Positions 1 to 64,000 of a stretch of 64,000 nt of DNA are shown here, one piece after another. The translations under genes and the position numbers were made by a program. Numbering within the stretch: position 1 is the first letter of the stretch; the number at the start of each line of letters is the position of its first letter. The stretch is taken from positions 1,798,001-1,862,000 of the forward strand of contig JALUTQ010000001.1 in assembly GCA_032718865.1 (NCBI GenBank), read 5' to 3'. The stretch is from Tilletia caries. Lineage: Eukaryota; Basidiomycota; Exobasidiomycetes; Tilletiales; Tilletiaceae. A model generated the notes under the pieces. That model was not told where the DNA came from and did not search any database. It saw nothing but the letters and a program-made list of their open reading frames with translations.

Positions 1-596
1 CCCCATCGACCTTCGCTAAGGTAGTCAAAGGTAACCCGTGCAGATGAAAAACTCGTGTGGAGAGGACGAGAGTGCCGACCCGATGAGCGTGCTCCTGCAA
101 GATCCAGACGTCTTGCCATTGAGCGTCCGAACATGTAGGCTCCGATACGAACACCGCTCCATCTGCAGACGTCCTGCTTGATACTGGTGGTGATGTTGAG
201 CAGGGTGCTCTTCGGGGATCTGTCTCCGTGTCTGTGGCTGTGGTTGTGGCTGTTCTTGCGATGATATGACGACGTGGTAACGCGAAAACGCAGATCCTCG
301 TTCTCGTCGTGGCGTCTACGATGCGTGCTTCTGCTTCTTCAGCACGTAGCTGCTTGCGGAGCTGGTTGACGAGGAGGGCGAGTCATCGCGCTTGTCCTGC
401 GACTTCTGGAATATCACGAGAGACGAGACCGCGCCGATCCGCTCATCGATGTGGCGTTTGACCGGCTGAATTCGTTGCGTTCATTAACTAGTCGAGCCCG
501 AAATCGATGGCCAGCATAGTGTCGAACGCTGTGCGCGGTGGAACGGAGACGAATAGGGCGTGTGTCGAGAGAATTCGACAAATTCGACCTGGCTCC
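1..596. other. Non-coding, no gene recognised
   Basis: No reading frame here has a recognisable domain. The right part includes the 3' flank of the DPH3 gene, which ends at 597. I see no RNA gene or repeat. Confidence 0.5.
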
Positions 597-884
597 TCAA
601 GCGGCTATCGCAACGGGCTGAGACTGAACCTCGGCTTCCTCTACACCAGCCTCGACGGGAACGTCATCCTCATCCTCGTCGTCCTCAAAGTCGAGGGGGT
701 CATAGACGACGCGAATGATGAGGGAGCAGGAGGGACAGCGTGCGATGTCTTCGGCGTCCTTGAGCTGGCGGCGTGAGATTTCGAAGCGGTCGCCGCAGGG
801 ACACGGGTAGTGGAAGACGCGCTTGACGTCGTCGTAGCTCATGTCCTCCAGCTCGATCTCGTCGTAGATGCTCTGCGCAGGCAT
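597..884 (-). CDS. DPH3: Diphthamide biosynthesis protein 3 (CSL zinc finger)
   Basis: Single-exon gene of 95 residues. DPH3/KTI11 is a small iron- or zinc-binding electron donor for the radical-SAM enzyme DPH1-DPH2 in the first step of diphthamide synthesis on elongation factor 2. It also acts with Elongator in wobble-uridine modification. The N-terminus has the family signature: [15 protein letters not shown], then [11 protein letters not shown] and later [10 protein letters not shown], so the four metal-binding cysteines (CPC plus CPSC) are present. A very acidic C-terminal tail follows, as is common in fungal copies. An upstream in-frame extension exists, but the ATG at 884 gives the family-typical N-terminus. 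The gene lies just outside the left 507-bp element. Confidence 0.95.
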
Positions 885-1060
885 CTTGCTTTCCCTCCCT
901 GTCTTGCTCCTGCTTCGATGTTGTCGCCCAGAAGCAGTTAGCAGAAGAAAAAGATTCGCCACCCAAAAAAAAAACGAGCGAGCGGATAAACGGATGTCTG
1001 CTTATCTCAGCCGGATCATGAGTTTTTCCGGGCGAAAAACGGGACCAGAACAAGCTTGTC

Positions 1061-1068
1061 CCACTACT
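1061..1068. repeat. 8-bp flank of left 507-bp element (matches left flank of right copy)
   Basis: CCACTACT here is the reverse complement of AGTAGTGG, which lies at 34194-34201 directly left of the second copy. In a simple insertion the same octamer should sit on both sides of one copy; here it sits on one side of each. Confidence 0.7.
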
Positions 1069-1575
1069 CGCACGCACATAATTCCTCGAATCTCGGCGAT
1101 TCGGCGATCGATATTTAGGCCAATCCCTGGTACACGTGACCCCACTTCCAGCTCGGCGGGGGGGCAAAAGCCCCCCCGGAACCCCCCCAACCAAAAGGAC
1201 AGTCTTGTCCGTCTCCATTGCTGTCATGTCTAATCCTGTCCGCTACGCGCTAACTCTAACCCGAAAAAAAAATGGTGTCCAGCATCTAACTTAGCAACCA
1301 AGTTGGAAAAAAGGGGAAAGAAAGAAAAAGGAATGTCCTGACACAGACTCTAACCGCCGACCTGCAGAATCGTCTTCCACATCACTAACCGCCATGCTAT
1401 GAGGGAAAGTTGATGCAGTTTCTGATTTGCGATTAAATATAAACAACCCCAACGCGAGCGGGCTAAAGATAGTATCAAATCGCGCTAACGCGCGCCCCGA
1501 TCGCGCTTAATCGCCGAACCTCCGGTTCGGGGCGGCTTGTCGCCGCCTTGTCGCTTCGAGGAAATATGGCCTTCC
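1069..1575 (-). mobile_element. 507-bp dispersed element, copy 1 (inverted relative to copy 2)
   Basis: This stretch is the reverse complement of 34202-34705, with only scattered differences across about 505 bp; similarity stops abruptly at both ends. It has no coding capacity. It contains several hairpins: a G7/C7 stem with a small loop near 1158-1182, a CCGAACC/GGTTCGG palindrome near 1515, and GGCGGC/GCCGCC near 1532. The ends are only weakly inverted (both contain a TTCCTCGAA core about 12 bp in). Read against copy 2 it looks like a non-autonomous DNA element that makes 8-bp target duplications. The family is unknown. Confidence 0.75.
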
Positions 1576-1583
1576 GTCAACAC
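1576..1583. repeat. 8-bp flank of left 507-bp element (matches right flank of right copy)
   Basis: GTCAACAC is the reverse complement of GTGTTGAC, found at 34706-34713 on the outer side of copy 2. With the octamer at 1061-1068 this shows that the flanks of the two copies are exchanged. Confidence 0.7.
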
Positions 1584-1960
1584 CAACACCGCCGCTGTCC
1601 GCTTCCTTCTCACGATCATCGTCCCCGAGCTCATCGCTGCTGTCCCCGCTGTCCTCGCTGCCACCGCCGTCACCGCCGGGACAAGGGAAAGTGCTTGTCG
1701 TGAAGGAAGAAGCTGTGACGGAGAATCGGTTGCGTCTTGCCGGGAAGCTGGGCGAGGTTCTGACTTGCCAACTCGACGTGGCCACTCTCACACGACCGTG
1801 GACCGAAGGACACCTAATCACATCTTTCTAATATCTTTCATTCCCCCCGCCGCAACTGGAAGCTTCCTGTGAGTCATATGCGACGGCGCCTCTCCTTTTT
1901 GCTGCCCCCCCCCATCTGCGCTGACGCCTCACTACTTCAGCAGATAAAGGGACGTCAATA

Positions 1961-4900
1961 ATGCAGCAGCATTCAACACACCGGCTCCCCTTCGCCGATA
2001 TCTTGGCGCACTCGCACGACGACCCCGACCCGTCTTCGTCGGCGGTGCCACTCGCGCGCAAGGCTGGAGAAGACGATCAGCAGAACGGAAGAGGTCTTCT
2101 GCTCGAATTCGTTGCGAAAACCAGCATGTACTGCCCTCCCCGCCAATCCCCGCTGCCGCTCTCCAGCAAGACGACACCCGAATGCCGTCACCCAGCTCGG
2201 GCGCTCCCGCGCGCACGACGCTCTCGACTGGCATTTTCGCTGCTTCTCTCCGTTGGAGCAATCTTCGGACTTGTATGCGGCACCCTACCGGTCGGTGCCA
2301 TACTCGCTCCGGGCGATGACCCTAATCCTGTGATCGGCACGGCGGAAGCCATCGCCTCAGCCCTACCAACACTTCCGGTCGCCATACCATCTGGGGACGC
2401 TGTGCAAACGGATACCGGTCCGTCCGCGCACGACGCGCAGGAGGCGTCGGGCCAAGTTCTAGAGCCCGTCAAGGTCGCTTTGCCTCCGCGTGTTGCAAAT
2501 CCGCCACTGTCAAGAACGACGATCCCCATCGAGGTACAAGGAACTACATTACTGTCATCTTTCTCGTCCTATTCCCAGTCTCTCGTCGCAAAAGCTTCAG
2601 ATCCTCCTCAGGCCGTTTTCCAAGCATCAGCGGCCTCATCGCCGTCCGCAAGTCACTCCCCTCCCGTCGACGTCACGATCGCAGCATCTTCCTCACACGC
2701 CTCGGAATCGACTCCAACTGCTACATCAGCAGGCTCCATTGCTACGACACAGCAAACAGCAGCGACACCAGATATACCCCTCCCACCAGTCCCAACTGCC
2801 GAAAATGTAACCCCGTCACCGTCAGCAGGAGCAGCGGGAACACAAAGCGCGACTGTACCCTCTTCGGAGCCGTCTCTTGCGAGCACGAGCCCGGAAGTCA
2901 CTGCAACAACTGAGCATATCACTGACCCTACATCTGCTGTGCCCCCGCCTTCCACGACAAATGATGTGCCGGTAGTGACTGAGCCAGTCAGCCCTGAGAC
3001 CGCTTCATCTACTCCTGCTCTTCCAAATTCTCGGCCGGCAGTCGGCAATCCAGGACCTCTGCTCGCCCAGCTCAAGCACCGATGGAACTTCGCCTCCATG
3101 GACTGTGCAGCCGTCGTGCACCGCACCAACCCGGGCGCCAAGTTCGCGTCTTCCATCCTGAGCGAGAAGAAGGATCGATACATGCTCTCACCCTGTCCAG
3201 CCGATGGGAAGGGCGGCGGACAGTTCGTCATCGTCGAGCTGTGCGACGATATCATGATCGACACCGTCGTCCTTGGGAACTACGAGTTCTTCTCCCGGCA
3301 GTTCAAGCGGTTCAGGCTGAGGGCTGCCGCCAAGCTCCATGCGCGGGAAGAGGACTGGTTCGACTTTGGCACCTTCCGGGCCAGAAATTCCCGTGGACTT
3401 CAAGTCTTCAATGTCGAACCGAGGGACAACGAGGTGGAAGCTCTGGCTGGAGCCGAGGCTGGTGTGATCCCGGGCTACGATGGCGAAGATGGCAGTGGCG
3501 ACCAGCCTCTACCTCCCCCACCATCGAGCAAGAAAGATGCACGATTCTTCCGCTACGTGCGCATCGACTTCCTCGAGCACTATGGATCAGAGTTTTACTG
3601 TCCCGTCAGCGTCTTGCGTATCTACGGACTCACAGCGCTGGACGAGTTTTATCAAGACCAGGAGGAAGGCGGTGACGGCGGTGCAGCGGCGGCCGTTGCG
3701 GCCGTGGCCAATCCCATTGTGGCGAATGTGGTAGAGTTGGCGGACCAGCTCGACTTTGCTTATCAGTATGCTGCGAACGGATGGGGATACATGCCCTATG
3801 AAAGCAAAGGCCCGGACGAATCTCGACTCATTGGGGACGGTACAAAGCAGGCTGAGGGACATGTCGCTGGATCGGGTACTCAGGGGCGTCCTGCGCTGGG
3901 TGCTTTTGACTCCCATTGGGAGAACATGCTCGATGCTGCCGTCGCCGCCGTGAAGTCTTCGTCCTCCGCTTTCAATTCGAACACAGCTACGTTTGCGGAC
4001 ACAAGCGGACAATGGAAGAAGGGACCTGCCTCCTCCTCGCAGGCGGCAGCAGCTGCAGCTGCAGCTTCGGAGGCGGCGGTACGTAGCACCGAGGGGGTGG
4101 TGGAGACATACCGGATCGACGTTGATGCCGGTCAGCCGCATGTACATGTCAACATACCAGGTGCAGGCTCGGCGCTCGGTGCGGACCCTATCGTTCTCGC
4201 CAGAGATAGGTTGACCTGCTCACCTGAAGATGCGCCGACGTGTGGTACATCGGAGACACCATCTTCCTCTCCTGTTCCGGGTTCTTCAGCATCGAAGGTT
4301 GCAAGTCCGGCTGCGAGCGAAATGCCTCAGCCGGGGAGCTCGATCCAAGCGGGGGTACCTTCTGCAACGAGTACGCAGCAAACAACTCGGCACCACACTC
4401 CGTCGTCATCTGCTCAAAGTATGGCTGGGCCGGCTCAGGGTAACACGGAGGCACAGCACGTGGTTCCTGTCAGCGTAAGCTCGGAGGCAGCTCAGAGCAG
4501 TCATTCAAATGCTTCTGCTGCGGCGAACGCGACACGTTCGACCACCGTTCAAGCACCAGCAGCCGGCGCGAAGAGCACTGAGGACAGAGATACGACCGAC
4601 ACAGCTAATGCTTCAGGCCCTCCTGCGGGGCAGCAGCCGGTGCCGGCTTCGTCACCGGTGGCGTCTGGGAAGTCTACGAATGCAAGTGCTGGAACGGGTA
4701 CAGCTATCCCTTCAAACACCACCGCGACCCGCCCTGTTGCCTCGAATGCATCGGTGACGGCAGGCGGGGCGTCTGGCGAGAGCCCTCGTGCACCCGTGCC
4801 TCCGCCACCCTCTCCTTCCCAGGGCAGTGGAGGCGGGGCAGGTTCTGAATCGATCTATCGGGCCATCAACAAACGACTGGCAGCGTTAGAGTACAACTCG

Positions 4901-6336
4901 ACGTTGAATCTGGCTTTCATCGAGCATAGTCAGCGACTTCTTCGAGACAGCTTTATGCGGATGGCTGATCGGCATCAGACTCGGATCGACGATATGGTCC
5001 GGGCACTGAATGCGAGTAATTGGAGGCAGTTTGACATGCTGAGGCGACGGACCCAGGTTGATTTGCAGAGGGCGCTGTTTGAGGCTGATATTCGGAGGCA
5101 GCAGGCGGATTCGGAGCGGTCGGCCATGATGGCGCAGATTCATCTGTTGACGGAAGAGGTGAGTAGCCTTTTCATCTGCGTTGTGCCCCCTTGTTGAAAG
5201 TAGATGTTAGATACTGACGTTAGAGATTTCCCTTGCAGGTTCTGATGCAGAAGAAGATCAGCCTGGCTCAGTTGTTCCTAATTCTAGGACTGTTCGTCTT
5301 TGTGGCGTTGACCCGCGGCATGCGTGCTCCACAATTCATCCAAACGGGTTTTGGGAACAAAGTCGGGATGAGCAGTCGGCCTTCGACACCAGTCGCTATC
5401 AGTGCGGCCGGCAGCCCTAACCTCGACGCTCCCAGCACGGGGCCCGTCTCGATATTCCCAACACCCGCGTTCATCCGCCAGCGACTGAATCGTTCCCGCC
5501 GAGTCTCGGCTCCGGCTCCCAGGGCGTCGTCTGCTGCGGCTGGGAATGCTTCGAATCCAGCTCAGCACAACAATCAGAACGGCTATCACCCCGGGCTCGC
5601 ACACCAACCTACCGACCGCAGTCGACTGTCGATCGTCGTTCCTGCCCTTTCGCATCCTTCGAACGTGTATCGGTTGAACAGCGGTGCTAGCAGTCCGAAT
5701 GGCTCCATACTGGAACTCAACGAGCTACTGCCCCATCAACATCACCACCCGCAGCCGATCCGTGGGGAACACTGGCGCGAGCGAATCCGCTCGAACGGGA
5801 CGGGATCCATCGTTTCCTTCCTCGATGAGGAGTTCGATGAGGAAGACATGGAAGAAGAGGAAGGGCTGAGCGATACGCGTCGACGGTCGACGTCCTCGGT
5901 TGCCTTCCGTCCGCGGCGGCGATCGACCTCCTCGACGACAACCAGGAGCGTGAGGTCGGCTTCGATCCGGTCTGGCTCGGATGGGAAGAGCATGACGGGA
6001 AGTGTCCGGAGTGGGAATGGTCGCGGAGGCCCCACGGCCTCCTCCCCATCACCACCGCCGCCGATACAGAAGGACGCAGTCGTTATGGTCTCCGTTTCTG
6101 ACGAGTCTGACATGACGGCGGTGATTCAGCACAGAGCGGACGGCGAGATGATCCCTGCTGAGCAGGCGGCCAATGGGAGTGCCAGTGTCGAGGTCGGCAA
6201 CCGTGATGGCTCGTCCGACACCGGCACGAAGCTGAAGAGGAGGCAAAGCGCAGCGGGCCCCTCCCCGGAGAAGAACAAGGCCGGGAAACGTGCTGGTGGC
6301 TTCTCCTTCACCTTTTCCTCTCCTGCTTCGAAATGA
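1961..6336 (+). CDS. SLP1-type SUN-domain membrane protein
   Basis: Two exons, 1961-5158 and 5239-6336 (intron GTGAGT...TTGCAG), about 1,431 residues. The SUN-like domain spans residues about 373-557: it starts near HRWNFASMDCAAVVHRTNPG, has LSPCPADGKGGGQFVIVELC, and ends near FYCPVSVLRIYGLT, the typical 'mid-SUN' pattern of yeast Slp1, plant SUN3-5 and animal OPT/SUCO. A hydrophobic stretch at about 90-112 fits a signal anchor. A second membrane segment (ISLAQLFLILGLFVFVALT) starts exon 2 after a basic and coiled region. Long Ser/Thr/Pro/Ala-rich linkers flank the domain, and the C-terminal tail is disordered and basic. Slp1 works with Emp65 in the ER membrane to protect soluble folding intermediates; that role here is by homology only. 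The start at 1961 is the first in-frame ATG; an ATG at 2129 is an alternative. Confidence 0.88.
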
Positions 6337-6747
6337 TTGCTCCATTTCATCTGCATCCATATACTCACATCGTTCTCCCTTACCCCTCTTGCATAATGTA
6401 CTGCATCAGACACCCTTCACGATTCGGTTGCAATGTCACGCTCATACGATATCAAACCTGAGACAAGCCAGAGAGAGAGAGAGAGCGCAGCGTGGTGGTG
6501 TTGGGATCAAGCTGTGTGTGGCCAGACCGCCTGGCTGACCTCCCCGTACATACCCGTATGGACTGAGCAAGCGTACGTATCCGCGGACGACAATCACCAC
6601 CTACTCACTCCGACCATCGCACCACGGCCTGCACATAATCCCACTCGTGCTGCTTCTGCTTACTGCTGCGTCTGCGCTGAAGAATCGTAACCTCCATCCT
6701 CCTATACGCAAGTACCACACTCAACCTCGCCCCATACCTTGCGCGCC

Positions 6748-8641
6748 ATGAGCATGTTCCGCTCCCTCGGCGCCGTCGCCCGCATCCTCTCCGGCGTCCT
6801 CGTCCTCGGGGTAGCCTCGACCGCATGTCTCCTATGGCGCTACCAGGGTCTCCTCGTCTACCCGGCCAGCTTCCCCAGCGGCTCCCGCACCGTCGTCGAC
6901 ACGCCCGAAAGCTTCGGCATGCCGTACGAGGAGGTTACGCTTACCACCCCGGACGGCGAGCAGGTCCGGTGTTTTGTGATTTTGCAGCGGACTCCGTCGG
7001 ACAAGGAGCGCGCGGCGGGGCTGAGTGGCGTCGGCGATGATACTGCGCGCAGACGGCCGACGATTGTCTTTTTCCATGCGAATGCTGGCAATGTTGTGAG
7101 TACATGCGGCATTATTGGGTGGGGAGTGGCGAAGCGGACCTGTGGAATGCTGAACTGCTTGCGTTTGCACTTGTGATGAAACCCAGGGCCATCGCCTACC
7201 TATCGCCGCCGTCTTCTACCGCCGCTTCGGCGCCAACGTCGTCATGCTTTCCTACCGCGGCTACGGTCTTTCGACAGGTACACCTTCCGAGCGCGGCATT
7301 CGGATCGATGCGCAGACCCTCATGGACTGGATTCACGGCCATCCTGTGCTGCGCTCAACTCATCTGGTGGTGTACGGTCAGAGCTTGGGAGGTGCGGTTG
7401 CGGTAGATATAGCTAGTCGGCCAAGTAATAAGGTGAGCTTCTGTATGGGAACTTGTTCGAGTGTCTCGTGCGCGTTGGATCTGAAGGCGGTATTCACACT
7501 GTTTCCGCCTACCCTCTCTTGCAGATCGCTGCTGTCGTCCTTGAGAACACGTTCGTATTTCCGAACGAGCTCCGCCCTAACGTACTTTGCTAATTTCCAC
7601 CTTCACGTTCAACAGCTTCCTTTCCATCCCCGAGCTCATCCCTCACGTCCTCCCACCAGCGAGACTTTTCACATTCCTTTGTCGTACGTATCTTGACTAT
7701 TTCGAGCTGGAAGTTTCGTCATTTACCTATTGACTGACCATCACTCCCTTCCCATCTTCATCTCTTTCTGCATGCTCTTTGCAGGTGAAATCTGGCCTAC
7801 AGGGGCTTTGATTCGCACGCTTCGAATGCCTGTGCTCTTCTTGTCCGGTCGCCAAGATCAGCTGGTACCACCTTCCCATATGGATATCCTGTACGAGCGA
7901 TGCCCAAGCAAGAACAAGGTCTTCAAGGCGTTCGGTGACGGGTCACATAGTAAGTTGGCTCGATTACTTTGTTTCCTTGAAGGCGCGGTTCATACTCATC
8001 GCCCACTACTCTGCCGCTTGAAAGATGACACATGTGTTAAGGTCAGTCTCACGGCTACGAGAGCTCCGTGCATCTCTTTCGACCTCACGTCTGACGCTTA
8101 TTGTCCTCTTTTACAGCCCGGCTATTTCGAAGAGATCTCGAACTTCCTCCTTCGTTACATCGTACCTCTACCACCCCGCCCGTCCTCTCCCACCCTTCCA
8201 TTATCTCCACTCGACGCACCTGACTCGTCACATTCCGAACTCAGAAGACGAAACCAACAACAACAACAGCAGCGCGAACGCGAGCCATCCTCAACGGGTT
8301 CTGTCGTCGCTTCTTCCTCGGCATCGATCATGTCCGGTGCGACAAGTCCAAGTCTGATCGATGCAGCCGAGATCTCACCTGCCAGTCCCCCTCATGGTGC
8401 AGCAGCAGCAGCAGCAGGAGACGAGTCGGATGGAGAGGGAACGGGTAGTGACTGGGTCGAGATGAGCATGACGGATGCTGTACCGCCTGAATCAGCCAAG
8501 GGAAGAGAGCCCGGGACGGCTGCGAGTGCGGGTGAAGTCAAGGCGGGAGCGGGCGGCTTGGCGCCGAAAGACACGGTGAAGAAGATGTTGGAGGAGGAGG
8601 CGGAGCGAGCGAAGGGCAAGACGACGGGGGGCAAACTCTGA
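6748..8641 (+). CDS. bem46: BEM46-like alpha/beta hydrolase (ABHD13 family)
   Basis: Seven exons: 6748-7095, 7187-7432, 7525-7550, 7616-7683, 7785-7949, 8025-8041, 8117-8641; about 464 residues. An N-terminal membrane segment (residues about 10-32) precedes the hydrolase fold. Family motifs are all present across the splice joins: HANAGNVGHRLPIA (oxyanion region), YGQSLGG (nucleophile Ser), LSGRQDQLVP (acid Asp) and GSHNDTCVKPGYF (catalytic His). BEM46 proteins sit in the ER or plasma membrane and affect polarity and germination in fungi; the substrate is not known. The third donor is GTTCGT, unusual but needed to give ENTFLSIPELIPHV. The C-terminal 130 residues are low-complexity (Gln runs, Ala runs, acidic stretch) and not part of the fold. 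Confidence 0.9.
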
Positions 8642-9638
8642 GGAATGAAGAAAACGCAATCGATGGCCAAAACCCACGTACCGATTTCACGAATCACGAC
8701 TGCTTTCGACTTTCTATTCGCCCCCCTCGCGTTCATCTTCAACCTCCTCTGGTCGACGTCTGTTGTACGGAATTCCCCACTCGCCGGTGTATCTCAGCAG
8801 TCTCCCTTTCTCGCAAGTACCCGGGACCCGGTCACGCCACGCCACGCACCGCACACGCCACACACCCAGAGTCGCCCGTATGCCCTTCAGCACAGCAAGC
8901 TTTCACGCGCGCTCTTGATACCTGATCTTCGCTTTCTCCCTCTTCCCCCCAACCCTGTTGATCTATATTTTCTTGCCCTTCTCCTTCTTTTTTCCAGCGT
9001 CATGGCCCCCAACCAACCTCTGTAATGCACAGCCCTCTTCCTCCCTTGTAACGAGAACAATCACGACAAGTTGCCCCGTCTGTCCCTTCCATCATCAGAC
9101 GGTGCAGAAGAGAGAAGTCTGGCACGGCACGGCACGGCCTTGTTTCGTTACAGCGTAAAGACCTGGGTTGGATTTGGGGGGGGGCGACTACATGGAGACA
9201 GGGCAAGAGTAAGATACGAGGAAAGACCTGGGGGAACCCGGGAGAACAGATATAGAGCGATTTGGTGAAAGATAGGCGGAGAAGCAAAAAAGAAAGGGGT
9301 GAAACAGCTGGGGGGCACGAAGGGAGTGGATGTTCTTTTCGGAGCTTCGTTTGCGTAAAAGGTTTGAAGGAGTCTGCGAGGTTGGGGTGGGAGGGGGGGG
9401 TTCGTAGTTGGTTGCAGCATGAAGCCGAGCCCGGGTTGACCGACCGAGGGGAATGGGCCCTTCCTCGCACGACGGTGCCCGTTGATCCTGCCGCTGAAAT
9501 CGGCATGACGTAGGAAGTAAAGTCCATGCTCGTGGAACTGGCTGGGCGTCCTCAATTTCCGGTTGTGAAAGTAAGAGCAGAAAGAAATCTCTAGAGGAGA
9601 GGGTCCAACCTGCGGGGCGCAATGTCGTCCTTTTTTTT
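8642..9638. other. Intergenic between convergent genes
   Basis: About 1 kb between the 3' ends of the BEM46-like gene and the WLCGC-tail gene. It is pyrimidine-rich on the left and purine-rich on the right. The open frames here have no recognisable domain. Confidence 0.5.
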
Positions 9639-11930
9639 TCATCCCATAGGATTCGTCTTGCCATGTTGCTATCGGACCGAGGGCGAGAGCGAGTGAGAAA
9701 GTAAAAGTATGTGAGTTTTCGTCAGATTCTCGAAGAGGCCAAAAAGTGTAAGAGAAGGAAATGGTACGAGAAGCGAACGAACCTGTTCATCCTCATCCAT
9801 CGCATGCCGCCCACATCCACAAAGCCACTCGGTCCACCACATCTTCCGTCCGTTCCTCAACTCCTCCTCCTCCTCCCGCCTCTGCACTTGGGCCGCTTGA
9901 CGACGACGACGACGCTGCGCAGCGACCCACTCCGCTTCGGCTCCTCGCTCCCCATCGTTCTCGTCGTCGTCGTCATCGTCTTCAAGGCCGACCTCGTTAA
10001 AGCGCGAGTCGTGCGTCGAGCGGCGTTTCGGGGCAGAATGAGTTCCCACACCCGCTCTCCGATCAAGTTCGTCACTCCCACCCTCGTCATCTTCGAAGTC
10101 CTCCTCATCTTCCTCCCCCTCGGCAATCGTCCGATGACTCCTCCGCGAGCCCAGCCTCCTCGACGACCGTGGCTGCTTCATAGCCGGTTGTTGTTGGCCA
10201 TACGAACCCCCACCGGCGTTCATGCTATACGCACCTCCGTCCCCCGCTTTCCCGCCGCGCTTGTTAGCCATCCTCGCTGCCTCCTCCTCCTCAGCCGCTT
10301 CCGCATCCGCGTCCGTAGCCACAATAGAAGGGAACCCCCGATCAGCGTCGCGCCGCTGGCGCTCGAGCGTGGCAGGTGCTTCCCGCCCTACGGTCACGAT
10401 CGGCCTACTCGCCGACGGTTTCGGTTTCGCGTACGCGGGTAAGGTGGTGCTCGCGTATGACGAGGAGGCGGATCGGGAGAGACGTTTTTGTTGCTGATTT
10501 GGTGGTGACGATGATGAGGAATGGTCTGGGGTGATTCTCAGTTGGGGCGTTTGCTGTCGATTGGTCGGGTTCTCCACGTCGTGCTCGAGTGACATGGATA
10601 CGCTGGAGACGTCGCCCTCTGCGTTCAATTGTTCATCGGCGTCGTCTGCGAAAGGGTTCGGGTTCGCATTGTCGGCTTGATCAGACTCGTAGTCGAGCGC
10701 ACGACCTTTACCCTTCAGTCTGTTGATGGCGTCGCCGCTGCCGCCATTAGCACCCCTTTGCGCAGCCGTCGTGTTCTTGAGCGGCCTGGGCGTCCCGTTC
10801 GATGCAGGGTCGCCCTCGGAGACATGTTCCGACCCGTCGCTCTGGAAAAAGCCGGCCTGCTTGATGGTAGGCGTCGCATCCGGCGAGACGGGCTGGGCAG
10901 GATGGATGGCCACTGCAGCCGCGAGCGCGGCTTGGTTCGAGGAGACGGAGCGAGTGAGCGCGTCGGAGCTGGTGTAGGAGTCTAGACTGCTTACGCTCTC
11001 CCGGCCGTTCAGTTTGCGGAGCGGGCCAGGTGGGCCGTACCCGCTACTCCTGCGTGAGCCGGTTTGACCAGCGCGTCTGCCGAAGGATCCTGAGTGTGTG
11101 CTACTGCTTCCGCCTTCCTCATCAGCGAGCGTTTCCAAGGGAACTTGCTCGCTCGGAGAAATCGCATCTCCTCCCCTTCCACTACCACCACCACCACCAC
11201 CGCCGACGTTCGTACTGATCTGACTCAAGGGCCGGCCCTGAGGTGTGCCAGACAGACGGAGGGAGCTCAAGCGCCGAGCAAGAGCCGAGGCGGCCGGGGG
11301 CCCGAGTAAGGAGTTGGTCCGGGAGGCGCGCAGGGCTTTCCGACGCTGTTTTTCCTCGGCGGCCCATCGCTCGAGGTTTCGTTCGACCTCGCGAGCCTCG
11401 TCGTCTTCCTCGCTGATGGGCGGGTAGGAGGAGGAGGAGGGGAGTCGACCGCCTCGGGCGACTTGGCCAGTGCCTGTGCCGAGGCCTCCTTGATCGGCGC
11501 TGCCTCCGCCGGAGGTTTTGTTGGACGATAAGGAGGTCGGGGGCAGGATGGTGGTGCTTGGGGATGCTGTCCCTGTCGAAGAGGAAGAGGAGGAGAAGCT
11601 GCGTTGTTTCTGCTGTTGTGAGTAGGAGGTTGAGCTCATGGTGATTGTGTGATCGTGCTCCTGATCGTTGGGCAGATCGAGAGCTGGGTTGCTCATATAG
11701 GAAGCGTGATCGAGGGGCTGGCGTGGGACGAGGGCGTTGCCGTTGTTGTCTGCGAGGGTGGAAGTGCTGTTGGAGAGTGGGAGGTCGTGCTCGTTGTTGT
11801 ATGCGTCTGAGGTGGATGAGGAGGCGTCCGAGGCGGTCGATGCTTCTCTTGATGCGAACAAGGGCCGGGTGATGGCCGCTGAAGCCCCGGCTGCTGCGCT
11901 GCGACTGTCGACGGCGGCAGAGGATGCCAT
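9639..11930 (-). CDS. Low-complexity protein with conserved WLCGC...NP C-terminal tail
   Basis: Two exons, 11930-9783 and 9668-9639, about 725 residues. Most of the protein is disordered: Ser/Thr-rich, with Gly runs and blocks of Asp/Glu. The only conserved-looking part is the very C-terminus. There the long exon ends with RKMWWTEWLCGCGRHAMDEDEQ, and a 10-codon last exon adds a GKTNP-containing tail and a stop. From memory, many fungal proteins of unknown function end with a similar W-T-E-W-L-C-G-C ... Q-x-GRTNP block, and the small last exon restores that ending exactly. The ATG at 11930 is the first in the frame; the open frame upstream has no ATG. No function is known to me. Confidence 0.75.
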
Positions 11931-12612
11931 GCTGAGAGATCTGGCACACAGGGGGGGTGTACGCCGGATCGTTGCTGATGCTGATGCTGTGTGTGGGATG
12001 CCGGATGTTCGGTTCACCGCCTCCTCCTCCTGCTCGTCGTTCGTGCCTCGCGCGTCAAAGCGTCAGCGTCAGCGTCAGCGTCAGTGCGTCACAACGTGGA
12101 AACGCAAGCAGGCCGACGTCGAGACTGCAGATGGATGGTGGTCAGGGCAAGCAACGTCGCAGCGAAGGCACACAAGATGAGGCACAACTCCAAACACCAG
12201 ATGGTTGTGTCTTGCCGGTTTCCGTGTGGGTAAGAGCTCAAGTGAGATGAGGATTGCACTCAGACCTCTCATATAAATACCTCGTACACACGCTCACTTC
12301 AGCGTCAGCTTCAGAACGACCCAACGACGTCCACGCGGTCCTCCTCCTCCCCGTCATCAGCCACAAAGACAGGGGAGGGGAGGGACCCGACCCGCTGCCC
12401 TTAGGGAGACCCGCCTCCCCAATCCTACCTCTCAATGTCACACGTTTCACACCGCCGTTAGAGCGAAACCAGGCACGCTCCACAGCGAGAGAAGGACGAG
12501 GGCACAGTTCGATTCAGAGCCCGTATTCGCTTGCTTGTCCGGGGGGATACAAGACATCAGTGTGGTGGAGACAGCGACCGCACGAGAGGGGGGAACAGTT
12601 CGGCCGAGGAGA
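11931..12612. other. Intergenic, simple repeats
   Basis: Promoter side of the WLCGC-tail gene and 3' flank of TIM9. It holds a short CGTCAG tandem run near 12057-12090. No convincing gene. Confidence 0.5.
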
Positions 12613-13251
12613 TCATCGCCGTGGTCCTGCTTGATTTTGCATCGTTTGCTGTACAAAAGGAAGACACACAGACAATATAGAGTGAGCAAGAATACGAACT
12701 TGGCGCAGGTCAAAATTTCCAGCTCACCTTTGCGTTCTCCTCCTGTGCAAGTTGAGGTGAAGAATCGTGTTCAGCGACGCTACATGCTCAATTTAGGCAT
12801 CCATTACATGCTATCCCATACTCACCTGGAATCTTGCACCGACACGCTCCGAGTGCTTGAGCCACTTTGTTGTGCAGTTGTTCACGCATGTCTCCTGTAA
12901 AAAAGAAAAAGAGAGGAAGAATGCACATTCGGCATAAGTTCAGCCCGTCTCCTCCTGAGCGACTCTGAAATGAGCAGAGAAGACGCACCTCCTTTGTGCT
13001 GAGGGCCTTGCTTGTGAAGTCGTTGCAGCACGCATCGAAGCAGCGCTCGACCAGGCCGACGTAAAGCTTCATGAAGTCCTTCATCTGCCGTTGCTCGATG
13101 ATGCGCTGCATCGCAGCCTGTTCGTTTGACGAAAGTGCGGAGACTGAGAGGATCACGCAAGGAGTGATGGGGGGGGGGGGGGGTCAGCGAGAATGCCTGC
13201 GCGTGCCACTATACTCTCTCCCTCTCCCCTGCGCATACACTCACAGTCCAT
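12613..13251 (-). CDS. TIM9: Mitochondrial import inner membrane translocase subunit Tim9
   Basis: Five exons: 13251-13245 (ATGGACT), 13143-12989, 12894-12826, 12742-12728 and 12648-12613; about 93 residues, the normal size for a small Tim. The product has the twin CX3C motifs, CFDAC in exon 2 and CVNNC in exon 3, which form two intramolecular disulfides. Around them lie QRIIEQRQMKDFMKLYVGLVERCF and KHSERVGARFQEENA, very close to other Tim9 proteins. Tim9 pairs with Tim10 as the soluble intermembrane-space chaperone that carries hydrophobic precursors to TIM22 and SAM. The start exon has only seven coding bases. The first intron contains a 14-15 base poly-G run (plus-strand view) near 13170, which could cause sequencing slips but lies outside coding sequence. 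Confidence 0.93.
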
Positions 13252-13695
13252 GGCAGGCGATCAGAGGATGTTGATTGAGGAGTGGTCCTTGTGCGTCGAA
13301 GGTGAGGCAAGCGCGCGCTCCGAAGTCCGAAAGTCAGAAGGAGGGAGTGCAACTGAAAACGACCATCTTTTGGAAGTGCGACAAGTGGAGGTATTTTCGG
13401 AAAGCACTTCTGGCTCGAAGTCGGAAGCAAGTGAGGCAGGCAACAAGGCAAGGCAGCCAGCCCATCCTTCACACTTCGCACTTCGCACTTCGCACTACAC
13501 GTTGCCTTCATCTCGACGTCGAGCACCATAGCCCTGCCCATCCTACTCGCTGCCCTCCGCGCCACCTGCCACTGATCTTAAAGCGATCGTCTCCAGGTAC
13601 TCTCGCTCACACTCACACTCACACTCCGAGTCTCGAGACCCCACGCGACCTCGTACCCCCCACACCATCACCCCGAGCACTTCAATATCGACGCA

Positions 13696-16630
13696 ATGAG
13701 TGCACCTGCCTCAGCACCACACGACGGCATCAAGCTGTAAGTCCCGCTCTGCCCAGTCCCAAGCTTTGTGGTCCATTTCCCGCTGATCTCCATTTCCTGC
13801 CTTGGTTTCCAGCTACATCTCCCCCGATGTCTACGCGTTTGAGCCCGCAGGCCAGAGCGCCGAGAAGGCCGGCGCCGTGCTCACCATCAACCGCAAGACG
13901 GGCGACGTCGCCACCAAGCCCAACATGGACGGCCTCCTCACCGCTCGCGAGCGCACCATGGACATCTACGGTGAGTCTTGGAGATACCGCATGTAGTGCG
14001 CTCCATCACCCCCCCGCCCCGGCTATCTAACTCGTTTCTTCCCAATTTCCATCTGAGCAGGCATCCTCGGCCTCCTCAAGCTGTCGACCACCGAGTTCCT
14101 CGTCGTGATCACCTCCCGCTCGAAAGTCGCCTCCCTCTTCGGCCAGCCCATCTACCTCGCAACCGACTTCCGCGTCCTGCCCATCTCCTCCTCGGTGAAG
14201 TCCAACCTGCTCTCGAACCCAGTCGAGGCCGCCCTGCTCGCCATGCTCAAGACACACCTCTACTCGGCCCCGTTCTACTTCTCCTACGGCGTAGACTTGA
14301 CCAACTCCTTCCAGCGTCAGAGCACACACCCCGTCGCTTCTGACCTGTCCAAGCCGCTCTGGGAACGCGCGGACGAGCGCTTCTTCTGGAACCGGCATCT
14401 GAACGCCCGGCTCATCGAGGCAGCCGGGTCCAATGCGCAAGTGAGCCCTTTCATCCTGCCTTGCATGTACGGTTTCCTCGCCATCAAGTCGGCCACCATC
14501 AACGGGAAGGACTTTGTCTTCGGTCTCCTCGCCCGACGATCCCGACACCGCGCCGGAACTCGCTACTTCAGCCGCGGTATCGATAAGGACGGCCACGTCT
14601 CCAACTTCAACGAGAGTGAGCAGTTTGTCGTCTACGACGGCGAAGGTGGCGCTGTCACGGGATCCGCCTTCGAGAAGGAGAAGACCTCCATCGGCGGACG
14701 CGTCGAGGGCAAGATTCGGATGAGCTACGTCCAGACGCGCGGAAGCGTGCCCGTCTTCTGGGCCGAGGTCAACAATCTGCGCTACAAGCCCGACCTGCTC
14801 ATCATGGAGAAGCCGGAGACCGTCGAGGCGACGCGGAAGCATTTCGAGGAGCAGACGCAGATCTACGGGACGAACTATTTGGCCAATCTGGTGAATCAGA
14901 AGGGGTATGAGAAGCCGGTTAAGGAGGCGTATGAGCAGGCTTTGCAGACGTTGGAGAATGATAAGGTCGTGTATACGTACTATGACTTCCACCACGAGTG
15001 CAAGGGTATGAAGTTCGAACGCGTCATGGGCCTCGTCGAGACGCTGGAGAAGAAGGGCCTCACTCAGGACAAGTGCGTAGTTTCATTCTCTTTTCATCCC
15101 CGTTCATTCAGAAGAATTGACCCCTGTCCCCACCCCCAAATTCCAGCTTCTTCCACTACGACGACAGCAGGTCAGGGTCGAAGGTGGTCCGCGAGCAAGA
15201 CGCCGTCCTCCGCACGAACTGCATGGACTGTCTCGGTATGTTTCCCCTCAAACCCTCAAACCCTCTCTCAGGCCGGAGTTCGCAAATGATTGACGAGCGT
15301 ATCTTCCAACATTTCTTCCCCCACGCAGACCGGACCAATGTCGTACAATCCACGATGGGTCGCTGGGTGCTGAATAAGCAACTTGTCTTGCTCGGCATCT
15401 TGAAGGAGGGCCAGGGAGTAGAGCGCGAGACGGAGTTTATGCGGATCTTCCGGAACAGTGAGCTTTTTTTTTCTCTCCAACGATATGGGTCGCGGCGGCG
15501 TTTTTAATAGACTGACTGACGCGTCCTTTTTTTTTCTTGGTGGGGAATTTTTTTGATTTGTAGTTTGGGCGGACCATGCTGATGTTGTGTCGAAGGCGTA
15601 CTCTGGCACGGGTGCACTGAAGACCGATTTCACCCGGTAAGCATGCGCCCTTCCCCTTTCTTCCTCCGCCCACCCACGCGGCATAAACTCATCAACTCCT
15701 CCTTCCTTCCTTTTCTTACGAACCAACAGCACGGGCAAGCGCTCGAAGGAAGGCGCGCTCCAAGACGGGATCAACTCGATCACGCGCTATGTGAAGAACA
15801 ACTACTTTGACGGGCTTAGGCAGGACGCGTATGACCTCTTCACGGGCGCGTGGGCGCCGGAGTCGGATAAGGTGCCGCATGTGGATGCGCGGACGGTCGT
15901 TGTGAAAGGGGTATGTGTTTTTTTTTCTTTTTTTCTTTTTTGCTGGGCCGTGTGTCATGTGTGTGACGGGCGCTTGGCTGATGACTTTTTTCTCTTTCTT
16001 TCTTTCTTCTTTGGGGTGGGTTTGGGGGGGACGCGTTTGTAGATGCCTTGGGTCTTCTTGTTCTCGTTGATCATGTTCATCCTGACCCTCGTACTGCCAC
16101 GCACCAAGAGTAAGTCTACCAGGATCTGAAACGGAAGATTCGGACATCCTGTCCTTCGGGCTGACGACCAAATTCTTTCCCTCCCTTTCTCCGCGCCTTT
16201 TAGATATGGTGTCCGGCACCAAGCTCGCCACGTTCTGGTTTGTCGTCGCCTCTGGCTCGCTTTGGTACATCGTCGACCGTGGTCTGGAGTACGTCGCCTG
16301 GCCGACGCTGAACCGACCAAACGACATCATGTTCTACGGTGAGTTGAGAACTCTTTCTAGGGACTCTCAATCCTTCCGATTGAGGCCCCCAACCCCTCCC
16401 CCCCATTTTATGATTCATGTTGCTGAGCCTCCAATCAACTTTTCCCTGCACCAGATGGACCCGGCTACTCGAGCGGTCGCTACGGCCGCGGCGCGGTCAC
16501 GGGACACTGGGGCGGCGCGTCGAACAAGCCTACGCGGTCGCCGTCGACGCCCCGGATCACGGAGAACAACAAGGGCCGGAGAGGAGCTGCGTATCGGGCT
16601 GCAGGTGGGGAGAGCAACGGGACGTCTTAA
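13696..16630 (+). CDS. SAC1: SAC1 phosphoinositide phosphatase
   Basis: Ten exons: 13696-13736, 13813-13970, 14061-15072, 15147-15235, 15329-15457, 15564-15636, 15730-15910, 16043-16109, 16204-16338, 16455-16630; 686 residues with every phase fitting. Sac1 removes the 4-phosphate from PI4P in the ER and Golgi and so controls ER-Golgi and plasma-membrane lipid flux. The Sac N-domain starts at once (YISPDVYAFEP). The CX5R(T) catalytic P-loop RTNCMDCLDRTNV is assembled across the exon 4/5 junction. Two C-terminal membrane segments (MPWVFLFSLIMFILTLVL and ATFWFVVASGSLWYIV) anchor it in the membrane. The tail after the second segment is Gly/Arg/Ser-rich. It is full length compared with yeast Sac1 (623 aa). 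Confidence 0.96.
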
Positions 16631-17156
16631 GAGTCAGGAAATGATGCTTGTCTCACAAGTTTCACTCGCGCGGCATATTCTGGCTTCTCTGGTTGAAGCA
16701 GTCGGCTTGGGGAAGGGAGGGGGGCCTTTTTGGATGTCTTCAGGGCGGACGTTTGGGACCGGCTTCGTTACGACTTTTAACATTACTTGACGCTCTCCCT
16801 TGTTTGATTCGCCTTTCTCTTTCGCCATGCATGGATATGGAATCTCTTTCTGTCCCTTTCCCTCTCTTATCCATCCCCTGATTCGGCGCTTTTGTTTTCA
16901 CGCATGTCTCTTGTTCCCCGCCAGACTCGCAGCACCCCTTCGTCCTTCTTTGAGCAGCTTCGAGATATGTAGCGACGTTCCTGGAGATACGAGGCGCGTC
17001 CCATGCAGTAATTTCGGCGTTTGAATTGAGGAGAGGGGAGCACGCGAAGCTGCGCCCAGCCGGCCCCAAAATCTTGTCTACTTGATGGCTTGATGGAGCG
17101 CTGGGAAAATGAAAGCTGGCCCGGGTAATGGAGGAAACGATATGTGGGTCGCTTGC
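16631..17156. other. Intergenic between convergent SAC1 and GCV3
   Basis: T-rich sequence of about 530 bp, likely containing both 3' UTRs. No gene or repeat seen. Confidence 0.5.
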
Positions 17157-17980
17157 TTACTCCTGCTCGGCAACGTAGGCCTTGTATGCCTCCTCACTGA
17201 GCAAGTTCTTGAACTCGGCGGGCGAGGTGACATTGAGCTTGATGATCCACCCTGGGAGCGAGTTCGGGATGGCAGTGGTAGAGGAAAGGATAATGTTCAT
17301 GTTCAGCTGCTAACTGGATGCCTGAGGTTTTTTTTTGGGACGATTGAAGACTGACCTTCCGATTCGGGTGACGTGTTGATCATGCTGGGGTCTTCGACGA
17401 CCTGCTCGTTGACCGCCTCAATGATGCCGCTGAGGGGAGCGTAGAGCTCGGAGACGGCCTTGACCTGAGAGGGAAACGGAAAGAGGAGCTCTGTCAGTGA
17501 GCCCTTCCGCCAGGTGTCAAGGCGGAAAAAGAGGGGAGCACAGGGCGGGGGAGACGTACGGATTCGATGGTGCCCAATTCAGCTGCAGGATACGCGCACA
17601 TCCAGAGGGGGAGAAAACAGGATGAGAAGCTCATTCAGCAGTGACCCCCATTCGCAGCGCACAGCGGCCCAGCGCGCAGATGGAAATCTAATCATGCTGG
17701 CTTGCTCACCTCCCTCCTCAACCGAGGTCCCCTTCGACTTGAGCTCAACAAAGACGACATCGCCAAGCTGATTCGCGGCATGCTTGGTGATCCCGACGGT
17801 AGCCAGACTCTGTCCGTCCTCCAGGTCGGCCCACTCGTGGTCTTTGCTGTATCGCCGTGCGAGCTGGTAGGATGAGCTTGTGAAGGCGCGACGGGCGGCG
17901 GAGGAGGAGAAGCGCGAGGCTGCGAAGGCGCAGCGGGTGAGCGCGGGGAGGGCGGCGGTGCGGAGGCTGGCTGCGATCAT
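17157..17980 (-). CDS. GCV3: Glycine cleavage system H protein, mitochondrial
   Basis: Four exons: 17980-17710, 17582-17560, 17464-17356, 17251-17157; 165 residues. The H protein carries the aminomethyl group on a lipoyl lysine between the P, T and L proteins of the mitochondrial glycine decarboxylase complex. The first about 40 residues are rich in Ala, Arg and Ser, a mitochondrial targeting sequence. The mature part starts near [15 protein letters not shown]. The lipoylation site is the Lys of [16 protein letters not shown], formed across a 23-nt exon. The end [14 protein letters not shown] and [13 protein letters not shown] is typical. Intact. Confidence 0.95.
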
Positions 17981-18127
17981 TGTGTTTGGACAGAGGGAGC
18001 GAGTGTGAGGATCGTGTCCGAGGTGGAAGGCGCACAGATCTTGAATATCTTGACCACCTTCACCTTCTCGTACTCGGTGTCCCAGAACCTCAACTCAAAG
18101 AATTGCACGTGATTCATTGATTCCATT

Positions 18128-18172
18128 CTCGACCTCGACCTCGACCTCGACCTCGACCTCGACCTCGACTTC
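18128..18172. repeat. CTCGAC simple tandem repeat
   Basis: About seven copies of a 6-bp CTCGAC unit lie in the short divergent promoter between GCV3 and TRM10, 45 bp before the TRM10 start. Two more degenerate units occur in the TRM10 coding region near 18295-18312 as TSTSTST. Confidence 0.8.
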
Positions 18173-18216
18173 AACAGGAGGGACCAACGCAAGGTCTGTG
18201 GTGCACGGCTTTCGAC

Positions 18217-19936
18217 ATGGACGAGCGCGAGACGGAAGGCGTCGATCGCCCACCCAGCCCTTCGCAGGCGGAGGCAGGAGCCGATCCTGCAGCGACCTCG
18301 ACCTCGACGTCAACGACAGTCCCGCTCTCCAAACGAGCGCAGAAACGACTGGCGCGCGAGCGAGAATGGGAAGAACGCAAGCCGCTCATCAAAGCTCAAC
18401 GTAAAGAGAAAGACCGACTGGCAAAGGAAGCAAGGAAAGCGGCCAGGAGCGCTGCGGAAGATCATGCATACACCAGCGGAGAAGATCAGCACCAAGCTGG
18501 ACGACCCTCAGCCTCTAAAAAGATTCGAATCGATCATCATGAAGGAGAAGAAAAACAACCGCTTCCACCACGCAGCGAGTTCAACGCTACGCTCGTCATT
18601 GACCTCGGCTTCGACGACCTGATGAATACGAAGGAGATCAAGTCGCTTGCCCATCAACTCACCTTTGTATATGCGGCCAACCGGAATTCCCAGGCGCCCT
18701 TTCGGGACCTCGTCTTTGTCGGCTCAGGAGGTGGCGAAAATGATAATTCCAACAATCGGAAACTGTTCTCCGAGGACGGCTGTCAACTTCCTCCTCCCGC
18801 TGCAGGACCTTCTTCCATTCAGCAAGGTGGGGCACGCAAGGCTCTTTCCTTCGCAGAGTCACCCACTGGATCCCAATTGGACGCTCGAACTCAAGGCAGT
18901 TGGCAGCGGTGGCGAGGTCTACAAGTCATCGACAGTGGAGAAGGCTTGCCGGCACTCTGGGCTGAGTCAACGACGCCAGGTGGGCTGACTCGGGCACGGC
19001 AGGATGTCGTATACCTCACTGCCGACTCGGAGAATGTCATTCATGAATTGGAAGAAGGCAAGGCGTATGTGATCGGTGGGATTGTGGATAAGAACAGGTG
19101 AGACAACCCCTCATAGACCTCATAGGCCCTTGGAGAGCGAGGACGACTGAGATACTCTTTCCTCCATCCCAGATACAAGGTACTTTCGTGACGAACAGAT
19201 CAATCTGGGACAATGACCCAGGTCGAAGTTTTCCAGTCTGACACTGATCTTCTCTTCCCCTACAACCCAGAACTTATGCTTCGCAAAAGCCCAAGCCTTA
19301 GGCATCCAAACCGCACAACTACCCATCTCCGAAGCGCTCCTCGATCCCTCACCGGACGACGACGACGACGACGACGACAGCGACAGCGAAGCGGAAGTAG
19401 AATCTTCCGCCAACGCCAACAATAAGGAAAAGGGATCGGTCACCACCAAGCTTCGCACACGAAAGGTCTTGACCGTCAACCAGGTTGTCGACATCTTGCT
19501 TGGGTGGACGGAGCAACGGGCGTCCAACGTGCACGTTCGAGAGAGCACCCAAAGCGGAGCAGCTCCCTCGGAACCGAAAGACGCTGACGTTCCCATGCCG
19601 ACGCAGGACCACGAGCAGGAGCAGAGCAAGTCGTCTTCCCTGCCCCTTCCCGATCCCCCAGCAAACGCAGACAGCAGTGAACCCTGGTCAACGGCCCAAC
19701 TGGACGGATGGTGGCGCGCTGCCGTCCGAAAAGCATTCCCGCAGCGCAAGCTCAAGGAACGGACCTCTCGACGCAGACCGCGGAATGAAGAGCTGCTTGC
19801 TGCCGCTGCTGCTCAGGCCCGAGATATTAGATCTGCCAATGAGGATCAAGACGACGGGCGGGGTGAGGTCATGGAAGCGATGGCCGACGTAGATGAGGAC
19901 CAGTTGTACAATGATGCGCAATTACACGAGAAGTGA
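18217..19936 (+). CDS. TRM10: tRNA (guanine(9)-N1)-methyltransferase
   Basis: Three exons: 18217-19097, a 7-nt microexon 19173-19179 (ATACAAG), and 19271-19936; about 517 residues. Trm10 is a SPOUT-fold enzyme that methylates N1 of G9 in tRNA with S-adenosylmethionine. A basic Lys/Arg/Glu helix (SKRAQKRLAREREWEERKP) precedes the catalytic domain, which starts FNATLVIDLGFDDLMNTKEI with LAHQLTFVYAANR. The SAM-knot motif VVYLTADSENVI...AYVIGGIVDKNR is joined through the microexon to YKNLCFAKAQALGIQTAQLPI, exactly the family sequence. The C-terminus includes TRKVLTVNQVVDILLGWT and then an acidic, low-complexity tail longer than in yeast. Confidence 0.94.
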
Positions 19937-20015
19937 GAACCAAGAAAAACAAGAGAGGAAGGGAAAGCCTCGAGGGAAGAGCGAACATGCCGTACGATAC
20001 CGGCGCGAGGAAATA

Positions 20016-21521
20016 TCAGGCATACCTGCGAATCGGAGCAAGGAGGAAAAATATCACAGTCAGCTCAGGATTCAGCGCTCCCACAAAGAGAGAAGCACTT
20101 GGCGGAAACAGGGGGCGAACGAGGGCAACAACAACAACAACAACAGGAAAAACACTCACCGATTGAAAGTACCACGCACCATCCAACTCTCGCCTTTAGG
20201 ATCCTTAGGCCGATCCAACCCATAAATGCTCCGAACCGCCGCGCTCATCTCCTTCTTCTCCTGCGGCGCCGTCGTAGAATGCGAAGCAGCAGCGGGCCCG
20301 GACGTGCGTGCCCGCTTGACGGCTGGTGATGATGCTGATGATGTTGCCGAGTCCGGTGGATCGGAGGCTAGTTCGGCTGAGAGTTGAGCTATGGCTGCTT
20401 TGCGCGCCGACCTAGCTTCTGCTTTTTGTTTTCCCTTTGCATTCACTTCCTCTCCTGCCGCTACACTGCTGTTCCCATTCCCGTTCTCAATAACTCCTGT
20501 TGCAGTTGCTGCTGCCGCTTTGCGCTTCTTGGATGAAGTAGTGGGTCGATTCGCGAGGAAGGCCGCTCGTAAGGCTTCTTGTTCGGCGGGGGGAGGGTTG
20601 AGGGGTACGATATCTCCAGATGGGTCGTACCTGAGCAGTGCAGCTTCCACCTCCGCACTCGTGGAAGTAGAGTCTTCTTCAACCGCCGCCGCTGCGCCGA
20701 GATGTGATGAGGACGATGCGATCTTGTTAGAGAAGAATGCCGGCGATGCGCGGAAGGGCTTGCTGCACAACGGACAGTCGTGTTGCTTGAGCTTCACTCC
20801 TTCCTCCCGTTTGACGGCAGTAAGCGCAGAGGCAGAGATAGGGGCAGACGACGATCCAGCCGCCGCCACCGTGCGCAAACCAGATTCTGCGAGCACGCAT
20901 CCGCAGGAGCGTAAGTAGACGAATCGCATTTTGCCGTTGAGCTCCTTTTGAGTGAGGGCGCAGACGAAGGGGAAGGGACCTGTGGCTTCGTCTGCTGCTG
21001 CTGCCGCTGCTGCTGCGTCAGCTGATGATGAGGATGAGCTGGGCGAGCCTCGTCGACGGTATGCCGGGTTGGGTTCGAGGGTAAGCTCACGAAGGTCCTG
21101 TGGGGGCAGAAGTGCTAAACCAGTGAGATGTGGACAGCCGTGCACTTCATGCATTCGCACGCAGTTAAACTCACCTTAAGACCCTTCAAATGACCAGCAA
21201 CAGCCTCATCAACCGGATCCCTCTCCGCACCCGGATCCGCCCTGCCCAGCAAGAAACGCACGACCGCCTCCTTGTTGTACAGCCGACCCATCGCATCGCT
21301 CACGATCGGTTTGGAGAGGCTCGTTCGGGAGAGGGCGCAGAGGGTCCAGAGGGCGCGGAGGAGGAGGGCCGGGTCTTGGGCGGCGGAGGAGGCGTCGCGG
21401 CCTCGTGTGCGGACGAGCTCGTCGCGGCGGGGTATGGAGCCACCGTCTGCGCCCTGGCAAGTGAAAGCGCTTTGTCAGTGCTTGTCCGTACTGAACCGCG
21501 TCCATACATGCCACTCACCAT
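20016..21521 (-). CDS. RTF2: Replication termination factor 2
   Basis: Four exons: 21521-21519 (only the ATG), 21453-21175, 21097-20160 and 20025-20016 (G TAT GCC TGA); 409 residues. Rtf2 acts at stalled replication forks (S. pombe site-specific termination; turnover of Rtf2 at human forks). The N-terminus MGADGGSIPRRDELV and the Cys-rich RING/U-box-like parts CALTQKELNGKMRFVYLRSCGCV and CPLCSKPF identify the family. The C-terminus reads SIYGLDRPKDPKGESWMVRGTFNRYA once the 10-nt last exon is added; without that intron the frame would stop two residues early. The centre is a lysine/serine-rich linker. A degenerate copy of the start region lies at about 33840-33955. Confidence 0.92.
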
Positions 21522-22109
21522 GTTCGTCTGTTCACCGCTGCGGTTGTCGAAGGAGAGTGTCGATGTCGAGAAGAGTGTCGGCGTCGTCAAGGACGGGAGC
21601 ACGAGAAGGATGGGGCTAGCCCGTTCTCATCCCGTTTCTTTCCCGGAAAAACTCATCCTGCAGCTGACATAAGCGTTTATCCGCATTATGTATCCGCCTC
21701 ACCGCTCACCGCTCACCACTCATATGGGCGAGGTCTCTCTACCTCTCCTTCTCCCAATCGTTCTCTCTTCTCCTGATTCCTCGTTTCAATAGCTGCGCCC
21801 AGTTCGGCTTTCCTTCTCCCAGTTCTCTTTCTCCTACGCTTCCATCTCCTTCCGGTGCTTCCATTAAGGCTCCGGCCATCTGTCACTTGGTACACTGACG
21901 GATCAACCCTTGCGGGCCTCTGCCGTCATCCTTCGTGATGCTAAGTATGGTCGATTGTCCAGGGCGCAAAGAATGTTCGGGGGAGATTATGCAGCTGGCC
22001 GAGTTGCGTCTAGTACTTGGGTAAAAGTGCGAGCGCAAGGCCGGCGTTGAAGGAGTGCTAGCGAAAGGAAAGGAACGGAAGGCGAGGATGAAGTTGCCGG
22101 CCGGGGTGT
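21522..22109. other. RTF2 promoter and 3' flank of the hydroxylase gene
   Basis: About 590 bp with TC-rich blocks near 21730-21860. No gene recognised. Confidence 0.5.
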
Positions 22110-23650
22110 TCAACCGAACATGGGAACCTAAGACGGCGCAAACAGGCAGATCGTCGTGGAGTCAGTCATGAGAGTAGTCGAAAGGATGACCCTCTGGTAC
22201 ACGACCTTGTACTCACCTTGTTGTTCCAGTCGACCTGCTTCCATTGAGTCTCGATCCGGGGCCGCATGGTGCCGAACATGAAGTCCCATACTGAACAACG
22301 CAAGGGGAGAAAAAATCGGTACGGGCTTCACAACGCGCGAACTCCTCAATGAAGTGAAGAAGGGTATAGCTTCAACTCACCTCGTGTCTGCTTGCCGTAG
22401 TTTCCTCCACGGTCCTTCCATCCGTGTCGGTGGTGGATGTCATGGTCCTCGAGTGCAAGTTCCATGCCAAGTGGGCGGAGAATGTAGCCGGTGAGGGGCG
22501 CGGGCAGATACAATCGGACACCAGAGTGACCCGCGGCTTCTGTGTACAGGATGCCGAGCTGTGTGTGACAGAAGCAAGAGAGGTTGTCAGTGATGATGAA
22601 CATGATTGAAATCCCTGCACAAAGGGAATGGATGAACCCAACATACCGAGATCATCCAGAATGTGTGAAAGTTCATAGGCAGAGTGGCGAATGTGAGGTA
22701 GCTGTTCGGGCAGGAAATGAGAACACATTTACACATTTCCAATGAGTCAGCCGAGATCAGAATCACAGATCTGAGATCCGCCTCCAGCACCGAAGCGGAA
22801 TGAAAAAACTCACGGAACGACGACGATGTCAAACACATCCTGCTCTAAATCCGCGAAAGGGCTGAGCAGCGCGTTGGGGTGGTGAGTCTCGTGGTGGCGT
22901 TGGTGGAATTTCCACAGGAAAGGGACCTCGTGCATGACGCGGTGGTAGCAGTAGAAGAAGAGGTCCAGTGTGGTAGCGTAGGCAAAGGCTTGAAGTGGGA
23001 ACCAAGGTGAGATCCAGGGCAGCTCGTTGCGGTCGTACGAAAAGTAGAAGCCGACAATTGGACGAAACTGTGCGAGAAGACAGAAGAAGTCGAAGGTGCA
23101 GCGAGAGGATGCAAGGTCAGTACTGCGAAAGTCAAACGTAACCCGGCCAGGAGTGCAGAGTGAAAAGACTCACTGCGACGGTGGCGGTCAAAGACCAAAG
23201 CACCGTGTGGCTTTGCTGGTCCGGAACTCCGTCTCGGCTGTGTTTACTGTCGAAGTAACCGTGCTTCAGGCCCAGGCGATTGAGTTGCTGAACCGTAAGG
23301 ATCGAGAAGACGATGAAGGAAAACAGGTAGATGCAGTACGCAGCGAAGGGCGACCACGTCTCGCCGGTGGTCTTCATGTAGATGTATTGAAGCGTCGGTG
23401 TCGTCGCCGCGAGAGGAAACCAAAATGCCCATTGAGCGAGCTCGGTGAAAACTCCGACGGGTTCGGTGGCTTCTTTATGAGGTGGCTTAAGCGCATTCTT
23501 GGGTGGCATGAGTCTGACGAGGAACAGGAGTCGCTGTGCAAGGTTCCATTGTGACCATTGCTTCTCACGGTACCATGTTTCCTTCATCGACCGCTTCGGT
23601 CGGTCCGTGGCCGTGTACCGCTTGGCCTGTGGTTGGATGTCTGCCTTCAT
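22110..23650 (-). CDS. Fatty acid hydroxylase / sterol desaturase superfamily protein
   Basis: Six exons: 23650-23174, 23067-22814, 22701-22647, 22558-22381, 22290-22217, 22127-22110; 351 residues. The di-iron histidine boxes of the superfamily are present: HRVMH (FFYCYHRVMHEVPFLWKFH), HQRHHETHH, and HDIHHRHG near the C-terminus. Several hydrophobic segments (for example PFAAYCIYLFSFIVFSILTV) fit a multi-pass ER membrane enzyme. The end VWDFMFGTMRPRIE is also typical. Members include sterol C4- and C5-oxidases, sphinganine C4-hydroxylase (SUR2, similar size) and uncharacterised fungal enzymes. I cannot assign the substrate from motifs alone. Confidence 0.88.
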
Positions 23651-24440
23651 CTTGGAGTCAGAGTGGTTGTGTTCGCTCTGCTTTCTGTTGACAGAGTGCG
23701 TTCGAAGAGGGAGAAGAAGAGAAAGGAAGAGAAGATGAGCGCGCGGGAGGGGGTGGGGACAGCCGCATGGGAGTGTGAGCTGGGTCTTGGCTATTTGAGG
23801 AAGTCGAACGGGCTGTCAAATGAAGTCGGTGTCGCACGATCCTGTGCCGTTGCCGTAGCCCGTGCGTGTTTGTTCGATGCCCGAGGCCCCGAGCAGGCCA
23901 GCCCCGGTCGAACTCAGAGGGAGGGTTCTTTGAAAGATCTGGGCGACCGGGGATGACTGAAATCAGATGCTGGATGAGCCGGGCGGGGTGCAACAGAAAA
24001 GGCAGCGCCTTCGGAAATACATATAGGCACTGTCTCAATTCATTCTTTGGACTGACCTTTTGCTCGTTCTCCGCAGGAGGCCCGACCGCCAGCAGGGAAC
24101 GCAGATAGAGGCAGCCCGCGCCAGAAGGATCTCCCGACTGCAGATACATAGAAGATGGTTTGGTATTGGTCAGGAGAAAGTCCAGGGCTCGCAGACTCGT
24201 CCAGACTTAAGTCTAAAAGCCTTAGACACTCAGACTTGACCCTTTCGGGTGCCACGGACGCTCATACTCGGACTCGAGTCCAGACCCAGATTTTCGAACT
24301 TAGTGAAGCGCTGGGAGAAACGTTACCACACGCGATGACGCGAGTGAGGCGACTAAGAGATCCGAGGGGGAAGACCGAGCCCGAGTGGTGGTTCACGTTC
24401 GGCCTTAAGTGATGCTACACCGAGCACCGAGCCAACGACT
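23651..24440. other. Intergenic with short palindromic CAGACT/GAGTC motifs
   Basis: Upstream of the hydroxylase gene and left of the Tnp2 element. Between 24180 and 24290 there are repeated CAGACTT/AAGTCT and ACTCGAGT-like short palindromes. No gene. Confidence 0.4.
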
Positions 24441-25061
24441 GCGAAACGGGCATCAGTTTTCAGAGAAAGGAAACTGATTGGGAATCTGCAGTTTTCCCGG
24501 GGTTATCTTTGAGACGAAAACTCAATTAGTTTTTTATGCGTATTCGCAAATCAGAATACTGCTGCGATTTTCCAAGAGTTTTCGCCCTCCGAAAACCGAA
24601 AAGACTTACTCGCTCCGCTCTCTCTTCGTTGCGCTAGGAGGATGCTTCATGAACCTTCTCCCTACGTCCTCATCATTGCTGAACTCTTTTCTCAAGGCCC
24701 ACCATCCCAGCCAGGAGGTGGGAACCAAAGCTTCGGGGCTCCATTGACCTCTTTGGCTTTCGATCCTGATTCCTGATGGGTAATGGGCTACGTCGCTCCG
24801 ATGGTTGCTGTCTGCTGATACAATTACAATGGCTGACGTCTGATGATGTCTTCCTACTTTCCAGTCCTCATCTCTCTCACTTCTCAGGCATTAACTCAGG
24901 TCTCCGTACTCGAGGTAAAAGTACCTCCAGCGCGGCAGAGCTCCGTTTCTCTGGGTGCTTGTGAGTATGGTGCATGTCCCTCCTCATTCCTCTTTCCTAC
25001 TCAAGAACTTCCACTGATTGCTTCCTTACATTCTGCGTTCTGTCTGTACACCTTGGTGCAG

Positions 25062-26024
25062 ATGGTTGGCCAATCTTCGTCTTCGGTCGATCCCGATCTT
25101 CAAGAGGACCGCGAAAACTTGAGGGCCACGGACGAAGATCTCGGCAAGCCTGGTTGGTCTCCCCGGTCGATGTTCCCATTCATCGACTCTTCACGTTCGC
25201 ATCTAGTTTCCGCGAATCCAACTCATCGAGAGGTGGAGGAAGCCCTTGGATGGAAGCGTCACCACAGTCCGGGATCTCCGCCCTCCCCAACTATGCAAGG
25301 ACGATTTTGGAATGACTTCCTTGTCTCTCCACCCAAGGACTCCAATTTATCGTCTGGACAGGCCAACAACGGCACGTGTCCGTCCGCTTCCGCTCCTCCT
25401 GTTACCGATGCAAGGGGAAAAGCAAGGATGCCTCTTGACGATGTGACGGGTCAGTCTCAAGCCGGTCTACCCGCGGTCTCGACGTATCCTCGTTCGCCAG
25501 CATCAGCAGCCCTCGGTTACGGTGATCCTGCCTCCGGGTCCGAAGATGACAGGTCTGTTCTGTCTCCAGCAGCAACGCGCTCATCACGATCATCGACGGT
25601 CACCACTGCTGTCTCTGATACCCCTGCTGGTACATCCTCCCAAGCTAGCTCGCGGCCACCTCAGCGAAACAGAATTCGACACGTCCCTTGGCTCAAGATA
25701 CCTATTGGTTGGACGGACAGGAAGGCCTATCGCCGGTTGCCATCACCGCCTAGGGTGCCCTATGCCTATTCATCTGAAGTGAACACACTCCCTCGCGCTC
25801 GCGGCAGCTCTCCGCATTCCCCTGATTCTGTGTCCGACGAAGAAGATCATCCTCCGCGGAAGGTGCCAAAGTTGGGTCCTGTGCTCGAGTCCCCCACACC
25901 CGTCGAAGACGACGATACAGAAGCTGTGGGCGGAAGGATGGCATCACAGACCGAATCGGAAACGGCATCAGAGACGGCATCGGAGACTGCGGACGCGCCA
26001 GCTCCCTCCGTTACGAATGGATGA
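25062..26024 (+). CDS. Unrecognised ORF inside the Tnp2-like element
   Basis: Open frame of 320 codons from an ATG preceded by a good acceptor (GGTGCAG at 25055-25061). The frame stays open upstream to an ATG at 24843, and a GTGAGT donor sits at 24961, but splicing those would break the frame, so the start is unsure. The protein is Ser/Pro-rich and disordered, with a short ordered-looking block PQRNRIRHVPWLKIPIGWTDRKAYRRLP and a tail of ESETASETASETAD repeats. No domain recognised. It lies directly before the transposase on the same strand, so it may be an accessory protein of the element. Confidence 0.45.
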   Translation: MVGQSSSSVDPDLQEDRENLRATDEDLGKPGWSPRSMFPFIDSSRSHLVSANPTHREVEEALGWKRHHSPGSPPSPTMQGRFWNDFLVSPPKDSNLSSGQANNGTCPSASAPPVTDARGKARMPLDDVTGQSQAGLPAVSTYPRSPASAALGYGDPASGSEDDRSVLSPAATRSSRSSTVTTAVSDTPAGTSSQASSRPPQRNRIRHVPWLKIPIGWTDRKAYRRLPSPPRVPYAYSSEVNTLPRARGSSPHSPDSVSDEEDHPPRKVPKLGPVLESPTPVEDDDTEAVGGRMASQTESETASETASETADAPAPSVTNG

Positions 26025-26367
26025 AGGAGTCCCTCCTCTCTCGGCTCCCTCCCCCCCCCCCTCCCCAAACACACAAAAAAGATCGCCACATGCTCTCTCT
26101 GACTCGCTCGGCGCTCCATTCTGTATCCAATGTCTCGTACCTCGTTGCCGTACCCAAAGTCCCAATGGGCATTTGAATCTCATCGCTTCGTGTGCAGATC
26201 GTGTGGTGACTAAGTAGTAATTTACCCCGCACGGACAGTCTTGAAGCTGCGTGACGCTTCGGCTCGAAGGTATCCTCATCACCACCATCACCTCATCTAT
26301 CCTCCTTGTCAAAGGCATACTTCTGACGCCAATACCTCGCACTGCAACAGCACCCGAACTCCAGATC

Positions 26368-29300
26368 ATGCCACCCATGAGCGTTGCTGACCACTCCCGT
26401 GATTCTGGTTCCGGGATGCCCGGGCAGAAACTGTGCCAGTGCAGGTCAAGATGTGGCACCACCGGCCGCTGGGTCGATCGGCAGACGTACGAGAATCACC
26501 TGCTCGACTTCGACGATGGGTGCTCGTCTGGGTCCGATGACGGTGGTGCTAGCGGAGGAATGGGGGAGCTTGTAGATGATTTCGGCCAGGTGAGTACTTC
26601 CTTGTCCCCGGTCTCTGCGGTACCGATGGCGTATTCACTCGCAATGCTCTCCACTTCACTGCAGGATCCAATGGACTACATCAATCAGGAGGAAGATATC
26701 GAGCTCGACATACGTCCTGATGCTGGCTTGCTGCCGGCAGAGGACGACCTCTTGGCTGGTGGGTTCTCTTTGGACATCGACGATGACGGCAGCGACTCGG
26801 GTACCGGACCAGACACATCGGACCCACAGCCGGAATGGTTGCGACTCTTTGAGATAATGCTCGTTTGGCTCAATGTGGAGCACAGCGTTCCCGACCGTAC
26901 GTGCGAGCTGCTCCTCGCCTACCTGCAATCCGTCTACTACACGATCTCGTCCGCATCGTCAAGCTCAGCGCGCCGCCCATTGCCAAGCGCTCGAATGGCG
27001 CGCATCAGGAAGTCTCTTGGTCTCGAAGGATACGGAATCACCTATGCCCTGTGTCCCGACCGATCATGCTTGACGCCTCATTTGCTGAAGGAAGTCATCG
27101 AGCGGCAAACGGGGTCATGCCGCCGTTGCGGACTAGCTCTCGTTCACGATCCTCAGCCGCAGGCGCCTCTCGTACTTTCTGTTCCTCTCAAGCCGCATCA
27201 AGTGAAGGTCCGGCTCCGATACGAGCCCATTACAAACTGGCTTCAGCAACTCCTACCCAGGCCCGACATACTCGCGCTGTGTAGACACCACAAACGAAGA
27301 CAGCATACCCCCGGGGTGTATCGAGATCTGTACGACGGTTCGAATTGGACTGCACACGAAGGAGACAGTCGATTCGACTTGGTTCTCAGTCTTTCGCTCA
27401 TGATTGATTGGATTCAGCCATTCTATCGACTTGGAACCGCGTCGTACAGCTGTGGCGTTGTATCGGTTCGCGTGGACGACCTACCGTTTCATATGCGGAA
27501 CGCATCAGCGTACACCCATGTCTGTTGCATTCTGCCAGGACCTCAGAAGCCCACAGCGGAAGGTTTACATGCAACGCTAGACATTGTAGTCGCGGAACTT
27601 CACCGTCTCTACGAGGATGGCCTACAGATCAGCGAGTTGGTCGACCCAGTCACAGGCCGGCCTGTATCCGTCCGCGTTCGTCTCGCTCGTCTTCTGGCGG
27701 ACACCGACGCTCGTACCTCTACCGCTGGATTTCCCAGCCATTCATCGAAGGGCCAATTCTGCCCTTGGTGCACCGTCGATCACGAGGATTGGGTCCGGCT
27801 TCTACTCCAAGGGCAAGAAGGGCAGGCCAGAAACCCAGCAGACCATCGTCGAAACTCTCTGCGCGCTCTTCCCAATGCAGTACCACGTCTGCGGCCAGCC
27901 GAGCTCGATTCGCTTCGGCGCGATCACGCCGCTTGTCTATCTGTGCTCTACAAGATACCCACACGGTCGAGTTTGGACCACGCGCCTGTGGACGTGATGC
28001 ACAACTTGGACCTGGGCCTGTGCAAGCATTTCTGGACCCAAACCTTGGTCGACGGAACGCTTCTGGATCAATCAGACTTGCGCGTTTGCAAAGAGGTTCT
28101 GCAAAGGACCACGTACCCTACAGGAGTCACAAGGATCAGTCCCGACCTCGGGCTGACCTCCGGCGGTACGCCAACAGCGGCTGGCTGGTCAGTGTTGTCT
28201 CAATACATCATGCCTGTCCTACTTGCTTCGTCGTGGTCCAGCCTCCTTCAAGCATCAGCACAGAAGACTTTCCAAAGCTTGAAGCCGACAATGGTCAAGA
28301 AAGGATTGGTCAATCCAGCCGCAGCTCCGGCTTCAGCGCCAATTCTTCAGGACAATGTACCCGGACCTAGCTCGAGGCCAGAAGCGACGAGAGCGACTCG
28401 CCCTCCCAAAAGAGGGCAAAAAAAAGGAGCCAGTGCCCAAATTCACAAAAACAGTCTCTCTTACCACCATCCTGGAGGCGTCTCTTGTTTTGGCATTGGC
28501 ATGTCGCCTAGCGCACGCCAGGGCGATAGGCGAAGTCCAATTGCAGCAGCTGCATAGGAGTTTGAAAACGTTTGTTACTCTCATAGCTTCCGAGATCGAT
28601 CACAGCTGGGTACCATATAACTTCCACATCGCCTTACATATAGCCGATCAGATTCGCCGCCATGGGCCAGCTTGGGCGTTTTGGAGTTATCCACAAGAAC
28701 GATCATACGGTCTGATGAAGAGAGTGAGTCGTACAGCCCTGCTTTTGAAAATTCACGCAGCTGGCCTGACACTACCTTCCGTTCTATGATCCGCCGTAGA
28801 TCAGGACCAACAAGCATCGAGGAGGGGAGCTGGAGCATACTATGCACACCCGAAGCGAGGATCGGCATCGGATTATGGCCCTCCTAGAAGCGATGCCAGT
28901 AACACCACTCTCGCGCATACTGCGAGACAGTATCAGGTCCGAGAAGGCAACAGGTCCCTCCTCCTCCACCCGTCCCATACGATCGGAAAGAGAAGGTCAA
29001 GACGGAGATACTGGAGACAACGCCGAAGACGACGTCGACGGCGGTGAATTAGACACTTCCGAAACTGTCGTATCTCTCAGCAACGCAGATATGCAACGCG
29101 TCTGTGCTCTGGCAAACAAGGATCGGAACGCGGGGCAGGCACGATTTGTCCCGTGTTTCGACTATAACGGCCGCATTCCGGAACTGGTTATCGACTCGAC
29201 CGCAACGTCCGTTGCTCGATTGTCGGTCGGCGAGTTCATACTGCGGCCAAGGAACCAGCGCCATGGAATCAGATCCGATCCATCCGCGTGCTTCGTCTCA

Positions 29301-29618
29301 ACACCAGGAGGTCCACGACTTGCCCGCTTCTGTTCGGTCGTACAGATCCCATATGTCGACTTACGCTTACAGGATCGGTTCAAAGACTACGCTGTGGTTG
29401 AGATCCTTGATGCTCTGGACTGGCAGGACGGACTCGGTCTCTCTTCGTCTACTTGGAAGGAACTCGGATACCTCGCCGCCAGATCCGCGTCTGCTATCCG
29501 GACCATCGTTGACATCGACGATGTTTTGGGACCAGCTATTGTTCTCCCAGGAACGCGCATCTTCGGCCTGCCAGACAGCATCATTGCAACAATGATTCAT
29601 CCTGCTGGCAGGAACTAA
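26368..29618 (+). CDS. Tnp2-family (Plavaka/CACTA-like) transposase
   Basis: The start ATG at 26368 gives MPPMSVADHSRDS, then a CxCxxxC motif (CQCRSRCGTTGRWVDRQTYENH), as in fungal Plavaka proteins. Introns are seen at 26590-26664 (in frame) and 28724-28799. The second joins ...SYPQERSYGLMKR to IRTNKHRGGELEHTM, the usual end of the Tnp2 core. Catalytic-core landmarks are LSLMIDWIQPF, SYSCGVVSVRVDDLPFHMR, DVMHNLDLGLCKHFW and NFHIALHIADQIRRHGP. Between about 28240 and 28450 the reading frame moves by one. This needs either another intron that I cannot place or a slip in the A8 run at 28419-28426, so the copy may be damaged. The last exon (28800-29618) is a less conserved C-terminal region. Confidence 0.75.
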
Positions 29619-29742
29619 GGCACCGTTCGTTTCGGTACGTACTCTCTGGAAGGACTCACGCTCCGGTCGTGCTTACTCAGTTCTCATTCCTTACCTGTCA
29701 ACGGCCCGTCCCTCAGTAAGGCTCAGCGACTCAATTTTCAAA

Positions 29743-29945
29743 GAGCGCGAGGGAATGTCGTTGTGCTCAGCAGCTCCAAGGAGCGCGAGGGGGTGTCGAT
29801 GCGCTCAGCAGCTCACGAGGAGCGCGAGAAAATATCGTTGTGCTCAGCAGCTCCAAAGAGCGCGAGGGGGTGTCGTTGCGCTCAGCAGCTCACGAGGAGC
29901 GCGAGGGGGGGTCGGTGCGCTCAGCAGCTCACGAGAGCGCGAGGA
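29743..29945. repeat. 39-bp tandem repeat array (about 5 copies)
   Basis: Five adjacent units of about 39 bp, each AGCGCGAG..GTCG.TGCGCTCAGCAGCTC plus a variable tail of CCAAGG or CACGAGG, followed by a partial sixth. The two tail types alternate (units 1 and 3 CCAA, units 2, 4 and 5 CACGA), so the array may have grown as 78-bp pairs. It lies 125 bp after the transposase stop. Confidence 0.85.
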
Positions 29946-30257
29946 AGAGGGACATCCGGGGGCGAAGAGGAAAGGGAGGACGCGGAAAGTGTCAAGGGTA
30001 GCCTCTTTATATAGGTGTTGTCTGGTATGTATGTGTAGCCAGAGTGCTACAAGTGCCGGTCGTTTTTCATTTCACCCAACATGTTACGCACGGTCGTTCT
30101 CATATTGGGTCATTTCATTTCGCGTTTACAGTCCACAGTAGTCTTACATCCACCGCTGACTCATCCACATCCTTCATCACCAACCCTCCGTCCAGATCCG
30201 CAGGTAACATATCCATAACCCTCATCTCTAACCGTCGTACCTCCAGTTCTCCACAGC

Positions 30258-31946
30258 TTAGCTGAACAGCTCATCCTCCTCTTCGACATTATCTTCATCC
30301 TCCTCCTCCTCATCTTCGTCCCCTGATCCACCCCATCCAGTCTCGGCATCCAACAGTCGTTGAGTCTCCCGAGTTGCCCCTTCGTCGGATGAATCCTCGT
30401 CACGGCGCAAAGGACCATCCCGGCGGCCACCAGTCCCGTTCTCGCCATGATTTGCGCCGCCAGATTCAGTTCCCTCGTCGTCTTCATCACGATCATAGAT
30501 CGTCCAGTCTGGATCCTGTCCCCAATCCTTGGCACCCGTCGTCACGGAATACGGCCCTCGAAATGGTCCTGCGTTGTCCGAGACATGCTCGCAGCTATCC
30601 TCGTTCGCGTCGGCCCAAGAGCGGGCAACCATCCACCGACGAACGCTGGAAGGAAGCGTAAATCCTTGAGGTAAGGGCCGAAGACGGTTGGGCGGTAGGA
30701 TGGGCTTCGATGGCTGACGACTTCGCTTCTTGTCCAGTTCTTCGAGCTTGGAGATGAGACAGGACGAACGCCATTCGATCCCAACGCGCCTGCGAACGTG
30801 TCGGCCGGGCCGCCCCCCATCGCTCAAGCCATCGCCTTCAGCATCGGATGAATCGTTTGATGGACGGACTGGAGCCTTGCCGTTTTCGATGACCTCCCAC
30901 TCGTCCTCTTCGTCACTCATGGCGCAAGGCTGTACGGTAAACTCAACATCCGCGCGGACTGCGCCCAGTCGCACGCGGCGCGCTTCGTCGGCCTGATTTG
31001 TTTTGGCGACCTTAGCCCCATCAGAAAGGAAAAAGTACCGGTGCAGACGCAACGCCTTGGCTCTCGAGCCCGCCTTACGTTTTCGGCGCGCAGAGTGACA
31101 GGACCTCTTCAGGGCGACCTTCTTCTTCTGCCGGCCTGCAGAAGATAGCGACCGAGTATACTCGATAACCCAGCCGTTGAATGTCGTGGCGCACTTGGCG
31201 ATCAAGTCTTCAAGCGACATGTCTACCGGGACACCGCATCGTTGGCGGTGAGCAAGCATGTATCGGAAGGTCGAGCGGAGCTGCCTTTGGTTCACAGGAT
31301 CGGTATACGATCGAGCATAGTCCAAGCGAATCTGATCCCCACTGGTGAGTTCGTCTTCGGCGATCCCATCTTGTTCTGCTCCCGTTGTGCTGATACTTTG
31401 GGATGGAGGATGCTTGGGCCAGGCACCACGTCTGGGGTACGGCAGCTTGACGATACTTCGCCCGCCTCGGACACCGCCGTACCCGATGTGCACAAGTCGG
31501 CGGAAGTGACGGTAAATCTTGCAGTCATGGACCTTCGCGACCGGAGGCGCAGACGGACCGCCGCTTGCGTTTCGAGAGAGCTGGTTCAGCTCCTTACGCT
31601 GGCGTACGGATGGAGCGAACTCAGAATCCTGCGCCTCAGCGACTTCGGACCTCGCGGCGGACCTCGTGGATTCTTCAAGGATGGCGACACGCTCTTCAAG
31701 AGCTCGATAATCGGCCGCACTGGCGGTTCGGCCAGAGTGCTGACTCTGTTGGCTGTTCGGGGGAGCCCCAGAACGAGAGCTTGAAGACGTGCGCTCATGA
31801 GCGGTTGGCTGGGTGGCCGGGAAAGCGCTGGAGCGCGAAGGCGTGCGCTCATGGGCTGTCGGTTGGCTGTTCGAGAGAGATCGAGAGTGCGATACCATGC
31901 GACCAGGGCCAGTCGGCGACGTACGCAAAGGACCGCGGTCAATCAT
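30258..31946 (-). CDS. Unrecognised 562-residue protein inside the Tnp2-like element
   Basis: Single open frame on the strand opposite the transposase, starting at ATG 31946 (MIDRGPLRTSPTGPGRM). The N-terminal 90 residues contain near-repeats of QPTAHERT. A short coiled segment (YRALEERVAILEEST) follows, then an ordered middle with CKIYRHFRRLVHIGYGG, PYPRRGAWP and RSYTDPVNQRQLRSTFRYMLAHRQRCGVP. A basic Lys/Arg block near AGRQKKKVALKRSCHSARRKRKAGSRAK could bind nucleic acid. The end is strongly acidic (GDEDEEEEDEDNVEEEDELFS). I recognise no family. Its place inside the element suggests a transposon accessory protein. Confidence 0.55.
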   Translation of the reverse strand: MIDRGPLRTSPTGPGRMVSHSRSLSNSQPTAHERTPSRSSAFPATQPTAHERTSSSSRSGAPPNSQQSQHSGRTASAADYRALEERVAILEESTRSAARSEVAEAQDSEFAPSVRQRKELNQLSRNASGGPSAPPVAKVHDCKIYRHFRRLVHIGYGGVRGGRSIVKLPYPRRGAWPKHPPSQSISTTGAEQDGIAEDELTSGDQIRLDYARSYTDPVNQRQLRSTFRYMLAHRQRCGVPVDMSLEDLIAKCATTFNGWVIEYTRSLSSAGRQKKKVALKRSCHSARRKRKAGSRAKALRLHRYFFLSDGAKVAKTNQADEARRVRLGAVRADVEFTVQPCAMSDEEDEWEVIENGKAPVRPSNDSSDAEGDGLSDGGRPGRHVRRRVGIEWRSSCLISKLEELDKKRSRQPSKPILPPNRLRPLPQGFTLPSSVRRWMVARSWADANEDSCEHVSDNAGPFRGPYSVTTGAKDWGQDPDWTIYDRDEDDEGTESGGANHGENGTGGRRDGPLRRDEDSSDEGATRETQRLLDAETGWGGSGDEDEEEEDEDNVEEEDELFS

Positions 31947-32129
31947 TGAGGAGGCAGCGGATAAGGACAAAGTAAGGCAGAGCGGTGAGACGGGCGGGGA
32001 CGATACACAGTACTGCGGTATCTCACAGTAACTATGCAATGAAGGGGAAAAGCTGTTGCTAACACTACTGACTACTTGATGCTTATATATCCTGATCTTT
32101 CCTTTGCAGACCACAGCCCGACTCACAAC

Positions 32130-33835
32130 CTTCTCCTAACCCATCTGGCTGACCACTCTTCTACCCTTCTTCCGTGACGCTGATGCCATTAAGTTTTTCT
32201 AGCAGGAGCTGATGCAACAAGCATCTTACCGGTCTTCGATCGCGAAGGATTCAAGGATCACAACAAGGACCAATCTCTTTGTTTTCCAGACGACAGGACT
32301 CCGGAAGAAGAGACACGAGGCACGAGGCCGGAGGCGTGAGCTATGACGAGGCTACGACAATGCGAGGGACGACCGCAAGACAATCTTGGACTCCATGACT
32401 CGATGACACGCTCAATGAACGGTACATGCTCCGATGCTACCCAGTACCCAGACATCAGTCGGCCAAACCCAGTGCACACTGCACACAAGGCGAGCAGCGA
32501 GCAGTCCACAAGCGGCAGGCCTCAGCCCTCAAAGGAATGCATGCACAATTGACAATCACATTGATGACGTTGACGAAAGCTTCAAGGATGCAGATGACTT
32601 GCTCATCGAGCTCGATAGAGTCAAGGTTGCTGCAAGGAGTCTGGGAAAGGAAAGGAGCGAAGGGAACCGCGAAAGCAAGAAGACAAAAATTTCGGGCTTA
32701 TAGGAATTCTAGGTCGAATTTGCGTAGAAAACTGATGCGAATTCTATAGTTTCCATTCCGGAAAACTGATAGCGGATTCACGGAGTTTTCACCTCCAGGA
32801 AACGGTAACCCTCAACGCAGTGAACCCACAGTCCCACCTCGTCTGCTCCGGTTCGGAATGAAGGAGAGTGAACATATCTTGAGAATTGAAGCTGGAACGG
32901 AATAAAGTGCAAGGGGAGAACTTGAATTCAATGACTAGTGAGTGCGAGGGAAGGGAAAGAGTAGCTCACCTTTTGTCCTGAGCGAAGAGATGGAGAGGAT
33001 GAGAGACTCACCAAGAGAGGAGTGAAGAAAGAATGATCGTTGCTGGGCGTGCATACTGCGCTGCGGGACGGATGAGGGCGTCAACCATTGGACATTGGAG
33101 CGGGATTCGAGGAACGCTGATAGATGATGATGTAAACTTCAGCAGGTGATAAGCTAGAAGGTCAGTAACAATACAGCAGTCGGTGTTGAGGGGGTCCAAA
33201 GCATACGCGAAGAACGGGAGAGGAGTCAGCTGTGAGACACCACTAATAGGCGCAGCCGCGAGGATTTGATTTCAGTAACTCGGAAGAAGGGAGATGCTCA
33301 CCGTGCGTGAGACTTGAGAGTAGCCAGTAAGGCAAAAGAAGGTGAATTGTGAAAGCGAGAGACTCCGAAGGCTCGGAGAGCGAGACAAAGGAGCGGGAAG
33401 AAGTGAGCAAAGCACAAGAGGAGTCAGCGAGGCAACAAGGGTGTGATCTGTCAGCGAGGGAACTCAACGCTCAACACGCTGCTCAGGGATCAGAGAGGCA
33501 AGAGTAAAGAGCGAGCGTCTGGAAGTGAGCGGAGTGAGACAGAGGAAGGCGTTTCAGTAAGTAAGGACAGAGAAGGGGCGGGAACAATGGAAGGCATATA
33601 CCGATGTCCTTGTAACGTTGGTCGATGTGGGTGGAGAGGCGAGACGTCCGTTGGTCGATGGTGCTGGTATATCGGCCCTGAAAGTCAGGGTTGAGTTCGG
33701 AGGCGATGGGGGAGGAGTGCTTGCGGGACGGGTCAAGGTCCGAGGAGATGAGTCAAGGGATGAGAAGGAAAGCGATGCTCGCCCAAAGAAGCTGGAGTCA
33801 AGGCAGTGTGAATAAATGCTGTTTATCAGTGACAG
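32130..33835. other. Non-coding, purine-rich right part
   Basis: No recognisable gene. 32690-32830 holds the right end of the Tnp2-like element. 33240-33580 is strongly AG-rich with many GAGAG and AGCGAG words. Confidence 0.4.
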
Positions 33836-33839
33836 TTAT

Positions 33840-33955
33840 GGTACAGTCAGCACTTGTGCGCGTTCACGCTCCGAGATGCGGCCATACACGCCACTCACCA
33901 TGTTCGTTTGTTCACTGCTGCGGTTGCGTTGCCGTCGTCAAGGACGAGAGCGAGA
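33840..33955 (-). pseudogene. Degenerate copy of the RTF2 promoter and start codon
   Basis: Around 33883-33925 the text CCATACACGCCACTCACCAT and TTCACTGCTGCGGTTG nearly repeats 21502-21547 (CCATACATGCCACTCACCAT, TTCACCGCTGCGGTTG), which is the ATG-only exon, donor and 5' leader of RTF2. Similarity continues on both sides (GTCGTCAAGGACG). Exon 2 of RTF2 is not present. A GAT microsatellite (about 33957-33980) follows at once. Confidence 0.75.
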
Positions 33956-34193
33956 GATGATGATGATGATGATGATGATTGATTTTCAAGTGCGAGGTGA
34001 AAGAATTACAACGGAGACTTTCGATGCTCAACAAAGACGAGCACTGGCGCACCGAGTCAGTACAAGACCAACTCCATTCTACCCATCAGAGGTTCCCGAG
34101 AGATGCGCAGGCGCGCGTTGTCCTAACTATGCCTGCTGGAGGACAGGAGGCTGGTGGTTGCAGTTGAAGGCATTAGATACGAGAGCGAGAGAG

Positions 34194-34201
34194 AGTAGTG
34201 G
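34194..34201. repeat. 8-bp flank of right 507-bp element
   Basis: AGTAGTGG; its match lies beyond the far end of copy 1 (reverse complement at 1061-1068), not on the other side of this copy. Confidence 0.7.
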
Positions 34202-34705
34202 GGAAGGCCTTATTTCCTCGAAGCGACAAGGCGGCGACAAGCCGCCCCGAACCGGAGGTTCGGCGATTAAGCGCGATCGGGGCGCGCGTTAGCGCGATTT
34301 GATACTATCTTTAGCCCGCTCGCGTTGGGGTTGTTTATATTTAATCGCAAATCAGAAACTGCATCAACTTTCCCTCATAGCATGGCGGTTAGTGATATGG
34401 AAGACGATTCTGCAGGTCGGCGGTTAGAGTCCGTGTCTGGACATTCCTTTTTCTTTTTTTCCCCTTTTTTCCAACTTGGTTGCTAAGTTAGATGCTGGAC
34501 ACCATTTTTTTTTCGGGTTAGAGTTAGCGCGTAGCGGACAGGATTAGACATGACAGCAATGGAGACGGACAAGACTGTCCTTTTGGTTGGGGGTTCCGGG
34601 GGGGCAAAGCCCCCCCGCTGAGCTGGAAGTGGGGTCACGTGTACCAGGGATTGGCCTAAATATCGATCGCCGAATCGCCGAGATTCGAGGAATTATGTGC
34701 GTGCG
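34202..34705 (+). mobile_element. 507-bp dispersed element, copy 2
   Basis: Starts GGAAGGCC and ends GTGCGTGCG. It is the inverted counterpart of 1069-1575. One visible difference is the loop of the G7/C7 hairpin: GCAAAGC here, GCAAAAGC in the same plus-strand reading of copy 1, which means the stem is partly inverted between the copies. No coding capacity. Confidence 0.75.
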
Positions 34706-34713
34706 GTGTTGAC
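34706..34713. repeat. 8-bp flank of right 507-bp element
   Basis: GTGTTGAC, matching the inner flank of copy 1 (GTCAACAC at 1576-1583 in reverse complement). Confidence 0.7.
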
Positions 34714-34975
34714 ATGTGTACCGTTCCGCAACAGTTTGACAGCAGTTTAAGTGCCGTTCTGCCGCTGCCCTGAGGCTCCGTGACGTCGGGTTCGACTGTC
34801 AGGAGGCAATCATCACGGACAGCTTCCACACACTCACACACAGAAGGAGGACGAGGATCTCGACAGCGAGGCAGAAGCAGAAGCAGCGCGCAAGGAAAGA
34901 CACAGTCGTCGCGCGCTTCTACAAGTTCAGGTACGGCAAAAAAAGGCAGGCTTGAAGCTCGCCCGGCTCGGCATA

Positions 34976-36686
34976 ATGGCCAACAGGAAGAAGGCCAACA
35001 AGAGGCAACAGCAGCAACAGCAACAGGAGCGGCCGAAGTCGTGAGTGTGGTCAAGTAGTGTCAGGCGTACCAGTCTGAGAGGAAAGTGCTGACGTTCCTG
35101 ATCTGGCCCCTGCGTGCCTCAGCTTCCCATCGATCAGCGCGAAAGCATCGGCCGCCGCGCCTGCGACGACTTCGACGGTCTCCAGCGAGTCGCTTCTCTC
35201 TGCCGACCGCTATGATGTCTCGCAAGGAACGCAGTTCCCAGCCTCTGCATCAGCATCGTCAATCGCGAGCAACGTCCATGTCCCATCGTCACTCTCCCAC
35301 TTGTTCGCACAGGATCGAGAGTCACGCACTCGGACCCCCTCCAATGCGTCGTCCTCCCATCGCCCATCGATCGCCATACACGCCTCGCCGGCTAGGAACC
35401 TCCTTTCTAATTCTCCCCGCCCGACTTCCTCGCCTTTCTCTACCGCTCTTTCCGTCTCTCCGCCTTCTCCACGCAAGCACTCCTACGACCCGAACTCCAC
35501 CTTCGCATCCGCATCTCTCGACCAGGACATGACGTCCGATTCGATCCCTGCTCCCGGTCTCGCTGTACCAGCATTGGTCAGCTCGTCCTCTTCGGCAGGT
35601 GCCGGCGGTGCTCTGAAGTCGCTTCAGCGTGTCGCTTCGCGAGACAAGCTCAAGCAGGAGCAGGCTGAACAGGCTGCTGCACGTAAAGACACCAAAAAGA
35701 AGAAGAAACAGTCGAAGCATAGTGACCAAGCTCACGATGATTCGGATAGGCAGGCTGGACAATCTACCGCTACTGCGAACCCGGACACTGATCGCCAATC
35801 AATCAAGTCGGAAGCAGGTGTGGTCCAGCCTGCGCCTTCTGCTGCCCACCAGGAATCCATCTTGCACCAGTCCTCCGCTCACGCAGAGGCTGACCGTCTC
35901 ATCGAAGCCGATCGCGTTGAGGCCGAGCAACTGGAAGCTCATGTGGTCAAACACGAAGGCGATCAGACAGCCGAGATTGAGAACGAGTCCCGACAGACCC
36001 CACAGGAACTCTCGGCCGCCTTCCATCCTTCGTACCAGCCTCGAAAGCGCGACCTCGAGCGCATACAGCCTGCTTCCAGTCCCATTCCCAGTCAGCCTGT
36101 GAAGCATACCCAGTCTGGATCGCCAACGACCGAGCAGATTCCTGAGGACGATCCACCGACCGCAATCCAGCATGACGAGCCTGATCCCGAGGGCGCCCAG
36201 CGTTCTCATGACGATTGGCATGCTCAGCTCGAGCAAGATCGAGCACGCATCGGAGCTGCGGTTGGGGACATGGCGAAGATCTCCGGCTCGTCGCGTGAGA
36301 AGGAGCGCGAATCTTCAGGCTGGCGACAGTGGAAACGGACCGACCGGAGCGCCGAGGTCGGATCCTTGCTCCACGCTGGCCTTTCGGGTCCACAGCTCGG
36401 ACTCGTCTGGCACGGGCCCGGGCTGAGCATCCCGGGCAAGGTGAATGCACTCGCAAACTCGGCCAAGTCGGTTCTTCGACGCATCACCACGAATAGGGGC
36501 GAAGCGGGGCGCGAAAGCAGTGAGGACACTCATCAGAGGGGACAGCCTGGCCCTGTCGAGCTTGTCCGTGTGCGAGCTCCGCTCCCGCTTCTCGTGCCTC
36601 ACTTTGCCCTCGAATGGACGACGGCTGCGTTGGGCGCTGGTGTGTGCATGGAGGTCCTCGGCTGGGCGCTCGGCCGGGACGCATGA
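34976..36686 (+). CDS. Hypothetical protein with hydrophobic C-terminus
   Basis: Two exons, 34976-35040 and 35123-36686 (intron GTGAGT...CCTCAG), about 542 residues. The N-terminus is MANRKKANKR followed by a Gln run. A long Ser-rich disordered part, a Lys-rich patch (KKKKKQSK) and Glu/Gln-rich segments follow. The only ordered-looking part is the end: LGLVWHGPGLSIPGKVNALANSAKSVLRR, then LLVPHFALEWTTAALGAGVCMEVLGWALG, which could be a membrane or amphipathic segment. I do not recognise a family. It is the first gene to the right of the putative inversion breakpoint. Confidence 0.65.
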
Positions 36687-37270
36687 TGGATTCCCGCCGC
36701 TTTCCTGCGCTTGTCGCAACATTCTCGCAACCTACATACCGTCAACCTACATACCTTCTCCCCGGCCCTTCCAATCAATCTTCAAGAACTCGAAAAAAAA
36801 AAATCCAAGTTGGAATGTATCGCAAATCCGAATCGGCCTCTCCTTCCCTACTTCTCTGAATCCGGCTCGACCGTCAACTCGACTTCTCGCATAATCCTGT
36901 CTGTCGTCTTCCTTCTTCTCCCCTCAGCATTCACGATGTTCTTGTACCTGTCCGCAACTCATCCCTTTGGCATAGATCCATTTCCCATCCCATCCCCGTC
37001 GCGGCTTGACCGCTTGACCTCGTGTTTTAGACACCGAGGTCCTGGCGAACAGCGCTCTAATGAATGTCGTGGCTGGATGCGGAGACAGAGGGAAGCAAGG
37101 TTCGGAGCTCGAAAGTCGAGAAGGACGTCGATGAGGAAGGCGACCGTGAGTGAGAGTACATATAGCTGTTCGCTTCCACCACCACCACCTTCTCCTTCCA
37201 GCACCCACAAACACGCCCTCCGTACTGCGCGGCTTCCCCCCTCGCACAAGCGAACGCTGAAATACAGAAG

Positions 37271-38860
37271 ATGCTGCTGCCCAACGACATGGAGGTCGTC
37301 ATGCTCGACGACAGGCTCAGGCCGATGAAGGAGTGGGCTCTCGTGAACACAGCCGCAGGAGAATGGCAAGCTTGTGAGTTAACTATCCCCCCAACCCACC
37401 CGCCATGCCCGCGCAAACACTAACGCTCTCTCATCCATCCGTCCTCCTCCCGCGCGCCCCACCCAGACATCGTCGCCGAACCAGGCAGGTCGTTCGCGAT
37501 CCAGCTCGGAGTGAAGGACCGGAGTAAAGAGGACCTCACTGCGGATATCTGGCTGAACGGGGGCGCGAAGAAGAGTCATACGGTCAAGTTTCCCGCGGGC
37601 GCGCCCCGGCAGAACATCGTTCGCGGGATTGAGAGTGGGTCGATGTTGCACCCATTTGTGAGTTTCATTCGAGGGGGCCCAAGCTTCTATCATTGCTGCT
37701 TTTGGCGCGTGCGCACGGCTGGAACTGATTCACGCGTTCTTGCCTCGATCGCGGTGCTGCAGGTGTTCAGCAAGCTAGATACAACAGGTGCGCAACAGTC
37801 CAGGTCGCGATAAGCGCCCAGCTTGAAAAAAAGCGTTCGATGAAGATTGAGGTTAATCTCTATCTTCTTCCGTCCGTCCCTTTTCCACTTTACAGAGGAG
37901 ATTGCAGACGCGTGCGAGGACACGAAGGTGTTAGGTTCGATGGGGGAAATATGCGTGACTTCGTGTCCGTACGATACGAGGCCGAGAAAGAATACGTGGA
38001 AGGGCGGAGAGGGCGGGGGACGAGATCCGAGCCTTCCGAATGCTGACCTCAAGTTCTACGAGTGAGTGCTTACTTTTTTTCCATTGCTCGTTGTGGTGCT
38101 GATGCTCTGACCTTGGATTGTGCGTATGCCTCTTCGGAATGTTACAGGAAGAACAAAAAGCTGATGACTTCTAACCTTCGCGTAGGGTACGTTTCTTTAC
38201 CACCTAAGAGGTAAACATCCGGATCGCATTGACGCTGTACTGACTCATACGCCTCTTCCCTTCTCAATAGCTTTGGCCAAGCTGAACAGCTAGGAGGTCG
38301 CGGAAAGGGAGTACGCGGTTTCCCTGCGCACGTCTACGTCCGAAAAGACCCCGTCTACAAGATCCGGTTCCTGCCACGGACGGAGTATGCACTGGAGCGA
38401 TCCGGCATCATCGAAGATCCGGATGAAGGCGTAGAAGTAACGGGGAGCAGCCGTCGTCCAAGCGGTGCTAAAGCAGAAGGTTCGTCAGGGTCGGGGCCAA
38501 ATGGATCGCCGAAAGTGTTGCGGCGGAAGGAACCCGGCATGCAAAACTCGGCGTCTTTTTCAAGCTCTGCATCGTCGACGGCCCATGCTGAATCAAGTCG
38601 CAGTGTGAGTTGGGGAATGCAGAAAAGTGTACCTTGCGTACACAATCCGCGCGTCGAAGACTCATATCTGTTCTTCGCAACCACAGAGCTTGGGATCGCG
38701 GGTACGTGAGCGGTCCAAGTCGCCCGAGTATGAGGTGGTCGACGTCAAGCGGGAGAAGCAGGATCAGAAGCGGAGTCGACGCGTATTTGCTGGTCCTGGT
38801 CGCTCGGCTGAGGAACCGCTTGAGATCCCGGACAACAGCGAGGACGAGTGTCCCTTCTGA
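37271..38860 (+). CDS. DUF7918-like basidiomycete protein
   Basis: Seven exons: 37271-37373, 37467-37657, 37763-37787, 37896-38061, 38148-38186, 38271-38604, 38687-38860; 343 residues, all phases consistent. The N-terminal half (EVVMLDDRLRPMKEWALV ... YIVAEPGRSFAIQLG ... DIWLNGG ... FSKLDTTEEIADACEDTKVLGSMGEICV ... AHVYVRKDPVYKIRFLPR) resembles the proteins of unknown function that are multi-copy in Basidiomycota and labelled DUF7918; that assignment is from memory of the pattern. The C-terminus is charged and ends EIPDNSEDECPF, a SUMO-interaction-like acidic end. An upstream ATG exon (about 37078-37143) with a GTGAGT donor could extend the N-terminus. Confidence 0.7.
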
Positions 38861-39930
38861 ATGCCCTCATGGGCCCATCATCACCATTATTCGACCCTTT
38901 CCACGAGCACACGCGGCATCAACTTCCTTCCGGCGGAACCGGCAGGCCCGGACATACAAAAAGGAGCGACGCGCACGCGTCCTTTGCAAACCTGGTCGAC
39001 GCTGGATGCACTCCCAGCTCTCCCATCGACGCGAAGCCCCGAATCATGCTGGACCACGGTCCACGTCCACCCATCCTTCCCTTTTCACAAGGCAACGCGA
39101 TAAGATAAGCGCTTCGAATCAGGTCCCCGATCAATCAGCGGCGCACCTATGTACCCGCCTCCAAACCTTGTTTTCCTTTTTACGCCAAGGCCCGAGTCCA
39201 CCCGGACGTTTTGGTGCATCGATTGTCGAGTCAGAAGCGATAAAGAAATCAGGAAGGCGATCGCGTTTCGAGGAGGAGTGCGAGTGCAAGAGCGAGGCAG
39301 TCGCGCAGGTCGCTGTGTTCGCTCGTTGCCTTCTGTCCGTCGTGTGTGAATGTCGAGGAGGTGGAAGCTGAGACACTCTCCCAATTGCTTGAACGAGCCG
39401 GCGGCTGGTGCGCGCGCCTCCACCCGCCGCTGCCTCCCTGAGCTGGACCCCTTCTTCCAAGTTCCAATTCGATATCGATATTTTATTTGACATCGTCACG
39501 CCGGCATCAGCAAGATCCATCTTGCAAGCCAGCGATCATCAGCGCATCAGCTAGCACTCGTTCGGTAGTAGCAGACAGTCGGCAGCGCGGCAGAGCGACA
39601 CGAGGGCCGAACCGCAGAACTACATAAAGGGAAGGAGAGAAACGGCCAGATAGACAAGTTCGAGTCCAACAGCTTTTGGAGCCCCGTCCCCGCGACCCAC
39701 GGCATTCCCCGCTGCCCACGGTTGCATCCCAGACAGACGCTGTGTCGTGCGCACTCACTGCGTACATACATAAGTACACCGCGTCTTCCATCCCTTCCGC
39801 GCCCTCCCCCGACCGCTCGCCCCCGCCTCTCAGTCACCCCCTCAGTCTCGACTCCGGCTGGCCCTCGGCGTCTCCCATCTGGAACAATTACCACAACCAG
39901 CTGAGGAAGAAGGAAAAAATCAGCATCTAG
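38861..39930. other. Intergenic, about 1.07 kb
   Basis: C/T-rich leader before NAGS and 3' flank of the DUF7918-like gene. No conserved frame or repeat recognised. Confidence 0.5.
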
Positions 39931-42879
39931 ATGAGCGCAAACGGTTCGCGGTCGCGGATCCAAGGCCTCATTCTCGAGGTCCTTAACGCGCATCCTTCGG
40001 CGAGGGACAGCAAAGCGTACCTCCAATCATTCGGCATCTCCATGCCTCCCCTCCCTCCCGCGAACAACAGCCAGCAACAACAGCAGTCCGCACAGACCAA
40101 CCAGCCTCCGTCGCCCATCCCCATCGGCAGCAGCACCTCGCCCGCCTTCCACTTCACCCAGCACACCGCGCTCGTCAAGGTACAGGGTCCCTTCTCCGAC
40201 CGCCAGCTGGGCAGCATCGCCGATGGCCTCGTCTACCTCAAGCGTCTCGGTCTCATGTCCATCCTGGTCCTCGACTCGGAGCGGTGGCCTAGCGCGGCGG
40301 CGCGGACGAATCAGCAAGGTCAACTTCTCGTCCCGCGCGCCTTTCTTAATCCAGATACGGCCGCGGCGGCTTCGGGCGATCCGAGGAGTGCGCATGCGGC
40401 TACGATGGCAGCTGCCGCTGCTGCTGCTGCCGTGTCCGCGGGTTCGTCAGCTGCGGCGCGTACGCCTGCTGCGCTCGTCGGTAAAGCGCAAGAAGGCTTG
40501 AGGAAGCGCATGATTCATCAGGTTCTGCGTCTCTCGCACTTGCTCGAGGCACGCGGGGCGCCCACCATGCCGTTGACCCAGCCCGTCTTTCGGATCGACC
40601 CGGACGCGGTCGCACAGCTGCACTCGCGAATACCAGCCCCAGCTCCTGCGCGACACGGGAACGGGAACGGGTCATCCTCGCACGCGTCATCGAGTGCGTC
40701 AGCGGCGAATGGGGTTACCACCGCCTCTGCGAATCGGTCGCGCTCCCCCTTCATGGCCACCTCGCGGAACCCAGACGAACTCTCGATATACCAATCCCCA
40801 CTGCACAACCGCGTCCCTCTAGTCTCTGCCGACGGACTCGACGCGATCCGCGCAGCCCTGCTGAGCGACCAACTGCCCATCCTCGCGCCCCTCGCGTTCT
40901 ACGAGGACCCGCATGACCAAGGCGTCGAGCGCGCGCTGGCGGTCGGGGCGGATGATGCGCTCGTCGCGCTGGCGCGGGAGATGAGTGATGCGGCTATTCA
41001 GGCGGCTGAGAGGAGGAAGTCGCTCTCGAGGCAGGCGCTCAGGCAGGGGGAGCAGGATGCCGCGGAGGCTATCGTCTCGGGCGCGATGACGGAACAGGAT
41101 GATTTGGATCTCATGCCGTTGAGGCTTATGGTTATGTGAGTTTTCGAGCTTCTGACTTTACGCGCCTTTCTCTCGAAGTTTGGAATTCCTGACGCATCTT
41201 TTTTCTGCTTCGCACTGAATGCATCCAGCAATCGCGAAGGTGGTATTCCATCGCATGCACGAGGTGGCAGTCCACATCTTTCGATCAACCTCGCCTCTGA
41301 GTTCTCCCAGATCCACCGGACGTTCATCTGGAACCGATCGCATTCATCGGCCATTCGAAATCTCCGCACTGTCAAGGACTGTCTCGCCTACATGCCCCAC
41401 CCGACCTCCAGCGGCGTCGTCGTCTCGCACCGCTCGCCCAAGAGTCTGATCGCGAACCTGATCACGAACAAGGCTGCGCACTCGCCGAGTCTGCCGCACA
41501 GCCTGCTCACAGGCCGGAACGACGTCCGACACACGCCCACGATTGTGCGCTGGGGCCTGCCCGTCCGGGTCCTGGAGCGGATCGAGGATGTCGAGCTGGA
41601 CAAGCTGGGCGACTTGCTGGCGATGAGTTTTGGTAAAACGTTGGATCGGGTCAATTACTTTGAGCGGTTGAGGAAACGGCTCGATTTTGTTATTGTGGCG
41701 GGGGACTATCAGGGTGCGGCGATTGTCACGAAGGAGTGGGCGCCGGGGGAGGAGGAGCAGGCTGAGGCGTTGCGGGCGGAGTTGGCTGCTGGTAGGGCCG
41801 ACGCGTCTCAATCGTCGTCACTGGCGGAAGCGGGTGGGAGTCTGCTTCCGGACGAGGCGGTGGACGCGAGGACCACGTCGGAATGGATCGACGCTGCTTC
41901 CGCGGCCGCTTCTGGCGATGCGGCCTCTCGCCCTACTCCGCTCGAACCCATCGCGTATCTGGACAAGTTCGCGGTGCTGCCGTCGCTGAGGGGCAGTGGT
42001 GTGGTCGATTTCTTATGGGGAGCCTTGCGGGACGAGGTACACGGATTGGGTCTGCTCGATGCGCTCAATGAGAACGGGGGTAAAGGCGGCTTTGGGCAAG
42101 GGCGGGATCTTGTGTGGAAGAGTCGGGGGGAGAACACGGTGAATCGGTGGTACTTTGAGCGGAGCAATGGGTTCGTTCGAATCCCAGCTGGCGGCGCGCC
42201 AATACCCCAAACGAAGAAGAACGGCAACATTGCGGCCGCAGCAGCAGGAGAGGATGACGACGACGACGACCAGGACCGGTATCCGTGGGTGATGTTCTGG
42301 TGCGACGCTGAGGAACGACTGGCGAACATGAGCGGAGAGAAGCGGTTGGGTGCGGAGGCTACGTATGAGGATGTGTTGGATCTGGCGGTGGAGAGGGAGA
42401 AGCGACGGCTGGAGGAAGAGGAGGAAGAGGCCTTGGAGCGGAATCAGGATGGGGAGGAGAGGATGATGAGACGGATGTGGGATGAAGAGGATGGACGAGG
42501 CTTGTTGTCGTCGTCGTCGAATGGCGGTCGTTCGTCGTTGTCGGAACGAGGACATGGGCCGTACGAGGGCGATCTGTGGTCGACAATCGGCGGCGGCGGT
42601 GCGAACGGCGGCTCTGGCAGCTCATCGTCGACCTCCTCCTCGGCACGATTCTCGACTGGCTCCTCCGACCCGTTCTCGTTCGGGTCGTCCCCATCGTCCC
42701 AAATGTCGACATCAGCCTCAAGCTCAGAATCGGCGGCGACGGAGATGGGCTCGATGGGGTTGTCAGGGGGCAGCCTGGGCAATCTGTTTACGCGTCTGCC
42801 GCATATCGCTCCTGAGGAGCGTGGTCGGCTTGATCGGTGGGCGAGATGTATGGCGAGCATCCCGAGCGCGTGGATCTGA
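39931..42879 (+). CDS. ARG2: N-acetylglutamate synthase (first step of arginine synthesis)
   Basis: Two exons, 39931-41135 and 41229-42879, 951 residues. The mitochondrial enzyme makes N-acetylglutamate from glutamate and acetyl-CoA. The N-terminal part is the amino-acid-kinase-like domain (ALVKVQGPFSDRQLGSIADGLVYLKRLGLMSILVLD). The intron joins INREGGIPSHARGGSPHLSINLASEF, a clear NAGS motif. The C-terminal acetyltransferase domain has LDKFAVLPSLRGSGVVDFLW and NRWYFERSNGFVRIP. It is longer than typical fungal NAGS (about 700-800) because of low-complexity Ser/Gly/Asp insertions and a 150-residue Ser-rich segment near the end. There is no obvious targeting peptide beyond an N-terminal Ser/Arg stretch. 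Confidence 0.9.
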
Positions 42880-43133
42880 GGTTGGCTGCCCTCCCTGCCT
42901 CCGTCCTGCCCGGCCACACACCCAGTCACGGCCTCACGGGCGAGTCATCGCACTCTGTACCAACCAACCATAACATTCGTTAGATCTCCATAAATAACAC
43001 ATAGACTTGCATAGACAGCATCGGTCGTTCGGTCCGCTGCCAACCTCGTCGAGGTAGTCTCGACACTCGAACGACCACAGACCCGACAGTGTACACCGGT
43101 CTTGTCGTAGCCAGTCGGAGCGGAACGGTTAGT

Positions 43134-43142
43134 CTCTTGCCC
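43134..43142. repeat. 9-bp target-site duplication, left of MULE
   Basis: CTCTTGCCC, identical to 45393-45401. Confidence 0.93.
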
Positions 43143-45392
43143 GGGGGGTGATAGGGACAAAACTCACCTGGGTAAGGACAAAACTTCAAACTGCGCACAA
43201 AACCACTGACTGGGCGCAAAACCGTGAGACAGTCAGTGATGGTGGTGGTAGGTGGAGAGGAGTGAAAGGTCACGGAACAGACAGTACTTGTAGATAGACA
43301 AATCCAAACATCAATCAACAATCAACATGGGAAATCAATCGTATTCGGAGGAGACTGGGAGAACAGAGAGACGCTGAAGAGAGAGAAAACATCAGAAAGG
43401 GCATTGGCCGAGTTGATGATCCGCTTTGCAACGTCCGCAAGGCAGAGAGCATCTGCTCGAGTTGTGTCCGGGCTGATGGCAATTCTTGCAGCGTCTGGAC
43501 CGGCGTTGGAATTCCTTTTGGGCCACCTCATTTCCGGTCATTAGACGACCAGACGCGACTTGTTGGGCTGCAGATCTACGCTGTTCCGGCTGCAAAGGAT
43601 CCAACAGCCTAGTCGTTCGTTCCTGAGCGAGACCGACGGCTGTGCGCCATTGAGGGTGAATGCACCTCAAAGAAATCGGCTCTCCTGTTGCATGCCATCG
43701 AGCCAGCGTGTGGAAGCACGGGAGTCCCATGGTTGGCGGCAAAATACAGTCGCACGGAACAGGAGCAGCATAGCCATCCTCTTTGTGGCGGGGGCGTCTG
43801 CTGACTTCGTCCTGTTGCTTTATAAGATTCAGCGCATATCGAGACACCGTCCTCGAGACCTGTACGAAGAAAGGGTCGCCGAGGATGGTGATGGGGATTT
43901 TGCTCATGTCATTCTGGAGGTCACTTGCGATCTGATTGTGCTGAACGACGAAGTGGTCCCTCAGGGCCTGCGTAACGTTGAAAAGGCTGCCGTGTCGGGA
44001 GTGAAGCCAATTCTTCAAGGTGGCATGAGCGCCTTCGGCGCGAGACGTCACTTTTGTCCCCATATGCGGATGCCGATTGATGTAGACCGATACCCAAAGA
44101 TGCTCCGCAGACAGCTTTTCGTCGAGGTAGTCGCAAAGGGCAGGATGAGAGTCTTGCCAGTGGTCGAAGAACACGTCTCTGGCCTCGGTAAGCTGCTCCA
44201 ACGTCCGTGCGTCGCGAATTTCGTCGAAATCGCTCATCAGAAGCTCGTATTGATCCTCGTCGACCAGTCGTTTTCGCGCGTGCTTCTGCATATTCTGCCG
44301 AATGTGCCACTGGCACAGCACCTGCGAGACCGAAGGAGGGAAACTATTGATTAGAGCCGCGCTCAAAGCCGCGTCTTCATCCGTAACGAGAACGTCCGAT
44401 TCCCACGTAGGAGCGATGAGCTGAAGTGCTTGTAGCGCCCATGTGTACGTGACTGTCGTCTCATTGGGAAGAAAGGCGAGGGCGGCAGTAAATGTGCGGT
44501 TGGAGCTGGTAAATCCGACAATGTGAAGTAGGGGAAGGCGGTGCTGATTTGTGCTGTACGTAGCATCGATGACTACGACACCACCAAAGCGGCAAAGCAG
44601 CTCGATTCCGCGCGGATGGGCAAAAAGCAACCCCTCCAGGCGATCTGCGTTCTCCGAAACCGGCACTCGCTTCTCGATGAACGGCCAGCTCTGCTCTTTC
44701 AGCCAGTCGAGAAGGGCTTCAGCCGGTGGCCGACCTTCGAGGAGCTGACGTCGATACTTGGAGATGAGATTGGATACGTCCCGCGACGTGACGAGCACCG
44801 GCGGAACCTGCTCTTGAAGCAATGAAACGACCTGACGGACACGAGATCCGGTTCGCGCGAGCTCCAGAACGCGCTCAGTCGTGAGCGCATCGAATCGCCT
44901 CTGAATGGAGTGTGACAGGCAGGACTCCGTGGGGCCGTGGTCGGTGTGGGCTCCCTCCTGCACGCTCAGCTCCCAACCCCCTTCCGAATTGCAAACGAGC
45001 CGAGCCCTGAACTTGCAGTCGATCTTGGTTGTGGATGTCTTGCGCTGCCGATCTTCGTCCGTTATCTTGCGCGTGTTTCGGTACTTGCTGCCCCTGTCGC
45101 AGCGGAGATAGTTGTACCTTCCCTTCTTTGAAGATGCATAGATCACGATTGCGTATCCTTCGGCTCTGGCCCACGTCTGTGCGAACTTCAGCCCTGCCTC
45201 TTTGCTGTCAAAGGCATCGTCGGGCGGGGGGGTCGTAGAAAGGGCGGCATGCTGATTCTGATTTTTTGAGGTACAGAGAGGCATACAACGGGAAAGGAGA
45301 AGGGACGCGCGCGACGCGCGAAGACGCGACAGTTTTGCGCCTAGTCAGTGGTTTTGTGCCTACCCGAATCGGTTTTGTCCCTATCACCCCCC
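43143..45392 (-). mobile_element. Intact MULE (Mutator-like element), 2,250 bp
   Basis: The outermost 21 bp (GGGGGGTGATAGGGACAAA plus AC) are a perfect inverted repeat at 43143-43163 and 45372-45392. Further in, ACAAAACCACTGACT and GGCGCAAAAC recur at both ends, offset by an indel. The element is flanked by perfect 9-bp duplications, the usual size for Mutator. It encodes one uninterrupted transposase. The repeated ACAAAAC motif inside the ends is a candidate transposase-binding site. The identical ends, perfect duplications and open frame suggest recent insertion. Confidence 0.93.
43392..45284 (-). CDS. MULE transposase (FAR1-like, DDE, SWIM and zinc knuckle)
   Basis: 630 residues in one exon. 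Order: FAR1/WRKY-GCM1-like DNA-binding region (about 25-125; RYNYLRCDRGSKYRN, KIDCKFRARL, H-D-H), then the MULE catalytic core with VVVIDATYSTN (first Asp), VLVTDEDAALSAALI (second Asp) and QWHIRQNMQKH. KVTSRAEGAHATLK holds the likely third acidic residue. A SWIM finger (CDCILPPTMGLPCFH) follows. At the C-terminus a CCHC knuckle reads CKNCHQPGHNSSRC and is followed by further Cys residues (CGRCKADHQLGQC). All expected acidic residues are present and the frame is complete, so the gene could be active. Confidence 0.93.
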   Translation of the reverse strand: MPLCTSKNQNQHAALSTTPPPDDAFDSKEAGLKFAQTWARAEGYAIVIYASSKKGRYNYLRCDRGSKYRNTRKITDEDRQRKTSTTKIDCKFRARLVCNSEGGWELSVQEGAHTDHGPTESCLSHSIQRRFDALTTERVLELARTGSRVRQVVSLLQEQVPPVLVTSRDVSNLISKYRRQLLEGRPPAEALLDWLKEQSWPFIEKRVPVSENADRLEGLLFAHPRGIELLCRFGGVVVIDATYSTNQHRLPLLHIVGFTSSNRTFTAALAFLPNETTVTYTWALQALQLIAPTWESDVLVTDEDAALSAALINSFPPSVSQVLCQWHIRQNMQKHARKRLVDEDQYELLMSDFDEIRDARTLEQLTEARDVFFDHWQDSHPALCDYLDEKLSAEHLWVSVYINRHPHMGTKVTSRAEGAHATLKNWLHSRHGSLFNVTQALRDHFVVQHNQIASDLQNDMSKIPITILGDPFFVQVSRTVSRYALNLIKQQDEVSRRPRHKEDGYAAPVPCDCILPPTMGLPCFHTLARWHATGEPISLRCIHPQWRTAVGLAQERTTRLLDPLQPEQRRSAAQQVASGRLMTGNEVAQKEFQRRSRRCKNCHQPGHNSSRCSLPCGRCKADHQLGQCPF

Positions 45393-45401
45393 CTCTTGCC
45401 C
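45393..45401. repeat. 9-bp target-site duplication, right of MULE
   Basis: CTCTTGCCC, copy of 43134-43142. The duplication lies about 130 bp before the start of the DIRS-like gag ORF, so the MULE landed in the 5' region of that retroelement. Confidence 0.93.
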
Positions 45402-45533
45402 AGTGAGAAGCGCGTCGCGGAAGGTCTGCACACGACCACGACGCACCGCGCAAACGCACCAAGCTCCTCCCTCGTCTCCCTCTCGGAAGTCAGGACTAGT
45501 TCCTCATCATTTTTCTTTTTCAAGCAGAACAAC

Positions 45534-46961
45534 ATGGCCACCAGCGCAACCTTCTGGAATAGCCGCGACAGCGCGCGCCCAGGAGGCACCCGAAGCTCAT
45601 CCGTCCCTCCCATCGAACCAACCGCCAACCTGGAGGCAGCATCGGACATGAAGAACCTCGCCGACCTCACGAGGACCAACCCCGCCGCGGCAGCAGCAGT
45701 CCGCGCCCTGATCAAGGCAGACCACACCATCGGCGCCGCCCTCGCGATGATGCAGACGGCCATGGCCACTGCAGCACCTCCCAAGGCTCAAGACCGACCA
45801 TCCACCCCCAAGCGAGACCACGCACGCCGCCCCGGTTGCAGCAACTCGGCACCCCTCTCGCCCTCTCCGCTGCCGAACCGCAAGCGGGTCGCGCCCCACG
45901 AAAACGACGCCCCGCGCAAGAAGCCTACCAAGGGGGCCCGCGCTACCACCCCCATCATCGTGGGAAGCGAGGAAGAAGACGACGGCCTCGACATAGACTA
46001 CGGAGCGCGCAACCACAACAGCTTCGAGGAACACTGGCCGTCGAACAAGATCTGTCGCCTCGTTAAGAGCCTCGACTTCGTCGACATGTGGTTCTTCACC
46101 CCTGCCGGTTGCAGGGCAGCAGCAAAGGACCGCCGCGACGGCACGGAGCAAGCGATGCTGCTACAGGCGGATGGAACGCTCAAGCCCGCGGGACCGCCTC
46201 AGACCCTAGTCAAAGACTGGGATCTCGACGCCCACGATTTCCGTTCGGCTGCCGACAAGTGGCTGAAGGTCGCCATGAAGATGGGCGTCTCCACGCGGAT
46301 GCAGAACTCCATCGCCCTTCTCAACAACGAGATCTGCGGACACGAGAGCTGGAGCACGGAGCCAACACCCCTCATTCTCTGGCACCACCATCAACGCGAG
46401 ACCTGGGCCCGGGACCGGTTTACTCCAGGCTGTTACGCTCTCCACGCCCTCGACCCGGCCACATACGCCAACATCCGGCTGCGCGGGGCGGTAGCCGCGA
46501 GCGACGCCGCAAACACGCGATCCGCAATCGCAGAGGCCGCGGTGGCCACAATGCGCCAGCAGCAGCAAGGCTCCACCAGTTCCCGCCAGGCCAATCACCA
46601 ACCGCAGGGCGACAATTTTCGTCACGCCGGGGGAGCCGGCGACCGAACGACGACGCAGCACAGCTCGTCCACGCCCTCTGGCAGCGGCATTGCCTGCCTG
46701 CGTTGCGGGTCAAGCCGCTCCCACCACTTTCCGCGCTGCAACAGCTCCACCCGCTCGGACGGATCGTCCCTTCGGGTGGATCACGACCAGCACAAAGGAG
46801 GCCTCCAATTCATCGCCACGAGGGAACCAGCATGCGTCCAGTTCAACACTCGGGGCTGCGAGTACCGGGAGAGGGACTGCAGGAGGCAGCACCGCTGCAC
46901 ATGGTGCACGGGCCGGGACCACGGCCACCAGCAGTGTCGACAGGCCCCTCACCGCCGCTAG
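45534..46961 (+). CDS. Gag-like ORF of a DIRS/Ngaro-like retroelement
   Basis: About 475 residues from ATG 45534. The N-terminus is helical with Ala repeats and a Pro-rich basic linker. An ordered middle (SFEEHWPSNKICRLVKSLDFVDMWFFTPAGCRAA) is typical of the proteins found before fungal DIRS-type RTs. The C-terminus has clustered Cys/His motifs: CLRCGSSRSHHFPRC and FNTRGCEYRERDCRRQHRCTWCTGRDHGHQQC, nucleic-acid-binding knuckles. The RT frame overlaps or follows directly in another frame. Confidence 0.75.
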   Translation: MATSATFWNSRDSARPGGTRSSSVPPIEPTANLEAASDMKNLADLTRTNPAAAAAVRALIKADHTIGAALAMMQTAMATAAPPKAQDRPSTPKRDHARRPGCSNSAPLSPSPLPNRKRVAPHENDAPRKKPTKGARATTPIIVGSEEEDDGLDIDYGARNHNSFEEHWPSNKICRLVKSLDFVDMWFFTPAGCRAAAKDRRDGTEQAMLLQADGTLKPAGPPQTLVKDWDLDAHDFRSAADKWLKVAMKMGVSTRMQNSIALLNNEICGHESWSTEPTPLILWHHHQRETWARDRFTPGCYALHALDPATYANIRLRGAVAASDAANTRSAIAEAAVATMRQQQQGSTSSRQANHQPQGDNFRHAGGAGDRTTTQHSSSTPSGSGIACLRCGSSRSHHFPRCNSSTRSDGSSLRVDHDQHKGGLQFIATREPACVQFNTRGCEYRERDCRRQHRCTWCTGRDHGHQQCRQAPHRR

Positions 46962-48496
46962 AGGCGCCCTCGGCCCCACCCAGCTTCGCGCCTCGGGATG
47001 GTCGGCCGCCCTGCACAAAGCAGGACTCGCCCAGCGCTATCCAACGATCGTCGCAGGCATCCAGCAGGGTTTCCATGTTGGATTGCCATGCATCACTTCG
47101 ACCTTCGTCCCACCCAACCACAAGTCCGCCACGAAAGATCCCGCAACCGTACGCGCCAAGATCGACAAGGAGCTCGCCGCGGGTCGATACATCGGCCCTC
47201 TGTCACGACCCGCCTGCGAGGCAGCAGTTGGTGGGCCGTTCCAGTGTTCTCCCATCTCTCTCGCCCCCAAACCCCCGGACGGATGGCGCTTCATTCAGGA
47301 CGCTTCTTTCCCTCGCTCCGATCCTTCCCACCAGTCCATCAATTCTCAGATTCGTTCCGACGACTGGCCATGCACCTACGCCGGCATTGCAACAGTCATA
47401 TGGCAAGTAAGTAATGATCGACATTCCCTTCCCGCCCACACCATTGCCGCTAGGTCATAGACCGCGGCCTCCCGCCTAGGCGTGGTATCTAGTCATTCAG
47501 GTCATAGACCATACTCAGCGGCCAATCTCCCGCCATCTGCGTGGTAGTACGAGGTTCATAGAACAGTAACCTCTATTCTCAGCCATATGCACAGCAGTAT
47601 CAACGCGAGCCATCATTGCTTGCGCGCCCTGGTACCCCCAGTCCCCACCGTCCCCGTTTCCCCCTTCTGGTCCCCAGGTCTGTCCCCATCATACGCGGAG
47701 AGAAACGAGCACTGACTGCGACTTCTCCCCGTCTTCTTCTTTCCACCACGCGCAGATTCTACACCTTCCCCCCTCCGCCCAAGCCGCCGCACGAGATGTG
47801 CGCTCGGCCTACCGCGCCATCGTCCTTCACCCCTCCCAGTGGCCGGCCGCCGTCGTTCATTGGGAGGGGGAGTTCTTCATCGATACATGCTTGGCTTTCG
47901 GCATGGCCTCCTCGGCCGGCGCGTGGGGAATCGTTGGAGACGCTCTGGCGGATGTGCTCCGCCATGCTGGCATCGGTCCCATCCTTAAATGGGTGGACGA
48001 CTACCTGTTCTTTCGCGTTCCCCGCCGCGAACTCCACAGCATCAACACCGAACGCGTCCTGCTCGCCGCTCGCGTCCAGCGAGAACATCGCGGTGGCGTC
48101 ATCCTCTGGCGCGATGGGGATCGCGAGCTCACCGAGGACTTCAGCACAGCCCTCCTCGCCCTTTCCCCCGAGCCCGACGAGTGGGCGTACGACTTTTCCT
48201 CGGTCGACACCGTCTGCGCGCCTCTTGGTGTCCCTTGGTCCGCGGAGAAGGAACAGGCCTTCGGGCCTAGGATCACATACTACGGGGTGGAATTTGATAT
48301 CCCCGGCCGCATCGTCTCTCTCCCGGAGCGAAAGCGCGCCGGACTCTTACTGCTGCTTCGGGAATGGCTCACTCGGGCTACATTTCGGCGGGACGAGACT
48401 GAATCCATTTTGGGCAAGCTCCAGTTCGCCACCCACGTGGTCCCCAATGGCCGACAGTACCTCACCGGCCTCGTCACCTTCCTCGGATTATACTAG
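46962..48496 (+). pseudogene. Reverse transcriptase of DIRS/Ngaro-like element, 3'-truncated
   Basis: Exons about 46962-47406 and 47756-48496 with a 347-nt intron (GTAAGT...CGCAG). Splicing joins ...YAGIATVIWQ to ILHLPPSAQAAARDVRSAYRAIVLHPSQWPA, the normal order. The upstream part GWSAALHKAG...RYPTIVAGIQQGFHVGLP and RYIGPLSRPACEAAVGGPFQCSPISLAPK is the characteristic fungal DIRS-group RT start. The catalytic Asp pair is in ILKWVDDYLFF. Similarity stops at LTGLVTFLG (about 48490), where unrelated Gypsy sequence begins, so RNase H, the tyrosine recombinase and the 3' end are missing. The intron contains two imperfect about 50-bp direct repeats (GGTCATAGACC...CGTGGTA). Confidence 0.8.
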
Positions 48497-48759
48497 ACAA
48501 GCTAGTTATGAGGACAGTAGAGTATTGATTCGATGGGGAGAAGAACCAGTATATACAAGGGAAGTGGAATATAAGCAAGGAAGCAGGAGCGCAGAGAGGC
48601 GAGCGTGGGAAAGTGGAGGTGATCTGAGCTCGAGTGGAGCAAGTGAGGAATCGAGAGAAAGGGAAAATGGGAAAGGAACGGGAACGGGACGGAACGGACC
48701 GGAACAATGGAAAGTGAGGAATGCTAAAAGAGAAAAGGAACAAAGGGCGGGGGAAGGTA

Positions 48760-50590
48760 CTACTCATCCAGCACATCCCCCGCCTCAGAAGACGATCGAC
48801 CCGGATCGTCCTTCTCGTCGTCACCTCCGGTCGAGACCAAGCGCGACAAAGCTGTGCTGGTACCACGTGATGACCACGACGTGGCCAGTATCTTATCTTA
48901 TCCTTTCCCTTTCTCCTCCACTTTCCTCTCTTCTTTCTCTCGGCCGAGACCTTTCTCTTCTTCCTGTCACCTTCGCATCACGCTTCCCACTGTACTTAGC
49001 TCTCGACATCGATTCACTTACTCTTGCCTTTACCTTGCTGGTAGCCTCTCCTTAGAGCTATCCAGTACAAAAGCATCCACATTGGAGTGCTTGCGGCCTT
49101 GTTTATACACAAACTCGACGTTCGGAAGGTGAGGCATTAGCATCGCACGGCACTTGGTGATCGTGGGACCGTACTCTGATGCCGCTTTTGCCTTTAGCAT
49201 AGGACCCATCGGCGCGTGGTCCGTAACCACGGTCACCGGAACCCCTTCAAGGAGATGCATGAGGCGCCCGAATGCCCAAGCAAGGCAGCTCAGCTCCAGT
49301 TCCGGCGCGACGAGTTTCTTTTCAGAAATAGTCGTCAAGCGCGACAGATATGCGACTGGCCTCTCTTCCAAGACGACCGGCCGGCCTTCGATCTCGGCAA
49401 GGCGAGGCTTTGACGAAGGTGTCCGCAGGAGCTCGAATACGGCGGGGGACATTGACACGTGTGCTTCGCCGGCAGCCGAGGCATCAACAGCAAGGCCCTC
49501 AAGCTCGTAATCTCGTAGAGCACGAGGAAGACGAGCAGCTCGAGAAGGGCGCGTGGATGGTACGTTCTCCTCGTCGTGTGCGTCTGGCTCCGACAGCGAG
49601 CGAGGAACTGACGAAACCGTTGACTCTTCCACAGCGCGCACAGCATCAGCATCACGGACCGTCGCGAAAGGATCGATCTCGGTGGGCAAGGCGTCGAGTT
49701 GCTCAACAGCGAACACGTCGCTAATCCGCAACGGCGAGGGCAGGGCAATGCGAACCCGATGAGGGGACAAGACCTCCGCCACTGCGTACGGGCCCAATTT
49801 CCGGGGGCTGAGCTTCGACGTGATGGCACCGGGAATCGGCCGATCCGTCAGGCGCACGAATATCCTATCCCCTGCGGCCAGAACCGGCAGATCACGACGA
49901 CGTTGATCATAACGGCGCTTCTGTTCCGCGCGCGCAAGCTCCACCACGCGTCGCGCCTCCTCCAACCGCTCTTTCGCCGCTGCAAGACGCTCCGGAAATG
50001 ACCCCACACCGTCATGCTCGGAAGCGTCGAACACTGCATGGACAATACGAGGGTGACTAACGAACACGAGATCGAAAGGTCGCTGTCCAGTCGAGACACT
50101 AGGGGTCGAATTCAGCGCGAGCTCGGCCGCGGGAACCGCTCGTCGGTCCCAAGCAGCGGACGAGGTCTGACACAGGGCGCGCAGGGCGCCTTGAACCGTC
50201 TGAACGAAACGTTCCACGGAGTTTGCCTGCTGATGGTGCGGAGGGGACGGGGTGATCGACGCATCCAACGATACGGCCAACGCCTGCATCACGGCTCCCG
50301 TCATGCGAGACTCGGAATCCGACACCAGTCGTCGCGGGCGCCAACCCATGCGCAAGATCCGATCGGATACGATCGCGGCGATCCCTTCAGCAGTGATCTC
50401 GGACGAGCATGGATGAAGGAGAACCATCCGAGAAAACACGTCCTGCATGAACAGCACTGCGTCGATGCCGTTGCGGGTCCGCGGCAAACCCAGAGCAAGA
50501 TCAATGGACACCGCCTCGAAGGGCTCCTGAGGGTCGGCGTCTACACGAAGAGACCCAACCCGACGTGGAAGTTTTGAGGATAGGGACCGA
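48760..50590 (-). pseudogene. Gypsy pol remnant with integrase upstream of RNase H
   Basis: Integrase core acidic residues are in FEAVSIDLALGLP (D), LVSDSESRMTG (D) and HHQQANSVERFVQT (E). An integrase C-terminal SH3-like block (SPRKLGPYAVAEVL) and a linker follow. Then comes RNase H from RPVAYLSRLTTISEKKLVAPELELSCLAWA to VTVVTDHAPM and HSNVDA. After removal of the solo LTR the RNase H ends ALSRLV plus an acidic tail. The order integrase then RNase H, without an RT between, is opposite to ordinary Gypsy (RT-RH-INT). Gmr1-type elements are known to carry integrase ahead of RT-RH, so this may be such an element with its RT deleted. Confidence 0.75.
48848..49074. mobile_element. Solo LTR, 217 bp, in the Gypsy RNase H, with 5-bp duplication
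   Basis: LTR 48853-49069 starts TGTGCTGGTACCACG and ends CCAGTACA (TG...CA). It is flanked by AAAGC at 48848-48852 and 49070-49074. Removing it and one AAAGC restores the RNase H reading VDALSR. The same family occurs at 54563-54874: shared parts are TGTGCTGGT..ACCACGTG, TTATCTTATC, CTCTCGGCCGAGA and CTTGTACTTAG-like text. This copy lacks about 95 bp near its right part. Confidence 0.88.
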
Positions 50591-50597
50591 CGCGATT

Positions 50598-53500
50598 TCA
50601 GTCCGTCACTCGTTCTGTAAACCTTGATCGTCCTTGAGGATCTTTGGATGGGGACCTGGCCGGAAACAGAAGGAAATGCCGTGAGGTTGGGTCTCCGCCG
50701 GTCTCGTCGGCGTAGACGAGGGTTGAGCCGGAAATCCATGTGCTTGTGAATGTGTCGGTAGGTGTGTTCTTGGAGTTGGTGGAACGTTGGCGGGCCCTGC
50801 AGCGGGCCCGGGCCGTGGTTATGCTCTCCGCAAGCAACCGTTCGACCTTGAGGCGGAATAGCTCCGGGTTTGGGGCGGTGGGTACAAAGGTACCGGTACG
50901 TTTGAGGTGAGCGAGGGCGGGATGACGGGCTTCCGTGATGAGGTGTATGATGATGGTCCGCCATAGCACAAGACGAGGCCGGAAGCGACGAATTGTCGGC
51001 CAGGCCAAGGCGACGAGGTGTGGCGCGAGCGGGATGGGTGCAGTGATGCCCATCATTCGAAGGACAGGCAGAGCTGCTGACCATAGAGGGGTGATCGCAG
51101 AGCAAGTGAGGTAGGCGTGTTCCTGACTGTCGTGTTTGTCACAGCCGGGGAGAGTGCATTGGTGAGTCTTCTTGCCATCGAGAGCAAGCCAAGCCCGTCG
51201 GTGCATCGATAGGAAGCAATTTGCCACTGCCGGGCTCGGCAGGGGGGTGCGGTGGAGCTCGGTCCAGGCTGTCCCCCAGGCGGCGGTGTCGGGTGCCGGA
51301 GGGAGGGGCTCAGAGGAGGACTCCATGTTGGGGGGAAGGAGCGGGTCTGGTGGTCCGTTGTTTGGGAGGTGGAGCATTGCCGAAGGCCAGCGCACGGTGA
51401 TTGTTGTGGTTCGGCCGAGGGCCAGGCGGGTGGAGCGGGTAGTCGCCTGCTGCAGTGGTTTGGTGTTTACCTGGAGCAGGTGCCAGGGGAAGGCGCGCGC
51501 CGATGGGTCGCGGATGCGTGGTACCGGCAGGGAGGGGTCCACGCCGGTCGCCAATGGCATGTCCGTCGTTTGGATAAGTTTTTGGCGGAAGTCCGGTGGG
51601 AGTGACGCCCAGTATGGGGCGAAGATCGTTCCAAGTTCCGGCCCTTTGGGGTCCCTGATGTCGTTGGCGCGAGGGATCAGATTAGCGGCCGCTGCGCGGG
51701 GGCTGGGGGGGCCAAGGGGCCAAGATGATGCGTGTGTTCGGTCGCGGGTGGCGAGGGTGGACTTCCAGAGGATGTCTCCCCAGGTGATCCAGCCGCGGGT
51801 TGCTGCGGAACGGTAGCGGGAAAGGGGCCAGGGCTTGGGTGTGCGAGCGATGGCACTGTCGAAATACCACGGGAGCTCAAGCAATGCAGGGCCCCCGAGG
51901 TCCGGCCACGACGGGTCGAGTGAGAGGTCGACCGATGCCAATGCGTGGAGGAGACGGCCCCAGAAGCCAGCGGCTCTGGTAGTGTCCGCTGTGAGGCGGG
52001 CCCGGTGCACGCCGTTTGGGATGAGAAGTGCAGCAGGGCTGCAATGGTAGACGTGGTGGAGGTGCCAGGCGAGGCCCTCTTGAAGCCAGGTTCCGTACTC
52101 GTCAGGGCGGAGGAGGTTGTGTGCTAGGTAGGTGATGGACTGCGCTGTGAACATGTGGTCGGGGTGGATAAAGCCCAGGCCGCCAAGGTGGAGAGGGGCG
52201 CTGATGTTCGCCGTCTCAAACCACGGTGTGTCACCGAGGTAGAGGAACTTGCGGAGTGCAAGAGACACATCGGTGCGTGCGGTGATGGGGAGGCCACCTA
52301 TGGCGGTTGCGTGCCAGAGTTTGGGGGTTAGGATGCTGTTGCTTAGTCGAATGCGAGTAATAAGGTCCGATCCGAACTTGCGAATGAGGGGGATGCGTGC
52401 TCCGATAGCATCGATGCGGTCGTTGAATCCGATAATGCATGGACTGCCGGCTCCGCGAGTGTGGATGGGGTGACCCAGATGGACGATTTCTCCGTGTTGT
52501 GTCGGTAGGGGGTTGAAACCGGCTTGAATGAGGGCAGCGCGCAGTGGGGCGCTATGTTGCGGATCGTGTGAGGGGTGAGTGACTTGGATGAAACCACATT
52601 TTGCCCGGTTCAGACGAGCTCCGCTCGCTGTTTCGTATGCCGCAATGGCGTGGAGGACAGAGGGCCATTGTGTGAGGCCCTCAGGGGTGCCTGGGAGGAG
52701 GAGAGAGACGTCGTCTGCGAAGGCCAGGCTCGCTAAGCGGCCTAGGCCGGGGACGTCGATTCCAACTTGGAAGGTGTCGAGAAGGTCCAGGAAAGGCTGC
52801 AGAGCCAGGTTGTATAGAACGCAGGAGAGCGGGTCTCCTTGGAGGAGGCCAGCGCGTAGGGAGATCAGGTCTGTGAGTAGGCCATTGATCATGACTTGAA
52901 TGTGAGGATCGCTGTAGAAAGATTGTAAGATCAGGAGGAACGTGCTGGGGATTCCAGCGGCCTGTAAGACAGACCAGAGCCATGGGTGGCCGACTCGGTC
53001 GTAGGCCTTTTGCTGGTCGAGAAGTAGGATGAAGATCGAGGTTGGCATGCCAGGTCTGCCCGTCCCGACATGATCGATGATGCCCTGAAGGGCACCTGCG
53101 ACGCTTGATGTGCGTCTTCCGGGTAGGAAAGCGGCCTGGTTCCAGGGGAGAGCGTTCCCTGTGGCCACCTGAAGGCGAAAAGCTACCATTCGGGTAACCA
53201 GGCGCAGAGCGGTGTCCGACACTGAGATGGGTCGGTAGTTTGCCAGGTCGGCCTTGTCGCCTTTCTTGTAGAGTAATGTTGTTTGCAGGAGGACCGGGAG
53301 CGAGTGGCCCGCGGCGAGGCCTTCTAGGAGCGATAAGATGTGAGGGCCAGTTGTTTCGGAGGTCAGCCGGAGAAGGGGGTATGTTAGGCCGAGAGGTCCA
53401 GGAGCCGAGTATGAGTTTGTGGTACGTAGTGCTGCCTTGAGGTCGCTGAGTAAGTAAGGGGAGGCTAGCATGGTGACGTCTTCTGCGCTGAAGGAGGTAC

Positions 53501-55206
53501 GGGCCGCTGACAGTAGGAGTGCTTGAGCTGTGTCGTAGTTGGCCGGAGAGACAGGAGGACTGTATAGGTTGGTGAAGAATGTCTGGGTGATGTTGAGCAT
53601 TCGAGACTCGTCCGCCGTGATGATGCCGGTGGTGTCTCGAAGTCGTTTGATGTGTGCAGTCCCGCCCGTACGCTGGAGGGCGCCGGACATCCAGGTCGAT
53701 GGGCGAAAAGCGTGTGTTGAAGATGGTTTGATGCTGCCGATCGATACTCTGTCTGTGAGTAAATCGCCAGCAGTTTGGATTCGAGAGAGGAGGCGAGGGA
53801 GGCGTGCCGCGTCTGTAGGGTTTGCGAGGTCAAGGTTGTCGGCGTCCTTTTCGATAGCGGCCAGGTTGTCGCGAAGGTGTTTGAGGGATCGGCCTACTTT
53901 GATGGATTCAGTTCTGGCGATGTCTCGGAGGCGTAGGAGGTAATCCTGCCACTGGACGATCTTCTGGTGGCCTTTGAGGTGTGGGAGGGGTGGGCCGATC
54001 TGTTTCGTTGCTCGGTGTATTGCGCTGCGGAATGATTGACTTCTGAGGGTTCCGGGGTGAAGGGACCATGGGCGCTGGTGTTGTGTCGTTGGGCCACTGC
54101 CATGTCGAGGCTGATTGATGTAGCTCGGTGGTCCGACGTCGTGTAGGAGAACTTGGCATGTTTGGCGAAGCGGAGAAGGCGGACCGAGGACCAGATCGAG
54201 TCTATTCGCTTTGCGGAAGCGATCGTGCCCACGGGGGTCTGGGTGATCCTTGTATATGATCGTCCTTCAGGGTGCATGTGGCGGTATGTGTCCGCGATAT
54301 TCAGGTGGGTGAGGGTGGGGGCGATGGTGGACCAAGGGCATGATCCTCCGGTGCCTCGATGCGAGTCGCGGGCCGGGTCTGGGGTCGAGTTCCAATCGGC
54401 CCCTACGATAGTGTCGGTCGCCCGCGAGTAAGTGCGTAAGGCGTCTGCCCAGGTGGTTTTCCAGAAGCTGAAATCTCGCACTGGACCATGGATGGACCAG
54501 AGGTCCAGTGTGGTAATTGCGGCTGATGTCGGTCCAAGAGGTCGGATAGTGGCATGTGCGAATGTGCTGGTGTACCACGTGGCTGGACCACGTGTTTCCC
54601 TCTTATATCTTATCTCTTATCTTCCTTTCTCTCTTTTCTCGTCACTTCTCCTTCTCTCGGCCGAGAGACTTCCCTTTCTTCCTCATCACCTTCTCCGCTC
54701 TCGCTGCTCTCCCTTGTACTTAGTTACTCTAATCATTCATTCATCTGCACTCTCTTCTCTACACTCTGGCGTTGCCTTTGTTCCCCTTAGACGTTGTCTC
54801 AAGGTTATTGGACGTTGTCCTCTTACTCGTACTTTCCCCGCAGGTCAGTACCCTATCGGCACGCTACCGATACAGCGAACGCCCATCGAGGGCCGTGGTG
54901 GGCCACCTTGAGGGTGGCTTTTGTTGTTAAGAATAGGATGCCTGCATCGTGGGTGAGGATACCGGTCATCCCGGTTCGGTAAGCTGGTCCTAAGATGGAG
55001 CGAAGGGATGTATCGTCCTGAGGTAGCAGGGTTTGTGTAAGTCCACATTCCTGTAGGAAGAGTATGTCAACGTTCTGTAAGGCTTCCTTGGTATTCGAGA
55101 AGATGTCAGTAAGTCGTCTCCGAATCCCTGCCTTTCCGCAGTTCAGTGTAGCGACTTTCAGCGGCGCGCGAGTTTCATCTTCGCAGTTGAGCGGGTGTGC
55201 TGTCAT
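50598..55206 (-). pseudogene. LINE ORF2: APE endonuclease and reverse transcriptase, broken
   Basis: ORF2 starts at ATG 55206. The endonuclease begins LKVATLNCGKAG and DILFLQECGL (Asn and Glu of APE). It is cut by a solo LTR at GPRWAFA and resumes as HATIRPLGP...LDLWSIHGP, VGADWNS and YTTSDHRAT. A frame change near 54075 separates it from the RT frame, which runs WQDYLLRLRDIARTESIK ... SAPGPLGLTYPLL ... LLYKKGDKADLANYRPIS ... QQKAYDRVGH ... LLQGDPLSCVLYNLAL ... LAFADDVSLLLPG. A C-terminal Cys/His motif (CTLPGCDKHDSQEHAYLTC) is present. This is a Tad-like non-LTR element. The RT itself (about 1,150 codons) has no stop. Confidence 0.88.
54558..54879. mobile_element. Solo LTR, 312 bp, inside LINE endonuclease, with 5-bp duplication
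   Basis: LTR 54563-54874 runs TGTGCTGGTGTACC...GCTACCGATACA (TG...CA) and is flanked by GCGAA at 54558-54562 and 54875-54879. Deleting the LTR and one GCGAA joins the endonuclease in frame (WAFA|HATIRPLG). It belongs to the same family as 48853-49069. Confidence 0.92.
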
Positions 55207-55438
55207 GTAGGAGTATATCGTCAGCACAACGATAAGGCTAGTTATGGTTCGGGTTCGTGAGGGTGAGGTACGTGTACGCGGGTGTGGTTTGGGCATGGGG
55301 ATGTCATTGTATTCATAGGGTTGGAGCCATGGGGTTGAGGGCATATTAATACAGACTCCGTCTGTTGTGGATAACGATCCTTTCGGATGTGTGGGGGTGA
55401 TGAGGGAGGGACGGTGACTCAGTATAAAGCTTCTCCGA

Positions 55439-56945
55439 TCACTCGGGATCTTGGCGGGCCATCTTGCGAGGAGGGGGAGAGCCGCTGGGATCGACGACCG
55501 GCTTCCTCTTGGGGCTGAAGAAGGCGACAATGGATGGCTGGGTGACGGAGGCGGATGATTGAGTAGCTTTGCCTTTCCCTTTTCCGGATGTCTTCGGCGG
55601 GTCCATGGCTTTTGCGTTGAGGTTCGCAATGATGGCTCCGTATGATCCTCGCGGGGGAGTCTTCGGGAGGGTAGCGACTGTGGTGTCTTCCCTAAGGCGG
55701 CTCGGTCCAGCTTGATCATGAGCTGAAGGAGGCGCCGGGGGAGCTTGAGTACGGTCGTCCTTGTGGGACTCGCGGTTGTGAATCGTGGGGTAGGCTTTTG
55801 GTTGAGCTCGAGGTTGGTCATCCGAAGAGGTTGAGGAGGTTTTTCCTTGTGGTGCGGTTCCTCGGTAGCCCCACTTGTCGCATTCGTCTGGGAGGTGGCG
55901 TTTGCGGCATGCTGTGCAGTATTGGACTGGACATTCTTCACTTGAGTGGATTGTGAGGGATTTATGGCGACAGTGTCGGCAGCGCTGGATGGCGCCAGCG
56001 AAGTGGTTTTCGTAACTTCTGCCAGCAAATAGCGTCCATGCAGGGAGGGAGGAGTGTAGTTCCTCGAGAGTGAGGTGACCAGTGCCTGCGAGGCGGACGA
56101 CCGCCACGAGGATTCCTCCGTATTTCGTGGCTTTTGAAGCGTCTTTGGGGCCGGTTCCGACCACCCAGGCATGGGTGATGGTGATGTTGTCTTGGCACGA
56201 TTGTACGAAGGCGTTGAGGTAGTCCTCCGGTTTCTGGCCAGGGGGAAGATGGACCTTGATGGCGCGAGCACGGCAGTCGAGGGCTGGGCCCCAGTTGCTG
56301 GTCGTAATCGGGATCGACTTCCAGTAGATCTTGAAGTTGATGCGTTTGGCCAGGCGGAAATCCTCGATGTCTTCCCAGACAATCTCCACGATCTTGTTTC
56401 GTCCGGCGAGGGGGTGTATTTTGATGTCAAAGTCACCCTTGAAGCCCTTCTTGAGACCGTGTTTCTCGGTGTCAGCGACGAGCCTGCATTGGTGGGTAGG
56501 GTCTTCCGGGTTGAAATTGCGGAGGATGATGGTGTATGTGGCCGTGTTAGATCCAGCGGTGGCACTTTGGCACATCGGGAGGACTTCCGCATAACGTGAG
56601 GTGGCGCATGGTCTTCGTACTCGGTGAGGTCTTCCTCTTCGACCTCGTGGGTGGGGTTGTCTTGTCATGCTCATGTTGGAGCATGTCGGTGTCGACGGCG
56701 CCAGGAGCGTTGAGGATATCCTCGAGCTCTTCTTGGATAGCGGCTCCTTCCGAGCCGATGGTCTGGGTGCCGAGGGCGGGCTCGTAGTCCTCGTCAGGGT
56801 CTTGAGAGTCCTGGAGGTGGCTGGAAGGGGTGGTCGAGTCTGTGCCGGACGACTCCTGGGAGGAGCTGCTGATGCATATGGGACTGTTGAGTCCCGTTCC
56901 TGCCTTGGCAGTCGAGACCGTGATGCGCTGGCGAAGAGAGGCCAT
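55439..56945 (-). pseudogene. LINE ORF1 (gag-like, zinc knuckles, PIP-box-like tail), frameshifted
   Basis: The N-terminus MASLRQRITVSTAKAG with an acidic region lies in one frame (56945 to about 56600). The rest lies in another frame (about 56590-55439): YTIILRNFNPEDPTHQC, KGDFDIKIHPLAGRNKIVEIVWEDIEDFRLAKRINFKIYW, then RCRHCRHKSLTIHSSEECPVQYCTACRKRHLPDEC, a run of CCHC-type knuckles. The frame changes once or twice near 56560-56630, so the copy is dead. The C-terminus holds QPSIVAFFSPKRK, a good match to the PCNA-interacting (PIP) consensus Q-x-x-(I/L/M)-x-x-(F/Y)-(F/Y), encoded from 55540 downward. The stop is 230 nt before the ORF2 ATG. Confidence 0.8.
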
Positions 56946-57043
56946 GTTGTGGGTGGTGGGTGGAGTGTGTGGATGTAGGGAGTTGTATGAGGTGGAGTGA
57001 AGTTGGTGAGTCGACAGATGGAGAAGATGTGTTTAGCCCCCAT

Positions 57044-58091
57044 CTTATAAGTGTGTCGAGGAGGGTTGTATCTTTTTGTAGAGAGGGAAGAGTAGAGTCA
57101 AGAGTGTGATGGCTATGAGTTCTGACGCTGTTCTTGAAGGGGTGGCGATGTGGAATGGTCGGCGTTGTGACAGGCTGGTATGCGCGGAGTTTGAAGTGGT
57201 AGAGGGAATGTTGTTCAACTCCGCCGCTGAGTTGAAGTATGGATACCAGGAGTCCAGAACCACCGAACCGGGTGCGCGCGCGCGATCTGGGTTTGGCGCG
57301 TGAGGGGACCGTGTTGTGATGGCAGGATAGGGGCTTCTGTGGGAGTTGTTGTGTGTTGTGGGAAGAGGTGGTGCAGAGATTCAGGATCGAGGTTGGCGAG
57401 GCTGGGCCATGGGTTGAGGTCGCCTAGACGATCAGCTTGGGGAGTTTCACCGATATGTGTAGCTTGTCCCTCCGTATCCAGCTGTAGCGTTCGTCAATAT
57501 GTCTTGTGGGTCTTGACGGGCTGAGAGGAGAGAGGGAGGATGGCTCGTGTGTTTCTGCCACATGTTCGGTGTCGGTGTAAGAAGTTTCGGGATGGGGTTG
57601 GGACGTGTCCGATGCTGGCGCGCATGGCTTCGCCGTAGGGAAGGGAGGGCGGGTGGGCAGGCCAATGATTGTGCCTTGCTGGTACCGAGAACTTGTTGAA
57701 GGACAGGAGAAGTGATTTCCGTCTTGGGCATGTGTCCCCCGTGGATTCGTTTCGTAGCTGGCGTCCAGTGGGCGATTGGAGCTGGGGCGAGCGCAGGGAC
57801 GAGGGGGGAGGGTGCGTGCGCAGTCTTGCGGTACTGTATAGACTGGGGATGAAGAGTGCCCGTGGTGTTGGTTGCTCGAAGATGGAGTTGGCCATTTGTG
57901 TGTTGCCAAGTAGGTGATATTATTTGGCGCCTTTCTCGGCGCGGTGTGATTCGATTTTGCCTTTTGTTGGCGCGTTCGACGCGGGGGCGAGCGCTACTTG
58001 CTCGCGAGGGGCTCGTGATGAGCCAATCCTGTGTGGACCCTAGGGGGTCATTCTAAATCTCGAGCGCTTCCTTATTCTTGGACGCGTGAAT
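57044..58091. other. Probable LINE 5' region and unassigned sequence
   Basis: Upstream of LINE ORF1; likely its 5' UTR for some hundred bases. Several open frames occur on the minus strand (57424-57909) but none shows a domain or codon pattern I trust. Confidence 0.35.
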
Positions 58092-58817
58092 CTACACCGC
58101 CAAATGAGGTCGAGCTCTCGGGAGATACTCCGGCGAAAATAGCTCGGGAAGGGTTACACAGAGTCTCAGAAATATATTCCCGAATAACTTCTCGCGAGTG
58201 TTTCCTGAGCATGGCTCCGGAGTATTCGGGAACCCCAGGCTCCGGAGCACAGTGAGAGCGCTCGAGAAATTTGTGACTGCAACAGGCTTGACTTCGTCTG
58301 GATATTCTGTCCTCTCCGCTGCGTGCGACTCAATTCCATGCACGCATTTCATTGTTTCCGACTCTTGAGCAACAAAGTTTTGGCAGCAGTGGTATATAAT
58401 TTACATTCCAAAATTGATTAATGATGAAAACCCCCGATCGTATAGAGGCTATAGTGTGTGACTAACAAAGCCTCAGGTCTGGGGTTCGCGTCTCACAGAT
58501 GTCAAACCTTTTTTGTTTACATCTTTTTTTTTTTGATTTTCATTTTATCGCTGGAATCTCATCGCCCACCTCGCAGCACCTTTCTGCGACGCTGGGAATT
58601 CCCAATTTGCTCCATGTCATGCTGTCCAGATCACTCCCATGATACTCGGGAGTATTGCTCTGGAGCATTCCAGAGAATTCTGCTCCGGAGTGCTCCCGGA
58701 GACCGCAGAAAATACTCGGGAGTGACTCTGAGGGAAGTTGTCTCCACTCAGACCCCGAGTCACTCTGGAGTACTCGGCCGAGTCTTCCTGAAAAACTCGG
58801 GCAGTCTGGTGGTGTAG
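58092..58817. repeat. Motif-dense region with short inverted ends (possible MITE)
   Basis: CTACACCGCCA at 58092 and its near-inverse TGGTGGTGTAG at about 58807-58817 bound a stretch full of CTCCGGAG, ACTCGGGAGT and CTCTGGAG palindromes in both outer thirds. I find no target duplication. The centre (58370-58540) is AT-rich with T runs. Confidence 0.35.
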
Positions 58818-59313
58818 TCGCCGAGCATCGAAAACGATCACGTGGAGTTTTTTTCACCACCTTCAAAACAGTCACACACCAAAAGGGAGCATAACGATCC
58901 TCAATAAAAAGACGCAACAACGCCGTTTGAGGCAAAACTTACGCGAGAGAGGGCATGCTGATGAGGTTGAGTGACTGTGGATGGCTACAGGAGCGCGTGA
59001 GAGCGGGAGTGCAGAAGGGGAGGGGGCAAGGGGAAGGCGTGCGTGCTGGGCCTTGGGAGCACACACAGGCGCTTTCCACTCCTTTTTACTGTCGGGCAAA
59101 AAGCGCGCTCAACCACATTTAAAGAGTGAAGTTTGGTGGAGCTTTCGTGGAGCTTTCGTGGAGAAAAAAGTTCATTTTGGAGGTTTCGTGGAGACTCCAC
59201 CAAACCTCCACGAACCATCCACATTTTTTTCTACTGAGGCTCACATGCAAGGGCAATCATCAGCGCCCACGTTCAGATGGCCAGGGAACACACGGGGCAG
59301 AATGCTCTCTGTC
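58818..59313. other. Non-coding with a TGGTGGAG fold-back
   Basis: At 59129-59215 there are direct copies of GGAGCTTTCGTGGAG, and the text TTTGGTGGAG has its inverse CTCCACCAAA near 59191. No gene recognised. Confidence 0.4.
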
Positions 59314-59720
59314 TCACCTCTCGAGAAACTCGGCAAAACTCTCGCGAACACGCTCGCCAGTGTCGTCCGTGACAGGCGGCACATCCTCGAGATTCCGCAA
59401 ATCGCGTTGACGAGGTTGTCGACGTCCGCGAGGGGTGACAGTATAGGAGTCGGGCATTGACGTACTCCTTGAGAACGTATCGGGCTGAGCGAGTCTCGTC
59501 GGGCTGACCTTGACCCTGTCGCATGAAACCGCGGGCCATGGCGTATGCGCCGAGCACCTCCAAGCCAATCGCCTCGCCGTTCCCGCCTTCCTCAACCGGT
59601 TTGGTCTGGATCAAGAAGCCGTATTCGCCCTCCAGGATATCCTTCGGAATACGGCGGGCCACCAACTCGGCAGGAGCAGTAATTTTGTGCACGCGTTTCG
59701 TCCAGACGTGAGCGGCTACA
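59314..59720 (-). pseudogene. 3' fragment of LSG1 (large-subunit GTPase)
   Basis: The conceptual product ITAPAELVARRIPKDILEGEYGFLIQTK...ARGFMRQGQGQPDETRSARYVLKEYVNARLLYCHP matches the C-terminal third of Lsg1, the cytoplasmic GTPase that releases Nmd3 from 60S subunits. After CHP the frame breaks near 59433. The continuation (RNLEDVPPVTDDTGERVRESFAEFLER, stop 59314-59316) is in the next frame, as if one C were lost from a C run. The GTPase domain and the start are missing, so this is a fragment rather than a gene. Confidence 0.8.
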
Positions 59721-59969
59721 ACGAAGGCATTCGGCATGCTAATGAAATGAACGAAGAACGATGTCATTTTGTTTTTTTCTTGCGATCTCGAACCTCGAAA
59801 CGAAACGGAAACAAACCTCCCCCACTTTGCCCTTTGCATACCCCCTTTCCTTTCCCGTGTCACTCCTGCCCCATTCCCTCTTTCGTCAGAGCTTGTCGTT
59901 TCGTTCTTCGTGGGGCGTAGGAAATCGCACCAGACTGTTTTGCCTGCCAGGCTCAGGCCAACAGCATCA

Positions 59970-62142
59970 CTACTTCTTCTGCCTCTTCGCCGGCGCCGTC
60001 TTCTGAGTGCCGGAAGAGCTCGCCTCCGTAGACGCCTCTGTAGCGGCAGTCAAAGCGACGGCGGCTGCTTTATCAGGGCGCAGCCGGGTCGAGCGGACGA
60101 CGGCGTCTTTCGGCTTGGTCTTGTCGGCGGCTGTTGAACAAATGCAAGGTTGAAGAAGTCAGGCCTAGGACAGCTTGGTCGCTCTTTATGCGTGAGAGAA
60201 CCGATGGACTACTGCTCACCAATGCCCTTGAAGACCGGGAACCTGATCAAGGAGTATCGATGTCAGTGACCGTAGAGCTGGAAAGTGGATGGCATCACGA
60301 TCATTAAACACACCTACGAATTCCGTCCTGGGACAGTTCCTGAAACTTGTAGGTGATGATAGATCCGACCGGAGGCGGATTGTTGCGTTGCGAGTCCGTA
60401 AAACCCGTTCCGACCTGCCAGGAAAGAATTTCGTATCAGTCAGCAAAGGACGGCCACAAAGAGTGTCTCGATCGGCATACACCCTTTCTCCGGCCTAGCT
60501 TCTCACCTTGAACCGCGCTCCGTTCTCCATCTGACATCCAAGGGCACCCATACGACCCGAGTTCTTGCCCTCGCCTTGTTCAATACTAATGACGATCGCC
60601 TCGGCATCGTAGAACGTCTTCACCTTGAGGAGCGAGCGCGACCGTCGGTGGTCGTACTGGCTGCCGGCCTTGCGAAGCATCAGACCTTCGCCGCCCACGG
60701 CTTCGACTTTGGCGAGCTCTTCGAGCAGGTGGTCGCGGGAGGTACACTTCTCGTGCTTGAGGACGACGATCCTGCCTCCCGGAACCCCCTTTTGAGATAG
60801 GGCTTCGGTCGGCGTCAGGGGTTCGCCGAATCGCTGCTTGAGTGCTTCCAGGCGTTGTTCGAATGGGTTACTGTCACCCACGACGTCAAAGACCTTTACC
60901 AGGAAGCGTATGAGGTGAGCTGGTTTCGAACGAACGGTCTAAAGAATCCGATAGAGAAGTAAGGAGACCCTCACCATGTATATGATTCGATCCCACTTCT
61001 TCCAGCCTGATGTTCCAGACCGGATGATACCCGAAGTCCTGTCGAACGCATCTCGCTCCATCCAGAGCTCTCCATCGAGAGACATGTCGGTCGGAAGTTT
61101 ATACTTGAAGTCTTGCGGCGCGTCGTACAGGACAGAGGCTCGGGACCAGATTGAGCTTCCGTCCCAGTACGCGCGAACTCCATCAAGCTGCAGCGAAGAT
61201 TGTTTTGAGAAACGCTTTTTTGAAAGGGTCAAGGCTATGGTGTAGATATCGGCTTACCTTCTCGCTCAGCCACCAGCCGGTCGGGTCGACGTTACCATCG
61301 ATCGCAAACGTTTCGGCGAGCATCAAGCTGACCTGTATTTACAAAAAAATTGTTAGCGTTGAGTATGGGTATCGGGCTGGGGAATGCATATATCTGGCAA
61401 GCTCAAGATCAATCACTCAACTGAATTCTTCGCTTTCTTGGTGGGACTAGCCGAGGAGGACGCGCTGGTTCCGCGTTTCTTCGGCGAGGATGATTCATGA
61501 TAGACCCGGAGCCTCCTGAGCAGATGCCAGTCTTCAGCACTTTCTACACGCACGGAAAAGTACGTACAATGATATGCAGCTACTACTCACCCCTCTTGCT
61601 GCTGCTACTCGTTCATTTTCGTACTTTTCTCCAAGTAGAGCCTTCAATTGTGAAGGATAGGATCCGCATGGGAGTAGTAAGTATTATCCACACGACACCC
61701 TCCTGGCGGCCCGCGCTCTGAGAGTCCAAGACTGACCTTGAGATGTTTACACGTCCTGACGTCCTGGCCGTGCCCGAGACTCTGGTCTGGAAACGCCAGG
61801 CCGGACAGGTGCACGAGTAGTGATCCGAGTGCCTGTGCAATAGGAAAACAAAGGGAAACATGGAAATGCTCAGTCTGATCACATCCTGCCTGCAGTGCCA
61901 GAATACGTGGAAGGATGTGAGCTGCCTCTTGAGCTTATACGGATCCTTTCCGCTCCCAAGTACTGCATCGTGGACGAAGAGTCAATGAACGGGAGCCCAA
62001 TGTAATTTGAACATGAGTAAGGTGAACAAATCCGACTGCGCTCGAGCCAGGGACTTTACCAATGCTCACCTTCTTTCACATGGTCCACCTCCATAAGCTT
62101 GGCCGGTGCGATACCGTCGACGTATGCGGTGTCGGGGTCCAT
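59970..62142 (-). pseudogene. ATP-dependent DNA ligase with SWIM motif, one frameshift
   Basis: Eleven exons: 62142-62070, 61962-61926, 61832-61737, 61641-61591, 61478-61422, 61332-61258, 61187-60975, 60893-60507, 60414-60314, 60242-60220, 60130-59970. N-terminal SWIM-type finger: HYSCTCPAWRFQ...RTCKHLK. Ligase adenylation motif I is LSEKLDGVRAYWDG (nucleophile Lys, formed across a splice), followed by SLDGELWMERDAF (motif III-like), GGEGLMLRK (motif IV) and LLKVKTFYDAEAIV (motif V), then a small OB-like part (PPPVGSIITYKFQEL). A 5-bp tandem duplication CCAGA-CCAGA (61781-61790) inside the SWIM motif shifts the frame; without it all exons total an exact multiple of three (422 residues). One intron has a GC donor (61925). 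Such small ligases are not the replicative LIG1. Confidence 0.82.
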
Positions 62143-62150
62143 GACTATTG

Positions 62151-62158
62151 ACTACTAG
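62151..62158. repeat. 8-bp target-site duplication, left of MITE
   Basis: ACTACTAG, identical to 62930-62937. Confidence 0.9.
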
Positions 62159-62929
62159 TAAGGAAGAGCACGGAGTGCCCCGGAATTTCCGCACTCCGGG
62201 GAGGACCTCCGCAGCAATTCCGGGGCCTCTCAGGGCATTCCGCATTCCGGTTAAATTACTCTTCTTTCGGGCGCAGAGCTCCGTATTCCGGGGAAAGATT
62301 CAAATTCGTACATCTGGAATTCCGGCTTCCGTCAAAATTTAGGCTTTGATCAATTTTCGATTCCGCATTCCGCAGCTCCCGGAATGCGGAATCTCGCCGG
62401 ATTCCGGGACTCTCCTCCGCAGTCGCAAGATCATATGAAAACGAGTCGACCCCTTTCTAAATCGGCTTTGTACTCGTCCACAGTCTACATTGAAGCTCTG
62501 CATTGGCCATTTGATGCCTCACTCGCGTCCATTTGCTCCTCTTCAAGCCTCATGTGTCCTGTTGAGACCACAAGACTGGGTCTCCTCATATGTGAAACTC
62601 GCCGGAGAGTCTCATTGATAAATGAAACCCCGAATGAGACCCCACATCACGTGACCCCCCGGAATCTCCCGGAATCCGGCGGAATTTCGGGAGAATGAGC
62701 TTGTCTGACCACAGATTCCGCATTCCGCAAGAAAAGTTACGGCCAAAGCAAGATCTATTCCGCATTCCGGCTGAGCGGTACCAGGAAATTCCGGCTTCCT
62801 GCTTAAAAGGACTAAACTGACAAAAATTGAAAATTAGCATTCCGGGTTCCGGGTACCGCCGGAACTCTGCCCGGAGTGCCCCGGAATTCCTGCAAACCCA
62901 TTCCGGGGTCTACTCCGTGCTCTTCCTTA
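62159..62929. mobile_element. 771-bp MITE with 8-bp target duplication
   Basis: The ends are inverted: TAAGGAAGAGCACGGAGT at 62159-62176 and its exact reverse complement at 62912-62929, with CCCCGGAAT following a few bases further in on both sides. No coding capacity. The body contains dozens of ATTCCG/CGGAAT and CCGGAAT words, mostly near the two ends, which look like clustered transposase-binding sites. The 8-bp duplication suits hAT-like elements, although the end bases do not follow the common hAT CA..TG start. Confidence 0.9.
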
Positions 62930-62937
62930 ACTACTAG
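62930..62937. repeat. 8-bp target-site duplication, right of MITE
   Basis: ACTACTAG, copy of 62151-62158. Confidence 0.9.
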
Positions 62938-62974
62938 AGGACAGAGATGGGAAAGTATGAGGACGGAGGCCCCC

Positions 62975-62982
62975 CTTATATA
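62975..62982 (-). promoter_or_regulatory. TATA-like box, probably of the ligase gene
   Basis: TATATAAG on the minus strand. Without the MITE it would lie about 60 nt upstream of the ligase ATG; with the MITE it is 833 nt away. The assignment is an inference from spacing. Confidence 0.4.
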
Positions 62983-63228
62983 CCTCTGGTCGTGCGTGCA
63001 CTCACCAAGTGTGACCCACGATGATCGATGCTTGCGGATTTGTCTTCGGCCTCAGAGGAGAAAGAGGGTGGTGACTAGTGAGGATGTGGAATCCTGGGTG
63101 CAGCAAGAAGAGATGGGAGATGCCTATGACGCTTGGTGGACCCTGGAAGAACGTCGTAGCAGAGCAAGCGGGTAACGTACCTTGCTGAAGTCGATGAGCA
63201 CACGTCTTTCCACAAGCACCATCACCAA

Positions 63229-63342
63229 CCGGCCGGACTTGAGGGTGAAGGGTCCGCCGAACTTGAGCACCTGGGAGCGCAGGGAGAGCTCGATGTACGC
63301 CTTCTGGAGGGCCTCGAGGGGAGCGTCGGTAGCGGTAGACAT
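63229..63342 (-). pseudogene. Exon 1 fragment of orotate phosphoribosyltransferase
   Basis: From ATG 63342 the 38 codons MSTATDAPLEALQKAYIELS...VLKFGGPFTLKSGR match the start of fungal URA5 (uracil synthesis, OMP formation). The sequence then leaves the family: the expected SPYFFN continuation is absent, and a GTTGGT donor sits right at the Arg codon. The remaining exons are not in the window; instead the MITE and the ligase follow. The frame stays open to 63181 with a GTACGT donor, but those residues are not OPRT-like. It looks like exon 1 plus the start of an intron, cut off. Confidence 0.78.
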
Positions 63343-63419
63343 AATTATTTGCAATTCGCTGAGTGAGTTCGTTGTCGCTGCCATCTTCCCGCTCCCACCT
63401 TTCTTCGCGTCAAACTCAG

Positions 63420-63753
63420 CTCGTTACGGCCGAGAGACAAAAATTCTGGGACCCGGCGAACGTTCTTGGCATCGACGAGGTCGGCGGTAGCGAGGACGGT
63501 GTTGAAGGTGTCCTGCGAGTGAGCTTCAACCGCCCGCCTGTCAACGCCTGGCACGATGCGTGAGTATCTCTTTTGCTTTGAAGCTCGCCGTTGATTGCTC
63601 TGGGGGCAGGTCCATTGCTGAACTCGTTCTCTGTCTGTAAATACAGGATGTGGAGAGAGCTTCACAAGCTCTTCGACACCATCAGCACAGACAACAACGT
63701 CGCCGTCGTCGTCTTGAGTGGCGAGGGCCGAGCCTTCACCGCCGGTCTTGACC
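63420..63753 (+). pseudogene. Internal exons of an enoyl-CoA hydratase/isomerase gene (ECH1-like)
   Basis: Exons 63420-63559 and 63647-63753. Product: ERQKFWDPANVLGIDEV...VLRVSFNRPPVNAWHDA joined to MWRELHKLFDTISTDNNVAVVVLSGEGRAFTAGLD, the crotonase-fold N-terminal part of dienoyl-CoA isomerase-like proteins (peroxisomal or mitochondrial beta-oxidation). No in-frame ATG exists upstream; the first exon starts after a pyrimidine tract and AG, so exon 1 is missing. The copy stops at a GTGAGT donor at 63754, and 28 nt later a different gene begins. Confidence 0.78.
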
Positions 63754-63781
63754 GTGAGTCCTTCCCGCGCGGCCCCTGCAG

Positions 63782-64000
63782 TTCACAGCCAAGTCCCTCC
63801 AGCGACAGGCAAAGAAGGCAGCCAAGGACGAGGTCGCCGAGAAGGCAAAGCTGAAGAAGGTATGCAATCCCCTCCCCTGCCCCTCTCCTCTTGTGTACCT
63901 GTGGCTGATAAACCCGGCCTCTTTCCCACTCACCACCAGAGGCCCTCGCACAAGGAAATACCGAAGGCGCCCGTATCTACGCGTCCAATGCGATCCGGAA
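63782..64000 (+). CDS. CHMP1/DID2 (Vps46) ESCRT-III protein, 5'-truncated, runs off the window
   Basis: Exons 63782-63859 and 63942 onward. The product FTAKSLQRQAKKAAKDEVAEKAKLKK then ALAQGNTEGARIYASNAIRK is the N-terminal helix hairpin of CHMP1/Did2, which binds Vps4 and helps disassemble ESCRT-III on endosomes. The first residues of the family (start to LFQLK) are absent. Directly upstream, after a 28-35 nt piece of intron, are ECH-like exons. If AG at 63788 served as acceptor for the donor at 63754, the ECH-like exon would join this gene in frame. Whether the rest of CHMP1 is intact lies beyond 64000. Confidence 0.75.

What the first reader, a model, noticed from the sequence alone, without database searches (positions are those of the whole stretch)
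1061..34713. Swapped 8-bp flanks at two inverted 507-bp elements: footprint of a 32.6-kb inversion
Seen in sequence: element copies at 1069-1575 (minus) and 34202-34705 (plus). In element orientation, copy 1 is flanked by GTGTTGAC (left) and AGTAGTGG (right); copy 2 by AGTAGTGG (left) and GTGTTGAC (right). Each octamer appears once beside each copy. Two independent insertions with 8-bp target duplications would each carry the same octamer on both sides. Exchange of flanks is what homologous recombination between two inverted copies produces, flipping everything between 1576 and 34201 (SUN gene through the Tnp2 element). Inference: DPH3 originally neighboured the far end of this block, and the 34976 gene neighboured the SUN gene side.
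Basis: partly seen in the sequence, partly recalled or inferred. Interest (0 to 1): 0.88.

Follow-up and report, generated by a model that had tools for sequence, protein, structure and literature searches.

The report
Transposon-flanked 33-kb inversion in smut fungus
In a bunt-fungus genome a 33-kb block appears to have been flipped between two mirror-image copies of one jumping gene, and further such pairs in the same genome suggest that the jumping gene itself made the flips.

Summary
The elements (1070-1575 minus, 34202-34704 plus) are short non-autonomous copies of a Mutator-like (MULE) family. Of 40 family copies whose flanks I read, 31 have matching 9-bp duplications, 2 irregular ones, 3 none, and 4 form two swapped pairs: this one, and two inverted 5.5-kb copies 7.8 kb apart on contig 27. 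In another MULE family, two inverted copies on contig 5 show the one exchange that can still be read there.

The flip has independent support. A paralogous stretch upstream of RTF2 (21498-21684) aligns straight across the predicted pre-inversion junction (DPH3 upstream joined to the far end of the block), but not across the current one.

In all three pairs the copies are each other's closest relatives among those compared, with no clear chimerism. I favour the one-step route at about 0.6 against 0.31. Mis-assembly is unlikely but not excluded; no reads or sister genomes could be inspected.

The parts
1070..1575 (-). Copy 1 of the non-autonomous MULE-type element (506 bp)
34202..34704 (+). Copy 2 of the element (503 bp), closest relative of copy 1 among the copies aligned
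1061..1069 (.). 9-bp duplication CCACTACTC (reverse complement of GAGTAGTGG), outer side of copy 1
1576..1584 (.). 9-bp duplication GTCAACACC (reverse complement of GGTGTTGAC), inner side of copy 1
34193..34201 (.). 9-bp duplication GAGTAGTGG, inner side of copy 2
34705..34713 (.). 9-bp duplication GGTGTTGAC, outer side of copy 2
1576..34201 (.). Inverted block, 32,626 bp including the two inner 9-bp duplications
982..1069 (+). DPH3-side half of the pre-inversion junction; aligns to the RTF2 upstream paralog
33878..33943 (-). Far-end half of the pre-inversion junction; aligns to the RTF2 upstream paralog
21498..21684 (-). Paralogous stretch upstream of RTF2 that keeps both halves contiguous (pre-inversion order)
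33944..34192 (.). Dispersed retroposon-like repeat (body about 33958-34178) with 14-bp direct duplications ACGAGAGCGAGAGA; its outer duplicate ends next to the element's 9-bp duplication
597..884 (-). DPH3 gene (CSL zinc finger), left outer neighbour
1961..5197 (+). SUN-domain gene (main exon), left inner neighbour
34976..36686 (+). Gene with relatives only in Tilletia plus one unnamed metagenome protein in the search made; right outer neighbour
20156..21160 (-). RTF2 (main exon) whose upstream region is the paralog of the old junction

Best explanation
The 32.6-kb block is a real inversion bounded by two inverted sister copies of a short MULE-type element. It was most likely made in one step by aberrant transposition of a single resident element. 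After replication, the 5' end of the element on one sister chromatid and the 3' end on the other act as a hybrid element and insert about 33 kb away on the same molecule, in the flipping orientation. The product is A-t-[E]-n-(block reversed)-t-[E reversed]-n-C. It has two inverted copies where there was one, the original 9-bp duplication t split between them, and the new 9-bp duplication n split between them. Shown: the footprint, the inverted orientation, the 9-bp habit of the family, the sister relationship, the pre-inversion order at one junction, a second full case and a third one-sided case. Inferred: which ends were used, that sister chromatids were involved, and which 9-mer was the original site.
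For: Exchanged 9-bp duplications at an inverted pair. Of 40 family copies with both flanks read, 31 have matched 9-bp duplications. A second pair on contig 27, 5.5-kb copies inverted and 7,755 bp apart, has the same exchange, CGCACTGCA and AACCTGGAG. A third pair, in another MULE family, lies at C5:98390-100594 (minus) and about C5:100891-104682 (plus): the first copy's own flanks do not match (AGGCGCAAG / GGAATGAAT), but its inner 9-mer is the reverse complement of the second copy's outer 9-mer ATTCATTCC. The second copy has lost its 5' end, so the other exchange cannot be read. This pair was examined because it is a close inverted pair, not because of its flanks. In all three pairs the copies are nearest kin among the copies compared. 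Window pair: 7 shared-derived sites, support 99/97. Contig 27: 13 sites group them against 1 in conflict, 7 mismatches in 5.5 kb against 28-38 to the two other close copies, support 100/99. Contig 5: 2 mismatches in about 2.2 kb, against 99.5% and 99.0-99.4% identity to the two nearest other copies. Pre-inversion order at the DPH3 side: the joined flanks score 105 against the RTF2 upstream paralog, versus 59 for the left flank alone and for the current join; permissive scheme 78.5 against a maximum of 50 for 906 random joins kept of 1000.
Against: Local transposition followed by ordinary recombination would also give sister copies, and gene conversion could make two older copies look like sisters. 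The window pair was found because it was swapped. One conflicting site exists in the contig-27 pair. Hybrid element insertion was met here only in reading on other elements (P, Ac/Ds); no MULE case turned up in the listings. An inverted, non-sister pair of the other MULE family about 54 kb apart on contig 4 has at least one member with its own matched duplication, so not every inverted pair is swapped. No sister genome, reads or empty site could be inspected. The window copies differ at 11 of 503 aligned sites.
Confidence: 0.6

Rival explanations
1. Two elements inserted separately in opposite orientation about 33 kb apart, and homologous recombination between them (NAHR) later flipped the block, exchanging one duplication of each.
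For: It gives exactly the same footprint (passages of PMC2775673). The copies are 97.6% identical over about 500 bp, which could serve for recombination. The pre-inversion order is supported. The 5.5-kb and 2.2-kb pairs offer even longer homology.
Against: Neither fully read pair looks chimeric: contig 27 has 13 grouping sites and 1 conflicting, the window pair shares 7 derived sites with 1 ambiguous. In PMC2775673 chimeric copies were taken as proof of recombination. Each event would first have needed a local inverted sister insertion, yet in the typed list of 44 family elements no unswapped or direct same-family pair lies within 50 kb, apart from the contig-10 tandem trio.
Confidence: 0.31
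2. Assembly artefact: the genome has two ordinary insertions with matched duplications and the assembler placed the block between them the wrong way round.
For: A wrongly oriented block would show exactly these swapped duplications, and the paralog evidence for the old order fits an unflipped genome as well. The contig-27 copies are 5.5 kb and 99.9% identical, a harder repeat to span.
Against: The assembly has 40 contigs for 38.1 Mb, and there is no N in the window or in the 293,683 bases of loci fetched, which points to long reads. A 503-bp repeat is easily spanned by long reads. Independent errors at three sister pairs would be needed.
Confidence: 0.06
3. No inversion at all: flanks similar by chance, or a composite transposon that carried the whole 33 kb in one insertion.
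For: A pair of inverted copies around a block resembles a composite transposon.
Against: A composite insertion would carry one duplication on both outer sides; here the outer 9-mers differ (CCACTACTC and GGTGTTGAC) and each recurs at the other copy's inner side. The block holds ordinary host genes (SUN, SAC1, RTF2). Chance is about 4^-18.
Confidence: 0.01

Closest known systems
Galileo-made inversion 2z3 of Drosophila buzzatii (PMC2775673, abstract and passages seen)
   Same: Inversion bounded by two inverted copies of one DNA transposon with exchanged target duplications (7 bp there, 9 bp here).
   Different: There the two copies are chimeric, which the authors take as proof of ectopic recombination. 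Here the fully read pairs are sister copies without clear chimerism. Superfamily P there, MULE here.
Hybrid element insertion / sister-chromatid alternative transposition (P element; maize Ac/Ds; passages of PMC2775673 and PMC8225341 seen)
   Same: Predicts an inversion flanked by two inverted, identical copies with split old and new duplications, as observed.
   Different: Described there for P and Ac/Ds elements. The event itself was not observed here, only its footprint.
Intramolecular replicative transposition of bacterial Tn3/IS6-type elements (recalled, no call)
   Same: Also makes an inversion between two inverted copies with the target duplication split between them.
   Different: Eukaryotic MULEs are thought to cut and paste (recalled); no test here separates this chemistry from sister-chromatid use.
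MULE-associated rearrangements in plants (citrus deletions, PMC4334395, start of abstract and passages seen)
   Same: MULE activity linked to chromosome rearrangement.
   Different: Deletions after irradiation and MULE activation; a passage says the ARR deletion does not match homologous recombination, alternative transposition or cut-and-paste. Not described in those passages as swapped-duplication inversions.

Membership tests
MULE (Mutator-like) DNA transposon superfamily | Target duplications of 9 bp | tested here: met
   31 of 40 copies with both flanks read have 9-bp duplications with at most 1 mismatch
MULE (Mutator-like) DNA transposon superfamily | Terminal inverted repeats shared with longer relatives | tested here: met
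   TIR pattern search: 68 ends, 1 hit for the reversed-pattern control; seven pairs enclose 4.7-5.6 kb. The window type has unlike outermost bases at its two ends
MULE (Mutator-like) DNA transposon superfamily | Long relatives encode a MULE transposase | tested here: met
   One of the seven long copies tested (contig 27, L054): ZSWIM1-3 RNaseH-like 34.1 bits (cut-off 27.2); Pfam MULE 21.5 bits, below its cut-off of 27.6; weak SWIM finger, below cut-off. Not tested for the long copy with window-type ends (C22)
MITE / non-autonomous derivative | Short, multicopy, ends like the long element, too short for a transposase | tested here: met
   Most short copies are 492-511 bp, with some of 375-476 bp; ends shared with 4.7-5.6-kb copies
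Inversion by ectopic recombination (Galileo type) | Inverted copies with exchanged target duplications | tested here: met
   one-sided in the contig-5 pair
Inversion by ectopic recombination (Galileo type) | The two copies are chimeras of two parental copies | tested here: not met
   Contig-27 pair 13 grouping to 1 conflicting site, gap columns left out; window pair 7 shared-derived sites, 1 ambiguous; parental copies are unknown, so this is not final
Inversion by hybrid element insertion | The two copies descend from one element (identical at birth) | tested here: met
   Sister clades 99/97 and 100/99; contig-5 pair 2 mismatches in about 2.2 kb. Cannot exclude prior local transposition
Inversion by hybrid element insertion | Relatives carry a single element at one of the two sites | not testable with these tools
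   The genome search states that this genome has no relatives here

The most novel reading that the evidence does not exclude
In this bunt fungus MULE-type transposons of more than one family repeatedly invert neighbouring host DNA in one step while adding a second, mirror-image copy of themselves (hybrid element insertion or a replicative equivalent), rather than by recombination between older copies. The three solo elements with unmatched flanks would be the deletion products of the same reaction.
Probability: 0.55. Interest if true: 0.68.

Novelty: new member of a known kind. Interest (0 to 1): 0.55.

Why it matters
Exchanged target duplications can be read as proof of recombination between two old copies. 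Three pairs in one genome, each made of sister copies, show that the footprint alone cannot tell the routes apart, and the genus offers a direct test: do relatives carry one element or two? If the one-step reading is right, active MULE families reshuffle gene order in a crop-disease fungus when they misfire, and the 9-bp flanks of their copies record the events in a single assembly. It also shows how a single genome can be polarised without an outgroup, by a paralog that spans the old junction.

Tried and rejected
Sister-genome synteny: no fungal relatives are held; the genome search states that this genome has no relatives here. I tried locus-tag numbers of Tilletia proteins as a proxy for gene order. 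The tags shown for SAC1, the right-outer gene and SUN came from different assemblies (A4X13/CF336; CF319/OC835/OC846; CF327/OC842/OC845/V8E36), so they could not be compared. Two T. horrida contigs of similar length (34,147 and 34,244 bp) are a hint only.

Open reading frames across the contig-27 junctions: no known gene is evidently restored by either arrangement. The longest junction-spanning frame is in a current-order join (285 aa), against 190 and 108 aa in the two ancestral joins, so this gives no support for the flip there.

Swapped partners for the three solo mismatched elements (C5:1620205, C34:844916, C22:206101): none among the other ends whose flanks were read (the ends were compared by eye). 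The cross-match of C23:39504 with C1:134248 (same 9-mer, reverse complement) was set aside because each has its own matched duplication.

The window's other MULE (43143-45392) was considered as source of the transposase; its TIRs look unrelated, so the 5-kb relatives are the better candidates. Seven of seven copies of that other family with both ends in the fetched loci have abutting flank duplications, one of them with a one-base ambiguity. Further TIR searches added no local same-family pair.

Rows left out. Of the 43 rows, 12 match only the inner part of the element (about 60-448) and were not put in the list of 44. Three of the 12 lie within 50 kb of listed elements (C23:32969, C34:814884, C36:1411567). 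Five of the 12 were checked (these three and two others): none has the family's TIRs, so I treat them as a different repeat; seven were not checked. In one search other same-contig neighbours of the second MULE family (C3:45 and 70 kb; C39:62 and 91 kb) belong to different identity classes and were not examined. The contig-4 pair about 54 kb apart is not a sister pair: 93.4% identity, while one member is 99.9% identical to a contig-36 copy. Copy counts are lower bounds (40 of 73 candidates scored, 70 of 166).

Full report
What is there. The window is G000:C1:1798001-1862000 of a 38.1-Mb, 40-contig genome. Protein names place it in the bunt fungi, near Tilletia laevis / T. controversa: the SAC1 frame matches T. 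laevis at 100% and T. indica at 94% (82% of the query covered), the right-outer gene matches T. controversa at 100%, and SUN matches T. laevis at 100%. Two copies of one element lie inverted at 1070-1575 and 34202-34704. Copy 1 carries GGTGTTGAC / GAGTAGTGG and copy 2 GAGTAGTGG / GGTGTTGAC in element orientation.

What the element is. The genome search lists 43 matching stretches to the element (40 of 73 candidates scored). A terminal-repeat pattern finds 68 ends, with 1 hit for the reversed-pattern control. Seven pairs of ends enclose 4.7-5.6 kb. The one tested (L054) encodes an RNase-H-like MULE/ZSWIM transposase segment: 34.1 bits against a cut-off of 27.2 for ZSWIM1-3, and 21.5 bits for Pfam MULE, below its own cut-off of 27.6. 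A 5.3-kb element with the window type of ends sits at C22:206101-211409; most of its interior was not read.

Duplication census. I read both flanks of 40 elements: 37, plus C22:206101 and C19:386421-403128 and C1:1359429-1365277. Of these, 31 have matching 9-mers with at most one mismatch. For C1:1359429 the match needs the element's end set one base earlier than the pattern hit; the C19 pair of ends is 16.7 kb apart and may be a nested element. Two have irregular repeats (C25:831503, a 16-bp repeat; C35:1016038, the 9-mer offset by 4 bases). Three have none (C5:1620205, C34:844916, C22:206101). Four are swapped. The three contig-10 copies counted among the 31 share one 9-mer and look like one insertion amplified in tandem. 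The four swapped ones are the window pair and a second pair of 5.5-kb copies, C27:1240411-1245929 (+) and C27:1253684-1259224 (-), with CGCACTGCA / AACCTGGAG exchanged.

A third pair in another MULE family. The copies are C5:98390-100594 (minus) and about C5:100891-104682 (plus), roughly 300 bp apart. They differ by 2 mismatches over about 2.2 kb, whereas the nearest other copies, L048 and L045, are 99.5% and 99.0-99.4% identical. Two relatives with the same ends, L048 and L049, have intact 9-bp duplications. The first copy's own flanks do not match (AGGCGCAAG and GGAATGAAT), but GGAATGAAT is the reverse complement of the 9-mer after the second copy's right end, ATTCATTCC. The second copy has lost its 5' end and carries two inserts of about 790 bp, so the other exchange cannot be read.

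Was the block really flipped? The swapped 9-mers say so. An independent line comes from the window itself. The stretch upstream of RTF2 (21498-21684) resembles both the DPH3 upstream region (982-1069) and the far end of the block (33878-33943), in the order and orientation of the unflipped state. Between these lies a dispersed repeat, 96-100% identical to 13 or more other genomic places, several of them partial, with 14-bp flanking duplications. With the repeat left out, the joined flanks align to the paralog through the junction in one local alignment, with one gap of about 30 bases further along. The score is 105, against 59 for the left flank alone, 78 for the far flank alone and 59 for the current join. 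In a permissive scheme the score is 78.5, against 40 and 43 for the halves and a maximum of 50 in 906 random joins (1000 drawn, those near the loci dropped). DPH3 (597-884, CSL zinc finger) and RTF2 were confirmed by Pfam. The other junction (SUN next to gene 34976) has no second copy in the genome at that search's sensitivity and remains inferred. For the contig-27 and contig-5 pairs no independent evidence of the old order was found (for contig 27; not sought for contig 5).

How it happened. Recombination between two inverted copies and hybrid element insertion of one element give the same arrangement. Delprat and colleagues state that the copies are identical under the second and chimeric under the first (passages of PMC2775673). 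Here the window copies share 7 derived sites absent from the five other subfamily members aligned and group at 99/97. The contig-27 copies share 13 sites against 1 in conflict, differ by 7 mismatches over 5.5 kb where they differ by 28-38 from the two other close copies, and group at 100/99. In the typed list of 44 family elements no other same-family pair lies within 50 kb except the contig-10 tandem trio. Under insertion followed by recombination one would expect direct pairs and unswapped inverted pairs as well. The window pair was found through its swap; the contig-27 and contig-5 pairs were found by position. Local transposition plus recombination, or gene conversion, could mimic the result. 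I put one-step insertion at 0.60, recombination at 0.31, misassembly at 0.06.

Against the reading. No reads, no sister genome and no empty site were available. A wrongly oriented block in the assembly would look identical; contig size and the absence of N make that unlikely. The window copies differ at 11 of 503 aligned sites, so the event there is not recent. Twelve inner-only matches were kept out of the census; five were checked and have other ends. An inverted non-sister pair about 54 kb apart on contig 4 includes a copy with its own matched duplication.

Novelty. TE-bounded inversions with exchanged target duplications are known (Galileo), as are hybrid element insertions (P, Ac/Ds). Rearrangements by non-standard transposition of impala in the fungus Fusarium are mentioned in a passage of PMC8225341. 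In the open-access library, the listings (titles and abstract beginnings) showed no MULE-bounded inversion with exchanged duplications in a fungus. The Verticillium, Yarrowia and Fusarium papers listed were not opened. A word search of one comparative paper on these Tilletia species found no occurrence of 'inversion' or 'rearrangement' (PMC9172201).

Noticed in passing
G000:C27:1240411-1259224 (L054, L055): Second swapped pair: two 5.5-kb MULE copies, inverted, 7.8 kb apart, 99.87% identical, with exchanged 9-bp duplications.
   Followed up: yes
G000:C5:98390-104682 (L039, L046): Third pair, in another MULE family: inverted copies about 300 bp apart, 2 mismatches in about 2.2 kb, one readable 9-bp exchange (ATTCATTCC); the second copy lacks its 5' end and carries two direct inserts of about 790 bp.
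   Followed up: partly
window 43143-45392: A different, intact-looking MULE with a 630-aa transposase frame, its own TIRs and matched 9-bp duplication CTCTTGCCC.
   Followed up: partly
window 33944-34192: Dispersed 220-230-bp repeat with a GAT-repeat end and 14-bp duplications, nearly identical at 13 or more places; looks like a recent 5'-truncated retroposon.
   Followed up: partly
window 1070-1575 versus 34202-34704: The loop of a G7/C7 hairpin inside the element reads TTTT in copy 1 and AAA in the other five copies aligned there, as if the loop itself had flipped.
   Followed up: no
G000:C10:21400-28400 (L066): Three copies of the element with identical flanks and the same duplication AATCAATGG: a tandem duplication of element plus flanks.
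   Followed up: partly
G000:C19:386421-403128: Element ends of the window type 16.7 kb apart with nearly matching 9-mers (CCATCACAA / CCATCAAAA): a very long or nested family member.
   Followed up: no
G000:C5:1620205, C34:844916, C22:206101: Three solo elements with unmatched flanks and no swapped partner found; possible deletion or translocation scars.
   Followed up: partly
window 29739-29946: Five tandem copies of a 38-39-bp unit downstream of the tnp2-type transposase frame.
   Followed up: no
G000:C1:134230-134750 (L068): Two element ends separated by only the 9-mer ACCCCCTGG, the same 9-mer (reverse complement) as at C23:39504.
   Followed up: no
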